Assembly: GCA_012845835.1 (NCBI GenBank)
Contig: JABAKD010000006.1
Location: forward strand, 6,750,318-6,814,317
From: Undaria pinnatifida
Taxonomy: Eukaryota; Sar; Phaeophyceae; Laminariales; Alariaceae
Length of the DNA stretch: 64,000 nt
Direction of reading: 5' to 3'
The notes below the pieces were generated by a model. That model was given only the letters and a program-made list of their open reading frames with translations, did not search any database and had not been told where the DNA came from. Position 1 is the stretch's first letter. Every line of letters begins with the position of its first letter. Of this stretch, positions 1 to 64,000 are shown piece by piece. A program made the position numbers and the translations under genes.

Positions 1-24
1 GACAACCCTAATATACATATAGTC

Positions 25-70
25 TAATGTTTTACAGCGTCAACCGAGGCCACCTGTTATATGTACTTGT
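25..70 (-). repeat. Fragment of SINE-like repeat (distal end)
   Basis: The stretch with TTTTACAGCGTC and 'aaccgaggcca' matches the distal end of the SINE-like family found whole at 19490-20065 and 53560-54125. Only this end is present. The remaining bases up to about 580 show no gene, and the short open frames there look like chance. Confidence 0.5.
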
Positions 71-583
71 AAACAAGCGCAAAAATCGGCGCGCTTCGCG
101 CGCCTCATTCTTTCCCTTTTTCTTTTTATGGTGCCTCGAGCAAAATATCATATATATATGGTATCCACGGAAACCGTTGTATTCATGGTATTGTATAAAA
201 ATTAGCCGTTTTGTCCCAGACTCGTTGGAGCACTACTATTATTACTATTAATAGAAGTAGCTGGCACCAGGTAGGTGTGATATGCGTGCTGTCGCTGTGG
301 TGCCTGTCTGCTGCTTTTTAAGCCGTTTGCCGGTCAACGGAAGCGCGGTCTTCGTGTTGAGGTATGCTATTGTAACTATAGACGCGTCCGACGATCAAGC
401 AACATCCTTTCAACTGGAATGATTGGTACAAATGATCACGGCTTGAACATCGTAGCACTAGTTGCGGACTACATAATATTACTTGCCTTTTCATTTTTTT
501 CAACACCCCAGAGAATGAATGGTCTGGGCGAAGAATTAGCTGGCACGGGACCACCACGCCTTGAGTTAAAGCTTACCGAGGGA

Positions 584-845
584 CGGGTGCTACGATAGAG
601 GAGCACCCCTTTTTTTTCTTAATTCTACCCCTCAATTCGGGAGCTTAAGACCTCTCCCAAAAGCTAATTTGGAGAAAACACAAAAAAAAATTGCCGGATG
701 AAAAAACTCATGGCTTAGGTACACAACGAAAATCATGCAAAAATAAACGGGGCGTATTTTCGACGATTTTGGGTTGAGGAGCCCCGTCATTCAGAAATAA
801 TTTCCGCCAAAAAAAGGTATACCTCTATCATAGCATGCGTCGGCA
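584..845 (+). mobile_element. MITE-like element with inverted termini (MITE-B family)
   Basis: About 260 bp. The left end reads GCTACGATAGAGG and the right end is its inverted match, ending in ACCTCTATCATAGCATGCG, with T-rich and A-rich inner edges. The body has 'cggggcgtattttcgacgattttggg'-like sequence found again at about 16195-16450, 30868-31130, 33130-33432 and 36350-36625. There is no coding capacity, which fits a non-autonomous DNA transposon. A target-site duplication was not clear. Confidence 0.7.
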
Positions 846-1644
846 TTAGGGTGCCTTCTTTTCGTCGTGGGCATTATATTCGCAGGTACGTGTGTCTTCA
901 GCATGCAGCAGTAGGTGCCGGTACCGGTTCGTGGGTGGGTTGTGGGTCGGTTGGTGGGTGACAATGGGTGTGGTTGACACGTTGTTGTTGTTATTGTGCT
1001 CCGCTGGAGGTGCGACGTACGTAACCATGATTGTGTTCCAAGATGAAAAAAAATAAAGTATGGACCAATTGTCTCTGTTTGCTGGTGTACGTACCAAGCT
1101 GGTACGTACTGCCGTATACTGCTGCTCTGGCGTAGTTCGAGTGCGAAACAACGCATCCGTTTGCTGCTGTACTGTTGTAGCATGGCGAGTGGATGGCTTG
1201 GTTGGTGGGTGGGTGTGTCGTGCGGTACGTGGGAGGTGTTTTGTCGGCGACCTGGAAGCGGATGTCGTGTTGTTGCGGTTGTTGTGTTGTGTGTTGCTTC
1301 CTTTCCTTGCTGCCGAACGCTGATGTTGTGCGGTAGGTTTGTACTGTTCGAGAATCGAGTTGCGCTGAACTCAGCAAGTAATTGAATCTGCATCCACTCT
1401 ATTAATGAGCATGATGACATGTTAGTCACTACAACTTGCTGAACCGTGCGGCGGGACCGGGGGGCTTCCCCGAGGGGAAACTCCCGCCGCGCGCGCGTCG
1501 CCCCCTCATTGGCCGAGGAGGGGTCCCTCGGCTAATCAGATTGGGGCTCGGAAAACGCAGGGATGAAAGCCATGTGCCTATTGTATTATTTTAGGGGGGG
1601 GGAGGGGGGGGGCGTAAATATGATTTTGGGGGGAGGCATACATA
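846..1644. other. Stretch without recognisable gene
   Basis: GT-rich low-complexity DNA. A 212-codon frame on the minus strand and overlapping frames on both strands look like a product of the base composition: they share no motif and differ in every frame. No splice-bounded exon was recognised. Bases 1440-1560 are GC-rich and end in a poly-G run at about 1593-1612. Confidence 0.4.
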
Positions 1645-2230
1645 TTGTAGGGGTTAGGGTTAGGGTTAGAGTTAGGGCTAGAGAGTTAGGATGCCCATGA
1701 TGGCGCGACCACCACGAAAATTGCGCCGTGCCAGTTCCCCCCGCATTGTCCGGTTTATGCCAGGTGTGGCGGACGGCTGCGATACACTGTGCGGAGTGCG
1801 GTGCGGTGTGCGAGGGGTGGGGGGGGGGCATAAAAGTTGGCGGAGGGCGAGTACCTGTTTTTTGGGATTGGGGTCAGGGTTGGGGTTAGGCCTAAAGGTA
1901 GGGCTTGGGTTAGAGTTAAGGTGTCCAGCAGCACGCCCACCACGAAACCCGCGCTGTCAATTGCCCCCGCATGCCCGGTCTGAGCCAGGGTTGGCGCACG
2001 GCTACGAACGTGTGTGCAAAGTGGGGGGCACGGGGGGGGGGGGGGGTGATTGTGTGGGGAGTATAAACAATATTTGGGGTTAGAGTTAGCGTTAGGCTTA
2101 GGGTTAGGGTCAGGGTTAGGGAGTCTAGCACACCCGCCACGAAAATCTCCCTGTGCCAGTCTCCCTCGCATGTCCGGTTTGCGCAAGGGCTGGAGCACGG
2201 CTTCGGTGTGTGAGAGGAGGGGGAGGGGGC
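1645..2230. repeat. Three tandem units each led by telomere-like TTAGGG repeats
   Basis: Three copies of a unit of about 210-220 bp start near 1650, 1860 and 2075. Each begins with degenerate 'gggttagggttagggttag' sequence, continues with a 'ccacgaaa...ccgcatg.ccggt' block of about 150 bp and ends in a G-rich tract. The telomere-like part is imperfect and interstitial. The units abut the C-rich tail of the LINE fragment at 2231. Confidence 0.7.
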
Positions 2231-3175
2231 GTGCTATTGTTGCTTGACTTAGCAATTTGACCATTGACCACGCAACAATTTCGAGACGGAGCACCGTTCC
2301 TCCTGATAGAGACACCTCTAACATTTGGGTGCTTGGTACGTTTCCTCCGTCTATTGTATGTAGTTTTTTTTTTGTTTTTCTCTCATGCCTTTCCTGTTTG
2401 GCCGTCTGTGGTCACCCCCTCTCTACTAGGTAGTGTACCAGACTTCCCCATGTCACACCCGTCTATTTTCTTCATGTGCTCCTCTGACACGTTCCGTTCT
2501 TCCTTGTACAGTTCACATTCTTCCACGATGGGTTCTACTACTCTCGTCTGGGTTGCCCCAAGGGCAGCTCTGTGCGCCTTCTTCCTCCACCCGACTACCG
2601 GTAAACCTCTTCGTTCAAGCGGGTCCAGGTTCCCTACACGAAAACGCCGTTTCGGCGCGTGTTTTCGCGTAGTCCATTGGGCCGTGCAAGTACGTTTTCA
2701 TTCCTCTCTTTTTTCGACAACCTGTATATCTCTTAACTTTTCTTCCTCGTTCAGCTTTCTTTGCGCTGGTCTTTTCCTTTTTCCTGTGCTTTTTTTTACT
2801 TCAATCTTATACCCCCCAAACTTGTCTATGGACAATACCTACTTTTTCGACGACGCTATTCCACCTTATTCTAGCTCGCCCTTTTGTTACTTTCTTCCTT
2901 ACAGCCCCATCAGCTGTTGCTGGCAACCTCTTTTCTGGCATGTTTCTTATTATATACTTATCATTTAAAAAATTTTCACGTCTTGATTTTGGTTTTAAGT
3001 TGGTGCATTCCCAGTTCTGCTCTTAGTCCTGCATACTTGTATTTGAGCATCCTGCTACGTTTGTGGCTGCTGTCATCTGTACTGTTTCCAGCTGCTTTAC
3101 GAACTTCGGCTTCCTTTCCCATGCTCCTCATGAATATTCTAGCTTTGGGACAATCGCATTCATCAGAACGCATTT
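2231..3175 (-). mobile_element. LINE (non-LTR retrotransposon) 3' end, decayed
   Basis: Read on the minus strand this matches the fragment at 18672-19440. Conserved pieces are LRAELGMHQLK and RNMPEKRLPATADGAV at the 5' side, then VEECELYKEERNVSEEH, a 'GVTTDGQTG' stretch, and the terminal block that other copies show as NVGGVSxRSRNGAPSRKG. In LINE ORF2 proteins the CxC...H...C knuckle and the 'ECELYKEER' segment lie C-terminal to the reverse transcriptase. No RT domain is present. Several frame changes and stops make it a fossil. The 3' end borders a C-rich tract (G-rich on plus). Confidence 0.65.
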
Positions 3176-3194
3176 TTTAATCCTAGTGTCAGGG

Positions 3195-3775
3195 GGGGAG
3201 GGGGAGGGGGGGGGGGAGGGGAGGGGGGAGGGGGGGGGCGGGGGGGGGCTGTCATCGCATCACGCATAGCCGCAGCCTTGAGACTATTGACTCTCGCACC
3301 CCCCCAATGTCAGAGGGAGCACGTAAGGCTTTCACCGATCAGACTGACACCTCTTGCACCCAGCCCGTGGGAGAAGGCAAACATTTCATTTCCATGGCAG
3401 CCCCATGTTTAGAAGCGTTGAATCGACCTTTCCTCAGCTTCGACGGCAAGGTTGAGACAAGCTTGACTACAGTGACGCTGTGCCGCGTCCCCAAATGTGC
3501 GGCTTGTGCCAGGATCGGAGCACGGCTTCGAAGGAGTGTGCGATAAGTGGGGGCAGGGAGGGGGAGTGTACTCGTTTCATGCATCGCCGTAGTCTTAAAG
3601 ACCATTGACCGTCGATCCCTACAAATGCCGGGACGGAGAACGTCGGGCTTTCACCGACCAGGCTGACATCGCGTGTACCAAGCGCGAGACGCCGCCGCGA
3701 GGTGTTCGACGAGTCGCATGAAGAGTGAGTTGCATCCTATATACTAAGAACCACTTGTGAGGCAGACTTCCGCGC
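3195..3775 (-). repeat. Two divergent copies of the SINE-like repeat with poly-G borders
   Basis: A G-rich tract (3190-3250) precedes a diverged copy (about 3250-3540). A second, better copy (about 3575-3770) shows the family landmarks: 'tcgccgtagtc', 'gaccattgacc', 'tgccgggacgga', 'ggctttcaccgaccaggc' and 'gaggcagacttcc'. The segment at about 3475-3560 resembles the block between telomere-like units at 1650-2230. Confidence 0.55.
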
Positions 3776-5330
3776 GGGGTAGGGGGGGGGCATAACTGCT
3801 AGCGGAATCCCCATTTTAACTCTTGTTCTACTGCAAAAAATGACCCAACACTAAAAGGCGAAGTGTTTCGTGCCCAAAAACGTAGGGAAAAGTGTTCCGA
3901 TAGAGATGCAGCCATTTTTGGCCAAACTTTTTTCTGAAAAAAAGGCGCTCCTTACGACCAAATGTCGTCTCGGCCTCATTCTTCTTTTTGCGATATTTTT
4001 TCGGAGTCATCCCACCGCTGGGGTGCAGCCGAAGTTTCTGAGCCCCACAACATGGGGGAGCTCAAAATCTCACCCGAAGCGTGGCCTCGAAGACGACCCA
4101 TCCTACTTTCTGGAGATCCTCGCTTGAAAGCGATTCTATCTCATACCATCTTGACCCAAAAAAAAACTGATCTTACTTAAGCAAGCCGAAAGTGCAATCT
4201 GATGAAAGGAACCCGTGTTCCAGGTGGTACAAAACAGTAACTTTTCTAAACAAGAACGGCGTGACAAAAAAAAAAACTGACGATTTTTGGTCAAGGCGTC
4301 TCGTCATTCAAAAAAAAAAAAAAAAAACATACCCAAAAAATGGTATACCTCTATCGTGCAGCCCAACCAAGATTTGCGCTAGTCCTGGAACGAAGAACAT
4401 ACCTCGTAAATTGATTCATAGTAACCGGTAGGTCCAGGCTTGAGGAGCTCGCCCCGGTCAAAAAATATTTTCCCAAAAAACTGGAACCCCCTACCGTTGG
4501 ACAACTCTTCGTCGCATACCTAGGCCGACTGATATTACGATACCCCCCGCCCTCCCCGCCCCCCCCCCCAAAAAAACGACTTTCTTAAACGAACGTTTCG
4601 TGGCTCCTCGACCCGAGGAAGGATGCCACGGGCGGGGGGGGGGGGGGGGGACAAGATATATTTTCTTGTTTGCAAAGGACTACCGAACGATAACGTCCGG
4701 GTAGCAAGGGGCACCGTACTTCAGGAGATACGGCTGTGGGCTGTTTTCGAACCCGGCGATTCGTTGAATCCAAATTTAGGGGAAGGGGGGGGGGGGGGGG
4801 GGCTACGGTAAAACGACACGGCCATGGGACTTTCGTCGTCGGGTTGCGTGATATTTTTCGCCAACTCTGGTGTTTGCGAAGTCCCCGAGTGAGAAAGGGG
4901 CTTCATGAAAAACAGGGTGCACGTCTATCGTGTAGTCTTGTGTGTAACACGCGCGCCGACATTGATGCGAAAACTCACCAGATCTGCACAAGTCCCACCT
5001 CGTCTCTCGGGGGGGGGGGGGGGGGGCGTGTACTCATTGGTTGCTTGCCTTGTCATTTTACCATCAGAATGGCCCCGATACTGAACACAGAAAACCAAAC
5101 TCGAGGGCGGATCGGAATGAAAAGTAAAAAAGTCGCAGAAGAATTGATGTCACGATCCGTGACCAAGAAAAACGGAAAAAGCGTGATTTTTTTCCAAGAG
5201 AAGGTGCCATATATATGCCGCTAATTTTACAAATCTAACATGAATCATGTTGGGGGGGGGGGGGGGTTAATCGCGGTGAAATCATCGCGTTTTTATTTTT
5301 TCGCCGTGAATCGTGATCGTTTGCGTTCGT
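3776..5330. other. Non-genic stretch with repeat pieces and poly-G runs
   Basis: Contains MITE-B-like pieces (about 4190-4360), a reversed fragment of a dispersed repeat also at 10550-10825 and 26030-26300 (about 4575-4755), five long poly-G runs on the plus strand (near 4635, 4785, 5010, 5250, plus C-runs near 4560), and a short LINE 3' tail (about 5015-5070, minus). No exon was recognised. If the protease gene ends inside the window, its last WSC exon should lie here, but no CGG-type WSC terminus was seen. Confidence 0.4.
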
Positions 5331-5335
5331 TCGGG

Positions 5336-5432
5336 GTGGACTTAACTCCTTTAAAGCCAGCCCCAAAGCCCCTCCCTGCACTAATTCCAAGTAGTTTGCC
5401 CCCAAGACGGGTTTCCAGTTGTAAAAGGCGTT
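5336..5432 (+). repeat. Short dispersed repeat (about 90 bp, 'agccccaaa...gtaaaggcgtt')
   Basis: Contains 'agccccaaagcccctccc', 'actaattccaagta', 'gggtttccagttgtaaa' and 'ggcgtt'. The same block recurs at about 28858-28955, 31300-31395, 31488-31582, 53165-53250 and 61855-61942, and in altered form at 32795-32980. No coding frame is conserved. Confidence 0.6.
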
Positions 5433-5502
5433 GAGGAGCCATTCAATTTTAGGGAGGAAACTATAATAATGAAGCTCGCAATGCGAAGTAAGAGGGACTC
5501 AC

Positions 5503-5713
5503 TAGGTCGCACAAGTCATCCCCGACCGCCCTCTCGGGGTCTGGCAGAACGTCGCCACACTGGCAGAGAAAGCCGAACTCGAGCGCGAAGTAGGCGTACC
5601 CGGCGTCTTCGCAGTGAACGTCGCAAGACTCTTGCGTTGTGAACTGGGGATCGATGACCGGAATGTTGGCCATCTCGAAGTCAGACAGAGTCTCGTTGTA
5701 GCACCCCTCATAG
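5503..5713 (-). CDS. Protease gene, exon 12: first part of WSC domain 2
   Basis: Acceptor CAG at 5716-5714 and donor GTGAGT at 5502. In the phase left by exon 11 it reads YEGCYNETLSDFEMANIPV, continuing through CDVHCEDAGYAYFALEFG and CQCGDVLPDPERAVGDD. The spacing YxGCY...C..xC...YxYFALE.G..CQCG is the WSC pattern; WSC domains are Cys-rich and linked to carbohydrate binding in yeast Wsc sensors. The exon ends in phase 0 and the last third of the domain (C...CGG) is missing from the window as far as I can see. Confidence 0.85.
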
Positions 5714-5734
5714 CTGCGTTTTCAGTGCATGAGC

Positions 5735-5812
5735 ATGGAACGGGACGGGACGGGACATGGCGGGACGGGACGGATGGGACGGAACGGGGCGGGATGGGAT
5801 GGCGCGGGACGT
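5735..5812 (+). repeat. GGGAC-type pentanucleotide microsatellite
   Basis: Imperfect run of GGGAC units in the intron just upstream (minus sense) of exon 12. Variants include GGGAT and GGAAC. Confidence 0.85.
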
Positions 5813-6094
5813 CCGTACAGTGTATAGGCCTACGAATAAGAGAAAACCCAATAAAAACATCAGCAGGCTCACGTTTAAGGGGAAGGTAAGAAATATCGTA
5901 TACACACATGGCTTGATAAATCTTGTTCAGCAGCAAGCGCTAAACTAGATGCCCTATATTGGTGTGGCGTATGACTATGAGACGAGACGAAGGCACAGTC
6001 TAGGTTCACCACGAACAAGAAACAGTTGAACAGGAACGCCAAGGTAACTTTTTTTGGCAGACGCGGAGATTTTGGATGAAGATGCTGGGGGAAT

Positions 6095-6165
6095 CGATGC
6101 CCGGGAGATCCGTCGTCTCGACGCGGCGAGCGTCTTGTTGTAGCACCACTCCCAGCTGAGCGAAT
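6095..6165 (-). pseudogene. Echo of exon 12 (5' edge of WSC domain 2)
   Basis: On the minus strand a CAG acceptor at 6158-6156 is followed by WEWCYNKTLAAS, against YEGCYNETLSDF in the real exon. Similarity fades after about 60 bases. The acceptor survives, but the reading frame does not continue like the real exon. It lies about 440 bp upstream of exon 12 inside the same intron. Confidence 0.7.
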
Positions 6166-6754
6166 ACGCGGTGCACAGCCATGAGACGCGACGGCGGTAC
6201 AGTAAACCCCCGCTTTAGCGCTCCCGTCGGAAAAAATGCGATAACTGCAAACGAATAATTACACCGATGCCTAACCGGAGGCAGGTACCAGGGTATATAG
6301 GAGCGGGTGAAACATCGTGCATAAGTTTCCTTTTTTTATATTTTCCTCGGGTTTCTTGCTGGAAACGGTTACGACTGATCAAAATCAAAAGCTCATGCGG
6401 CACGTTGCCGAATGAATAAATTATCCTGTCCACCCAAATAGATAAACAATATGCCGGGGTTCAGGCTGGCTGGGCTCAATCATGGGGAGAAGAATCTCGA
6501 CAGCCGTGCTGCCATCAGGATGGGAGAAGAGAAGAAGATGTAGATATTATCACTGATATATATATTAAAGGACACCACACACCCTGGCAACATCTGGGAG
6601 ACTCAGCCACATATCTTCAAAGAGTAATACGTCCGTAACAACGCGCGACCGGAGAATCACGCAATCTTGCAGAAAGATGAAAATCGACCGTTACAATTGA
6701 TCGAACTCACACAGCCGACGTATATCGAAACAATTCTATGAAGCAGCGCTGTCA

Positions 6755-6840
6755 ACCGTAGTTCTCACTGTGGTACCTGGGGGTTAGTGCTAGGGTCGGT
6801 ACCCTCGTCCGTTAATCTTGAACACCCCAACATAATTAAA
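6755..6840 (-). pseudogene. Echo of exon 11 (3' edge) with its donor
   Basis: Minus strand: VGVFKINGRG corresponds to IGVFRIKNED of exon 11, and both continue to a CCACAGTGAG donor (echo donor GTGAGA near 6756). The 3' half is altered to TTAGGG-like sequence and carries stops. It lies about 300 bp downstream of exon 11 in the intron. Confidence 0.7.
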
Positions 6841-6859
6841 AAAAAAGCATTCCAAGGCT

Positions 6860-7085
6860 GCGGTAGGACTTTTCACACCTCTGATGGCGGTAGCTCGGGG
6901 TCGCTCGCGCGAGAGCCCCCCCCCCCCCTGTTCCTTCCATCTTGTTTTGGTTTTTGATATATGAAACCGGAATGGAATAGAATGGTAAGCTACGCTGCGC
7001 CAAGCAGAAATTGCCTTAGGCCTTTGTTTCAGTGGGGTGCAGGGGTTACTCGGGCGAGTGGCTCAAACCCGGCAGCGAAAAAAGA
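6860..7085. repeat. Dispersed repeat with CTCGCGCGAG ends (about 215 bp)
   Basis: Starts near 'ggggtcgctcgcgcgag', has a C-run, 'gaaaccg', 'ggtaagctacg.tgcgcca', and ends 'tcgggcgagtggctcaaaccc'. A second copy is at 17930-18145 and a reversed, diverged copy at about 21700-21900. Ends are partly inverted, as in a small DNA transposon, but this is tentative. Confidence 0.55.
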
Positions 7086-7133
7086 GGGGTATGATGCTAC
7101 AAGGCCGTAGCCTTGATCAGTAACAGCACTCAC

Positions 7134-7329
7134 TGTGGCATTTGGGCGTTGACGTTCGGATCGATGTCCTCGTTCTTAATCCTGAACACCCCGATCGCTT
7201 CCTTTCCTCCGCATGTGGCCGTCGGGTCTCCCTCGCATGGCATATCGCATTTCGACCTTGCTAGCTCGCCCAGACGCTCGTACTGCTCACTATCCATCGC
7301 ACAGTAGCATTGTTTCCCTTCCTCCACAC
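7134..7329 (-). CDS. Protease gene, exon 11: end of WSC domain 1
   Basis: Acceptor TTAG at 7333-7330, donor GTGAGT at 7133. Joined to exon 10 it reads FFGVEEGKQCYCAMDSEQY..., then CDMPCEGDPTATCGGKEAI and GVFRIKNEDIDPNVNAQMP. The 'G.EEGKQCYC', 'C..PC.GD...TCGG..A..VF' pattern is the second half of a WSC domain. The exon ends in phase 2 and joins exon 12 to give MPHYEGCYNE, so about 13 residues link the two WSC domains. Confidence 0.9.
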
Positions 7330-7489
7330 CTAACGAGGAAGTGACCACAATGATAAATTCTTGCTTCGTTGTTGCACCTTGATTCTTGCTGCGTTATAAC
7401 ATCATCGTTTGCCAGAAGGACGTCGCCATATGCTAGTGACATAATTTTAGTGCTCATACTGGCTGACAACTCTAGCGATCGCGCGCCCA

Positions 7490-7662
7490 CACGCTCTCCG
7501 AAATACTCGAAGAACGTCTCCAGATTCTAGCTCAAACCGAAAATCTTGACGGAAATCTCCAGAGTATAGTGATTTTTAATGGTAAAGTTAATCGAAAACT
7601 TCAACGGCCGCTCACACTCATACACTCGCCGAATAAACTTGAATGGCATTCCAGATTATAGC
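7490..7662 (-). pseudogene. Three to four tandem echoes of exon 10 (3' edge)
   Basis: The plus strand shows 'ccgaaatactcgaagaacg', 'accgaaaatcttgacgg', 'aatcgaaaacttcaacgg' and 'gccgaataaacttgaatgg' at about 7498, 7545, 7585 and 7630. All resemble 'accgaaaaacttgaaggac' at the 3' end of exon 10 (8519 up), and three also keep the 'cagattctagc' part. Spacing is about 45 bp. The donor positions have drifted away from GTGAG. Confidence 0.65.
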
Positions 7663-7732
7663 GGGGCTGTTTTGAGCAGGACTTTTAATGGGTAATGATC
7701 CGATCCGCGGGTCGGGTCAGTAGATTTGCAAA

Positions 7733-8350
7733 GTCGGGTCGGTTTGGGTCGGTTTGGGTCGGTTTGGGTCGGGTCGGGTCGGATCGGGTCGGATCGGATC
7801 GGGTCGGGTCGGGTCGGGTCGGGTCGGGTCGGGTCGGGTCGGGTCGGGTCGGGTCGGGTCGGGTCGGGTCGGGTCGGGTCGGGTCGGGTCGGGTCGGGTC
7901 GGGTCGGGTCGGGTCGGGTCGGGTCGGGTCGGGTCGGGTCGGGTCGGGTCGGGTCGGGTCGGGTCGGGTCGGGTCGGGTCGGGTCGGGTCGGGTCGGGTC
8001 GGGTCGGGTCCGGTCGGGTCGGGTCGGGTCGGGTCCGGTCAGGTCGGGTCGGGTCGGATCGGGTCGGGTCGGGTCGGGTCGGGTCCGGTCGGGTCGGGTC
8101 GGGTCGGGTCAGGTCGGTTCGGGTCGGGTCGGGGCGGGTCCGGTCGGGTCCGGTCGGGTCGGGTCGGGTCGGGTCGGGTCGGGTCGGGTCGGGTCGGGTC
8201 GGGTCGGGTCGGGTCGGGTCGGGTCGGGTCGGGTCGGGTCGGGTCGGGCCGGGTCGGATCCGATCGGGTCAGGTCGGATCGGATCGGGTTGGGTACGGTC
8301 GGGTTGGATACGGTCGGGTCGGATCGGATCGGGTTGGGTACGTCGGGTTG
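7733..8350 (+). repeat. (GGGTC)n pentanucleotide array
   Basis: About 600 bp of GGGTC units with scattered variants (GGATC, GGGTCC, GGTTT). Long open frames of Gly-Ser-Gly-Arg-Val repeats exist in all three plus frames, and complementary Arg-Pro-Asp-Pro-Thr frames on minus, because a 5-bp unit without stops is open everywhere; none should be called a gene. It sits inside intron 10 of the protease gene. Confidence 0.95.
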
Positions 8351-8519
8351 AGCCACCCATCTCTGAGATACTTAGCCTGCCGTCCCGAGCCGACCCGACT
8401 CATGAGTTGTCGAAGACCTCCTTCCCCGACCCGACTCGGCCCGCGAGATTTGAAAAGCTCCTGACCCGTGGAAAGCCCTGGTTAAGTTTATTTGGTGGGT
8501 CTACATGCTGTGATCTCAC

Positions 8520-8632
8520 CGAAAAACTTGAAGGACGTGTCGAGATTGTAGCAGTAGGCCATGCAGTTGTCCTGGGTCATGCCGATGGTGACGCCCTCTA
8601 TAGCAGGCATGTCTTTTTTGTTCGTCATCACG
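8520..8632 (-). CDS. Protease gene, exon 10: middle of WSC domain 1
   Basis: Acceptor TGTGTAG (8639-8633), donor GTGAGAT at 8519. It reads VMTNKKDMPAIEGVTIGMTQ then DNCMAYCYNLDTSFKFFG. This acceptor was chosen because its phase matches exon 9 (AG plus C gives Ser) and because the exon then joins exon 11 in frame as FFGVEEGKQC. A nearer AG at 8614-8613 would break the phase. The CMAYCY pair corresponds to the second and third WSC cysteines. Confidence 0.85.
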
Positions 8633-8759
8633 CTACACAGCGTTGGAAAAACAATAATACAGCACACAATGCAGGAGACGGAGGAAGGGGGGAGGGAATC
8701 ACATGTACTCGATGGCGTTAACAGTCAGGACACCCTGCAGTTCGAATTTACAAAAAAAA

Positions 8760-9612
8760 AACAGAAAAAAAAACTCAAGAGACGGTCGGGGCGGGGGGAG
8801 GGGAAGGGGGGCTGTATTCCATCGTTTGAGGCGATGAGCGCGCCTTATCGTAAGGGCGCCCCGATTTTTTTTGACACCCCTCGTGCTGAAGAGGCCTACT
8901 CCTGCACACCTCGCTCAAGCCAATACCAGGAAGAAATTTAAAAAATGAAAGCGTGACCCGGTGACCAACCCCATGGCCTGGACAGACGCATGCTAAGAGA
9001 GAGGTGCACAGTTTTCTTTCTGAGGAGACCCCTTCCTCACTTAACCAACCTTCAATTCCCAATTGCTTTTCCTAGTCTACCCCCAAATGTTTCGTGCCCA
9101 TTTCGGGACTGCGGCGCTAAAAGGGTTCAGGAGCTCTAGACTTTCTTCACCGAAAAAACTGATTTGACGAAAAATGAAAAAAAAGTGTGCCTAATCGTCT
9201 CGATTTCGTTCTATGCTGTAGACGCTCGGGAGATTCTGGCTGCTGCCTGGTGGTTCTGGCCGCGTTGTCTTTTCTACCACTTGTCATCTATTGAGCCCAA
9301 GGTGCTGATACGTCTGCGACTACTGGCCAACATGACTGATTTGCTGATATCTCCCGATATGCCATGTCGTTGGTCTACTCCTGTGATCAGGAGGGCACAA
9401 GCTCTACCGTCAACGCGTAACGAGGGGCGAAAACAAAACTTGTCCGATGAACAACACCAAGGCCTGGATGCTACTGCAGGTTCACAACGAAAAATATTGC
9501 GTAAAAAAACAAAATGGTGTATTTCCGACAAATTTTGACAAGGAAATCCGTCATTCGGAAAACGTTTTCGCCAAAAAACGGTATACCTCTGCCGTAGCAC
9601 GCGTCGACATGT
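8760..9612. repeat. Intronic stretch with MITE-B remains
   Basis: Holds poly-A and G-rich runs (8750-8810) and, at about 9480-9612, the right half of a MITE-B copy ending 'ggtatacctctgccgtagcacgcg'. A possible left part near 9100-9200 is too diverged for a firm border. No exon was seen. Confidence 0.4.
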
Positions 9613-10104
9613 AACGAATTCCTGGCATAAGTTGTTGTGAGACAACAACGGTGTATACATTTTTTGAAACAACAGATGGTGTTCCGGCAGCATTTTGGTA
9701 GTTCCTCGGAGGACGCCGCAAGTGGGGACTGTGTTCGCTTACAAGCTAGGGTGTGTTTTAGGCGTAGACACGTACGCTCGCGTTCGCAAAAAATATACGC
9801 GCCGTTCGCGTTGTGGTTTTTGCCGTTCGCGGAAATTAAAAGTTGCGTCTGGTGGGAGCATGTATACATTGGAAACTACTCTTATTCTACTCTTTTTATT
9901 TGTTGAGTACCACATCAGCTTGTTCCAAGCCCTGCGTTACGGGCTTTTTTTTCAAGATCTGTGGTTGCTGTTCGCGGATGCCGTTCGCACTTTTTACCGA
10001 AGTTCGCGCGAAACGGGCGATGTTCACACGCTTGTTAGCCGTAAGAATCATACCTGCGTAAAACAATTCCGCTTCTGTTGTAGCACGCGCGGGCATCAAA
10101 ACGT

Positions 10105-10230
10105 CAATTCAACCTCACCGCGATTGACCTCTTCATGCAACCTCGCCGCGAGTGACCTTCATGTGTAACCTCACCGCGCCTGGCCTCTATACGTGCAACC
10201 TCACCACGATTGACCTCTTGTCGCATAATA
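10105..10230 (+). repeat. Four tandem 29-30 bp repeats
   Basis: Units near 10109, 10138, 10167 and 10197 share 'aacctcaccgcgattgacct'-like sequence. The array lies in the intron between exons 9 and 10. Confidence 0.8.
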
Positions 10231-10549
10231 CGTCGTGTTCTAAAATCATTACGAGCGAATGCGGCGTTTCCAATGTTACGCCGCCCAAAAATAAATACAG
10301 ACTCCTTTTCGCATTGCTGAAGCCGGATTATTCGACCACCAACACCGCCGTCGACCTCTGACGCGAATATCAAGGCAACGGTGGGGGGGGCTCGCGTCTG
10401 AGTGTGTCACGTTCCAAAGGCACAGGGTTACTCGCGCGAGTGCCTGCCTGGGTTTTGCAATCTTAAGCCTTTTTTTGTGCTTTTCGGTTTCGCTTGATAC
10501 GCTGCGCCACCAAGGTACGTTCATGTCGGGTTTTTTTTGCACCGTGAAG

Positions 10550-10825
10550 AGCCACTCGCGAGTCGTTCCGCCCCCCCAACTCTTCTTTGACGAAATCGCC
10601 GGTTTCAAAACCAAAACCAGCTCCCGGTCGTGTCTCCTGCAATACGGTGTGTGTCCCTCGACACCCCGACGTCATCGATCGATAGGCCTTTGCACACAAG
10701 GAAATATATGGATACTTTGTTTTCAATCGTATCCTTCCTTGGGTCGAGCAGCCACGAAACGTTCGTTCAAGAAAATCGCGTGTTTTTTTGGGGGGACTAC
10801 AGTAGTATCAGTCTCGCGCGGTAGT
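10550..10825 (+). repeat. Dispersed repeat (copy at 26030-26300)
   Basis: Shares 'gaaatcgccggtttcaaaac', 'gtgtgtccctcgacaccc', 'cctttgcacacaagg' and 'cacgaaacgttcgt' with 26030-26300, and matches 4575-4755 in reverse. No conserved frame was found. Confidence 0.6.
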
Positions 10826-11027
10826 GACAAAATGGGGTATAAAATAACACGTCCCCTATCGTGGCCTTGATCACACACAAGGTGACGACAGATTTTTCAG
10901 AGCAGAAAAAATGGAACACGCGCGGCCCACGTATCAAGCAGTTTGCAAAGCTGAGAATAGATCGTTCAATTTTGTCGAAGGCATAGCTTTTTTATTTTCG
11001 AAGTGTGCTTTTCTTCACCAACTCCAC

Positions 11028-12073
11028 CTGTCATTGGCGTCGTCCTTGAAGCAGCCTTTCCACCTCATCCTCTTCCCGTAGATTTTCCCGGGGTAAATCG
11101 ATTCTCCCGTTGACTGACCTCCCACCGCGGTGGTCGGCGACGGGCTTGTCCGACTGCCGTCATCAGACATCGAAGTCGACTCTTCCTCTTGCTCGTCGTC
11201 ATCGTTGCCTGGCGATGATGTTGTTGATGATGATGGAAAGGTTGTTGGCTGTGAAGTCGCCTTAGCGTTTACGACGAGCCCCGTCCCTGGCGATGACCCC
11301 CCGGGCGACTCCGATGGCGACGTCCCTGGCGATGACCCCCCGGGCGACTCCGATGGCGACGGCGTCTGCATCGTATTTTGGTTGTTGTTTTTTGTGGTCG
11401 GACTTTCCGTAGAGCTTTCCGCGGAATTTTCCGCCGTCGGCGATTCCGTCGGATTTTCCGTCGTCGGGCCATCCTTTGATTTTTCGGTCGGTGAAGGAGT
11501 CGGCTTTTCCGTCGACTCTTCCGTCTGCCTTTGCGCTGTCGGCTTTTCCGCTGCCGGTTTCTCTGTTGGCTTTTCCGTGGTTGGCTTCTCCGCCGCTGGC
11601 TCTGCCGTAGGTTTATTAGTCCTACTTTCCGTCGGTGAAGGGGAAGGGGTTGGTTTTTGCGTTGGATTTTCCGTTCGCTTTTCCGCCGTCGGTTTTTCTG
11701 TTGGTTTTTCCGCCGTCGGCGTTTCCGTCGGCTTTTCGGTTGGTTTTTCCGTCGGCAAAGGGGTTGGTTCCGGCGTCGACACCGCCGTAGACTCGCTCGC
11801 TGACTTCGGAGTCGGCGCAGGCGCAGCCGTGGGCACATTCGTCTTAGAGTCCGCCTTGCTGCTGCTCGATTCAGACGTTGGAGCATTCGGTTTCTCGGAT
11901 GCCGACGTCGGCCCATTCGCCGGTTCGGACGCTGACGATGGTTCGCCGGCAGCGGTCGACGACGGCGCCGGAGTGGACGGGCTAGCAGTTGAAGTAGACA
12001 CCACTTTGGGCGCGATGCTAGGGGTCGAGGACTTCTTCGTGGAAACGCTGTCTCTGAAATTGGCCACCACCGT
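11028..12073 (-). CDS. Protease gene, exon 9: end of catalytic domain, Thr/Pro/Ser linker, start of WSC domain 1
   Basis: Acceptor CAG at 12076-12074, donor GTGGAG at 11027 (phase 2). The first codons, TVVANFRDSV, complete the catalytic domain in phase with RQSA of exon 8. About 300 residues of linker follow, rich in Thr, Pro, Ser, Glu and Lys with repeats such as EKPTEKPT and AEKPT, then SPSESPGGSSPGTSPSESPG twice. Such linkers are typical of heavily O-glycosylated secreted proteins. It ends with RWKGCFKDDAND, the opening of a WSC domain. An open frame of similar length on the opposite strand mirrors the repeats and is rejected. Confidence 0.9.
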
Positions 12074-12174
12074 CTGCCGCAGATTGAAAAATCGATTCCG
12101 GGTATTTTTTTTCGTCCCCAGGTGAAATGTTCGGTGCGGCACCCGAGACGCATGTTGTTGTCACCAAAATTCAA

Positions 12175-12595
12175 TTTCCCGCGAATTTCGGTGCATGTAT
12201 ATACCCGAAGCGCGTGTCGGGTCGCCCGACGCACGGGGGGATGTGGTACATTTCCCGTGTGTTTGGGTGTACCCAGGCGGCGCGTCGTGTTGTCGTACCC
12301 ATGGGAGAGGGGGGGTATGATTCCGTGCGGTTCGGTGCGCACACGAGGGGTGTGTTGTTTCGCCGGATCCACGGGGGGGTGGAAAGTTTTTCGTATACAT
12401 TTCGGTGTCCCCGGGGCGAACGTTATGTTGCCAGACCCACACGGGGGGGGGGAAAGTTTTCCGTGTACATTTCGGTGTCCCCGGGGCGTATGTCATGTCG
12501 CCAGATCCACGGGGGATGGTAAGTTCCCGGTGCATTTTGGGGTGCCCGGGGGCCGTGTGTTATTGACGGGCCCACAGCGGGGGTGGTCGACGATC
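12175..12595 (+). repeat. Tandem 71-74 bp repeats
   Basis: About six imperfect units, each with 'catttcggtgtccccggggc', then 'ttgccagacccac' and a G-run. Found in the intron between exons 8 and 9. Units nearest exon 9 are more diverged. Confidence 0.8.
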
Positions 12596-13059
12596 GTTAG
12601 TGCCGAAGGAAGTCGGCCAGCGGAGACGCGCGTGCCCGCGGGAGGAGTGGGTCGATGATATTTAGCGGCGAGTAAAACCGGTGCGGATGCGCGTGCCCAT
12701 GACACAGGGAGTAGTCGACAATATTTTTTTGTTGCGATGAAAAAGCCAGCGTAGATAAGCGTGTGCCGTCATGAGGCAGCGGTGTAGGAGGGGGTAGTGA
12801 TGGAGGCGGAGAGATGGAGGGGTGGCGGGAAAGCAGGAAGCGGGTGGAGGGTGGTTAAACGTTGTTATTGACTTATTCTAGTTTTTTTTTCTCATATCCG
12901 ACAATGTGCAGCATGAGTTTCAACATCCATCACCCATAGACATTCCCAAAAAGTGAACGAAAAAATCCAAGGAAAACCCTCGTTGTCGCACGTGCAGAGC
13001 CAAAAAAAACAAAAAAAGAGTCCACCCTCTTTTCCCGGATTTTTTGGGGGAGAACTTAC

Positions 13060-13201
13060 CGCCGACTGCCGAATGACCCTCGCGTTGTTTTCCGTCGCGC
13101 TTCCCTGCAACACGTTGGCGTACTTCTTGTCAGGGTTCGAGAAAATGTTCACGCGCGGAGCCGATACACAGCCCGACTCGTAAGCCATGATGGTTCGATA
13201 C
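13060..13201 (-). CDS. Protease gene, exon 8: catalytic domain with Met-turn
   Basis: Acceptor CAAG at 13205-13202, donor GTAAGT at 13059. In phase it reads YRTIMAYESGCVSAPRVNI, then FSNPDKKYANVLQGSATEN and NARVIRQSA. TIMAY holds the Met of the Met-turn found below the zinc site in metzincins, and FSNPD with the final NARVIRQ helix are usual at this place in reprolysin-like M12/M72 peptidases. Phase 2 in, phase 0 out. Confidence 0.93.
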
Positions 13202-13249
13202 CTTGAAAAAACAAAACAACACCGAGGGGGGAGGGGGGGAGGGGGAGGA

Positions 13250-13450
13250 GGGAGGAGGCGTACTCATTTGTTGCTTGCCTTACTCGTCTGACCATTGACC
13301 ACGCCTCCGTTTCGAGACGGAGCACTGTTCCTACTCCTAACACAGACACCTCCAACATTTGGGCGCTCATTACGTTTCTTCCACGCATTACCTGAACAGC
13401 ATTTTGCGTGTTTTATCTCCTTCCTCACTGGCCGTCTGTGGCGACCACCT
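13250..13450 (-). mobile_element. LINE 3'-end fragment
   Basis: Same terminal block as 18672-18900: after a G-rich run, 'gtactcatttgttgcttgcc', 'gaccattgacc', 'cgagacggagcac', 'caacatttgggcgctcatta' and the 'gtctgtggcgaccacc' stretch. It is truncated to about 200 bp. Confidence 0.65.
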
Positions 13451-13539
13451 ATCACACCGGGGGATGGGGGGATTGCAGTACTCATGCCGTGCATGGCTGT
13501 AGTGTTTTTGTTTTTGTGCTCATCCCACATACTCTATTT

Positions 13540-13750
13540 GCACTTTTTCTTTCTCCTTCTATCTCCCTAGCCGTAACTCAGGTCCAGGTTCACCAAGCAG
13601 GCTCTTCTCCCCCCTCCCAACTGCAGAACGCGCCTTGGTCTTAAGTCGCGAGAATAATTCACCATTTACTTCCCTCGCCGACTCGCGTCGAAATTTGCTT
13701 ACCCGCGCTGTAAAGCGCTGTCGGCAGTTGGTGTCTCCAGAAAATATAAT
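13540..13750 (+). repeat. Dispersed repeat (copy at 25780-25950)
   Basis: Shares 'ctccctag.cgtaac.cag', 'aagcaggctcttc' plus a C-run, and 'cgcgagaat.attc' with 25780-25950. Function unknown. Confidence 0.5.
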
Positions 13751-13954
13751 TCTCACATACCGATATTTGAACCCCTGACTACAACCTTACTTGTGCTCGA
13801 GGTTAACCAATAGACCACCGGGGCAATCGGCAGGCGCATCGGGGGTAGGGATAGAAGTCGCGTTTCGGGTAAATCGTTTAGGCCATATTTTGTGAGCGCC
13901 TTTGAGCCAACAAAACGGTAACATTCGACTGTTTTTGTTTTACGTGGTATGACG

Positions 13955-14060
13955 CGTTTTGCTGGTGTTTTCGACACGATGACATGATCACCCTCGAGGC
14001 GGACACGCAGTCCGGCTCGTAAGCCACATGATGGGTCGATGCCTTGAACATCATGTTAAT
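13955..14060 (-). pseudogene. Echo of exon 8 (5' edge) with its acceptor
   Basis: Minus strand: a TTCAAG acceptor near 14050, then ASTHHVAYEPDCVSASRV, against YRTIMAYESGCVSAPRV of exon 8. The Met of the Met-turn is lost (TIM to THH). Weak similarity may continue for another 60 bases. It lies about 800 bp upstream of the real exon in the same intron. Confidence 0.8.
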
Positions 14061-14407
14061 ATGGGGGAGGGGGGGAGGGAGATGGAAGTCAACCCACTTT
14101 TCAAACGCCAATCCTAAAGAAACAGCCAGCAAAATTCACTAGTCGGGAACTCCTTTAGGCCAACCCACGACCCTAGTGCTTGGCCAAACCTCCCCTCCTC
14201 CCGAGATGTCTGGTTTTCTCGAGCTTTCTTGCCCTCCGACGTAGAATAAACCCAATAGATTAGCCATTTAACCGCAATGGGATGGATGCTACTCATTGCA
14301 GAAGTAATGCTCCGGCCATATACGTATATTCAATGCTGGACTAAACAAGGTATCTGGTAGTCAGGACCAGAGGCCGAACCGTATATGAAGTATACCACGC
14401 CCTACGC

Positions 14408-14860
14408 TGTACACCACACCGCCTGCGGTATACCACCCCGGTGATAACTCATTTTAAAACCCACAATTTATCACCGGGGGTTGTGGTAATCTATCACCGG
14501 CGGCGTCATATACACACCGCCACATGCGGTAGGCGTCTTGTGTACTCACGCGTTCTTTCCCTCGCAGTATCGGAAGCCGCGCAAGCGTAAACGAGGCCCG
14601 CATCCGAGCTAACTTTGTCGTGGTTCGCGCCCCAAGTCGTGTCGAGATCTCCGGTAGAAAGTACGCCACTCACCGTACTATCTCGTAGACTAATAACCGA
14701 TCGTCGATTCATCCTGAGCCAACTCAAAGTCCTCGTGATTGACCAAGCGCCCCCTAGGGTGCGGATTAGCGTTAGGGTCGGGATTGGGTCAGGATCCCGA
14801 GGTGGCTGGTGTAACTCATGCGTTCTTTCCCTCTCACTACTAGATGCCGTACCGTATACG
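14408..14860 (-). pseudogene. Two echoes of exon 7 (3' edge) with intron sequence
   Basis: At about 14541-14650 the minus strand retains GANHDKVSSDAG and a GTGAGT donor near 14540, against GANHDKVNSDVG in the real exon. It lacks the HExxH part, and the frame breaks at each end. A shorter copy at about 14820-14860 keeps only the exon end and a GTTA-type donor. Intron sequence beyond the donor ('accgggggt', 'ctacgctgtacaccaca') is also repeated, so the duplicated unit crossed the splice site. Confidence 0.85.
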
Positions 14861-15033
14861 ACGGTGTATTTCACACCCTACGCTGTACAACACGCCCTAC
14901 GGTATACCACCCACCCACCCTGGTGATGTCTTATTTTCAAGCGCATAATTTACCGTCTGGGGTACGGTAATTTTATCACCGGGGGTGTTGTACACCCTGA
15001 CACATACGCTATACAGGAGCCTGGGTCACTCAC

Positions 15034-15222
15034 GCGTTTTTTCCCTGGCAATGTCGAAAGCCGTAGGCGTAAGCATGGCCCACATCCGAGTTAACTTTGT
15101 CGTGATTCGCCCCCAGATTGTGGCCGATCTCGTGTATGTGCGAGAAATTCACGAGGCAGTTGGTGTGCACGACGGAGTAGCCGTACTTCTCAAAGGCGGC
15201 CGTGGGGCTCCGCATCGAAAAC
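15034..15222 (-). CDS. Protease gene, exon 7: zinc-binding site
   Basis: Acceptor CAG at 15225-15223, donor GTGAGT at 15033. It reads FSMRSPTAAFEKYGYSVVH, TNCLVNFSHI, then HEIGHNLGANHDKVNSDVG and HAYAYGFRHCQGKNA. HEIGHNLGANHD is the complete metzincin motif HExxHxxGxxHD: three zinc-ligand His and the catalytic Glu. 'GF.MRSPTAAF..Y.YSVV...C' before it is typical of bacterial-type reprolysin-like M12/M72 peptidases. It should hydrolyse peptide bonds outside the cell or in the wall. Nothing in the core looks inactivated. Confidence 0.96.
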
Positions 15223-15499
15223 CTGATAAAACAGCGTGGTTATTTTGGGATACGAAGGAAAAAACCGGTGCGGATGTGAGTTGGATAACCATATGTCGCC
15301 AAAGAGTTTTATGTTGGCTAAGGTAAAAACAATAAACGGATTTGTCCCTTGCGGCAACTCGTGTCATTCTGCGATTTTGTGTCTGACAGATGCGTGCATG
15401 GCTCGCATTGCGCTTTTAGGTTGAAGTTTTTTTGTTTTTTTTTTGCTGTTTTTTCTCGTCCGTTCTGTTGTCTTCGCACTTCTCTTTATTTTTCCCTCT

Positions 15500-15700
15500 T
15501 TATTTTTCCCTCCCTCCCATGGTGGTAATTCAGATCCGCGGTCGCTGCGGAAGAAACACAGCAGTGAGCGCCCAAATGTTGGAGGTGTCTCTTTTAGGAA
15601 TAGGAAGGTTGGTCTGTCTCGAAAAGGGATGCGTTATCAATGGCCAAAAATGACTAAGGCAAGCAACAACTGTTGAGTACGCCCCCCATCTCCCGCTGCC
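15500..15700 (+). mobile_element. LINE 3'-end fragment, plus-strand orientation
   Basis: The plus strand reads SERPNVGGVSFRNRKVG... and MTKASNN, the terminal block of the LINE, then 'ggcaagcaacaactgttgagtacg' and a C-rich tract. It is the only clear copy in this orientation; its tail is C-rich on plus, which supports the C tract being part of the 3' end. Confidence 0.65.
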
Positions 15701-15781
15701 GCCCCCTCCCTCCCACTCTCGGTTATGCGTCTACCGCTAAGCATGAAATGAGTGCACCCTCCCCCCCCCTCCCTCTCTCAC

Positions 15782-15933
15782 CCGATGCCACACGTGTCGA
15801 GATAAAACCCCACTAGCTGGACGAGATCGGCGCCGTACTTGTCTCTGAGGGCGTGGACCCCGCTAGCTTTTCCGGTTCCCTTGAAGAGGTCGAAAACCGC
15901 ATCCGCGATGTCGTCGGTCTCGTCGTAGTCGAT
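15782..15933 (-). CDS. Protease gene, exon 6: catalytic domain
   Basis: Acceptor CGCAG at 15938-15934, donor GTGAGAG at 15781. It reads IDYDETDDIADAVFDLFKG, TGKASGVHALRDKYGADLV and QLVGFYLDTCGIG. 'V..LRDKYGADLVQL.......CGIG' is the conserved strand-helix segment before the zinc site in reprolysin-like peptidases. Phase 0 in, phase 2 out; the final Gly is split with exon 7. No echo of this exon was seen. Confidence 0.93.
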
Positions 15934-16032
15934 CTGCGGGTGAGTTTTTGTTTTCGGGCATTTTTTTTGTTAGTTTTGTCCTTTTTTTTTCCCAGCATCC
16001 GGTAGCACAAACTGAGGAAAATAAATTTGACT

Positions 16033-16140
16033 ATGCGGGGGAACGCAGTAATCAGGACCATATGTCGCGAGTAAAAAATGAGTAATATACAGGTTTTAGT
16101 GTTTATCGTAGGTCCTGATTACTATATGTCGCCCCCCGTA
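16033..16140. mobile_element. Palindromic MITE-like element (relative of MITE-E)
   Basis: 'gtaatcaggaccatatgtcg' near 16037 is inverted at about 16110-16132 ('taggtcctgattactatatg'), followed by 'ccccccgta'. The layout matches the 105-bp elements at 26835, 34045 and 41634, but with 'atcagga' in place of 'aatagga'. One end also appears at 58020-58050. Confidence 0.55.
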
Positions 16141-16194
16141 AACAGGAGAGATATACGCCTCTTAGGAGGTTGAAACCGGGGACGACACGTGACC

Positions 16195-16450
16195 CGTGAT
16201 ACGATAGAGGTTCACCCTTATTTTTTTTGTGATGTTCCTCGATTTTGGAGGTTAAGACCTCCTCTAAAAACCGATTTGGAGAGAAAAATAAACCGCTGCA
16301 GGATCGAAAAATACTCATGGTCTAGGTACACAACGAGAAGAATGCAAAATAAACGGGGCGTATTTTCCGACGATTTTGGGTCAAGGAGCCCCGTCGTTCA
16401 GAAAACATTTTCGCCGAAAAAAGGTACACCTCTTTTGTGGCGTGCATCAC
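16195..16450 (+). mobile_element. MITE-B copy
   Basis: Begins ATACGATAGAGGTTCACCC and ends with the inverted counterpart AAAAAAGGTACACCTCTTTTG. The body matches 584-845 closely, including 'cggggcgtattttccgacg' and 'ccccgtcgttcagaaaac'. Confidence 0.7.
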
Positions 16451-16514
16451 CCTTGTTGTTGTTTATGATGGACAACGATCACAGACTGCAGTAGTTGGAG
16501 GGGAGGGTGTATTC

Positions 16515-16760
16515 ATGTAGTCTAATAGCCGTAGTCGTATGACCATTGACCCTTGCCTCCTCAAAATTCCTGGACGGAGCACGATGGTCCGGCTTTCATC
16601 GACCACGCAGACATTGCGTGCACCAAGCGCGCGAAGCGCCGTTTGGTGGTCGGCGAATCGCTTGAAGGGCGGGCTGCAGTCTACTATTAATAAGAGCCAC
16701 TTGTGAGGCAGACTTCCACGTTTTGTGCTTACTTTCTTGCATGCGGATGACAACTTCAAC
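16515..16760 (-). repeat. SINE-like repeat, partial
   Basis: Shows the tail landmarks ('tagccgtagtcgtatgacc', 'ctggacggagcac', 'ggctttcatcgacca') and the 'aagcgccg' and 'gaggcagacttcc' segments. Truncated before the distal part. Confidence 0.65.
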
Positions 16761-16879
16761 TTAAGACCGGTGACAATGAAAGATCAACAGTTGAAAATTC
16801 CTGAAGATCCCAGCTAAACTTTGCCTAAACGGCCGCCCATGGACTCAATTAGGTAGATTTTTTTTTGGAAACACTCCAG

Positions 16880-17480
16880 AATTCCGGGAAAAAAACGATT
16901 TATCGCGGCGATCTTGGCCAACATCGGCCTGAGAATTTCTCTAGCAGATCTTGGATTAGACGCGGCGCAATTTCATGTTCTCCACACACTTCGTTCGACG
17001 ACATCAACAACAGCGTCGTGAACTCTGAACGTGGCGAGCTCGTTAGGGGCTCCGACCCCCCCTTGGTGTACAGCGCCCACTCTACGGCCTGTGATTTGTG
17101 GGGGGCGCCGATCAGGCCTCTATTATAAACACATTTGGCGGCTGGCGTGCAGAAAGCTGAGACAAAAACTCTCTATCGTCTCCCAACGGGCGAAAACCAG
17201 AATTTTGAGAGGATGTGACGGAAGACCACAGGACAACGCAAGCAACATTTCACGCCCTAGGGCATGCATCGAGATTAACTCTTCAGAGCTGTCACCTACA
17301 CTCATTGTGGCCTCGTCCGGAACAAAGAGGAATGACCATGGGTTGTCTCTATCTCGAGATCGAAGGTCAATCGTGTTTGGTCGACAGTGTTGATCAATGC
17401 TTGGTGAAAATAGACAAGTTGACCTGTTGGACCGCATAACCCAAAAAAATAGCCAGAAAGAAAACATTTTAGTCATTCTT
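16880..17480 (-). other. Unidentified protein-like stretch in intron 5
   Basis: Two abutting minus-strand frames have ordinary protein composition, unlike the surrounding repeats: one with VPDEATMSVGDSSEELISMH and ALGREMLLALSCGL, the next with KSQAVEWALYTKGGSEPL and IAPRLIQDLLEKFSG. There is no repeat match in the window. It could be a decayed mobile-element gene or chance; plus-strand frames are also open. No family recognised. Confidence 0.25.
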
Positions 17481-17929
17481 TCCCCATAGCGACGTTACCC
17501 GGAATGTTTCAGCAAATAACCCCAAAAAAAGTTTGCAAACTTTTATGCCAAGCTATCGGCTTTCAATTGCCATAGGTCTAATGTATGTATTTTCTGATGC
17601 GGCCATTTCCAGAGAAAGCAACGGGGACACAATGCAACTGCCGCCTTGAGGGGGGTGAAGTGGTTTCGTTAATATAGCTTCGAGAACAACAACAGCGCTA
17701 TTAATAGCTGCCTGACAGCTACGGTCGCGGCTGATCATGCTCGTGCAGCCTTCTATCTCCGCTACGACGGCGTGTGTTCTTCTTTCTGCACAACGCCTGC
17801 TCCGTAGCCACGTCCTATCATACCAGCGGCTAGATCACACCAACGGGATTTGTAAACATCCAATTTTTCTCTACAAGCAACAAAGACACGGGGTACGGTA
17901 GGGCGATTATTTTGTTTTTTTCGAGCCTT

Positions 17930-18145
17930 TTGTTGCAGTCGCTCGGGGTCGCTCGCGCGAGTGCCCCCCCTGCCGTTGCGGTCCAATCTTGACCTTTCGT
18001 GTTGTTCTAGTATTCCCAAATGAAACCGCGACGGCAAGGGTAAGCTACGGGGCGCCAAAAAAGAAATAACGCCCAAAGTCCCTTTCTCTGTGAAGTGCAG
18101 GGTCGCTCTGGGAGTGGCTCAAACCCAGCGACGAACGTGAGGGTA
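17930..18145. repeat. Dispersed repeat with CTCGCGCGAG ends
   Basis: Second copy of the 6860-7085 repeat: 'tcggggtcgctcgcgcgagtg', a C-run, 'atgaaaccg', 'ggtaagctacgg.gcgcca', 'agtgcagggt', and 'gagtggctcaaacccagc'. Confidence 0.6.
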
Positions 18146-18447
18146 TATCATAACTGTCGTAACATCTCCCCTAGCTTAGCCTTGCTCACAACGTGCCAAC
18201 TGCAATACTTTGACATGTGTTGGGTAAAACAGTTAAAATGAACCGCACAGATCCAACCCTGGAAATACGTGCTACATCGTGCAGATCGTACGGCTCCCAA
18301 CCGGTAACACGAGCTAGACCACACAGATCATACAGATCTTCCCTGAAAGCTGTAGTTCGTCAAGCAGGGATTGGTGATCTATGCGTCTGAACCGTGTTTT
18401 TGTTTTTTCCACTAGACGATGACACGGCGCGGAGAAAGAGCACGCAC

Positions 18448-18633
18448 CCATTCCATGTGCACCATGTTCAGGGACACTTCCGCTCCTTCTCCCAGAGAGT
18501 CCTTCAAAGCGTTGTTCGCCCCCTCATACGCGGTGATGATGTCCGTCTCCATTTGATCATTACTCCTCGTAGGGCCATCCAAATCGTCGGTCCCGCTCTT
18601 CGATTTCGTCGTGTACAGCACCATTACATCGAT
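18448..18633 (-). CDS. Protease gene, exon 5: start of catalytic domain
   Basis: Acceptor TTTTTCAG at 18641-18634, donor GTGCGT at 18447. It reads IDVMVLYTTKSKSGTDDLD, QMETDIITAYEGANNALKDS, then GAEVSLNMVHMEW. 'IDVMVLYT....' followed by an amphipathic helix with 'I..A...AN.AL..S' is the beginning of reprolysin-like M12/M72 catalytic domains. Both phases are 0, so it joins exon 4 (SSTT|IDVM) and exon 6 (HMEW|IDYD). Confidence 0.93.
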
Positions 18634-18671
18634 CTGAAAAACGGCAATCGAAAAAGTTTGCACCATTTAGG

Positions 18672-19440
18672 GCGGGGAGGGGAGGGGGGGGGGGGCTTAA
18701 TTGTTGCTTGCCTTAGTCATTTGACCGTTGACCACGACATCCCTGTCGAGACGGAGCACCTTCACCTTTCCTACTCCTAATAGAGACACCTGTGGGCGCT
18801 CATTATGCTTCTTCCATAAATTACATAGAAACTGTTTGCTTTTCCTATCCCCGTCCTGTTTCGCCGTCTGCGGCCACCATCTATCTCCTAGGATAGCGAT
18901 CGTTTTCTCGCTACTCTTTTAGCCTGCCAACCTCTTCCATGTCACATACGTCTAATTTCTTCGTCTCCTCCTTTAACGCATCGCGCTGCTCCTTGTATAT
19001 TTCACATTCTCCTACTGTGTGAGTTCTACCCTATTATTGTGCCACACGGGCACATATTTACAGCCACGTCTTCCTCCTCCCGACCACTGGTATATATCTT
19101 TCTTCTTTCTGGTAGGTCCAGGTCCCCTACACGAAATCGCAGTTTCAGCTTTTTCGCGCAGTCCATTCGGCCGTGCAAATCCCTTTTCATAACCAATATC
19201 TTCCCTCAACCCCCCGCATATCTCTAAGTGCTTCTCCTCTTTCATCTTATTTATTGGCGCTAGCCTTTCCTTTTCTTCTATTCTTTCATTTACTTCTGTC
19301 TAGTACCCGCCAAACTTCTCTATAGACAGCAGTACCTCTTCTTGGTTTCCCTCTGAACCCTTCCACATTTTCTCGACTACGTTATCCCATCTTATTCCAT
19401 TTTATTATTTTCTCCCATACAGCCCAATCAGCTATGGGAG
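18672..19440 (-). mobile_element. LINE 3' end (about 770 bp), decayed
   Basis: Minus-strand pieces in order: IADWAVWEKIIKW, NVVEKMWKGSEGNQEE, LSIEKFGGY, EEKHLEICGGLREDIGYEKG, MCPCG-like 'NMCPCGTII', VGECEIYKEQRDALKEETKK, a 'WWPQTAKQ'-like stretch, the terminal NVGGVSxRSRNG block, then GGCAAGCAACAATTAAG and C-runs. The CxC...H...C knuckle with ECE.YKE after it is usual C-terminal to the RT of LINE ORF2. Frames change several times; 5' truncated. Confidence 0.75.
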
Positions 19441-19489
19441 GGGGAGGGGGATTGGGGGGGGGGTGGGGGGATTGGGGGGGGGGGGTGAG

Positions 19490-20065
19490 GGGAGGGGCAC
19501 TCAGTTTGTGCATGGCCGTAGTCGTATGACCATGGACCCTCGCATCCCTACTATGCCGGGACGGAGCATGTCGGGTTTTCACCAACCAGGCAGACATTGC
19601 TTCGCCAAGCGCGAAGCGCCGTGAGGTGTTCGGCGAGTCGCATGAAGGGTGAACTGCATCGTTCCGAGAACCGCTCGTAAGACAGACTTCGGGACCTTGT
19701 GCCTATTCTCTTGCTTATGGATGACGGCGCCAATGAGTTACTTTGTGTTCTGGCGTGGCCACTCCATAGACAGCAATGGGTATTGCTATGTGACTGCTTC
19801 GTGGGTGCCTTACCATATCCACACTACGTCATGCGGTCATTCTCCTTGTGCGGAGTTCGGGTTCTCCACCCCACACCATATGATCTAACTCGATATCCAT
19901 CCTGGCGACGACCAAAATAAGCAAAAGCGGCACCGCCTGGTTGTCTAGCTCACGCAGTGATTGACATGTTTTACAGCGTCGTTGCCAACCAACGCCAACC
20001 CAATATACATACGATGTTTTACAGCTCCGGTGCCAACCAAGGCCAACTATTATATATATATTAAT
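19490..20065 (-). mobile_element. SINE-like repeat, longest copy with 53560-54125
   Basis: About 575 bp bordered on the left by poly-G (19440-19490). Plus-strand landmarks: 'gtttgtgcatggccgtagtc', 'tatgccgggacgga', 'gggttttcaccaaccaggca', 'gaggtgttcggcgagtcgca', 'cgtaagacagacttcggga', 'gtgttctggcgtggccactc', 'tgcggagttcgggttctcca', 'ccaaccaacgccaaccc'. No conserved frame. Its first 60 bases (3' end in minus sense) match the LINE tail, as in SINE/LINE pairs. No Pol III boxes were identified, so SINE status is inference. Confidence 0.7.
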
Positions 20066-20149
20066 ATTATGGAGGAAGATGGGGGGGGGGGCCCGGGTGG
20101 ATAAAGAAGGTTGATAGATAAGCGGAGGGTGCGGGGGCTAGGGGAGGGA

Positions 20150-20810
20150 GGCATCGTTTGCCATAGCGATCGACTTTGTCATGTACAGCACCAGTACGTT
20201 CATCTGAACGCGATATATAGCAGCAACATCATGGGGGCATGTGAAGGGGGGGGAGGGGGGGGGTAACATCGGATTATGGGGGAACAGGGGGGGGGGGAGA
20301 GAATGGAGGGGGGTCGTAGACCGTCTACATCGTCGGTCGCGGTCATGGACTCTGTCATGTACAGCACCGTTAAATCAATCTGAACGCCGTATCAGCAGCA
20401 TCAGAGGGCTTGAAGGACTTAATGAATAGCGGGGAGGATGGAGGATGGAGGGTGGGGGAAGGGGGAAGGGGGCGGGGGGAGAAAAGCATTGTTGGTCTCG
20501 GCCATGACTTTGTCGAGGACAGCATCATTGCATCTATCTAAACGAGGCAGACACAGCGACCACATCACAGCGAGTTTCGTGGCATTTGGGGGGTGGGGGT
20601 GGGGGGCAAGGGTGTAGGCATTGCAATGCATGGGTATGGTATGTAAAATCATAAACCCTCGCATTCCTGCAATGCCGGGACGGAGGAACGTCGGGTTTTC
20701 ACCGACTAGGTTGGGGGGGATGGGGAAGGGCGTGGGTGGTCCCAGTCGTCCACTCTGTCGTGTGCAGCAACATTGCATCAATCTGAAGACGATAGCAGCT
20801 GCGACCAACA
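20150..20810 (-). pseudogene. Tandem array of four echoes of exon 5 (5' edge)
   Basis: Minus-strand copies start at CAG or TAG acceptors near 20200, 20378, 20556 and 20796 and read MNVLVLYMTKSIAMANDA, IDLTVLYMTESMTATDDVDG, IDAMMLSSTKSWPRP and IDAMLLHTTEWTTGT, against IDVMVLYTTKSKSGTDDLDG in the real exon. Each keeps only the first 40-70 coding bases, then a C-rich (plus: G-rich) spacer. Units are about 175-240 bp. A fifth, weaker copy (SAVVFSTKSVVS) lies near 21180-21220. Confidence 0.9.
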
Positions 20811-21225
20811 TCAGAGTGGGTCGGGGAATGTTGGGAGGGAGGAAGGGGGGGGGCGGGGAGGGGGAGGGGGGAGGACGGGGCGAAGAGGAAGGGCGGGGGC
20901 ACGGGGGAGGGGGGGGAGGGGGGGGGGGGGGTTGACCAGGTTTCACGTGCGCCATGGTATGCGTTTTTGGAGAGCGTCGAAAAGGCCATTGCTTCTCCTG
21001 TGGCGCTCCCACGGTTTGGGTTTTCCCGTTTTGGATACGCATCACGGCTTTCTGCGTTATTAGATTCTGAAGAGGCTAACCCTTTGGAGGTTTCGTAGCG
21101 AAAACCATTGAAGAACGATGAGTAACGATTATGGGCTCGGCCACTCGAAATAGCTTGGATGACATGATTGACGCGTTCAACCATGGAGACGACACTTTTT
21201 GTCGAAAATACCACAGCACTTTTCA

Positions 21226-21470
21226 CGGGTCATGCATGATCCGGCCCGCGTGCCCGGTTCAAAAGCTCGCGGATTGAGTCGAGTCGGGTCGGGTCGGGTC
21301 GGGTCGGGTCGGGTCGGGTCGGGTCGGGTCGGGTCGGGTCGGGTCGGGTCGGGTCGGGTCGGGTCGGGTCGGGTCAGGAGGTTTTCACGTCTCACGGGTC
21401 GGGTCGAGTCGGGTCGGGTCACTCGGTGTCCAACCCAACCCGCGAGACGCGATCCGACCCGTGAAAAAAA
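21226..21470. repeat. GGGTC array inside a small inverted-end element
   Basis: About 20 GGGTC units (21280-21375) sit between 'ttttcacgggtc' at 21226 and its inverse 'gacccgtgaaaa' at about 21457-21468, with 'ggcccgcg' and 'acccgcgaga' inside the ends. The flanks of the 7733-8350 array carry similar 'cgcgggtcgggtc' and 'gcccgcgagatttgaaaagc' sequence, and 38505-38560 holds an isolated end. This suggests a mobile element whose pentanucleotide core expanded. Confidence 0.6.
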
Positions 21471-21539
21471 AGTACTTTCTGGGTGACTGCTTAACCTAAA
21501 ATCTTCGGGAATGGTGTCGTTCTTGTTTCGCTTGGTATG

Positions 21540-21566
21540 GATTTTTTTTATATATATATATATATA
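21540..21566 (+). repeat. (TA)n microsatellite
   Basis: Short TA run after a T-run, ending in TATATGTACC. Confidence 0.8.
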
Positions 21567-21699
21567 TGTACCTAGGTTGCACTTTTAGTTTACTCAAAGT
21601 ATCGTTTTTTTTTTATTGTTTTGTGAGGTCAAGAGCTCCACACGTGAGGAGCCTCATACCAAGGCTTCGGTACCGAGAGCTTACTGTTTTCCACCACCA

Positions 21700-21900
21700 G
21701 GGGTCAGAGCCACTCGCACGAGTAAACTCTAGTACCTCACCGGCAAAAACAAGTCTAGGCGGTTGTGCTTGGCGCAGCGTAGCGCTAACCATTCCATTGT
21801 GGATTCAGTTTTCGCTAAATTAAAACGTCACGAAAGCTTAAGCGTTGAAGGAATAGAGGGGTCGCTCACGCGAGCAACCCCGAGCCACACAGCAAAAAAA
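21700..21900. repeat. Reversed, diverged copy of the CTCGCGCGAG-end repeat
   Basis: Runs from 'gagccactcgcacgagtaaa' to 'ggggtcgctcacgcgagcaa', with 'ttggcgcagcgtagcgctaacc' inside as the reverse of 'ggtaagctacgctgcgcca' at 6990. Confidence 0.5.
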
Positions 21901-21949
21901 AACAGGCCCCAAAAGTGACCCCCCCCCAACACACTTAGGCTATGAGGCT

Positions 21950-22175
21950 ATGAGTAGGCGCAAGGTTGCCGAAGTCCGTCTTACGAGCGGTTCTCGGAAG
22001 GATGCGGTTCACCCTTCATGCGACTCGCCGAACACCTCACGGCGCCTCGCGCTTGGCGCAAGCAATGTCTGCCTGGTTGGTGAAAACCCGACATGCTCCG
22101 TCCCGGCATATCAGGGATGCGAGGGTCTGCGGTCATACGACTATGGCCTTACACAAACTGAGTACAACCCCCCCA
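21950..22175 (+). repeat. SINE-like repeat, opposite orientation
   Basis: Reads in the family's own 5' to 3' sense on plus: 'gaagtccgtcttacgagcgg', 'tcatgcgactcgccgaacac', 'tgtctgcctggttggtgaaa', 'catgctccgtcccggcatat', then 'aaactgagtaca' and a C-run. The C-run is downstream of the tail here, as expected if it belongs to the element's 3' end. Confidence 0.7.
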
Positions 22176-22359
22176 CCCGGCCTTGGTCCACCGATGAACA
22201 AAGAAAGCCATGGCCTAGGTGTTCCAAGCAAGTAGCATGTGTATACTGGGGAAGGGGGCGTATCCGAAGCGCGCCACCGGGAGATAGAAGTACGAGACGG
22301 TTCGCAGCACGGCGATACGTACTCGTACAGGCCGCACAACCGTTTCTATGCGGGTGACG

Positions 22360-22700
22360 GCGCACGCTAGGGTAGAGAGGTCCTCACGAGAGTCATCCCG
22401 CGCTGCTAGGGGCGCGTGCAGCAGAGAGTTTCTGAGCTCCCTACACGAGGAGAGAGAGAGAGAGAGCTCAGTATCTCACCCCGAAGCATGCCTTCGGAGG
22501 GCATGCATATATCGCGCAATCCGACAAGAAACTTCTACGCGCTAGTCCTAAAACAAACACATACTCGAAAAAGCATCAGACTAACCGGTGGAGGTCCTCG
22601 CTCGAGTGGAGCTCAACCGGCCGGAAACGCTGGGCCCTAAAATGTATAACCCCTGCCGTGGGATGACTCCCATACCGTAGGTTACATGCCAGGGTATGGG
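22360..22700. repeat. Dispersed 'gaggagctca' repeat
   Basis: Contains 'tctgagctccctacacgagg', 'cttcggagggcatgca', 'acgcgctagtcctaaaacaa' and 'cgctcgagtggagctcaacc'. The same order recurs at 29150-29480, 33530-33730 and 34080-34660. About 300-450 bp, noncoding, borders unclear. Confidence 0.5.
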
Positions 22701-23298
22701 GTTGCACCCTCTCTTTTTGGTCTTAAGGTTGCTCACCCAAGACCTTGTTCCGAGAAAAACGTGAAAAACACAACCAACCAGCTAAGCAATCGCATGGCCT
22801 AGGCATTAAAACAACCAACGTCAAGTCACTAAAAGTACTCCAGGCGATGTCGGTGGTAGTTGTCGCTTAGTTTGGGTCCCGCTACGGTCAGAAAAAGAAA
22901 GAAAAAAAAAAAAACGGCCAAACAGCGCTAGCCTTATCGTGGCACACGGTCTTTTTGGTATGATTGTTAAAACTATCATTGTTCCCCTCCGATAATATAG
23001 CGCTGGTCGATGTCGGTCTGATATAAATCGAATATCCTTCCTCCATGCAGTACCATCTCTCCTATGACCCTCTGCCAACCATTTCCCCATTTCCTTTCCC
23101 CACTTATTTTCATTATAGCTACTACCGATATATTTTGTATCCTAATGCTCATCAACAGCCCATCCCCGGGTCATAGGCCGCGGCCCTCATTGTTCATCGT
23201 TTTTTTGTTTTTGTTAGACTTGGGTCTCCTAACAGGAGTCACGTGCAGCAGGCGTGATCAAGGAGTGATCCGCGATGACCCGAGCTCTCCGACAGCTA

Positions 23299-24240
23299 CA
23301 GCGCTGGTCCCCCCGCAATGCCGACAACGGCACTATACAGGAAGTAGGCACTGTTGAATCGGTACCACAGGGGTACCCCTACTGTAATGGGAGGGAAATA
23401 AATGTGTGGTATAGTAGGTTCCCGTCGTGCCAAGCGATTTTACCGGCATTATACCGGAACAGCGCTGGTCCCCCCGCAATGCCGACAACGGCACTATACA
23501 GGAAGTAGGCACTATTGAATCGGTGCCATAGGGGTACCCCTACTGTAATGGGAGGGAAATAAATGTGTGGTATAGTAGGTTCCCGTCGTGCCAAGCGATT
23601 TCACCGGCATTATACCGGAATTAGGCACTATTGAATCGGCACAATAGGGGTGCCCCTACTGTAATGGGAGGGAAATGTGTGGTATAGCAAGTTCCCGTCG
23701 TGCCAAGTGATTTCACCGGCGCTGCACCGGAAATAGGCACTATTCAAACGGCACTACACCGGAAATAGACTTTCAACAGGCACTATAACGGAATAGGTAA
23801 TATTCAACCGGCACCATACAGGAAATAAACACTATTTAACCGACACTATATAGGAAATATACACTATTCAATCGGCACAACAGGGGTACCCCAACTGCAA
23901 TGGGAAGGAAATGGTAGGTTCCCGTCGTGCCAAGCGATTTCACCGGCACTATACCGGAATAGGCACTATTCAATCGGCACTATAGGGGTACCCCTACTGT
24001 AATGGGGGAAAATGTGTAGTATGAGGTTCCCGTCGTGGCAAGCGATCTAACCAGCATTGTACAAGAAGCAGGCACAGTTGAATCGGCACATCAGGGGTAC
24101 TCCTACTGTCACGGGAGGGAAACATGTGGTACATAGCAGGTTCCCGTCGTGCCAATCGATCTAACCGGCACCATACCAGAATCAGGGACTCTCCAATCGG
24201 AACAACAGGAGTGCTCCAACTGCAATAGAAAGGAAAAGAG
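23299..24240 (+). repeat. Satellite-like tandem array, 161-bp unit decaying rightward
   Basis: The first two units (23299 and 23460) are almost identical over 161 bp: 'cgctggtccccccgcaatgc', 'ggcactatacaggaagtagg', 'ggggtacccctactgtaatg' and 'ggttcccgtcgtgccaagcg'. Four or so further units to 24240 are increasingly diverged and of variable length. It lies in intron 4 of the protease gene. Confidence 0.85.
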
Positions 24241-24254
24241 TGGGAGCGATCAAT

Positions 24255-24400
24255 AAGCTCTCACCGTGGTTGATTGAAGGCACGAGGACACGGCCGAATG
24301 GGGCATGGCAACCTCCTCGCATCTACAAGCGACAGAGTCGATGCTCACTCGTCTCCTCGACGCCTTAACCATACCCTATCATTCCCCTATCATTGAAGGC
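24255..24400 (-). pseudogene. Echo of exon 4 (3' edge) with its donor
   Basis: Plus strand 'gggcatggcaacctcctcgc' and 'actcgtctcctcgac' match 'gggcatggcgacctcctcgg' and 'gaatctcctcgac' of exon 4. The minus-strand end 'CAATCAACCACG' is followed by a GTGAGA donor, as in the real exon. Stops interrupt it. It lies about 1.1 kb downstream of exon 4 in the intron. Confidence 0.75.
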
Positions 24401-24604
24401 GTGCCGCAACGTAGAAGTGGCGTTTTTGTTTTGAAAAAAAATGTTTTGCTGAATGACGGGGACCCTCATCGCATATTCGCCGGAACGCTGATTTTTTTTA
24501 TACCTAGGCCATGTCATGAGTCTGTTCATCGAGTTTCGCTTTCGGTTTATCCGCCCATAAATACCTTACTTTTTTGCCTTAGAAAGCAAACAGAACTCTT
24601 CAAG

Positions 24605-24910
24605 TGAGGAGCCTCATAAAAAGAAAGGGTGTACCTCTACCGCAGCATGTGCCACCCATCGCCAAAAAAAGGTGTACCTCTGAGGACATAATATCGCGCT
24701 CTTTAAATCAGGAGCCTCATGAAAAGAACTGTTGTGCCTCCACCGTAGCATGTACCACCCATTGCCAAAAAAAGGTGTACCTCTGAGGACATAATATATC
24801 CCTCTTCAAGTCAGGAGCCTCGATGCCAAGAAATGATGTACCTCTACCGTAGCATGTGCCACCCATTGCCAAAAAAAAGGTGTACCTCTGAGTACATAAT
24901 ATAGACACAC
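24605..24910 (+). repeat. Three tandem units of about 105 bp made of MITE-B ends
   Basis: Each unit has 'aggagcctca', 'gtacctctaccgtagcatgt', 'gccacccattgccaaaaaaa' and 'ggtgtacctctgaggacata'. Both arms of the MITE-B terminal motif occur in each unit. A fourth partial unit follows at 25028-25070. Confidence 0.75.
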
Positions 24911-25022
24911 AACCCGTAATACGCGCGATCGGAGTATCACACACAGCTTGCAAAGATGAGTTTCGACAAAATCTTCGATCTCACAGCTGGAGTGTATTTT
25001 AATTTTTATAATAATATAGAGC
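24903..25022 (+). repeat. ATG-peptide repeat (dispersed, conserved start codon)
   Basis: 'cgcgatcggagtatcacaca', 'agcttgcaaagatgagtttc' and 'cttcgatctcacagctggag', encoding MSFDKIFDLTAGVYFNFYN from 24956. Other copies: about 36225-36345, 36630-36735, 54440-54530 (minus), 59720-59840, 63235-63300 and 63365-63475 (minus), with looser relatives at 6590-6725, 41430-41520 and 49460-49545. The start codon and the 'DLTAGV' / 'KLTADV' peptide are kept more than the rest. Function unknown. Confidence 0.6.
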
Positions 25023-25279
25023 TCTCCAAGTCAGGAGCCTCGATGCCCAAAAAAGGTGTACCTCCACCGTATAATTTGATGAAAATATCTTCTCAAAAAA
25101 TGGTTGTATTCATCGGGCGAGATGAGGCCCTCTCGTCGTGGTCGGGAGACTGGACGATACGTTCGCTGAGCATGGTTTCCTATTACTATCTGTTGCCATC
25201 CAACAATGTCCAAGCATGGTCGTCAGCGCAGATTCATTCACAACAATCCCCTGAAGGAAAAAGACATTAATGGAACCCC

Positions 25280-25425
25280 CCTCCACAAAAACGCTTGGTG
25301 CAAGCAATGCCTGCCTGGTTGGTGAAAACCCGACTTGCTCCGTCCCGGAATGGTAGAGATGCGACGGCCAATGGTCCTACGACTACGGTCATGCACAAAC
25401 CGCGTACACCCCCCCCCCCAAAAAA
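25280..25425 (+). repeat. SINE-like repeat, 3' part, plus orientation
   Basis: 'tgcctgcctggttggtgaaa', 'ttgctccgtcccggaatg', 'actacggtcatgcacaaacc', 'gcgtacaccccccccc'. Truncated 5'. Confidence 0.65.
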
Positions 25426-25501
25426 AAAAGCCAAAGTTTTTTAGGGGAAAACCATGGGGAAGAAAGTTCGATGGATCAATCGGTTTCATTTAGGAGCTCA
25501 C

Positions 25502-25618
25502 GGTGGTCGACGACTGGAGGATACGGCCGCTGGGCATGGCGACCTCCTCGGAGCTGATGCGACGGAGCCCTTGCCCGTGAATCTCCTCGACATCGTTCGG
25601 GCCAGCGTGAAGGTATCT
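25502..25618 (-). CDS. Protease gene, exon 4: probable end of propeptide
   Basis: Acceptor CCGCAG at 25624-25619, donor GTGAGC at 25501, 117 bases, phase 0 both sides. The frame that fits exon 5 reads RYLHAGPNDVEEIHGQGLRR then ISSEEVAMPSGRILQSSTT, giving ILQSSTT|IDVMVLY at the junction. A basic-then-Ser/Thr stretch just before the catalytic IDVMVLY strand is where the propeptide would be cut. Other frames are also open, so the reading rests on phase and context. An echo of its 3' edge (24255-24400) supports it as a true exon. Confidence 0.6.
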
Positions 25619-26029
25619 CTGCGGCACAATTTAACGGTGACAACAAAAGAACATGGCAAAATTGCACCATTATTCCTTACTCTGCAGCTAAAATGGTGCA
25701 AGGAGTGGTGAAATCTCACTCCCCGGGGCGATATTTTTGTTTTTTGTCGTGTTTTTTCTTTTCTCAGCCCATCAACTATCTTCGCATTTTTTTTCTCCTT
25801 CTCCCTCCCTAGACGTAACACAGATCAGGGGTCAATAAGCAGGCTCTTCCCCCCCCCCCCTCCCCACTGCGGTTCGCGCGTTCTTTTCTTGTCGCGAGAA
25901 TCATTCGTCACTTTTTTCGTCGGCAAAATAGTCCAAACCCACGACACACACACAACAACCAGGTTATTCCCCGTTTTTCTTACGAAACCCTTTTGGTTCT
26001 GACTATTAATAGTATATGCCTCCGAGTCG

Positions 26030-26300
26030 TTCTACGATAGCCCCCCCCCAGCGTTTCTTCAACGAAATCGCCGGTTTCAAAACCAACTCCTCCCGGTCGC
26101 ATCTATCTGTTGAAAGACGGTGTGTGTCCCTCGACACCCTCCCCGACGTCGTCGATCGTGAGACCTTTGCACACAAGAAAATGTATGGATGCTTTTTTTT
26201 TCTCAGCAGTATCCTCCCTTGTGTCGAGCAGCCATGAAACGTTCGTCGAAGAAAATCGCTGTTCTTTTGGGGGGAGCTACCGTAGAATCAGTCCTCCGTC
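26030..26300 (+). repeat. Dispersed repeat (copy of 10550-10825)
   Basis: 'aacgaaatcgccggtttcaa', 'ggtgtgtgtccctcgacacc', 'agacctttgcacacaag', 'atgaaacgttcgt' and a G-run match 10575-10800 over about 250 bp. Confidence 0.65.
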
Positions 26301-26830
26301 ATGATTCAGGACACCGATTCAGGACACCAATTCATGACTACCTTCAGGGGAGACTAACAGCATGCGAAGTACTGCTATGTTTCTTGACCCCTGACAACAT
26401 AGCGTGCTACTGCTGTGGATGCCCTTCCGGTACAACTCGAACATCCTTCCATAAAACAGTACACCTAGTGGTGTCTATGACCTTCTGTCAAAAAATTCCA
26501 CATGCCCTTTCCCGACATCTTCTCAGTGTATCTACTACTTCCTTTCCCTACATCTATCTGCTCATTTTTAGCTATTAGTCGACCCTAATCCTCATCACAA
26601 TTCCCAGCCTAGGCCATTGGCCGCAGTCCTCCTGCTTCTATTTATCAAAACAGCATGCTGGGTTTCCAACTGATTTTTTTGAACCGCCAAAATTTATGGG
26701 GGTGTTAGGGTGTTGGATGCACCACAATAGGGATTTTTCGATGTCATTCGAAGCCAGTAAGAAGGTACCTTGGCGGTAGCGCAACTACCCCTGGGCGATA
26801 GAACCTTGAAAATCTATAGAAAAAAGCTAT
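26300..26830. other. Stretch without recognisable gene
   Basis: Unique-looking intronic DNA with short open frames on plus. No splice-bounded exon with conserved motifs was recognised. Confidence 0.35.
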
Positions 26831-26834
26831 TTAC

Positions 26835-26943
26835 GGGGGACCCTAGTAAATAGCACCTACGGTGGACACAAAAATCTGTATATCCATCAAATTTTACTAA
26901 CAATATTTGGTCCTATTTACTATCGTCCTCCGTAAATAACACC
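26835..26943. mobile_element. MITE-E: 105-bp palindromic element
   Basis: Left end 'tacgggggaccctagtaaat', right end its inverse 'atttactatcgtcctccgta'. Near-identical to 34045-34143 and 41634-41747. The ends may be flanked by a TA duplication, as in Tc1/mariner-type MITEs. Confidence 0.8.
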
Positions 26944-27079
26944 ACCATATACTGAATATTTTGCTGACATCTACCTGGAACTTCCGTCCGAAAAACATGA
27001 GGTTGTCTGCCCGACAGCACATCAAATGTGCGTATTGATCATCTATCCTGTCAGGTATCTTATTAATATTAAATTTACT

Positions 27080-27370
27080 TTTTTAGCCGCCCGACAAAAT
27101 GTGCAGTACGATCTTCCAAGAACCGTTCGTGAGACGGACTTCGGCACCTTGTGCCTACTCTTTTGCTTATGGATGGCAGTGCCAATGAGTTACTTTGTGT
27201 TCTGGTGTGGCCACTCCGGAGGCGGCCATGTGTATTACTATGCAACTGTCTCTCGTGGGTGCCTTATCATATTCACACTACGTGATGCGGTCATTCCCCT
27301 TGTGCGGAGTTAGGGTTCTCCACCCCGCGCAATGTGATCTAACTCGATGACCATCACGGTGACCGCCAAA
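27080..27370 (-). repeat. SINE-like repeat, distal part only
   Basis: 'aagaaccgttcgtgagacgg', 'gtgttctggtgtggccactc', 'tgcggagttagggttctcca' and 'gatctaactcgatgaccatc' match 19670-19910. The LINE-like tail is missing. Confidence 0.65.
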
Positions 27371-27399
27371 AAAACACTACGGTGGGGGCGTCGTTTTTA

Positions 27400-27830
27400 G
27401 GGCCTATTTTTTCAGGGGCTCATAACCTACTGCTCTGCTTTTAAAATTCAACCTTTGGGGTGATTTTCGGTTTTTCACACTCTTCTTGGGCTCTCGCGAG
27501 GGGGCATATGCTACGGCAAGGAGTGGTGCACAAATGTTTTTTCCCTGTAAGGGTCTTGGCTTGAGGCGTTTTTTCCTGCTGAGGGTGGCCGCTTCAGGAG
27601 CTTTATCCCCCACCCAAAAAACTGAGTTAGAGGGAAAACTGAAATTCCAACCCGATGAACAAAGACATGTCAGAGGTGTGCAAACATTGTACAGTATCAG
27701 CATATTTCAAAGCAAGAACGACATTATTCAGACGATTTGGGGTTAAGGAGCCGCCGTGATTCAGAAATTTTTTTAGCCCAAAAATGGTATACCTTTGTCT
27801 CGGCACCCATCATGGGCTACCCTGCCTGTC
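27400..27830 (+). repeat. Diverged MITE-B relative
   Basis: 'ggggttaaggagccgccgtg', 'ttcagaaatttttttagccc' and 'aaaaatggtatacctttgtc' match the right arm of MITE-B. The left part (27400-27650) is long and diverged, with poly-T/A inner edges. Confidence 0.4.
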
Positions 27831-28653
27831 CTGCATTTGGGGTTTTTGATGTTTTTCGGTTTCACGACAATGGGGATACCCCCCCACCGCAGCCTTGGTC
27901 CATAGAGGGAGGGACCACTTTTGTGCTTGAATTTTACTCTAGCCAGTTTAGGCCACTCTGCGCGAGTGGCTCAGCACAGTGGAGGTCCCCCAACAAGGCG
28001 GTCTGAGCACGGCGGTATCCCGATATAAGGCGGTCAAAATCGCGCGGCGCAACCGGGGAATTGCACCTGATAACCTGGAGTGAATAAGGCCGCTGCCCCC
28101 CATGAAGGCGGTCATGTTGCTCTGGTACACCACCGGCTTGCTGGGGGATCCCCCCCTCCTGCTTCTCTCTAAAAAAAATGCTCTACAAACGTTTTGTTGC
28201 CGCGAGCATAAGATGCAATTCCGTCGTGAGGCAAGATTTCGAACACGGAAAACAAACATTGATACAAGGAAGCCATTCGCGTGAATGGTTCCGAGCCGCT
28301 ACAGAACGAGGTGCAATCGATTAAGAAGTGACTCCCACCTGCCGTAAATCATCGTCACGATAGGATTGTGTTTGCTTGCAGACAGCATGTGCAACCAGAC
28401 CTATTGTTGCTGATCGCGTCGAGTCAACTCTAGAATAAAATGGCTTTACGGCAGGATTCGCAGCTCAATATATCATGATTTAGTACGGTAGGTTCGCTGT
28501 TTCTAAACTCTGAAGTGGCATTTGGGGTTATACGGTCTGGGGCCTGACACGTACTAAGGTGGTCGACATGCAGCGATCGTTTTTCTTTCGCATCTGTATC
28601 ACATGCAAACAAAACCCCCAAAAACAATGTCATTAAATGCCGCCTGCGCTCAC

Positions 28654-28782
28654 GTGAAGCAGGCGGAGATCGTCGTCCTGCGCCAGCAGATCAGGGTCGC
28701 TGCTGCGCGAAACCGCAACCCCTTCCTCCACCTCCATCGCGAGGCTCCGCGCAACCTTCAACCTCCTCCCCGGGTCGCCCTT
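28654..28782 (-). CDS. Protease gene, exon 3 candidate: propeptide
   Basis: A pyrimidine-rich run (28795-28835, minus sense) precedes an AAAG acceptor at 28786-28783; donor GTGAGC at 28653. The 129 bases read KGDPGRRLKVARSLAMEVEE, then GVAVSRSSDP and DLLAQDDDLRLLH, phase 0 both sides, which fits the exons placed before and after. GC-rich coding-like composition stands out against its AT-rich flanks. No family match is recognised for propeptides, so assignment to this gene is inference. Confidence 0.45.
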
Positions 28783-28857
28783 CTTTCCGCGACGACACGG
28801 CGGAGGAAAAAGAGAAACAACGGCGAAGAAAGCCACAAAGAAAGCAGCACCAACGAG

Positions 28858-28955
28858 TTAACCCCTTTAGAGCCCCAAATTCCCCCTCTACTAGTTCGAA
28901 GTCGTTTGTCCCCCAAAAAACGGGGTTTCCAGCTGTGAAGGCGTTAAGCGTGCAG
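28858..28955 (+). repeat. Short dispersed repeat ('agccccaaa...ggcgttaag')
   Basis: Same block as 5336-5432 and 61855-61942: 'agagccccaaattccccctc', 'ggggtttccagctgtgaagg', 'cgttaagcgtgc'. Confidence 0.6.
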
Positions 28956-29149
28956 GGTGTTGCTTTCAAAGATAGCTTCGGGCGGAGGTATAGAGCTTCC
29001 CGCAAGTGGGAAGCCTCAGAACACAAACAAATACGGAGCGCTCGCTACCTTAGAAGCATGCGTTTTATCGTCGGCGCCTCGCTTTTTTTGCCTGTGCCTT
29101 TAAATTTTTCTAAAAAAAAACGTTTTTTGGGGTGGGCTGGTAAAAGAGC

Positions 29150-29480
29150 CCCCTCAAGCGAGGATAGCCTTGTAGAGGCATCCCATGGTGTAGGGGTGCA
29201 GCCTTTTTTTTAGAATTTTCTGAGCTCCTGACATGAGGAGCTCGACATCATCACCCCCGAAACATGACTTCGAGGGCATTCGTTTCTCGCAACCCCCGAC
29301 CAGCATTCCCCCCCCGCGCGCTCGTCTCAAAAACAAACACACTCGCAAAAATTATCGTGGTAACCGATAGTTCCACACCTGAGGAGCTCCACCGGTCAGG
29401 TACACCTTTTTTTGGCTAAAAACAAACAAACTACGGTGGGACGCCTCCTTGGAAAAACTGCATACGCCTTCACCTTAGCA
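29150..29480. repeat. Dispersed 'gaggagctca' repeat
   Basis: 'cctcaagcgaggatagcctt', 'tctgagctcctgacatgagg', 'catgacttcgagggcattcg', 'aaaacaaacacactcgcaaa', 'ttccacacctgaggagctcc'. Matches 33530-33730, 34080-34660 and 22360-22700 in order. Confidence 0.55.
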
Positions 29481-29744
29481 TGCATTGCAAGTCTCTTAGA
29501 AACGCCATCGCCTGGTGCTCTCTGCTGGAGACTGCGTCTCGCCCAGGTGGGAGAGGGCGTAGCCTCGAAAGAGTTGGAGGTAGTGGTGGCGTCGTCATTG
29601 CCTGCTTCGACCGGGGACATGGAGATGGTGTGCGGCGCCCTATCGCACTCGTCCTCTCCTTCGCGGATAACCTGGTTTTGGATAGCCACAGGGGGGGCGG
29701 GTTAATAGAAAATTGAGGGGTGTGACATTTACCATGCATGGCCG

Positions 29745-30135
29745 TGGTCGGTCAGACCATAGACCCTCACACCCCCAGAGCGCCGGGACGGAGCACGTCG
29801 GGTGTGCGCAGAGGGGTGTGCTTTTTTCCCGCATGACCGTAGTCGTATGACCATTCACCCACGCACCACTGCAATACCGGAGGGGAGGAAGTGCTCATCA
29901 ATTATTTGTCGGGTGGGGGGGGGGGGGGGGAGGAAGCGCAGGGGGGACGGGAAACGCAGGGGCGGCGGGAAGCGCAGGGGAGAGGGAGGGGGGGGCGCAC
30001 TCATTTGTTGCTTGCCTTGGTCATTTGACCACTGACCACGCATCCCTCTAGAGATGGAACACTGTTCCTACTCCTAATAGAGACACCTCCAACACCTGGG
30101 CGCTCATTGTGTTGATTTTTTCCATATACCGGGTT
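29745..30135 (-). mobile_element. SINE-like tails next to a LINE 3' end
   Basis: 29745-29800 and 29815-29880 carry SINE-like tails ('atggccgtggtcggtcagac', 'catgaccgtagtcgtatgac'). After poly-G runs (29920-29995), 29997-30135 is a LINE tail ('gcactcatttgttgcttgcc', 'gacacctccaacacctgggc'). Three 3' ends in the same orientation, each next to G-runs. Confidence 0.6.
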
Positions 30136-30867
30136 CGACGAGGGAATAGCATATGCTGTGAGGCACGTCCATCTCACTCATCCTCTCGTCCGCGGATGAC
30201 CTGGTTTTAGGTAGTGGCGGTTTTAAGGGGAGTCGGGAGGGGGGCGTGTGGCGGTGCTAGCTGTAATAACCATGTTCTTACTCTAAAACAAACCCCTCGC
30301 TATTTCCAATTATACAGCACTCCAACACGTAAGTGCAAGCCTAAAGCGTTGAATGCCTGACCGTGAAAAAAAAATGATCGTTTGGCCGCACGGACTCGGG
30401 AGGGCCGATGATCTTCGCCGAGTAAGCATTGCTGGGCTGGAGAGGGTAACTAGCTCTATCAGCCCAGCGGCACACATTTGCGGGCAGCGGGTGAAGGGTG
30501 GCGGTGTCCACCGTAGTTCCTATCAGTCAAATTGTTGGTCGCTCGGCCGCAAACATTCGGGAGGATATACTTTCTTGCCGAGTAAGCCTGCTGTACCGGG
30601 CTGGGGTGGACAATCCTCTATCTCCCTCCCCAGTGGCGCGTAAGATTTATGACGAGGGGGTAACAATTCCTCTGTCAGCCCAGCGGCCGCACGTTAAGTA
30701 AATCCACCACCCCAGCACATTTTCAAGGTCTGCGTAGCAGAGCATAGCACTGTGTTTCTGCTGCGCCGCGTTCGCAACAGCTCTCTATCGTGCTTCGCCA
30801 AGGCTACGATGGTGGTCCGGGCACGCTTGTGTGGCCACCCCAGGATACATATTACGGTAAGGGTGCA

Positions 30868-31130
30868 CCGTCGACGCGTGCTACGGTAGTCATTAAGGTA
30901 TACCTTTTTTTGGCGATTTTTTTTTCTGAATGACGGGGCTTCTAATCCCGAAATCGTCGGAAATAGACCATTTTTTTTTGCGTGATTCTTGTTGTGTACC
31001 TATAGCCATGGGATTTTTCGTCCGGTAGCAGTTCTTGATTCTTCCCCAAATAATTTTTTGGGAGAGGTCTTAAGTTCTCAAACTGAGGAACGTTAAGAAA
31101 AAAAAAACGTGGTGCACCTCCATCGTAGCA
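30868..31130 (-). mobile_element. MITE-B copy, reverse orientation
   Basis: Starts 'gtcgacgcgtgctacggtag' and ends 'gtgcacctccatcgtagcac', inverted relative to each other. The body reads as the reverse of 584-845 ('tgaatgacggggcttctaat', 'ggaaatagacca'). Confidence 0.65.
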
Positions 31131-31253
31131 CGCGACCGTCTTTTCTTGTTCCGGGGCTCTTCTCGCTTGAGAACCTCCACGCCTCTCCCAAAAAGCTGGT
31201 TTGGTGAAAAATAAGAGTGCTACAGCAGTATCCGATGAGCAAAAAAAAAATGC

Positions 31254-31630
31254 AAAACAAGGGAATGGAATTATGACGATTTTTTTGGGGTGAAACCATC
31301 TTGTAGCCCCCCCCCCAAGAAGATCCTTCCATATACTATTTCCAAGTGTTTTTGTCCCCCTAAACGGGTTTCCAGTTGTAAAGGCGTTGAGGAGCCCCGC
31401 CATCCAGAAAACGTTTCAGTCTAAAAATGGTATACCTATTGCAAAACAAGGCAATGAAATTCCGAAGTTATTTCTTGGGGTGAAACCCCCTTGGAGCCCC
31501 CCCCCATAAAATCCTTCCCTATACTAATTCCAAGTGTTTTTGTCCTCCTAAACGGGTTTCCAGTTGTAAAGGCGTTGGGGAGCCCCGTCATCCAGAAAAC
31601 GTTTCAGTCTACCTCTATCGTAGCACGCGT
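31254..31630 (+). repeat. Two tandem 188-bp units
   Basis: 31254-31441 and 31442-31630 share 'caaaacaaggcaatg.aatt', 'ttggggtgaaacc', the 90-bp dispersed block and 'ccagaaaacgtttcagtcta'. The second ends in a MITE-B terminus. Confidence 0.85.
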
Positions 31631-32794
31631 CCTATTCGTTTGCAATCTCAAAAGCATTTTTTTTCTTCCTCGGTTCCGGGATATGCACCGCGGCCATGAA
31701 AGAGAAATGTTATTAGGAAACGGGAACCGATATAGGAATAATGTGGTGTTTCGTTATGGTTCATAGTTTTTTTTTGGCGGAGTACGTACGTAGCTTACTT
31801 TGACAGCAGCAGCTGGCATTGCTTGGTTGATCGCGCTTGTGGAGATACCAAGTGGATACTGCACGGGACGGTGCTGGCTGACTGGTAGAACACGCGAACA
31901 GACAGAGCTGTTGTTTACAACTAGACAGCGGTCGCTCACTGGACCAGACAATTCGTGATTTCTGTCTGTTTTCTCTGCTCTCAACAAAATATTGTTCAAG
32001 TCCATTTTTTTTTTCGAGGTACGAAATCATTCATGCGAATGGCCTACATCCGTCTTTGGAAAGGGGATATCCCCCCCGTTCCACCTCGCCTACCTACTGT
32101 GGAAACCCCACCGTAAAGCAGGTCACGTCTCTGCTATGTTTAGTGCACCTGAAGAATACAGAGCTCTTTCATCCCGCTCGTCAATTCGCACGGTACGGAG
32201 GTCATCGCGACAGTCCTCCCGTCTTGAGCGGGAACTATCATCTGCAGCAGGAACGCCTGAGTACACAGCAGTGTCAACAAAAATTGGTTGCGACAACAGT
32301 GTTAGAGGACGGAGGTGTGGCATCGGAGCGTTCAAACAGGGGTGGGGGCGACACAGCCCGGGTACGTCTCAGGGTTTTAACCGAACCCTAACCCTACGAC
32401 TGCATAGCTTAGTGCACACGATGCATTCCTAGAACATACAATGGCAGTTGCCATACAAAACGGTAGAGGTGTATTCCTAATCTCTCAGCCGTCTTTCCCC
32501 CCTCCGCATTGCACCAACCGCGGTACATTAGTACTGATTAACATCATCAGCGTGGGCAATGAGAAATAATCGAGGAGGGGTTGCGAAAAAGACACACCGC
32601 CCAAAACCCCCCCAAAAAATTAACTTCCCGGTTAACCCGACCCCCCCACCTCAACATCGCAGTCACTCCACGTCATCGAAATGGAGCGGGGAAGGCCCTC
32701 GAAGTCTTCCTCCTCGATCACGTCTCCCGTCCACACCTGCCAAGACGAAGAAAGCAGTAGACAAAGCAACGCCAAAGGGTTAACGCCTCTAGAA

Positions 32795-32985
32795 CTGGAA
32801 ACCCGTTTTCGGTGACAAAGTTACTCGGAATTAGTATAGACAGGGGTTTTGGGGCTCGAAAAGGGGTTAAGCGTGCAAAGATTTTTTTCGGTGACAAAAA
32901 TACTTGGGAATTAGTATAGGCAGGGGTTTGGGGCTCGAAAAGGGGGGCTAAGCGTGCAAGATTTTTTTTAGTGAAATCTCAAAAA
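32795..32985 (+). repeat. Two tandem units of about 95 bp
   Basis: 'tcggtgacaaagttactcgg' and 'tcggtgacaaaaatacttgg' each lead to 'aattagtatag', 'caggggttt.ggggctcgaa' and 'aagcgtgcaa'. The core is an altered, reversed form of the 90-bp dispersed block. Confidence 0.75.
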
Positions 32986-33129
32986 TCAGCTTGGGGTGGA
33001 GGTATTAAAGGGACAAGGTTTTTGTTCTCGAGAGTCAGCTTCCGGGTGGAGGTACCGAAGCTCCCCGCAAGTGGGGAGCCTCAGAACACAAAAAAAAAAC
33101 ACGCGTCTGCACTCTCTACCTTAAAAAGC

Positions 33130-33432
33130 AGGTGACGCGAGCTACGATAGAGGTATAATTTTTTTTGGCGAAAATGGTTTCTGAATGACGGGTCTCCTTA
33201 ACCTACTAATGCTATCGTCCGAAATACGTCCCATTTATTTTTGCGTGATTTCTCGTCGTTGTACGTACTTAGGCCATGTTTTTTTTTTTCTTTCATTCGG
33301 TACTCGTACGAAGCAGTTTTGACTTTCCTTCTCAAATCGCTTTTTTTTTTGGGGGGGGGGTGACGTCTTACAGCTCCCAAATTGAGAGGTATTAGAAAAA
33401 AATCGTGGTGTACCTCTATCGTAGGACGTGTG
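33130..33432 (-). mobile_element. MITE-B copy, reverse orientation
   Basis: 'gagctacgatagaggtataa' at the left and 'gtgtacctctatcgtaggac' at the right, inverted. Body has 'ctgaatgacgggtctcctta' and 'gtccgaaatacgtccc'. Confidence 0.7.
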
Positions 33433-33529
33433 ATGTGTTTAATGTGTTTTAACGTCGCTGCCTCGCTTCTTTTTTGCGTACGACGCCTTCCATTTTTCAC
33501 TTTAAAGATGTTCTGGGGGGGGGGGGGCT

Positions 33530-34660
33530 GGTAAAGAGCTCCTTCAAGCGGAGAGGGCCTCGTAGAGTCGTCCCACGCTAGGGGCCGCGCGGCAGATTTT
33601 AAGAAGGTTCTGAGCTCCTGACACGAGGAGCTCAGTATCTTCCTCGAAAATTGCCTTCGAAGGCATTCCTTCCCTCAGCCCAACCAAAACAATTTAAATG
33701 CGCTACTGTAGTCCTAGCAATACGACATACTTCGCAAACGTTTTTCTTGGCCATGAGAAGGTTTGCTGCATGCGGCGTCAGCTAGTAGAAAGTGTATTTC
33801 AGGTTTATCGAGAGGTTTGTACGAAAACCCGCACTGTATAGCGTCGCTCGTTTTCCCTCTGAAACCCCCGAGGGGTTCTGACGGATAGGCGCGCTGACGG
33901 CGAGAGGCTGGAGTCAACCCACGGTGGGGTCGCAGAGGGAAGTTTTCCGCGCTCCTAAACATTGGAAGCTGAATATCTCACCCTAAACACGGCTTGGAAG
34001 GCTTTCTATGGCGCGATCCGACCAACACTTCTGTGCGCTATTGCGGGGGACCCTAGTAAATAGGACCTACGGTGGATACAAAAACCTATATATTCATATA
34101 TTTTTACCAACAATATTTGGTCCTACTTACTATCGTCCTCCGTACTAGTCCTGAAAACAAACGTGCTCGTAAAGTTGTCAGTCTATAGTAGCCGGTAGTT
34201 TGTCGCTTGAGTGGGGCCCAACCGGACAGAAAAAAACATTTCGACCCGAGACGTGAAACCCCTTCCCCGTGATGGCTCGGCGCCCGCACCCTTTTCGTTC
34301 CGGAGGCTCGTCATCGGAGGAGCTCTTAATACACCCCGCCCAGAAAATAGTGTTGAGCCATCCCACGGTAGGGGTGGTGTAGCATCAGGTCAGTCCCTGA
34401 GCTCTTCACATGAGGAACTCAATAACTTGCTCGGAAGGAAAAAAAAGAAATAGAAGGCATTCGTTCGCACAACCAGACCAAGCTTCTATGCCTTGGAAGT
34501 AGTCCTGAAGAAATATGTACTCGTGAAATTACTTCATTAACCGGCAGTTCTTCACACGAGGAGCTCAATCACCCAGGGACTTTTTGGCGCAATCTTACAA
34601 CTGCAACCCCTACAGAGTGGGATGACGCTGTGTTGAGGTAAAACTAGAGGTGCAACCCGA
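33530..34660. repeat. Several copies of the 'gaggagctca' repeat with a MITE-E inside
   Basis: Copies near 33530-33730, 34180-34460 and 34500-34660 keep 'tctgagctcctgacacgagg', 'gtcctgaaaacaaacgtgct' and 'catcccacggtaggggt'. MITE-E sits at 34045-34143, between 'cttctgtgcgcta' and 'actagtcctgaaaacaaa', which are continuous in other copies, so it inserted into the repeat. Confidence 0.6.
34045..34143. mobile_element. MITE-E copy inserted in another repeat
   Basis: 'gcgggggaccctagtaaata' to 'ttactatcgtcctccgta'. Flanked by 'gctatt' and 'ctagtcc'; the host repeat elsewhere reads 'cgctagtcc', so the insertion point is visible. Confidence 0.75.
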
Positions 34661-35002
34661 TGACTGAAGCCATTGGTAGACTATTAATAGGAAGTAAATA
34701 GCAATCACATTTGCAGAAACAAGCCTTACATTCCGACGATCAGGGCTTGAGCAGCCCCGCCCCCCCACATCAGTTCAGAAAATATATATATATATATATG
34801 TTCTTTGCAGGTAAGTGCCATGTATGTGTTGTTCTTGTTGTTGTGCAGGCCATCCGATGATGTGCAGTATGCGTTTCAACGTTGATCACTCGCACCATAC
34901 CCGAAAGAAGAAAGCCTCGGAAATAAAAAGGAAACCTATGTTATGGTCTGATCCCTCTATCGTATCACGCGCCTACATCACCTCCTGGCTTTATTTTGCA
35001 GG

Positions 35003-35081
35003 TCGGACACATTTACTACCCTGGCAGCACGGGCCACTTTGTGTGACCGACCCTGATGTACGTCAGAATTCCGTTGCGGTA
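35003..35081 (+). CDS. Possible plus-strand exon, unidentified
   Basis: A good acceptor (GGCTTTATTTTGCAG, ending 35002) and a good donor (GTAAGG at 35082) bracket 79 bases; one frame reads RTHLLPWQHGPLCVTDP and DVRQNSVA without stop. A second acceptor-like TTGTTGTTGTGCAG ends near 34849. No family match, no partner exons; may be chance or a nested gene. Confidence 0.2.
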
Positions 35082-35164
35082 AGGTGGGAGGGGCGGGTGC
35101 GGGGCGTGCCGGCTGGCATCCTTGTTCGGCGAGCCACTACTACCGCATTTTCAGACCAAAGCCG

Positions 35165-35450
35165 CAGTTAGGGGGGGAAGGGGGAGGCAGGAGGGGGGGG
35201 GGGGGTACTCTTTTGTTACTTGCCTTAGTCGTTCAACCATTGACTTTGCATCCCTTTCGAGACGGAGCACCGTTGCCACTCCTGATAGAGACACACACGT
35301 CCAACCTTTGGGCGCTCAGTACAATCATTTTATATTTGTGCACAAAAACTTTTTGCTTATTTTATCTTGTATCTCTTTCCTCCTCGTTTGTCTGTGGCCA
35401 CCACCTGTCTCCAAGGATAGCGATCGTTTTCCAGCTACTGTGTCGTGGCT
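35165..35450 (-). mobile_element. LINE 3'-end fragment
   Basis: G-run, then 'gtactcttttgttacttgcc', 'cgttcaaccattgac', 'cgagacggagcaccgttgcc', 'gtccaacctttgggcgctca' and 'ctgtggccaccacctgtctc'. Confidence 0.7.
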
Positions 35451-36224
35451 ACAGCAGCAGGATGGCTTTTCGAGGCCTCGTTTTTCAGCGGCTCAAATCC
35501 ACCCACACAAAAGAAAACTATCCCGTTGCCGGGTGACTTTGAAATCAAGTCACTTTCTATCGATTTTTTCCATCCTGTGAATCCCCCCAAAAGACTAGAT
35601 AATATTAAGAAAATGTTGATGTTATGGTACAGCGGGTACTCCGACTTAAGAGCGCCCTTTAACAAACTGAAACTAGCGCTCTTAGCTACACATTATTGCT
35701 CTTATCTGTGGCGGGAAATACAAAAATTTTGGTATAGGTGGGACATGCCGACTTGACCGCTCTCATGTCCCGAACGCTGTTGTCGTGGGCGCTCTTAAAT
35801 CGGAGTGTTCACAGTATTCGCGCTGGGAGACTGGCAAAGGCTTATGATCCAGGATGTAGGATATGGATCTGGGTAAATAGAAGCGTTTCATACACCTTGG
35901 AAGTCATGCATGTAGAGAAAAGAGGATGCGTTGTCTGAACTGACATCCAGTCCTCCCGCGGTTCTTTTTCCCGTGACTGGAAAACAAGGGAAAATGCTTA
36001 TTTTTCCTTCTCTAAGAGTAAGTAAACACCGTGGGACGTGCTTAATAGAGATACTTGCGAGAAGTTATCAGTACGGCACCACGCTCATCCTTTAAAACAT
36101 GGCGTCCTCGGCAGGACATTAAGGTCTGAACGTTTCTGCATCACGCTGTTTGTTGACGCTGGTACTAGCTAGCACTAAAGAAGTCATCGATCTATATCCT
36201 TTCGCGGGGACATACATACACGCG

Positions 36225-36735
36225 CCCCGTATCACGCGCGATCGGAGTATCGCACACAGCTTGCGAAGATGAGTTTCGACGAAATCCTTGGTCTCACAGC
36301 TGTACGAAGCGCATTTTTATTTTTTATTTTTTAGTACAAAACCTTCCTATGCTATGACGCGCGCTACGATGGAGGTGCACCATTTTTTTTCTAATACTAC
36401 CCCTCAATTTGACAAGCTTAAGACCTCTCCAAAAACCGATTTTGGAGAAAACAAAAACCTTCTACATGCCGGATTGAAAATGGCAGGGACTAGGTATGCA
36501 ACGAGAATCGTGGACAAAAAAAATCAATGGGGCGTATTTTTCGACGATAGTATTAGTAGGTTAAGGAGCCCCGTCATTCAGAAACCATTCTCGCCAAAAA
36601 ACGGTATACCTCTATTGTAGCACACACACCCCGCAACGCGTGCGATTGGAGTATCACACACAGCTTGCAAAGACAAGAGCTTCACCAAAATCCTCGATCT
36701 CACAGCAGCTGTGGTGCATGTTTGTTTTTACTACG
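36225..36735 (+). repeat. Two ATG-peptide repeats flanking a MITE-B
   Basis: 36225-36345 reads MSFDEILGLTA from 36270; 36630-36735 reads SFTKILDLTAAVVHVC with the start codon altered. Between them, 36350-36625 is MITE-B ('ctacgatggaggtgcacca' to 'ggtatacctctattgtagca'). Confidence 0.65.
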
Positions 36736-36959
36736 CACGAAAAGGGCAAAACACCGTGAGACGTATGTCCCTCTGAAGTTTCACAAAGGATACGCGCGCC
36801 GGCATGTTACAATCACCCGTGCTGCTGCTGCTGCTGCTGCTGCTATATCCGCCGCCGCACCTTTCTTGACTTGTTGTTCGAGAAGGCCGAAGCGTGCCAC
36901 GTGGCGTAGGACTTTAGTTTAGCTTCTACCATCTGGCCATGAGCAAGGGACGATCATGG

Positions 36960-37085
36960 CGGGGGGGGGGGGGGATTCATTTCACGCCCAGTCATAGTAT
37001 TGAGACATTTGGCCCTCGTGCCCCTACTATGCCGGCACGGAGCATGTCGGGTTTTCACCGACCAGGCAGACATCGCCGTTGGGGG
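36960..37085 (-). repeat. SINE-like repeat, 3' end only
   Basis: G-run, 'attcatttcacgcccagtca', 'tatgccggcacggagcatgt', 'gggttttcaccgaccaggca'. Stops at 37085, where the exon-2 array begins. Confidence 0.65.
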
Positions 37086-37089
37086 CGGC

Positions 37090-38290
37090 GGGTTCCCTGA
37101 CTTACCCTTGCATGCCTTACCAAGCAGATCGACAGCTCGGGCGGATCCATGGCGGAATGAAACATTAGCCCCCCCGGTATTTTCTTTCGTCATCGGTACC
37201 CTGAAGAGCAGGAGGGGAGCGTCCTCCGCCTTCTCTAAGGAGTTGCACATCAGCCCCCCCTTCTCGTCCATGACGATTTGTCATCGGCATCAGCAACAAC
37301 GCGTGCTTGCACTATTCAAAGACGACTAACCAAAAAAAAAAAGTCATTTTTGGTGGCTATCTCTGCGTCCAAAAAGGGTCTATAGTAGAGCGCGTAGCTC
37401 TGACATAACGCAACATTAGCCCACCCGGGAGTTTCTTCTCGCCAATTTCACGATATATACCTCAACTGGCGACCACAGGCCACATAACGTCTGCCTCCTT
37501 TTTCGTCGACTACCGCAACAAAGAAGCGACTCTCTAAAAGATAAACGTGGTGACTGAACATGTCGACATGCAATTGAGGCAATGCAAGATCCGCATTGTT
37601 ACACAGATCAAACAGGTGCGCAAGAGAATTGCCGTACATATCTCACGCGGCAAACATAATCTAGGTCAAGCAGAAAACACGAAACCAGCGCGATTGGGGA
37701 TCTGGGCTGTAAGGAAGAGACAACCTGAAGCGCAGCAGGGGGGCGTCCTCCGTCCTCTCTACGAGGGCTTACGTCAACTCCTCCCTCTCGTATGTGGCGG
37801 CTTGTCGTCGACACCAACGACAACACGCGCTCAAACTGTTCGCAGACGCTTAGTAAGCCCAACAGCCACATTTTTTTAGAGGCCGTCTCTGGGTCCCGCA
37901 ACATATTAACAGTAGCGCGCGCATAATAGCTCTGACGTAGGGCAACATTAGCCCACCCTGCTGTTTATTCTCGTCCTCAACACGATACCTCGGTGGAAGA
38001 AACCCTGAAGCGAAGGAATGGGGCATCTTCGGCCTTCCCTAAGGAGTCGCACATCAGCTCCCCCCTCTCTTCTATGACGACTTGTCGTTGACATCAATGA
38101 CAACGACAAGGACAACGACAATGACAACGGCAATGACAACGACAAAAACGACAAGCACGGCGGAGATTGAGAGGCGCTTATACAATCAAAATCCAGTACA
38201 CGAGCGACAGCGATTCAGTGTAGAAATTGGGAGTAAATACCTTTGGTTTTCACACCCCACCCCACCCTCTCGTCTATGATTACTTGTTGG
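37090..38290 (-). repeat. Tandem array of exon-2-like units (195-290 bp apart)
   Basis: Related blocks sit near 37170-37275, 37400-37515, 37690-37800, 37940-38080 and 38230-38285. The minus-strand core is VMDEKGGLMCNSLEKAEDAP in the first and VIEERGELMCDSLGKAEDAP in the fourth; the others are broken. Flanking 'caacattagcccaccc' and 'ttgtcgtcgacaccaacgac' recur too, so the unit spans exon and intron. Also holds a run of 'gacaacgacaatgacaacgg' at 38095-38155. Confidence 0.75.
38004..38080 (-). CDS. Protease gene, exon 2 candidate: propeptide
   Basis: Best copy in the array. A GACAAG acceptor ends at 38081 and the donor GTTTCT starts at 38003 (weak). In phase 1 it reads VIEERGELMCDSLGKAEDAP then FLRFR. 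Phase in fits exon 1 (N|V) and phase out fits exon 3. The copy at 37170-37275 has a better donor (GTACCG) but has lost the acceptor AG. Which copy is used cannot be told from sequence. Confidence 0.4.
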
Positions 38291-38658
38291 CATCAACATC
38301 AACGACTGCGACAATCGGAAACACGAAGGACGACGAAGATGGTAGATATTGAGAGTCCATGTTACAAGATAACATAATAATGCGCAACAGGCCATTGAGT
38401 GGGGACTTCTCTCAAGAAATTTCAGTGATCCCGGTCCTTGTCGACCCCAGCTGAGAAGCCATCACCGCCAACGAGGGGTCGAAGGGTAAATGTTTCGCGC
38501 ATGGCGGGAGTCTTGTTGACCCGCGAGAAGAGATCCGACCCGTGACAAGCACTGATTTTTTTCAAGTTCGAACTTTTTTTTTCCGCGGGTTGGTTGGCCT
38601 TGAGTTGTGACATTCGTCGGTTTCAATACTATTTTTTAGGCTTTTTACCAACCCGGCA

Positions 38659-39492
38659 GAGGGTGGAAATCGCAAGCACCCTAATGACAAAGCGGAGGTT
38701 GGAAATCGCAAACACCGTAATGACAAAGCAGAGATTGGAAATGGTAAACCCCGAAATGGTGATAAAGCGGAGGTTTCAAATCGCAAACGCCAAAATGATA
38801 AAGCGGAGGTTGGAAATCGCAAACACCGTAATGATAAAGCACAGGTTGGAAATCGCAAACACCGTCATGATAGATCAGAGGTTGGGAATCGTAAGCATCG
38901 TAATGATAAATCAAAGGTTGGAAATCGCAAACACCGTAAACATAAGGCAGAGGTTGGAAATAGCAAACGCCGTAATGATAAAGCGGAGGTTGGAAATCGC
39001 AAACACCGTAATGATAAAGCACAGGTTGGAAATCGCAAACACCGTCATGATAGATCAGAGGTTGGAAATCGTAATCATCGTAATGATAAATCAAAGGTTG
39101 GAAATCGCTAACACCGTAATGATAAAGCAGAGGTTGGAAATCGCAAACAAACGCGGTATTGATAAAGCGGAGGTTGGAAATCGCAAACACCGTCATGATA
39201 GATCAGAGGATGGAAATCGTAAGCATCGTAATGATAAATCAAAGGTTGGAAATCGCAAACACCGTAAACATAAAGCAGAGGTTGGAAATCGCAAACAAAC
39301 GCGGTATTGATAAAGCGGAGGTTGGAAATCGCAAACACCGTAATGATAAAGCACAGGTTGGAAATCGCAAACACCGTCATGATAGATCAGAGGTTGGAAA
39401 TCGTAAGCATCGCAATGATAAATCAAAGGTTGGAAATCGCAAACACCGTAAACATAAAGCAGAGGTTGGGAAACGCAAACACCGTACAGGCT
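38659..39492 (+). repeat. 36-bp minisatellite with 180-bp higher-order period
   Basis: About 23 units of 'gaggttggaaatcgcaaaca' plus 'ccgtaatgataaagc' variants. In one plus frame it reads NDKAEVGNRKHR repeats; unit types AE, AQ, HDRSE, NDKSK and KHKAE recur in that order, so five units form a 180-bp super-unit (the 'aaagcacagg' type lies at 38835 and 39015). A lone unit is found at 40655-40695. Open frames on both strands follow from the 36-bp period. Confidence 0.9.
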
Positions 39493-40200
39493 AGTTCACG
39501 CTAAAAACCCCAAATTTATTCCCCGGCGAATGTCCACGCCGTTTTTTGGATTCTAACCGTGAAATGTTATACAAGTCTATTATGTGCCCGTGCGCAGACC
39601 TCACCTGTTGTTTTTTGTTTGTTTGTTTTTTGCCTGATTTTTCGTCAGTCAAGATTTTTTCGGAAAACGTGGACCACCTTAGCCCAAATATTTTCAGCGG
39701 AAAATAAAAAAAACGAAGGTCAGACCTCGGGATGGGCGTGTACACCACGTGTGCAAAAATGCAGGGTCCATCTCTCGAAAACGGCGCGGACATTTATTTG
39801 GGCTTTTGAGCGTAAAAATGAGTCAGATATGTTATTTCTTTCAAATGACCTGGTTTCAGTCTATGATCCAGTTTTCTCGCTAGATTCTGCTTCATGTTGA
39901 ACACAGGCGGGTCAGATCTTCGATTTTTTTCGCGAAAATTTCTACAGACATGCCTTGGAGTACGTCCAAGCGGATCGTGCAAGATGCGGCGCAAATGTTT
40001 TTTCACCCCCGCTAGGAAAAATCCTGAATATTATTGAAAAAAAACGAAGGCCTGTCATTGGTCGGCACGAGCTTCGCTCCTAGGGACAGCCCGAGGCCGT
40101 TAAAAAAAAAATGGCCATGGCACCCTCTTACCCTCTTCCACTGGTCATGGAGGTCAGTACGATACCAAATACTCAATCTTTGACTAGATATTGCGAGCGG
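39493..40200. other. Stretch without recognisable gene
   Basis: No repeat family from this window and no splice-bounded exon recognised; short frames on both strands only. Confidence 0.35.
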
Positions 40201-40415
40201 ACGCGTGGGGGAAAGATTTTTTTTTTTTTTTAACTTGAACCAGCCTGTAATGATAAATGGGGAAAGGAAATGGGCAAACGGTTGGCGGAAGATACCACTG
40301 CTTTACGGTGCGATCAATCGACTTCCTCTTAGGTACTACTGCTGCTTTACGGAAGGATATTCGATTTACATGGGAACGGCATCCACGCTATATTGTCGGA
40401 GGGCACAAATAGAAA

Positions 40416-40428
40416 TAACAACAACAGC

Positions 40429-40493
<65 letters not shown>

Positions 40494-40508
40494 CCACAGC
40501 AACAACAT

Positions 40509-40540
<32 letters not shown>

Positions 40541-40566
40541 ACAACAACAATAACAATAGTAACAAT
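40416..40566 (+). repeat. (AAC)n microsatellite
   Basis: About 50 units with a few substitutions. Poly-Asn, poly-Thr and poly-Leu frames in both directions are products of the repeat. Confidence 0.95.
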
Positions 40567-40574
40567 AAATCAAA

Positions 40575-41430
40575 GGTGTTATAAGGCTTAGTTAGGGTAA
40601 GCTATTGGTTGACCTTTTGCAAGTGGTCAAACGGACTAATACCCCACTAATACCTTGCCAGAGGTTGAAAATAGCAAACACTGTAATGACACGGCTGTGA
40701 GTTAGCTGGACTTGAGGACAATTAGCCCTTATCGAGGCTCCAGAGGGAAAAAAAAAGGACGAATGAAATGGCCGATTGTAAGCAACCCGGGCTGTTGTTA
40801 ACAGCTTAGAATTAGGAGACGAGGACTGTCCAGTCGAACTCCAAATTGCAATGCAGTAAGTACCCGTATGACGCGCGCACAGATTGCGCCCGCGTGTGCT
40901 GCATGCTCGCACCATGAGAAGAACTCGGTTATACCTTGTCTGTCGCTGTACATACATGGGCCTGCAAAATGGTTATTTGCTAATACTCGTAGCTACCAGG
41001 TATTGCAGTAGTTGGGTCGCGGGGAAATGCAAACAAACTGACCTACAAAGACCTACGCGTGTATTATTAATAGTTAGCAAAATTCGATGAAGATCGAAGA
41101 GCATAAAAAACTGAAAAGTGGGAATGCTGAACCCCCTATGGGCGAATAAAAAGAAGGCAAGTACCGGTGGGGAGAAAGGGGAGACCTGTGACCACGGCTT
41201 GTCCAGAGGCCGCTCGCTGAGGGTGAAACCTCTTACGAGCTGAGCTGGATGGCGAGCAAAATTGAATAAAAAAGGAAGCACCCCACGTTGAGCGCCAAAC
41301 GCGGCTCGATCAGATTCATACGCCCAGATTTCCGCATAGCACCGCACGCAACATTCCGTAACACCGACGGGTGCTCGTATCATAGCCCACTAACACCCGT
41401 CGGTGACTTACCATATCATAACTTAAATCT
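40575..41430. other. Repeat remnant and gene-free stretch
   Basis: 40575-40660 ('ataaggcttagttagggtaa', 'tggtcaaacggactaatacc') matches the tandem units at 58412-58600. The rest shows no supported gene. Confidence 0.45.
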
Positions 41431-41633
41431 AGATGTACCACGCAGCTTTCAAAAAAGTTGAGTTTCAACCATTCCATCGGTCGTACTCACAGCTGACGTT
41501 TTTTCAATTTTTGTAAAATAATGTAGTTTGTGATCGGCGAACTTTTCACAGCCCTATAAACTGATCTATACATTAATAAAGACACAGCAGTAGTAGTTGA
41601 GAATAAACTTCAAGGAATACGTGTAATACTATT

Positions 41634-41747
41634 ACGGGGGACCATAGTAAATAGGACCTACGGTACACACAAAAACCAATATATTTCCCTATTTTTACTA
41701 ACACTATTTGGTCCTATTTACTATGGTCCCCCGTAAATAGAGTAGTA
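41634..41747. mobile_element. MITE-E, best-preserved copy
   Basis: Left 'tacgggggaccatagtaaat' + 'aggacc', right 'ggtcctatttactatggtcc' + 'cccgta': 26-bp perfect inverted ends around an AT-rich core. TA dinucleotides at both borders could be the target duplication. Confidence 0.85.
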
Positions 41748-42040
41748 GGAAAAATCGTTATCATACCAACTAACTCTCATATGATTTCCTTATATCACCA
41801 GGGGTATACGATTCGTATATAATAACGTAGTCCATACAGTATGCGACTCCGGAATCCCCTATTCCTGATCAGGCTGGAATCCTTCTGTAAGGCAGGGTGC
41901 GCCGTACGCTGCTTTCAGTACACAAAAATGGACAAAGGAAGGCATGTTCTTGTTTGCGTCTAAAACTCGACCATGAAATTATCAACTGCCAAATTCTTTA
42001 GTGCTGTCGCGTACTGTAAACCGAGTCGGGTCCAACTCAC

Positions 42041-42530
42041 CGTTCAGCAGGTCATCCTGTTCCATCGCCTCGACGATCATCTGGCTGCCTATGCACGCAG
42101 GTTGTACCTCGCCGTCGTCATCGTCGTAATCATCTTCTGCTTCGCTGCTGCTGCTGCTGTTGTTGCTGCTGCCGCCGCCGCTGTTACCGCTTTTGACATC
42201 GGTTGCACACACGGGTCGGAAGTTGCCAATGCCCACGATGGGGGGGGCCGCGTCGTCGGTAAAAGCATCGTCATCGTCATCGGAGAAGGAGGCGGGCGGG
42301 GGTGAGGAGGACCCGTTATCATCACTCTCCGTATCATCGAAGGAGGGCGAGGAGGAGGAGGAGGAGGAGGAGGAGGAGGAGGAGGGGCCGGCAACGTCGT
42401 CAGAGAACGAGAAGAAGGACGAGGGGGAGGGAGAGGAGGAGGCCGCCTGTATCTGACCATCCACGAACCGTCCCCAGGACACAAGGACGATAGCTCCTAG
42501 GGAGATGACCGAAGCTTTTAATCGTTTCAT
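42041..42530 (-). CDS. Exon 1 of a secreted protein, probably the protease gene: signal peptide and Ser/Asp-rich region
   Basis: ATG at 42530-42528. The first 25 residues have a basic start and hydrophobic core (MKRLKASVISLGAIVLVSWG) with a likely cut after RFVDG, so the product is secreted. About 130 residues follow, rich in Ser, Asp and Pro with poly-Ser, then RPVCATDVKSG and PACIGSQMIVEAMEQDDLLN. The donor GTGAGT starts at 42040 (phase 1). A longer upstream frame is open but lacks a plausible signal. The GAG-rich repeat at 42345-42385 encodes part of poly-Ser. Linking this exon to the catalytic exons 23 kb away is inferred from strand, secretion and phase. Confidence 0.6.
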
Positions 42531-43110
42531 AATGGGATTTGATACGCGGCCACTCTCTTTTAGTGGACACTGGCGTCGAGATACTTCGTTTACGCTGAAC
42601 GATTTCGGCCTATCGGTGCGTACGTGGTACGGCAGCGACGACGACTGACTGACTGACTGCTGCTCGGGTATACGGTAAGATACTGAATCCCTGGTATTGT
42701 TATGGCGTTTTGGATCCATAGATCCACCTTGGTATTCAAAATCAACAGCGGCGGTTTCATGACTTGAGTAAAGATACCTCTCACTGGACGGGTAAAAGGC
42801 AAAACCGCCAAAAAAGAATTCAACTAAATAGAAGGAAACCCCAACCCGCAAGTTCGACAGCCTAGCAGCAGTAGTACTCACTCGTAGTATTGAAATAATA
42901 GTAGCCTTCATAGTTCGTCTCGGACGTTGTCTGCTCAAATCCAGAGCAGCAGCAGCAGCGGCAGCAGCAGCAGCAGCAGCTGAGGGATCGGTTTTTAACT
43001 GGAGTTGTTGCAGCTTAGTATAATAATAATAAAAATAATAGTTGCCATGCAGCAGTTAGTTTGCGCGGGAATGATGTAGGTCGTGGCTCTCCCCAGCAGA
43101 GCAGTGCAAC
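42531..43110 (-). promoter_or_regulatory. Likely 5' flank of the minus-strand secreted gene
   Basis: The region upstream of the start codon holds a (CAG)n run at 42949-42983 and 'tgactgactgactgctgctc' at 42648-42667. No TATA box can be assigned. Placement rests on the exon-1 start only. Confidence 0.25.
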
Positions 43111-44520
43111 TGAATGAAGTGAAGTACGAGGCTATACACTGTAGTCTATAGGGCGTGGCTAGTCTAGCCGTGCAACTTGCGTAGCTATGTACTACGGTAC
43201 TACGCGTATTGTTTGCTCTAGTCCGATCCTCGTCGTGTACAGCATAGTCTATACCAGGGTATTAAAAAAGTATTTCAGAGTTAGAAAAAAATGTAGGGTA
43301 GGGCCACTACAACAAGTAGCCCACATTGATCTGCTTTTCCTTAACTACTTATTTAAAAGGTCGTATACGAGCGACTATCATACATACATACATCGACGAT
43401 ACTACCGTAGTAGCAGTACTGTGCTAGTATGTTGTACACACGTACGGTACACTACGCTTGTTACTGTGTTGTTGTGACCACATGATTCAGCAGCAAGCAA
43501 GATGCCGATCGTGTTGTTGTTTTGACTGCTGCTGCTGCTGATGATGTCGTCCCAGGTGTGCCGTTGTTGCTACTACTCTTTATTTGGCGGAGGTAGCGCT
43601 GCCGCCTTTGTGTGTGCTGTTGCTACAGAATCCTACCAGGTACACAGTACGTACGCCGCGGAGGGTCGACAGCAGCCGGAGGGCGGTGTGGATCAATGGA
43701 AATAACATTCAGCTTTGTTATTCCCATTGCTACGGGTCGTCGTCGCCCCTCCTGGGGACATTCATTCCGGGTTTCCTATAGAAGAGGTAAATAAATGGAT
43801 ATGTGAATCTTGCGGGGTATAACGGATTGCTGGTGCTGCTGTGGAATATCGCACACAGCGAGCGGTCAGTCTCTTTCACAACCGCTGGCTTGAGGTTTCA
43901 GCGATGCTCGCCCTGAGCTCTTGAGTGCTCGTTTTCGCTCCTTCGCCTATGAGGATGTATTCGTAAACAACCGCGATGTTACGTACATAAGCACGTTCGC
44001 CACCGAGATTTGGTCTCGAGGAAACACAGCATTCCCAATTATTTGCAGCGAAAAACAACGCGAAACAAGGCGCCCCGATGCTTCCGTGTCTACTAGCAGC
44101 TAGCAGTGGCACACGCCTGCTATCTTGGGGTGATATGCTATTAATAGCTGCTGCTGCTACCGCCGCAGTCTTCCCCTGACACCATCTTGAAGTGGGCTTC
44201 GTTTAGTAAAACCATTGTACTTGACAGTCCTAATAATCTCAACTTGAGTCTTGGACAAAAATGCCTTTCGATTAAAAAAAGTGTGTGTTCGACGGGCAAC
44301 AATTCAATTAGTTTCCGTTGTAAGCACCCTAGGTTAGCACCTACCAGCAAGGAATACCAACGTTGGTAGTGCGCCATTGGTTTTTAACGCCGGCTACGAT
44401 GCATCATGCGTTCGTTGCCCATGTTTTGAGAACCTGGACTAAAGGGACAAAAACGACAAAAAAACGCGGTCTGCACAAAACCGCTCACTGTTGTGGTAGT
44501 TAGCGTGAATGCGCAGCAGC
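43111..44520. other. Stretch without recognisable gene
   Basis: Only short frames and small CAG/CTG runs (43528-43545, 44145-44165). A fragment at 43810-43865 ('taacggattgctgg', 'cgcacacagcgag') resembles 46845-46885. Confidence 0.35.
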
Positions 44521-44524
44521 ACTA

Positions 44525-44528
44525 CGAC

Positions 44529-44567
<39 letters not shown>

Positions 44568-44577
44568 CAGTAGTATC

Positions 44578-44622
<45 letters not shown>

Positions 44623-44659
44623 TACTGTAGTAGTAGTAGTAGTAGTAGTAGTAGTTACT

Positions 44660-44707
<48 letters not shown>

Positions 44708-45541
44708 AGGGTTTGGGGTAACCCAGGTTCGACTTGCAACTTGCAACCACTTCTCTTCTTGTCTTTCGTAGCGCGGAGGACACGCCAGGTTGGAGCAAGG
44801 TTCGACGGCGGACTAAGCGACGGTAACGATAGAAGTGCCTCGAGGCAACGAGAGGTGCTTCGTGGCGAACAGAGAGTCGACAGTGATTATTTGTCAGCGG
44901 GAAACGTGATTACCCTCCTCTCTGTCATCAGAATCTACGGAGACTGCACGACCACTCTTAGTACAACAAGACACGATATCCAATACCTCTGGAACGGCTA
45001 CCGTTCATACAAATCTTCACGAGAAGATTTGTTTACGTAACAGTAGAAAGTGTACCTGCGACCCACATCGCCCCCCAATGTTTGACTTAACAAGCCTTTA
45101 GAATCGACGCTAGATGAGGGTTTGGGGTAACCCAGGTTCGACTTGCAACTTGCAACCACTTCTCTTCTTGTCTTTCGTAGCGTGGAGGACATGCCAGGTT
45201 GGAGCAAGGTTCGACGGCGAACCAAGCGACGGTAACGATAGAAGTGCCTCGAGGCAACGAGAGGTGCTTCGTGGCAAACAGAGAGTCGACAGTGATTACT
45301 TGTCAGCGGGAAACGTGATTTCCCGCCTGTCATCAGAATCCACGACCACTCTTAGTACAACAAGACACGATATCCAATACCTCTGGAACGGCTACCGTTC
45401 ATACAAATCTTCACGAGAAGATCTGTCTACGTAACGGTAGAAAGTGTACCTGCGACCCACAGTAGTAGTAGTAGTAGTAGTAGTATAGTAGCAGCAGCAG
45501 TAGTAGTAGTATTTAGTAGCAGCAGTAGTAGTAGTAGTTGT
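44525..45541 (+). repeat. (AGT)n microsatellites around a 350-bp direct duplication
   Basis: Units 44705-45058 and 45114-45461 are nearly identical, separated by 55 bp. The (AGT)n run at 44525-44706 precedes the first and another at 45461-45541 follows the second. Each unit keeps an open plus frame (111 and 106 codons: MRVWGNPGSTCNLQPLLFLS, ..., LWNGYRSYKSSREDL). Two indels differ by 15 bases in total, so the frame is kept. Whether it is translated is unknown. Confidence 0.8.
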
Positions 45542-45579
45542 ATCATGAAGCGCTTGCGTCCTACAACTCTTTGACGCTT

Positions 45580-46120
45580 GCTTCGTACGATAGAAGTACC
45601 TGGTAGCAGTTTTGGATTTCTCGTTTCTGAATGACGGGGCTCCTTAACCCAAAATCGTCGGAAATACGCCATGAATTTTTGTTTTCCCATCTGCTTGTTT
45701 GTATTTATGCCTATTGCGGAGATCCCCGGTTGGAACGATGGGTTGTCAACAAAAAAAGAGCGTGCAAAAAACACCCACCTACCTGTTGTTTAATAGTAAT
45801 TGACTCAAGTTTAGCTTGTTGGCTGGTCTTACCAGATGTACGAGCCCCACCCAGTCGAATACAGACTAGTCGTACCGTAGGAGAGCTCCCCTAAAACGTG
45901 GCGATGCTTTCCCTTTTCGTGTGTGATTTCATCCTGTTAACAATAATAATGGATCTCCGTAAATGAGCCGTGGATTTTTTCATCGTATTTTCACTTTCGG
46001 TTTATCCAAAAAGTCGGTTTTGTGTGAGGTTGAGAGTTAAGAGCTCCTTCGGTGAGGAAGGAACATCGGAAAAAATCTGGGGCACTTCAATCGTAGGATG
46101 TGTCCTTTACATTGTATCTC
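45580..46120 (-). repeat. MITE-B remains
   Basis: 45620-45690 ('ctgaatgacggggctcctta', 'aaaatcgtcggaaatacgcc') is the reverse of the MITE-B right arm. 46000-46105 has a diverged left arm ('tcaatcgtaggatgtgtcc'). Confidence 0.45.
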
Positions 46121-46369
46121 GGGGCGTTCAATGCATATATCTCCGTTCCCCAGCAGCCCGCGCCGTATAGAGCGGCCGACGATGCCTGCATACATCATCA
46201 GTGCAATGCAGCTCCAATTTAACGGTATTAGTGGTGTGATGTTCCCGGCGCAACACTTTTTTTCATTTTTTTTGTCGATGCTGCCGGTATTCATCATCAT
46301 TGTGTTTCGTCAACCTTCCCCTCTGAACTCCAAAAGAGGTTAATTATCCTTACAAACGTACGCAGGGGC

Positions 46370-46848
46370 TCTATGCGAACAACAGCTGCTGTTGCTGTGC
46401 GTGTACCGGCACGCAAGGCAACAATCTGCCTCCCTCTGTCGCTAGCAGTAGCAGCAGCGGCGGCGGCGGCAGCAGCAGCAGCAGCAGCAAAAAGAGGCAG
46501 CCCGAATCGGTAGCTGCCGAGCTTGCTCGCTCGCGCTCCCCCGATGCCCGTCGGGCTGTGCTGTGTCGCTTCACATCAATCGTTAGTTTTCTCTCCCCGC
46601 CTGTACCAATCAACATAGCCACACCAAGGTGCGGAGTAGATCCAACCGTAAATAAAAAAGTGAACGACACCGACAAACCGACTTTTTTATATTTTCTTTT
46701 CCACACACTCGCTGACGCTAAGCTAAGCCTGCAGCGAGCAAAAGCGAGCCAACACCCAGCCACCAGGACAGCAAGTGGGGCGGGAGTGCAAGGTGCGGGC
46801 TGTGATCGTCAGGGGACATCCTGGGTACATCCCCGGGTTTCACAATAA
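46370..46848 (+). other. Open plus frame with Ser/Gly run, gene status uncertain
   Basis: A CGTACGCAG acceptor-like site (46357-46365) opens a frame of about 160 codons: SVASSSSSGGGG, poly-Ser, KKRQPESVAAELARSRSPD, then FTSIVSFLSPPVPINIATP. A minus-strand frame is open as well because of the (CAG/GGC)n core. No family recognised. Confidence 0.2.
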
Positions 46849-46849
46849 C

Positions 46850-47985
46850 GGACTGCTGTAGCCGCTGTAGAACATCTCACACAGCGATCATTCTGATCTT
46901 GAAGACCACAAGGTGCAACTACCGCGCTCGTTCGCCCGCTCACCCGCCCCTGCCCCGAAGGCGGCAGCAGCGTTCAAAGGAAAAGGCTCTACAAACAGAT
47001 ACGTACGTAATTTAATATCTGGTATACACGGGAGACACTCACGAAGTACACACAAAGAGAAAGAAAGAAAAACACCCCCAAAATCGTCAAACAATCGCTA
47101 GTAGCTGCTCGGCGAGAACATGCCCCTGAAAACCCGATCGGCATCTGGGGTCGCCAACACGCTACATATACCCGCACAGTAATAGCCTACAATTTTTGAT
47201 GGAAAACCTCTGGGTGGCCAAATGATACTCGAGTATATACCGGATATAGTTCCTGGAAAACTGAAAAAAATGCTCCACAACCTCTTGATCGTCCAAAAAA
47301 ATGAAAATAGCGTGCAAGGGTTACGGTACGGGTGCGGTGGCCGCGCCCAGGCCGCGGAGGAAAGTGTGCGCTAAGGCGGCGCCATCCCTATTTCCCTTCG
47401 ACGCTAATTAAGCACCCTCCCAGACTCGCCCCTCTTCCCCCTCCCCTTTCTGAACGGCAAAGCGACCGTCCTCTGACGCGCAACCGCGCTCCGTAATACA
47501 ACACCCTGGAAAAAAAAAACGTTTCATTATTTCATCTACCCAAAAACAAAATATTAAAAAGAAAATGGTTTCGAAAAAAAAAAGACAAGACATCGGTTCG
47601 ATCCGACACGGTTCGTGATTCGGGAAACATTGTAGCATACAAGAAATACACGTATGTATGCCAACAACTGGACAGGGGTGGGGAGAGAGGCACGCACGCA
47701 CTTATGCGGCAAAGCAAATCGAAAATAGCTTCTGTGAGCGCGGCTGGCACCTGTTCCCCCGTGCGAGCAATCAGCATCCACTTTCTGCGAGCAATCGGCA
47801 CCCCGCTATGTACCCCAGCTAGATCGCGAACGACTTCTGCTGCGCGCTAACAGCGGTCTGTATCCATTAGGGGACACCGCGGTTCCATACCCGGGTTTCA
47901 TTGGCAGATAAAAACGCCACCGACCTCGGGAATATCAGCAATGCTGGCCCTGAGCTGAGTGATCAGCCACGCCTTTAGACCATAG
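46850..47985. other. Stretch without recognisable gene
   Basis: No repeat array or exon recognised apart from short shared fragments ('acatcccggg.tttca' near 46825 and 47885). Confidence 0.35.
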
Positions 47986-47989
47986 GTCC

Positions 47990-49020
47990 ATGGTGTCTCC
48001 TTCACTCCCCTTCAGCTAGCGGGCTAGATCTACACCGCCTTCTGCCGAGCGATCTACACCGGTCTGCTGCTTACGATTGTCAAGCAAAATATTCCTAGCA
48101 GTCGACATCCCGCTTCTGATATAATAGTTATCTACTTCGGTTTTCTGCATAAAGTAGTAGCGCACTGTAGCGATTCAAGCAATCGACATCCGACGTTTGC
48201 TAGAGCAATCGACATCCGACTTTAGCCATAGCAAAAGCGATCTGATATTTGCTATAGCAACCGCATCGAAACTTTGCTATAGCAATCGACATCCCACTCT
48301 TGTCAGATGTCCGCTGCAGGTTACTGCTGACGATATACGCCGAGATCTTGCTAGCAATCGACACCCGACGTGTGCTAGCGATCCAGGTTGGCTTCCCGCT
48401 ACAATAGCGATCTCAACAAGCTTCCTCCGGCTAGCTAGCAATCGACGTGTACCAGGTACGAATTAAGCTAGCGATCTACGTCAAATTCCTGCCATAATCG
48501 AGACCTTCACAGTTACAAGCTTGTTTTCTGCTTGCTATCTTCCTCGGCTTGCTGTTCTAGAAATAATAGCATTATATCAGTGCGCATCCCTGCTTCCTAG
48601 CACTCGAAATCCAACGTCTGCCACCGATCTACCTCAGCTTCTTGCCAGCAATTAGCATCCCATGTCTGCGAGCACTCTACGTCAGTTCTTGCTATAATAG
48701 CGACAATCACAGGCTCCCGGCTAGCTAGCAATGTGATGAAATCAGCTGGCAGTCCGGTGCTTGCCATAACAGCGATGCTTAGTCACAAGCCTCGTTCCTG
48801 CTGGCCAGCAATCTCAACACGCGCCTACCTGCAAAGCGATCGATCTACACGCTTCGCGCCACGAGCGGTCATATTTCATGCTAGCAGCCACTCCCAGACT
48901 CCGCGATACCCAAAAGCAGCGACCAATGCATAGCACGAGTTATCCGCTGAATAGCGATCTACACCGACTTATTCTGGCAACCAAGCCAGTTTCATTGCGA
49001 CGACTAAAAGCACCGAGCGA
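47990..49020 (+). repeat. Irregular tandem array ('ctagcaatcgacatcc')
   Basis: More than 20 short, imperfect units of 30-50 bp alternate 'agcaatcgacatcc', 'agcgatctac.tc' and 'gctataatagcgatct'. Periodicity is loose. No frame is conserved. Confidence 0.75.
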
Positions 49021-49229
49021 TCAACAGCACGGCACTCCGCCCCCCAGCCCCCCCCCGCCCCGCCCCCGCCCCTTCTCCCCCGCATCTTCCGGCTTCATCA
49101 GACATGCAAATCCTTAACGCCATCAACAATCCCCCCCAATATTCCTCCCTCCTCTTTTTTGCAAGAAGCGGTTGACAACATCTGTCTCCCGCGCAACGGT
49201 AACAATGTGGTGTGGACGGGGGCAGGCAG

Positions 49230-49316
49230 TTAGGCCTCGTCCTCCTCTGTTGCGAACTGGATGTCGCCGAAGAGTTTCCCGCCGTTTTCGACTTGAATGC
49301 CCCTGTATCGGATCGT
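49230..49316 (-). CDS. Last exon of a probable bactofilin-like gene
   Basis: Acceptor TTTCTCTTTTTGCAG ends at 49317; the frame reads TIRYRGIQVENGGKLFGDIQ, FATEEDEA and a TAA stop at 49232-49230. 'I.VE.GGKLFGDI' fits the last strand of bactofilin beta-helices (usual form L.IE.GA.F.G.I), followed by a short acidic tail. Bactofilins (Pfam Bactofilin, polymer-forming cytoskeletal) self-assemble into filaments. Assignment rests on this motif plus the exon at 58901-59013 on the same strand. Confidence 0.5.
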   Translation of the reverse strand, partial: TIRYRGIQVENGGKLFGDIQFATEEDEA

Positions 49317-49459
49317 CTGCAAAAAGAGAAACAGCAGCAAAAGAGTAGCGAGCGGAAAAATACCAAAAATAAATACCAAAAAAAAAAACACAAGTTTGTA
49401 ATGTTTCGTATCTGGTACGTTACGAGGAACGAAGAACAAGAAACAACAAGAAAGTACTT

Positions 49460-49545
49460 GTACATGTACAGCACAACTGCTGTACAATGAAATTCGTCAA
49501 ACTCACGGCTGACGTCCTTGAAAATTGGTTATAAAATACAGTACT
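49460..49545 (+). repeat. ATG-peptide repeat, KLTADV type
   Basis: 'gtacaatgaaattcgtcaaa', 'ctcacggctgacgtccttga', encoding MKFVKLTADVLENWL then stop. Relative of 24903-25022, and of MSIDPKFVELTADV at 63235-63300 (minus). Confidence 0.55.
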
Positions 49546-50075
49546 TGACCTGACGGAGCTCTAGAACTTCGAAGACTAAACCGACGCAAAAACGAACAAA
49601 CAAAAAGAGAAAAAAAATACACCAGGCACTGACTGCTGCCGTACTGCTACTCGTACCACCGTCATACCACGGTGTACCAGGTACATAGTTTATATTAATA
49701 CTGTGTGGCAACAACTGCTGTGACATGTTTATTGCACCGGTGGCGGGGACGACAGCGGAGACACCTGCGGGCGGAGCGTAGAACACATAGCGTCAGCGCC
49801 GTAGGACCTGCTCAGGGTCTACAAAATAAAATGATGAACGACCTGGTACGGTTCGGTTTGCCTTTTGCCGCCCCATCGGAAATTCTATCTAAACTGCTCG
49901 GTTCGGTTCAGATCGGTTTGCCGCCTATCCGGATATAGTAGTACTTCACCCGTTCGATTCAGCCCGCCATGGAGACGGAGAGCCCGGAAAAGATCATCCG
50001 TGGGATGAAGAGACAAAAAATAAAAAAGTAAATCCTCAGCCAAGCTTGACTATACGGCGGTGCCGGCGGCCGATA

Positions 50076-50340
50076 AAATGCTTGTTTCACAACAAAACAA
50101 AGCGACAAGGCAGTCAGTATTCCCTGCTGCTGCAGTTACCAGCAGTAATTCATCTAGTCTCGTAGATGACCAAAAAAATAATGAAAAAAAAACAAGGTGT
50201 TGCTGCGCTGGGAGAAAATGCTTGTTTCACAACAAAACAAAGCAACACGGCAGTCAGTCCTGCCTGCTGCTGCAGTTACCAGCAGTAATTCATCTACCAG
50301 GTATATGACGAAAAAAAAAAAAGGTATAGCTGCACCGGGA
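50076..50340 (+). repeat. Two tandem units of about 140 bp
   Basis: 'aaaatgcttgtttcacaaca' occurs at 50077 and 50216, each followed by 'cctgctgctgcagttaccag' and 'cagtaattcatct'. Confidence 0.85.
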
Positions 50341-50904
50341 GGCGAGAGTGCCATCAGCTACTATAACGCCCAGTAAAAAAAGATACAGTTGGTTACTATG
50401 ACAACTTGGCCACAAATCTGTCCTTATGTTTGCCGACTACTGTAGTGGTCGACACGCACGGGGCCGCGGAGCAATCGCACTTTTCTATTGCTTCTTTACT
50501 TCGTCGTACCGCATCACCAAAATTCCGCGTCTTTATCCGCCATTATTCAACACCAGGGTACCATATTGTTCCCTCCTTGCGTGTCCAGGTTTTTGGCTCG
50601 TGTTCGGATTATCTTATTTTGGTTTTACTTTACTTTATTTTATTTCATTTTATTATGTTTCTTTTCCGAGCTTTGGCTCTCCTTTCCGGTTGGGTTGTTT
50701 CTTCGGTTTCCCCTTCATTTTGTTTGTTTCATTTTTTGTTTCATTTTTATCTTTGTTTTTATTTGTTTTCTTATTATTATCTTGTTTTTGTTTTTGTGTT
50801 TGTTTTTGTTCATTTCGTATTTCTCTCTTCCAATGTATTTCTGTTACTGACGTATGTATGTTGTGCCTGTCGTACCCAGTACTAGGGCATGGCATTGCGT
50901 TGTC

Positions 50905-51045
50905 GAATGCATTACGATGCATTATCTCTGTGTCGTAGCTTGTGACCACAGAGCTGATCTTTCTAGGGTGAAGAATCAGTACGGACACTGGGTGTGCTGG
51001 ATGTCGACGAGTAGAAGAACGGTTTAATGTGAACAACACACACAC
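50905..51045 (+). repeat. Dispersed repeat shared with 58695-58830
   Basis: 'gtgaccacagagct', 'ctagg.tgaag.atc', 'gtacggacactgg' and 'aatgtgaacaacacacac' recur at 58695-58830 with about 70-75 % identity by eye. Confidence 0.55.
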
Positions 51046-51049
51046 CATG

Positions 51050-51240
51050 TGTTCAATCCTTTTAGAACTAGACCCACGTTCGGGGACAATTTGTGGGGAT
51101 ACCTGCCACAGATGACCCACGTTTGGGAACAAAAGAGTGAAAAAAACACTTCTTACACATGTATGCGTAAAAAGCATCTCCCACCAATTGTCCGCAAGCA
51201 AACGTGGGTCTATTCTAGCTGTGAAGGGATTGAATACCTG
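51050..51240. mobile_element. MITE-like element with ACCCACGTT inverted ends
   Basis: 'tagaactagacccacgttcg' + 'gggacaatttgtgggga' at 51063-51100 is inverted at 51180-51225 ('ccaccaattgtccgcaagca', 'aacgtgggtctattctagct'). Single arms appear near 51745-51775, 52055-52100 and 52235-52270. Confidence 0.65.
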
Positions 51241-51286
51241 GTAGCCTCGTGCTGGATACTTGCCGGTCGCCCTGGTGATCTAGTGG

Positions 51287-51357
51287 CCCCGGTGGTCTAG
51301 TGGTTACCCTCGAATACGACTAGCGTTGGTCCTTGAGTTCGATTCCCACCGTGGAGA
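51287..51357 (+). tRNA. tRNA-like sequence, degenerate (possible SINE head)
   Basis: TGGTCTAGTGG (51293-51303) fits the A box and GTTCGATTCCC (51337-51347) fits the B box, 34 bp apart, as in Pol III tRNA genes; the D-arm looks like tRNA-Glu/Asp. The acceptor stem pairs poorly and the T stem is weak, so a working tRNA is unlikely. 'ggtgatctagtggccccggt' just before repeats the A-box region. Confidence 0.45.
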
Positions 51358-51999
51358 GATTTCATTTTATTTGCAAAAATGCAAAAGGGGATCAACGGCT
51401 GAGAGCGCCTAGCACCGCGGGTACGCACAATTCGACGCGAGTCGACGAGGGAAGAAAATGCCCGATTATTATTATCGCGATGAAAAAAATGAAGGCGTTA
51501 TTATACCGTGGTGGGAAGGGGAGAGGAGGGCCCGCTATGCGACCCCGGATCTGAGTTACTCCTGGGAGGGAGCGCGAGCGTAGTGCGAGGAAAATAAACG
51601 GTATCAAGAAAAAATAAATGGTGAGGAAAGACGAGGAATGGTGGTGATGGGGTGTTACTTCATCGTACCTACCGCATCACCAAAAATGTCTCCTTTCCCA
51701 CTACTAATCAAAACACCAGGGTACCAGGAAGGCAATCCGCTTTCAACTAGACCCACGTTTGGGGACAACTATCAATAGTGGGGGAAACTTTGTACAGATA
51801 AACTCCGCGTCTTTCCCCAACATTCTTGTTCTCGCATTAACTCGCGTAATCAAGTCCGTGGTCACAGGACAGGCTCCAGTCACTTTGGAGCTGAGGAACA
51901 CCCCAGGGAAAAAACACAAACCAAAGGTGGTACACGCATATACCACAGCCGACGCAACGCATGCCTCCGCCAAAAACATATAAAAAGTGAAATCGGGAG

Positions 52000-52340
52000 T
52001 CAGCCTACGATGTGTCAGGTCCAAACTGGTTATTCAACACCAGGGAAACCAGTGTTCGACCCCCATACAACCAAAGCCACGTGTGGGAACAGTTCGTGGG
52101 GATGCTTTTTGCAGATCGTTCTGTGAAGAGTATCTCCCATTGGGATTGACTGCCTCGTACCTTGGTGTTGAACAATGGAGGGGAAAGACGCGGTTTTTTG
52201 GCGGATTTGTAAAAAGTACCCCCCATTCTGTGTCGCCAACCGTGGGTCTAGTGCTAAAGGGATTGAAAACCTAGCACCCTGGAGTTGAACGATGGTGGGG
52301 AAAGACGAAGAGTTTTGGCGATGCGGTACGATGAAATTAA
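52000..52340 (-). repeat. Dispersed 'ttcaac(a/t)ccagggt' repeat
   Basis: Minus-strand pieces SSSFPTIVQLQGARFSIP and ASFPSIVQHQGTRQSIP show a duplicated unit; plus-sense relatives lie at 50495-50600 and 51655-51730 ('taccgcatcaccaaaa', 'acaccagggtacca'). Noncoding in my view. Confidence 0.5.
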
Positions 52341-52754
52341 AAAGCAATACAAAAGCGCGCTTTGCCACGCTGCCCCGTGCGTGTCTGCCACTAGACGTGC
52401 CTTGTTGTCTTCACAATGATTCGGTTCTTTTACCCAACGCCATCAGCAGAACACCAAGTATTCGTCCCGATTCTTCCTCCATCCTAGGGAGATACAAAAA
52501 CACGTGGCCACTGACGGAAACAGACAAACCAAAACACATAATCGCAAACTAACGTAGGAAAGCAAAAATAAATGTCAGTGCACCGAGTACGAACAACACG
52601 GCAAAAAAAACGCAAGCAGAAGCTCGGGGGCATAAAATATGCACAGGCTCCACATGTTAGACATGTTGGTGCCTTGCTACACGGTCTGCCGGTAATTTCC
52701 TGATTTTTCATTGACAGCGGGATCAGTACGGCTGCCCCCCCTCCCCCCGCCTTT

Positions 52755-53140
52755 TTCCTCGGCTTTCTTCATGACAGTACCTAACGGGATAACGCTCCGT
52801 GCCGCACTTGGTATGATACAGCTACCCCACCATTGTTTCGATTTCGCAGCGGGGCAAAAGCTTTTGTTTCGACGCCGACCGAAACGAATGTCAACATCCA
52901 AGCAATCGACACATGAGGTGCACAGCATGTTACCTACGCGGTGGAATTAACCTTTTCGCGATCAAGCCGCCTTTCCCCGCCCCCATTACAAAAAAAACAC
53001 CAGGTACACACAAGACACTCCCCCCACCCATTACTTCGCTGCGGGGCGATATTTTTTTTTTTCTACGCCGGCCGAACGAATGTCACTATTCACAAAATCG
53101 ATACCAAACAAAAGCAAGTTTACAAGTGGGAGTGTGGTAG
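52755..53140 (+). repeat. Two diverged tandem units of about 190 bp
   Basis: 'cgcagcggggcaaaag', 'acgccgaccgaaacgaatgt' and 'aagcaatcgacac' near 52846-52910 recur as 'cgctgcggggcgatat', 'acgccggccgaacgaatgt' and 'aaatcgatacc' near 53037-53105. Confidence 0.6.
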
Positions 53141-53164
53141 TTAGGTTAGCGAGCGCAGCCGTTT

Positions 53165-53250
53165 TAGAGCCCCCAAATCCCTCTCTATACTAACTTCAAG
53201 TAAATCTGCAAAAAAAGGGTTTCTCGCTGTAAAGGGGTAAACCCTTTGAG
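53165..53250 (+). repeat. Short dispersed repeat ('agccccaaa...')
   Basis: 'agagcccccaaatccctctc', 'actaacttcaagtaaatctg', 'gggtttctcgctgtaaa'. Copy of 5336-5432. Confidence 0.6.
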
Positions 53251-53559
53251 ACCTCAGAGGGAACAAAATGACGACGAAAAATAACGATGATGGCATCGGC
53301 CACTGCTGGTTGAACAAGACAAAAGTGGTGTCCGAAGAACAAGAAAGAAGCAAAGACTCGTTCATACGGGACGGGTGGAGGAGGCAGCATGATCCCCCTC
53401 GGGCGGAGGCGGCATGGTCCCCCTCGTACTGCTGCGCGCTCACGCTACTGGTAGACGCTTCAAAAATGGCAAAAAATGCGCCGGGCTTTTTTGTCGCAAT
53501 ACTTCAAGCACGTAAAAAGAGGGTTATAACCCCTTCACAACTGGACCCACGCTTTCGGT

Positions 53560-54125
53560 GGGGGGGGGGGTGTACTCAGTTTGTGCATGGCCGTAGTCGT
53601 ATGACCATAGACCCTCGCATCCCTACTATGCCGGAACGGAGCAAGTCCGGTTTTCACCAGACAGATGTTGCTTGCACCAAGCGCGAAGCACCGTGAGGTG
53701 TTCAGCGAGTCGCACGAAGGGTGAACTGCATCCTTCCAAAAACCGCTTGTAAGACGGACTTTGGCACCTTGTGTCTACTTTCTTGCTTATGGATGACAGC
53801 GCCGATAAGTTACTTTGTTTTCTGATGTGGCCACTCCAGAAACAGCAATGGGTATGACTATGTAACTGCCTCGTCGGTCCCTTACCATATTCACACTACA
53901 TAATGCGATCATTCCCCTTGTGCGGAGTTAAGGTTCTCCACCCCGCACAATGCGATCTAACTCGAAAACCATCATGGTGACCGCAAAAAAAAAGAAGCAC
54001 CCTGCTTGTTTAGCTCATGCAGCGATTGGCATTTTTTACAGCGTCGTTGCCAACCAACGCCAACCCCAATATACATAAAACGATTTACAGCGTCGGTTCC
54101 TACCGAGGCCAAATATTATAGATAA
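53560..54125 (-). mobile_element. SINE-like repeat, nearly full copy
   Basis: Colinear with 19490-20065 over about 560 bp, starting at a G-run (53561-53570) and 'gtactcagtttgtgcatggc', ending 'cggttcctaccgaggccaaa'. Identity by eye is above 80 %. Confidence 0.75.
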
Positions 54126-54439
54126 ATTAGGGGGGGGGTGCACAAACTCAGCGTGGGACATAGTTTTGACAGTATCTTACGGGATAAGTTACATTATTTT
54201 TTTCCAATCCGCCGGAGGTACAAAATTAAAATTCACGAACACACACCAACAAATCTACGCCGGACGAATTAACCCGTGCGGGGATCTAGAAACAGCGAGC
54301 CAATAAAAAACACCATGAAAATTGCGGCGTGGTCGCTCCGCCCGCAGCTAGGGTGTTGAGTGCGCAGGCAGTACTATCGAGTAGCGATGTGGTCAACCAT
54401 CTGTAATGTAAAAAAAAAACAAAAAAAAAAACTATAAAC

Positions 54440-54625
54440 ACAGCTGTAAGTAAGATCGGTGATTTCGTCGAAAATCATCTTTCCAAGCTGTGTGATACTC
54501 CGATCGCGCGACTTGCGGGGGGTGTGCATGTCCTCAATAACGACATAGGTCTGCGATTCCTCTTAGTGCTAGCTAGTACCAAGGTCAACAGGGCGCCACA
54601 AAGACTTTCAGTCTTTACTCCCTCT
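54440..54625 (-). repeat. ATG-peptide repeat, reverse
   Basis: Minus strand: 'cgcgatcggagtatcacaca' then MIFDEITDLTYSCVYS. The upstream part ('ttggtactagctagcactaa' in minus sense) also matches 36150-36180, so the repeat extends about 150 bp ahead of the ATG. Confidence 0.6.
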
Positions 54626-54629
54626 GCGC

Positions 54630-55480
54630 ACGGAAACCGTACCACTATATATTTGTCGCAAAATACGCCATTAACAGAAAACACCCCCCCAGGGGTGATC
54701 TTCCGGGCTGTATTTTTCCAAAAACAAGGTCCGCACACACAACGAAATTTGGTGACTCCGAAAGACGTCGTTCGAGAATGTTCCTCGTGTGCATCGCTCG
54801 GCATTTGTCCCCTCCCCGTCGTCGAAAAAAACAGCTTCGAAACTTCGACCAAGGGCGTGGGTCATCCTTCTGTGTTCCTAGGTACATGCTAGTAAGTGTG
54901 AGCTCCGCGCGCAACAGTACGAGTTGTGGCACACTGACTGGGGCGCGTGTTCCACAACTCTTTTTGCATTGTACTCAGGACTGTAACTCTCTGCCATCCC
55001 TCGGCCACTAGCAGCCCGTGTTTCTTCGTGCACCCAACGTAGAAATTAATCGCCATCTGTTCTTCTCGTCGTCGGGTTTTTGCCTATTGAGCACCAAAAA
55101 AAGGGTTCTCGTAGAGTATCTTGGAGGCTTTAGACGGAAACCAGAACATTTTTCGGACTTTAAGAGAGAAACATAAAACCGACACAAATGCCGCCTATGC
55201 GGCATCAGCCCGGGGCTCCGCTAACGACGGTCAGTGTTAATTGTAGATGGTTGTAATCCTACGGTAGATGGTCAAACATGAAGTTCAAGCTCGCCACACT
55301 CGGTCACGTTTGCGTCGTGTGTCAACGTAACTCGGCGGCCGAAACAGCGGCGTTGCCGAGGCTACGGCGGCTTGTATTAGCATCATAGCCGCAATGCAGT
55401 GGCTGCTCACGATATACCCGTATGCGCAGGCAGCACGGCACAGCTGCGCGCTCACACTAGACGTCGCATGCGCTTGTTAG
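54630..55480. other. Stretch without recognisable gene
   Basis: Overlapping frames of up to 125 codons on both strands near 54475-54930 show no motif. No repeat family recognised. Confidence 0.35.
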
Positions 55481-55504
55481 TTGGGAGCTCAACCTGTGTC
55501 CCAA

Positions 55505-55686
55505 ATGGGTAACATCAACATCACCATCGACAACAACAACAACAAAAACGGACAACAACAGCAACAACAGCAACAACAGCAACAGCAACAACAACAAACA
55601 CCAACAACCGATATACCAGCTGCACCAGCGAACAATGTCTCGCTCGATACGGTATCCAACAAAACTCCTGACCCTGCATGGCAAGT
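55505..55686 (+). CDS. Possible first exon with poly-Gln, unidentified
   Basis: ATG at 55505 opens MGNINITIDNNNNKNG, a run of about 15 Gln encoded by CAA/CAG, then TPTTDIPAAPANNVSLDTV and SNKTPDPAWQ, ending at a possible GTAACC donor (55687). The Gln run may only be a microsatellite. No downstream exon was recognised. Confidence 0.25.
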
Positions 55687-55899
55687 AACCGCAACCAAAA
55701 CCTAACCCCAACCTTTCCCCCGTCTCCCCGCTTTCTCGTTTCGCCGCGTAATCGTCCCACCCCGCCCCGCGCTCAGAGGAAGCAACGAATAAACCAAAAC
55801 CTGAAACCAACGCCCCTTTCACCGGAGTATACCCACCCACCCACCCGCAAAGGGGTCATCAACCGACGTATACTTGCCTCCAAAAAAACAAGGCGCCTT

Positions 55900-57190
55900 T
55901 AGACGCGAGTTGTTAACTAAAGCAACTAAACAAGATGGTGCGCATCATGACCACATCATCAAGCGGGGCGTGTTTGTGACCGTGTCTTCTTGCGCGCTCG
56001 CTGTCTCGACCGTCGCTCAACTGACTCTCAACTGCCTCCCAATAAACAAAACGACAAGTGACGCGCGATGTGCAAAACAACTATAAATAAAAAACGCTAT
56101 GCGAAATACGCCGTTGAGCGGTTGTGTATGTTGTGTGTATTTCATCTGTTGCCCCACCTGCCGCGCCGCTCAACCGACCCCTTACCGCCTCCCAAAAAAA
56201 ACGAAAAAACAGAGGATGTTGACTCCTGTTTCATGACTGGAACAACAAAAGATAGTGCGCAGCACACCATTAAGCGGTTGTGCTTATGTGTGTGATTTAC
56301 GTGTTTGTTGTCTCAACCGGCTCTCGACTGCCTCCAAAGAAACACAAAACGACTTTCGACGCGTGTAGTTAACTAAAACAGCTATAGAAAGGACTACGCG
56401 AAAAACACCATCGAGCGGTTGTGGGCGTGCGCTATGTCTGTTGCCCCAACCGTCCCAACTGTCGCGCCGCTCAACTGCTGCCTCCAAATAAACAAAGGAC
56501 GTTTGACTCCTGTTTTCGCCGAACAAGATAAAAAGACTACGCGAAACGATTGCGCGAAACACATCCTCAAGCGGTGGTATCTGTGTGTGTGGCCAGTGTC
56601 TCAAACGCCGCGCAGCTGACCCGTAACTGCCTCAAAAGCGATAACAAGGCTTCTGACGCCTGTGATTTAACCGAACCAACTTAAAATGATACCAAAACAC
56701 AACTTCAAGTGGTGTGAGTGTGTTATGTTAGGGTTGCTTCAACTGACCCTGATCTTCCTCCAAAACAAACAAAAAAGACTTTTGACGCATGTGGCAAGCT
56801 AAACTATTCAGAAAATAGTACCGGTATGCGAAACACACTGTTGAGCGGTTGCCGGTGTGATATTCGTCTGTTGCCCAAACTGCGCGCGGCTCAACTGACG
56901 TAAAGCAGTCTCCAAAGAAGCAAAGGGCACTGGACTTCTGTTCCAACTCAACAACATTGAATGTGGTGCGATACACACCGTTAAGCGGTTGTATTGTGTG
57001 TTTCTTGTCTCGACTGCCGCTTCACTGACCCTTAACTGCCTCCAAGAGAAAGCAAAACGACTTTTGACGCGTGCTGTAACTAAAACAGCTACAACTTATC
57101 ACGCGAAAGACACCGTTGACCGCTTGTGAGTGTTGCTGGTTGCTCCAACTACCGTACCGCTCAACTGACGCTAAAACAAACTGAAAAAAG
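55900..57190 (+). repeat. Satellite-like array, unit about 130-157 bp, 8-9 copies
   Basis: Each unit has 'caccgttgagcggttgtg', 'ccgctcaactgac', 'ctcaactgcctccaaa', 'acgacttttgacgcgtgt' and 'taactaaaacagctat' in that order. The 'ctgcctcc' landmark lies near 56030, 56187, 56326, 56464, 56624, 56753, 56906 and 57040. Copies are strongly diverged. Confidence 0.85.
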
Positions 57191-57404
57191 CGCGTTTTAC
57201 TCTGTGTGTGGTTTTATTGTTTGTGGTCTGTCCGCCCTTTTTCCCGTCCGTCGTAGTGTTTGTTTCCTCCGCGGTAGGCTTTGATTCCCCCATGTAAAAA
57301 ATGCTTGCTCATACACTCATATGACTACAGCAAGCATAATCAGCTCGGATGACTTCGATGTGGTGAACGTCGCTGGGTAGAAACAACGTCGTTATATGGA
57401 CAAC

Positions 57405-57444
57405 ACTAAACAACAAAAACAAACAACCACCACAACCACAACAA

Positions 57445-57483
<39 letters not shown>

Positions 57484-57485
57484 AC
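57405..57485 (+). repeat. (CAA)n microsatellite
   Basis: Run of CAA with CAC variants; poly-Thr frame on plus and poly-Cys frame on minus are products of the repeat. Confidence 0.9.
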
Positions 57486-57868
57486 ACCCCGGAGCTGGCG
57501 ACAAAAATAAACCATTTTAGTTCAAATCGCACCCACGTCCAGGCAAAAACAGAAAACAGCAAAAACAGCAATCATGGGCACACGACCCTGCCTCATATGT
57601 AGAGCGCCAACTCAAGTAAGATAGTTCGTGATCTATCGTAGCTGTCGCCAAGAACTCGAGCAGTAGGATATCATTATTGATAACTATCGTCAGCTTGTAG
57701 GCTCTCTTCTCGGTCGGCGCCGGCGGAGGTATGATCCGGCTTCAGGGATCTCGAAAAGGGGTCTTAACTTCTTGGCGCCGTGTAAGTTAGAAGCTCGACT
57801 TAATTCGAAACAGGAATAAACGTACGGTCGATCGAAGTGACTATATAAATTATTAATGCATGCTCACC

Positions 57869-57947
57869 ACTTTGGACGAAAATGTACGGATCGTTTGGGT
57901 TTCTTATGAATAACTCAAAGGTCCTTACATTTTCGTCCAGAGTTGTA
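57869..57947. mobile_element. Small palindromic element
   Basis: 'tttggacgaaaatgta' at 57871 is inverted as 'tacattttcgtccaga' at 57926. About 75 bp; probably a MITE remnant. Confidence 0.5.
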
Positions 57948-57964
57948 CAATGAAACATGGATGC

Positions 57965-58200
57965 CAAAGCCAAAATCTAACACGCCCCCTCGATAGTGCA
58001 CTGCAACACGGAGGTCATATTACAGGGGAACATAGCAATCAGGACCAAATCGGGTCATAAGCAACGGGGACATTATGTTTCTTGGCGTCCATCGCACATT
58101 GTCGAAAGTTCAACACGCCCCCTCGAGGATACACGGCAATATAAAAATCAGCGTCCACAATCCAACACTCCCCCTCGATGGTATACTGCAATATGGGCAT
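57965..58200 (+). repeat. Three units of 'caacacgccccctcga'
   Basis: 'aacacgccccctcgatagtg', 'aacacgccccctcgaggata' and 'aacactccccctcgatggta' near 57978, 58111 and 58162, each followed by 'actgcaa' and 'cat.ac' sequence. The middle gap holds the lone MITE-E-like end ('gggaacatagcaatcaggac'). Confidence 0.6.
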
Positions 58201-58411
58201 CACGGTGCTTTTACGTGCATCACCCGCATCACACTCGCTTTGCGCTTGCGTGGACCTTGGAATTGGTACATCGCGAGAATTGGATTCTCTGCCGTCCCGA
58301 TATGCGAACGCAGGATCCGAACACCGAGGGCCAGAGGATAAGTGAGCGCCGCTAGAATCCTACACGAACTGAAACTGGACCAGAGGTGAGTGAAGGGATT
58401 CAATTCAGTGT

Positions 58412-58600
58412 TACAAGGTTTAGTTTGGGAACGCAGTTGCTGAGCCATTTATCAGTGGCCAAACGGACTAACGCCCTCTTTAATACCTTAACAATGGCGT
58501 CGTCGGCAGGAGGAAGAGTGTCACAAGGCTTAGTGTGGGTAGACAACTAGTTAACCTTTTACCAGTGATCAAGCGGACTAATACCCTCTGATACCCACTT
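58412..58600 (+). repeat. Two tandem units ('cacaaggcttagt')
   Basis: 'gtggccaaacggactaacgc' and 'gtgatcaagcggactaatac' follow 'aaggtttagtttggg' and 'aaggcttagtgtggg'. A third copy is at 40575-40660. Confidence 0.65.
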
Positions 58601-58694
58601 CATAGCAGCCTTTGGATCGTTCATAAAACAGAGCAAATCATACAGTCAGAACATCGCTTATACTGCACTGTACGGGAAACCCCCTTCCTTTGTT

Positions 58695-58830
58695 TGCGAT
58701 GTATATCTCAGTCTCGTGGCGTGTGACCACAGAGCTTTGACTCCCTAGGATGAGGCATCGATACGGTCACCGGTTGAGCTAGATGCCGATGCGTCAAAGA
58801 AACAGCTTATTACATGTGAAGAACACATAC
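58695..58830 (+). repeat. Dispersed repeat shared with 50905-51045
   Basis: 'gtgaccacagagctttgact', 'ctaggatgaggcatcgatac', 'catgtgaagaacacataca'. It lies close to the bactofilin-like exon, and its counterpart lies in the same proposed gene. Confidence 0.55.
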
Positions 58831-58900
58831 AGGGGTACACCAGGCATATCATACCAGGTATATCCTTCTTCTGCGGAACAGTTGGATCACAATTTCTCAC

Positions 58901-59013
58901 CCCCTTTGCCTCTCCGCTGCTGGTGACATTAAGCCCTTCAGAAAGCCGGAGGTGCCCATCGAACTTCCCCGCAATCTTGGCGTTCTTTGCCTTTGTCGCT
59001 CCAGTAAGAACGC
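58901..59013 (-). CDS. Internal exon of a probable bactofilin-like gene
   Basis: Acceptor TGTGCGCAG ends at 59014, donor GTGAGA starts at 58900. It reads GVLTGATKAKNAKIAGKFDG then HLRLSEGLNVTSSGEAKG, phase 1 in and 0 out. 'KI.GKFDG.L......V.SSGEAKG' is the repeating strand pattern at the start of bactofilin domains (usual form I.G...G.L.I.G...G.....G.V.G). The middle of the domain, between here and 49316, was not found; about 50-70 residues are missing. The N-terminal exon(s), upstream of 59013, also went unrecognised. Confidence 0.55.
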
Positions 59014-59629
59014 CTGCGCACACAAAACCCATAAAAGATAACAAAACCAAAATAACAAAAACAGCTGATTAACGTTTAATCGGGTTCATACAGATGCAAA
59101 ACAACCAGGTACCAAGTGATGACTTTCATCGCAAAAAAACATACTTTAACGAAAAACGAACAACCGCAACAGCGAAGACCAAAAGCGTTGGGCAAATAAA
59201 CGTAACTTCAGAGCTGCACCCACAATATGGGGACCTGTCAACTGTGATAACAGAAAAAAACAGCAATAACAGTTGGGGTTAATTTTCCACGAAAAATTAT
59301 AATAGGAAAATCATTGGAGTGGTTACTTCCTGAATCCCCATTCCTACGCCGCCTGCAAACAATACCGGTATATTTAGAGTACCACATCGCGCATAGAAAA
59401 ATGTTTGTGCGTGTGCCTATATATGCAAAATGTCTGCCCTCCTCTAAACGGAGTTCAAGTAGTTGCGAATGAGTTAAATAAACGTGATGGAATTTCACGA
59501 AAAAAGTTGTAACAAATGAAACCCCCCGCTTTGGGGGACGACTCACTAGCGCTTCACTTGATAAACTGATGAATTTCCTTCCACAGTTGTCAGATTTTGT
59601 CCACCTCAAAAACGGGTGTTATAGTTTCC

Positions 59630-59840
59630 GCGCACAGACTGACTAATTTAACCTTGTTGACTCTGGTACAAGCTACACCGCTGTGGTTCCAAGTGGAGTC
59701 GCCGGCCTATATCCTTAATGAGGACACACACCAGGCGATACGCGCCATCGGAGTATCACACACAGTTCGCAAAGATGAGTTTCGAAAAAATCTTCGATCT
59801 CACAGCTGGAGTAGACTTTTATTTTTATAATATAAAAGGG
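59630..59840 (+). repeat. ATG-peptide repeat with 5' extension
   Basis: 'ttgttgactctggtacaagc' near 59660, 'gcgccatcggagtatcacac', then MSFEKIFDLTAGVDFYFYN from 59775. Matches 36130-36345 over the whole length. Confidence 0.65.
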
Positions 59841-60018
59841 CTAACCCCTTTTACCCCTTTCACCACTCCAACGAAAAATCCTGTTTCAAGTTAAGTTAAT
59901 TGTGCCCAAAACGTGGGAGCAATTCTAAGACGCGCAAAGTGTGCGGGAGCGGCCTGCACACAAACGCCTGAGCTCTTGAGGCTGCCACCTCACCCTTGCC
60001 CCCCTTTTCTGCCGATAC

Positions 60019-60190
60019 GCAGTCTCCTGGTGTGCAGGTCGTTGGCAGTTCACTGGTCTACTGGGAACCTATCGACCACAAGCCTTACTGCTCCCTCCCC
60101 TGCGTAGTCTCCTGGTATGCAGGTCGTGGGCAGTTCGTTGGTCTACGGGAAACTCATCGACTGCAGGTCTTACTGGTCGAGGCTGGCCTT
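60019..60190 (+). repeat. Two tandem 87-bp units
   Basis: 'cagtctcctggtgtgcaggt' and 'tagtctcctggtatgcaggt' start near 60019 and 60106, each followed by 'ggcagttc.ctggtctac.gg' and 'cttactg.tc'. Both are open in the same plus frame, but no family is recognised. Confidence 0.75.
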
Positions 60191-60937
60191 TCGGCGGCCG
60201 GCCTTTTCTTTTACAAAACGCCACAAAAACACGCAGCGGGGCCACGTGGCTGCCTCTCCTGACCTCGAGCCCCCCCAAGGGAGGGGGGGTAGGGCGTAGG
60301 GTTAGGTCGGTCTGGGCCACCGTGCAAGGTTGAAGTTGACCTGTCACGACCGGCACAGCTTATGTGCAGGCTGCTCCTCCTGCACATAGTAGGGCTATAG
60401 GCTGTGACCCAACAGCCCGCATTTATTTTCGCTTAAAACGATGTTAATTTTCGTGTTTTCTCGCATACGCTTGATATAGTTTTCAAGTGTACCTGTGCGA
60501 GCTTGAGGTGAAATCGCGGAAAATAATGTCCTACTTTGGTGTAAATTACGCGAGTTTTGCCTAACTCGCAGAAAAACCCGATTCCATCTGCTCATTGGGT
60601 CAAAAGCGTAAATTGGGCGTGTCCAGCTCTAACTGAGTAAACTCAGGATGGATGGCGTGTCGTATGTTACGCGGCATGATACGCGGGAACCACAAAGAGA
60701 AACTGCCCACCCTTCGGCGAGGACCAACACCCGAATGGGTAGGGTGGACCGTAACTGGACCAAGTCCGGCGGAAGGCTGTTTTCTCGCGGCCGGGGGTTT
60801 TGTTAGTGGGCGAGCTTGCGCAAGTCCAACACTACCCGAAAGGATGAAGTTCCGCGTGGCTATCTCCACTGTATCCATCGCACCTGATCCCCAGGGATCA
60901 TGTCGGGTCGACATACCGTAATCGTCTCTGCTTTTCC

Positions 60938-61647
60938 CCCGGGGAGGGGATATTTCTTTTTTGGTTAACGCACACCCCCCGGGAGGGGGGGGAAACCAGA
61001 AAGAGGGATATATATATGTTCTTCAACATTACCCCGAGGGGACATCTACCCGGGGGGGAAGCAAGAAGAAACACACACACCATACACACATGAAACATGG
61101 ACAAGATCTACGAACAGCAGTTCAGGAAGAAGAGGAAGGAGGAGGAGGAGGAGGAGGAGGAGGAGGAGGAGGAGGAGGAGGAGAGCACGTGGGGATTGAT
61201 TTTTTGGCCCGTCCCGACGGTGCTGGATCCTCCAAAAAGAGGAAGGGTCCGCCTGCCAGGGAACACCCAGACCCGCCGTTCACGCTGCGCAACATGACCG
61301 GAAGCACTGGGCGCACCTCGTACGAGCTCAGTCAAACGCTTGACGCTTTGCGCTACTCACGACAGAAGTGTGCGGATGGGGGCCAAGTGGGTAGGCGTGG
61401 AGCGGCAAAGGTGCTCGGTATCGACCGGAACCCCCTTCGGGGCTGGGCACCTGACCCAAAAACCTTCTACCCCCGGGGGGATCTCCGACGAAAATACATA
61501 CCCCGGGGGGAAATCCAGCAAGAAGGGGGTATCTTGTTTTTTTCAAGAAAAACGATACCCCCGGGGGTATATCAGATAAATCATGCTTCCAGGCCGAAAT
61601 GGTGGTGGTGGTGGTGGGGGGGGGTAAATCCGTACCCCGGGGGTAGA
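60938..61647 (+). repeat. Cluster of CCCCCGGGGG palindromes
   Basis: At least seven near-palindromes of the form TACCCCCGGGGGTA near 60940, 60980, 61035, 61055, 61475, 61503, 61560 and 61636, on both sides of the helix-turn-helix block. At 61525-61568 'gggggtatc' and 'gatacccccg' form a hairpin with a T/A-rich loop. Confidence 0.7.
61183..61470 (+). CDS. DNA-binding helix-turn-helix fragment, probably transposase-related
   Basis: The open plus frame reads SSKKRKGPPAREH (basic, nuclear-localisation-like), then RTSYELSQTLDALRYSRQKC, ADGGQVGRRGAAKVLGIDRN and PLRGWAPDP. 'G..GAAKVLGIDRN.LRGW' is a Psq/CENP-B-type helix-turn-helix, common at the N-terminus of pogo/Tigger-type transposases and in some regulators. 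It is preceded by a GAG/GGA repeat (61130-61185) and followed by palindromes; no DDE catalytic part was seen. Fragment of a gene or element; exon borders not fixed. Confidence 0.4.
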
Positions 61648-61854
61648 TCAGAGACGGTTACGGTACTCACGCATCCGTATACAACGGCAGCTTGCACTGC
61701 TGGAGTAGTAACGGTCACCGCAGATAGGGGCAGCTCGCGCTGTCGCTGCCACGGGAACTGAAGGATACGCCAGCTTGCGCTGGATTGCGGATACAGTTGA
61801 GTAAAATTGACACACGACGTGTATCTAAGTACGTCGAAGTGTGGTGAGCTCAAC

Positions 61855-61942
61855 CCCGTAAGCGCCCCCGAACCCCTCCATATACTAAATCCAAGTATTT
61901 TTTTCCCCAAAAACGGGTTTCCAGTTGTAAAGGGGTTAAGCT
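61855..61942 (+). repeat. Short dispersed repeat ('gcccccgaacccctcc...')
   Basis: 'actaaatccaagtatttttt', 'aacgggtttccagttgtaaa', 'ggggttaag'. Copy of 5336-5432. Confidence 0.65.
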
Positions 61943-61944
61943 TT

Positions 61945-63225
61945 GTTTTTCCCCCATCCGCCGGAGGATGAAGAAAAAAAAACACAAAACAACACAACAA
62001 GCGCTCGTCATCAGAAAAAAAGACAAAGGTTGATCGTTGCGTATCGTCCATTACCAACCATGCATTGCTTCTTTCGATTTTTTTACCATGGGTATTATGG
62101 TAATACCTCCCGTGCAACAGGTACCTGGTACTAACGTATTCGAAGTATGTAGAATCATTCGTAGGTACGTCAGGTATGCGGGGTGCCAGGTACAAGGCAG
62201 GATGCATACGGTAGGATGTACACCAGTGTACACATGCACGTAGAATATACATGGTGTCTTCAATGCTGCTGTATCTTTGATTAATCGAGTACTCGAGTCT
62301 TACAACATGCGAGCTCGTACTGGTGCTGTGGTATATACAACATACAAAAAACACGTCAGCAGTGGGGGTTCGATTGCCCACGTTGGTTGGCGAAAAGGTA
62401 TCCAGTCGCGAATCGACACAAGGCACCAATCGAAAATTGAAAATCCGCGATGCAGGTGTGTACGTACGTGCACATACATGTACGCCAGGATACGGACCTG
62501 CATGCAATACTCAAATCAATCTTCAACTCAACTGCTGTCTCTGAAAGCTGAAAGATGCAGAGATGGGGCCGAGAAATAAGGATCTCGAGCTTATGACGTC
62601 ATATACTCGGAGTATACGTGTACCGTACTTGTTAATAGCCGCAACTAAAGCTTCGCTTTTGCGGTCATTTGTACCCACCAGCCGGAGGATAAAAAAAAGA
62701 GAAAAAACGACGACCTAAGAAAGGGTAAATCGCCACGATGGAGGAGGGGCGGAGGGGGGAGCACTCAATATGGGCGCGGATCTGGGGGTCGAGAAAAAAC
62801 GAAAAACGGAAACGAAAAAAAGTTCCTCGACACATTTTTTGCGGCCGCTCCGGGCGGAACCACGCACCAAACACCACAATCGCACACCTCTTCCCACGAC
62901 CGATCGACCGACCGACCATCTGTTGCTCTCCTAGAATACGTACAAAACCACAAAACCACAAAACCACAAAACCACCACCACCAGCAGCAGCAGCTGTGGC
63001 CTCAATCACAAAAGCCGTCACGCTAACTCAACCGACTGACAGATTGATCGCTGCAACCTTACCTCCCACACGCCGGTACTACTCCTTTCATGTATCATGT
63101 TAATCGGTGTGTGCATCTTATGATCAACACTTCTATGGATAATACTGGTAATGATAGAATGCACTCGTGCAAATAAAGTTGCAAAATCTCCTCAGGCAGC
63201 CGCAGACTATTTTATAAAAATATTT
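61945..63225. other. Stretch without recognisable gene
   Basis: Frames of 60-120 codons on both strands lack motifs. Small (CA)AAACCACAAAACCAC run at 62940-62985 and GCA run at 62982-62995. Confidence 0.35.
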
Positions 63226-63234
63226 TCAGGACGT

Positions 63235-63475
63235 CAGCTGTGAGTTCGACGAATTTCGGGTCAATACTCATCTTTACAAGCTGCGTTGTTGGTGCTTGTA
63301 ATATACTACATGGGCGAGTTTTTACTGGGAGGGCTCCTATTTTTCAAAAATATACTTCGAAGTATATTATAAAAAATGAAAAATACACTCCAGCTGTGAG
63401 ATCGAAGATTTTGTCGAAACTCATCTTTGCAAGCTGTGTGTGATACTCCGATCGCGCGTATTACGGGTTGTGGAG
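63235..63475 (-). repeat. Two ATG-peptide repeats, reverse
   Basis: 63365-63475 (minus) encodes MSFDKIFDLTAGVYF after 'cgcgatcggagtatcacaca'; 63235-63300 (minus) encodes MSIDPKFVELTADVLKIFL then stop. The two types (DLTAGV and ELTADV) occur side by side. Confidence 0.65.
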
Positions 63476-63530
63476 AACAACGAAACATATATATATATTA
63501 CAATGGTTAGTGTTGATATTTTTACTTTAG

Positions 63531-63737
63531 GTGGGGAATTTTGAGCTAGATCTGACGCTCACGGATGCGGGGCACGCAGGGGAGGGCACCGGCACCCATC
63601 GCACGTTTGGGTCCCGGCCGAACTCCATGGCGAGAGCGCTGAGGGTCCGACTTCGAGCGAGCCAGCCAGAGCTAAAAGGGATTGCGTTCCGCATCGACGA
63701 GCCTCAAGTGACCATCGAAACCCCCAATTTCAGCCAA
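63531..63737 (+). CDS. Unidentified plus-strand exon, gene continues beyond the right edge
   Basis: Acceptor TTTTTACTTTAG ends at 63530; possible donor GTTGTG at 63738. Exactly 69 codons without stop: VGNFELDLTLTDAGHAGEG, TGTHRTFGSRPNSMARALRV, RLRASQPELKGIAFRIDEPQ and VTIETPNFSQ. Composition is coding-like and GC-rich against its AT-rich flank; alternating residues suggest beta strands. I recognise no family. Confidence 0.45.
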
Positions 63738-64000
63738 GTTGTGTATATGTTGCTCTTCCGTCTGCTGCTGTATCTGCTACCACACCACCCTCGAGAAGCT
63801 AATACCTTGCGGCAGCCACGGTACAACAGAAGCTGCACTTCAGCGTCTTTGCTTCACGAACGGAGCTTCTGTGTGTGCATGTGTGCGTGCATTCTAAGGG
63901 ACACAACTTGGGCGGTTTGAATCCACACTACATCTGAATTTCACGCCCCCCCCCCAGCTGCACTCCCCCAACCACACCAGAGCACAGCCACGGTCCAAAT

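What the first reader, a model, noticed from the sequence alone, without database searches (positions are those of the whole stretch)
5503..25618. Introns full of partial exon 'echoes' at the splice borders
Seven exons of one protease gene have decayed partial copies next to them: exon 4 (24255-24400), 5 (20150-20810), 7 (14541-14650, 14820-14860), 8 (13955-14060), 10 (7490-7662), 11 (6755-6840) and 12 (6095-6165). Copies downstream of an exon hold its 3' edge plus donor; copies upstream hold its 5' edge plus acceptor. That is what tandem duplications with one end in the exon and one in the intron would leave. It suggests intron growth by repeated border-crossing duplications, leaving many decoy splice sites. 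I know of tandem exon duplication, but not of a gene where nearly every intron carries truncated border echoes.
Basis: partly seen in the sequence, partly recalled or inferred. Interest (0 to 1): 0.88.

Follow-up and report, generated by a model that had tools for sequence, protein, structure and literature searches.

The report
Exon-edge fossils in kelp introns
Introns of this kelp protease gene hold decayed partial copies of the edges of neighbouring exons, best explained as leftovers of small tandem DNA duplications that are also seen in other genes and loci of the same genome.

Summary
The gene is a metalloprotease-WSC gene of the kelp Undaria pinnatifida. Scanned against the window or the window plus flanks, 8 of 16 exons have a same-strand copy nearby at E<0.02: seven as truncated border-crossing echoes (exons 4, 5, 7, 8, 11, 12, 13), one (u2) as whole-exon copies. 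Exon 10 passes only in a local scan (0.012). "Nearly every intron" is overstated: 4 of 15 introns hold border echoes at E<0.02. Copies always lie on the side tandem duplication demands; none of these eight exons matches nine other loci. Codon-position differences (0.21/0.19/0.32) fit a dead copy beside a live exon. It is not special to this gene: border echoes occur at 7 of 43 exons tested in other Undaria genes, a chaperonin included, and 22% of 120-bp segments in nine sampled loci have a direct relative within 2 kb against 4% inverted. Best reading: common small tandem duplications of non-coding DNA, some with one end in an exon. The kind is known; the density is notable. Use of the spare splice sites was not testable.

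The parts
42041..42200 (-). 3' part of exon u1 (acidic/serine-rich region); the exon's start is not defined
   Evidence: open frame and GT donor; no nearby copy
37198..37301 (-). exon u2 (propeptide) copy used in the public gene model; acceptor unclear
   Evidence: tblastn of P0001
37722..37824 (-). second copy of exon u2
   Evidence: E 1.7e-8
38002..38105 (-). third copy of exon u2
   Evidence: E 2.2e-12
36863..36930 (-). exon u3, no nearby copy
   Evidence: weak tblastn matches of P0002-P0005
32649..32735 (-). exon u4, no nearby copy
32149..32256 (-). exon u5, no nearby copy
28655..28793 (-). exon u6 (start approximate), no same-strand nearby copy
25502..25618 (-). exon 4
   Evidence: E 0.009
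24254..24361 (-). echo 4a: 3' edge of exon 4 plus intact GT donor
   Evidence: E 8e-5; no other close copy listed in the genome
20738..20789 (-). echo 5a: AG acceptor plus 5' edge of exon 5
   Evidence: E 0.11, 0.0014 in local scan
20488..20635 (-). echo 5b: AG acceptor plus 5' edge of exon 5
   Evidence: pairwise alignment only, 72% identity
20314..20384 (-). echo 5c: AG acceptor plus 5' edge of exon 5
   Evidence: E 6e-4
20170..20208 (-). echo 5d: AG acceptor plus 5' edge of exon 5
   Evidence: E 0.73 alone; resembles echo 5c (20169-20228 with 20345-20403)
18448..18633 (-). exon 5 (start of reprolysin domain)
15782..15933 (-). exon 6, no echo
15034..15222 (-). exon 7 (zinc-site sequence HEIGHNLGANHD)
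14396..14656 (-). echo 7a: 3' half of exon 7, intact GT donor and about 160 bp of intron, 80% identity; unit about 480 bp
   Evidence: E 7e-10; extended
14800..14856 (-). possible small second echo of exon 7 (GT now AT)
   Evidence: E 1.9, 0.012 in local scan
13954..14077 (-). echo 8a: AG acceptor plus 5' edge of exon 8, with frame-breaking indel
   Evidence: E 3e-6
13060..13201 (-). exon 8 (YRTIMAY)
11028..12073 (-). exon 9 (Thr/Pro/Ser linker); no echo of its two ends, middle not scanned
8520..8632 (-). exon 10 (WSC domain)
7494..7531 (-). weak echo 10b of exon 10 3' edge
   Evidence: E 0.49, 0.012 in local scan
7516..7697 (-). further weak exon 10-like pieces
   Evidence: E 3.0 for 7569-7516; pairwise only for 7697-7580
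7134..7329 (-). exon 11
6733..6830 (-). echo 11a: 3' edge of exon 11 plus intact GT donor
   Evidence: E 0.014
6018..6194 (-). echo 12a: AG acceptor plus 5' edge of exon 12
   Evidence: E 3e-5
5503..5713 (-). exon 12 (second WSC-like domain)
3466..3559 (-). echo 13a: AG acceptor plus 5' edge of exon 13
   Evidence: E 0.11
2118..2229 (-). echo 13b of exon 13, followed by CCCTAA-like repeats
   Evidence: E 7e-8; no other close copy listed in the genome
1918..2000 (-). echo 13c of exon 13 (border and AG included in the pairwise alignment)
   Evidence: E 4e-6
1703..1745 (-). echo 13d of exon 13 (border and AG included in the pairwise alignment)
   Evidence: E 0.018

Best explanation
The echoes are fossils of small tandem duplications. 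Non-coding DNA of this kelp is repeatedly duplicated head to tail, in units of roughly 0.1 to 0.5 kb, sometimes longer. Now and then one end of the unit falls inside an exon. The copy still joined to the rest of the exon goes on being spliced; the truncated copy with its duplicate splice site stays in the intron and decays without constraint, and repeats that insert later push it away. Duplications with both ends in an exon, or that upset splicing, are presumably removed by selection, so border-crossing ones are what is seen. Shown: local, direct, border-crossing, on the expected side, including unspliced intron sequence, neutral in codon pattern, present in other genes, and set in a wider local direct-repeat background. 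Inferred: the molecular step (replication slippage or template switching, or unequal exchange), the selection, and that the spare splice sites are mostly unused.
For: Window gene: 8 of 16 exons with a nearby same-strand copy at E<0.02. Exon queries against 90 kb of nine other loci: 1 of 17 (exon 9 entered as two), exon u1, which has no echo. Side rule: of 21 border echoes at E<0.02 (10 in the window gene, 11 elsewhere) all 21 have the 5' edge upstream or the 3' edge downstream, about 15 independent events (3e-5 under a coin toss). Intron sequence is copied too: in 17 echo alignments 5 to 148 intron-side columns at 60-84% identity. Mismatch by codon position 0.213/0.193/0.318 over the 17 and 0.216/0.197/0.315 over the 10 at E<0.02: positions 1 and 2 changed freely, with extra change at 3 as expected if the exon also takes synonymous changes. 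Background: direct 19% against inverted 3% in the window, 22% against 4% in nine sampled loci; 226 direct against 30 inverted local pairs in 240 kb (73 against 14 merged regions), identities from about 60% to above 95%; at 90-95% identity the alignment spans a median 0.89 of the spacing, that is head to tail. Other genes: 7 of 43 exons with splice-border echoes.
Against: A long part of the unit is visible only for echo 7a (about 330 of 480 bp); for the others a short copied insertion is not excluded one by one. At 70-90% identity the median length/spacing of local pairs is only 0.34-0.54. The window gene has more echoes than the other genes (8 of 16 against 7 of 43, p 0.016), and the C26 paralog has no splice-border echo in 14 exons, so the rate is uneven. 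Loci L005 and L014 show almost no direct excess. Genome-wide DNA searches did not list even the source exons, so they exclude close copies only. Exons of other genes were picked by family match or by eye, without transcripts, and E-values refer to search spaces of different size.
Confidence: 0.86

Rival explanations
1. Exon borders are specifically targeted: a splicing- or transcription-linked process, or the C-rich tract before acceptors, makes duplications start at splice sites.
For: Exon-overlapping segments have local direct relatives more often (38.6% of 70) than gene introns (20.7% of 386); the window gene is richer than other genes; acceptor-side echoes of exons 5 and 13 come in several copies beside C-rich tracts.
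Against: In like local scans random intronic 150-bp pieces have same-strand relatives in 33 of 80 cases and exon queries in 8 of 17. An exon excess is expected because one copy is held constant by selection. Donor-side echoes have no C-tract. Ends inside exons vary (exon positions 27, 56, 86, 135 and others).
Confidence: 0.07
2. The echoes are working sequence: alternative or decoy exons whose splice sites regulate splicing of the gene.
For: AG is kept in 14 of 15 acceptor-side echoes (p 0.012 at an assumed 0.64), or 10 of 11 when only echoes at E<0.02 are used (p 0.053).
Against: Codon positions 1 and 2 diverge by about 20%; frame-breaking indels in 7a, 8a, 11a, 12a; copies lack the rest of the exon so cannot replace it; GT is kept in 8 of 12 donor-side echoes (p 0.55) or 8 of 10 at E<0.02 (p 0.24); copies of one array are not independent.
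Confidence: 0.05
3. The copies are pieces of dispersed repeats or of gene fragments carried by mobile elements.
For: Dispersed repeats are common in these introns, and one family lies next to several acceptors.
Against: Echoes 4a and 13b match only themselves in the 511 Mb genome (common words are skipped and diverged copies are missed there); none of the eight exons with copies matches nine other loci; the copies are on the gene's strand and on the expected side.
Confidence: 0.02

Closest known systems
Tandem genomic duplication model of intron gain (Rogers 1989, known to me through; potato RdRp case, PMC4974935, abstract, introduction and start of methods read; review PMC3443670, passages)
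   Same: Tandem duplication of a genomic segment with splice signals; in the potato case the unit crosses one intron-exon boundary, as here.
   Different: There a new intron forms. Here no new intron was shown; the existing intron holds the truncated exon edge, which decays.
Internal gene duplication (Gao and Lynch 2009, PNAS; seen only as a citation and a reference entry)
   Same: Duplication inside genes across exon-intron structure, cited as commonly observed.
   Different: Here decayed, truncated border copies in a kelp; I have not read that paper and cannot say what it covers.
Inter-boundary and intronic exon duplications found by Exonize (PMC12343006, passages)
   Same: Exon-like matches that cross exon borders or lie in introns are a recognised class; the passages say that significantly more genes have partial, inter-boundary and intronic events than full-exon ones.
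   Different: No brown alga appeared in the passages I saw (the table of 20 genomes was not seen); that tool needs annotation and a coverage cut-off, which truncated, decayed copies may not meet.
Tandem exon duplication and mutually exclusive exons (PMC9013439, passages)
   Same: Tandem copies of exon sequence within one gene.
   Different: Copies here are truncated, without the second border, and several are frame-broken; the exception is the u2 exon in triplicate.

Membership tests
Internal tandem duplication crossing an exon-intron border | Copy lies near its source, same strand | tested here: met
   All 21 border echoes at E<0.02; distance up to about 6 kb (exon 13)
Internal tandem duplication crossing an exon-intron border | Copy contains exon and unspliced intron sequence across the splice site | tested here: met
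Internal tandem duplication crossing an exon-intron border | 3'-edge copies downstream, 5'-edge copies upstream | tested here: met
   21 of 21 echoes at E<0.02 (probability)
Internal tandem duplication crossing an exon-intron border | Head-to-tail junction and full unit | tested here: inconclusive
   Echo 7a: about 330 of 480 bp alignable; not examined for the others beyond the alignments; local pairs at 90-95% identity span a median 0.89 of their spacing
Tandem genomic duplication model of intron gain | A new intron forms between the duplicates | tested here: inconclusive
   The exons line up with those of the C26 paralog and no extra intron was recognised, but no transcripts were available
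Mutually exclusive or alternative exons | Copies keep both splice sites and an open frame | tested here: not met
   Border echoes are truncated, several frame-broken, changed at all codon positions; the u2 copies are not resolved
M12B reprolysin-like metalloprotease with WSC domains (the host gene) | Reprolysin domain with HExxHxxGxxHD zinc site, and WSC domain | tested here: met
   PF13688 7.7e-10, PF13582 9.5e-10, PF13583 1.7e-8, PF01822 3.5e-23 with two stretches; motif in exon 7 (motif name recalled)

The most novel reading that the evidence does not exclude
Kelp introns carry a readable genome-wide record of small tandem duplications, with exon edges as fixed reference marks that date each event, and the duplicated 3' splice sites are kept by selection (14 of 15 still AG; 10 of 11 among the echoes at E<0.02) as decoys that tune where splicing occurs.
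Probability: 0.08. Interest if true: 0.75.

Novelty: new variant of a known kind. Interest (0 to 1): 0.55.

Why it matters
Intron growth is often put down to mobile elements. Here a second source is visible: small tandem duplications that can be counted and perhaps dated, because one copy of each border-crossing event is held in place by the exon. Undaria and its relatives would allow the rate, the unit size and the tolerance of the spliceosome for duplicate splice sites to be measured across many exons. It is also a warning for annotators: the public model of this gene (P0001) lacks exons 6, 10 and 11 and most of exon 9.

Tried and rejected
Chance similarity: rejected for 8 of 16 exons; exon 10 and the second exon 7 piece are borderline. 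Dispersed repeats: no support. Assembly artefact: rejected, since copies differ by 15-40%. Alternative exons: rejected for the border echoes on frame and codon pattern. Whether the exon 12 echo is shared between the window gene and the C55 paralog: undecided, identities too close. Eight long ORFs of the window, four of them in 43-64 kb, gave no family over its cut-off, so no control gene came from there.

Matches at E of about 0.02 or less that are not border echoes: WD40-like exons matching each other or nearby stretches in L005; CCT exon G to the exon D stretch (0.005) and CCT exon C on the opposite strand (0.011); exon 9 of the C55 paralog upstream within or near its coding repeat (1e-4); the last exon of the C26 gene, duplicated past its stop; u1 to + strand 46433-46500 (0.008) and, just above, to minus 36899-36793 (0.022); exon 13 to 15756-15938 on the opposite strand (0.02); u6 on the opposite strand in the local scan (0.013).

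The weaker acceptor result (p 0.053) lowered the novel case from 0.10 to 0.08. RNA-structure, fold and structure-search tools were not used; they do not bear on the question. Paper searches behind the statement that I found no report of this in kelp; most subscription papers are not held.

Full report
WHAT THE GENE IS. The window lies at C55:6750318-6814317 of a 511 Mb genome in 68 contigs. A predicted Undaria pinnatifida protein (P0002, source eukprot, name beginning jgi/Undpi1) is encoded at 100% identity over its first 87 residues on C26 of the same genome, and the published Undaria assembly is 511 Mb at 50.14% GC (PMC7058681, passages), so I take the organism to be Undaria pinnatifida. P0001 is the public model of the window's own gene: it carries stretches identical to the exons here but lacks exons 6, 10 and 11 and most of 9. 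Brown-algal homologues place at least six exons upstream (u1-u6) and one downstream (exon 13, outside the window), so at least 16.

THE ECHOES. I aligned each exon with its flanks against the window on both strands, scored against dinucleotide-shuffled queries, then did the same for the extra exons on the window plus 20 kb on each side. Exon 9 was tested by its two ends and u1 by its last 160 bp. Eight of 16 exons have a nearby same-strand copy at E<0.02: u2, 4, 5, 7, 8, 11, 12, 13. Seven have none (u1, u3, u4, u5, u6, 6, 9). Exon 10 is weak (0.49), but in a scan limited to 3 kb on each side it reaches 0.012, as does the second exon 7 piece. Seven of the eight are truncated, border-crossing copies; u2 is a whole-exon copy present three times. 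Several copies exist for exon 4 (two), exon 5 (four, one at E<0.02) and exon 13 (four, three at E<0.02; for 13c and 13d the border is included in the pairwise alignment, not in the scan hit). Border echoes at E<0.02 lie in 4 of 15 introns; 5 with the u2 copies and 6 with exon 10. Three introns (4-5, 7-8, 11-12) hold both a 3'-edge echo of the exon before and a 5'-edge echo of the exon after.

CONTROLS. Seventeen exon queries (exon 9 as two) against nine loci elsewhere in the genome: 1 of 17 had a match at E<0.02, exon u1, which has no echo. Echoes 4a and 13b each matched only themselves in the whole genome; but these searches skip common words and did not list the source exons either, so they exclude close copies only. 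Opposite-strand matches at E of 0.02 or less: u1, exon 13 at the limit, and u6 in the local scan.

WHAT KIND OF COPY. In 17 echo alignments (7 of them, 5a, 5b, 5d, 7b, 10a, 10b and 13a, are not at E<0.02) the exon part has 66-85% identity and the intron part 60-84%, so genomic and not spliced sequence was copied. Mismatch by codon position is 0.213, 0.193, 0.318 (third against first two, Fisher p 1e-5), and 0.216, 0.197, 0.315 (p 4e-4) for the 10 at E<0.02. A copy under coding constraint should show far fewer changes at positions 1 and 2; a dead copy beside a live exon shows this pattern. Echo 7a runs on into the intron, so that about 330 of a 480 bp unit can be aligned. For echoes at E<0.02, 3'-edge copies are always downstream and 5'-edge copies always upstream: 10 in the window gene and 11 in other genes, about 15 independent events (3e-5 under a coin toss). 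Tandem duplication requires this; free insertion does not.

SPARE SPLICE SITES. Reading the aligned dinucleotides (borders corrected by eye for the chaperonin exon, L007 and the C55 paralog), AG survives in 14 of 15 acceptor-side echoes and GT in 8 of 12 donor-side echoes (7b left out). With 0.64 expected, p is 0.012 and 0.55. For echoes at E<0.02 only, it is 10 of 11 and 8 of 10, p 0.053 and 0.24. Copies within an array are not independent, alignments that cross a border may favour a matched AG, and 0.64 is my assumption from the position 1-2 divergence. I treat this as a lead and no more.

HOW GENERAL. A 120-bp segment of the window has a same-strand relative within 2 kb (score 150 or more) in 19.3% of 1457 cases, inverted in 3.1% (long simple arrays masked). 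By class: overlapping exons 4-12 38.6% of 70, introns of that stretch 20.7% of 386, the rest of the window 17.4% of 1001. In nine 10-kb loci on eight contigs, chosen by position before looking (20 asked, 9 existed), it is 22.2% of 2136 against 3.9%, from 0.8% (L005) to 44% (L003). In 240 kb of held sequence there are 226 direct and 30 inverted local pairs (73 and 14 merged regions), with identities from about 60% to above 95%, which suggests a process both old and recent. In like local scans, random intronic pieces of the window gene have same-strand relatives in 33 of 80 cases and opposite-strand in 13 of 80; exon queries 8 of 17 and 1 of 17. I see no sign that exons are a target.

OTHER GENES. 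C26 paralog, 14 exons: no splice-border echo, one duplication past the stop of the last exon; local direct similarity there is lower, 11.0%. C55 paralog at 7.28-7.31 Mb, 7 exons tested: border echoes at exons 5, 10 and 12. A chaperonin (PF00118) gene, 7 exons: exon D with three downstream border echoes (E 1e-8, 2e-8, 0.016), exon E a weak one (0.11). Fifteen exons of five further loci, picked by eye from 61 high-scoring of 2410 ORFs before the echo scan: L006 (5e-12), L007 (0.014) and L011, the window's flank (three echoes on both sides, 3e-11, 1e-6, 4e-5). In sum 7 of 43 exons, against 8 of 16 in the window gene (p 0.016, or 0.033 without u2). The four WD40-like exons of L005 gave only matches to each other and to nearby stretches that are not side-correct border copies, and count as having no echo. 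Search spaces differ in size between these loci and the window.

READING. Small tandem duplications are common in the non-coding DNA sampled from this kelp; border-crossing ones leave exon-edge fossils, and this gene is rich in them. The molecular step is inferred. [quoted passage not shown] Saccharina introns average 1,057 bp against 703 bp in Ectocarpus (PMC4421812, passages). I found no report of exon-border echoes in kelp in ten searches (listed in Tried and rejected), which is weak evidence of absence.

LIMITS. No transcripts, no second brown-algal genome, and a capped amount of genome sequence. Whether a 20-25% local direct-repeat level is high for eukaryotes could not be measured here, since no other eukaryotic genome was searched.

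Noticed in passing
window 13233-13390, 18671-18816 (minus); L020 5230-5334; L015 5829-5885: A dispersed repeat ending in a C-rich tract sits 32-42 bp upstream of real 3' splice sites in three genes: 4 of 16 copies found in 246 kb (one of the four is the query copy itself), against 0.10 expected (p 3e-6). It may supply, or insert into, polypyrimidine tracts.
   Followed up: partly
window 1640-2118 (minus): Exon-13 echoes 13b-13d are each followed by CCCTAA-like, telomere-type repeats where similarity to the exon ends.
   Followed up: no
window 37198-38105 (minus): Exon u2 is present three times; the copy in the public model has no clear acceptor by eye, so which one is live is open.
   Followed up: partly
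C55:7283001-7307000 (L018, L017, L019): In this paralog exons 7 and 8 are fused; the intron between them is present in the window gene and the C26 gene, so it was probably lost here.
   Followed up: no
window 7733-8339 and 21278-21375: Long arrays of a GTCGG-type pentamer (about 120 and 20 units) in introns 10-11 and 4-5.
   Followed up: no
window 23298-24222, 24596-24904, 38656-39486: Tandem arrays of 112-161 bp, 103 bp and 36 bp units inside the same gene, in line with continuing local duplication.
   Followed up: partly
L016 8142-8477 (C26 gene, joined coordinates 17142-17477): The last exon of the C26 paralog has a partial tandem copy just past its stop codon.
   Followed up: no
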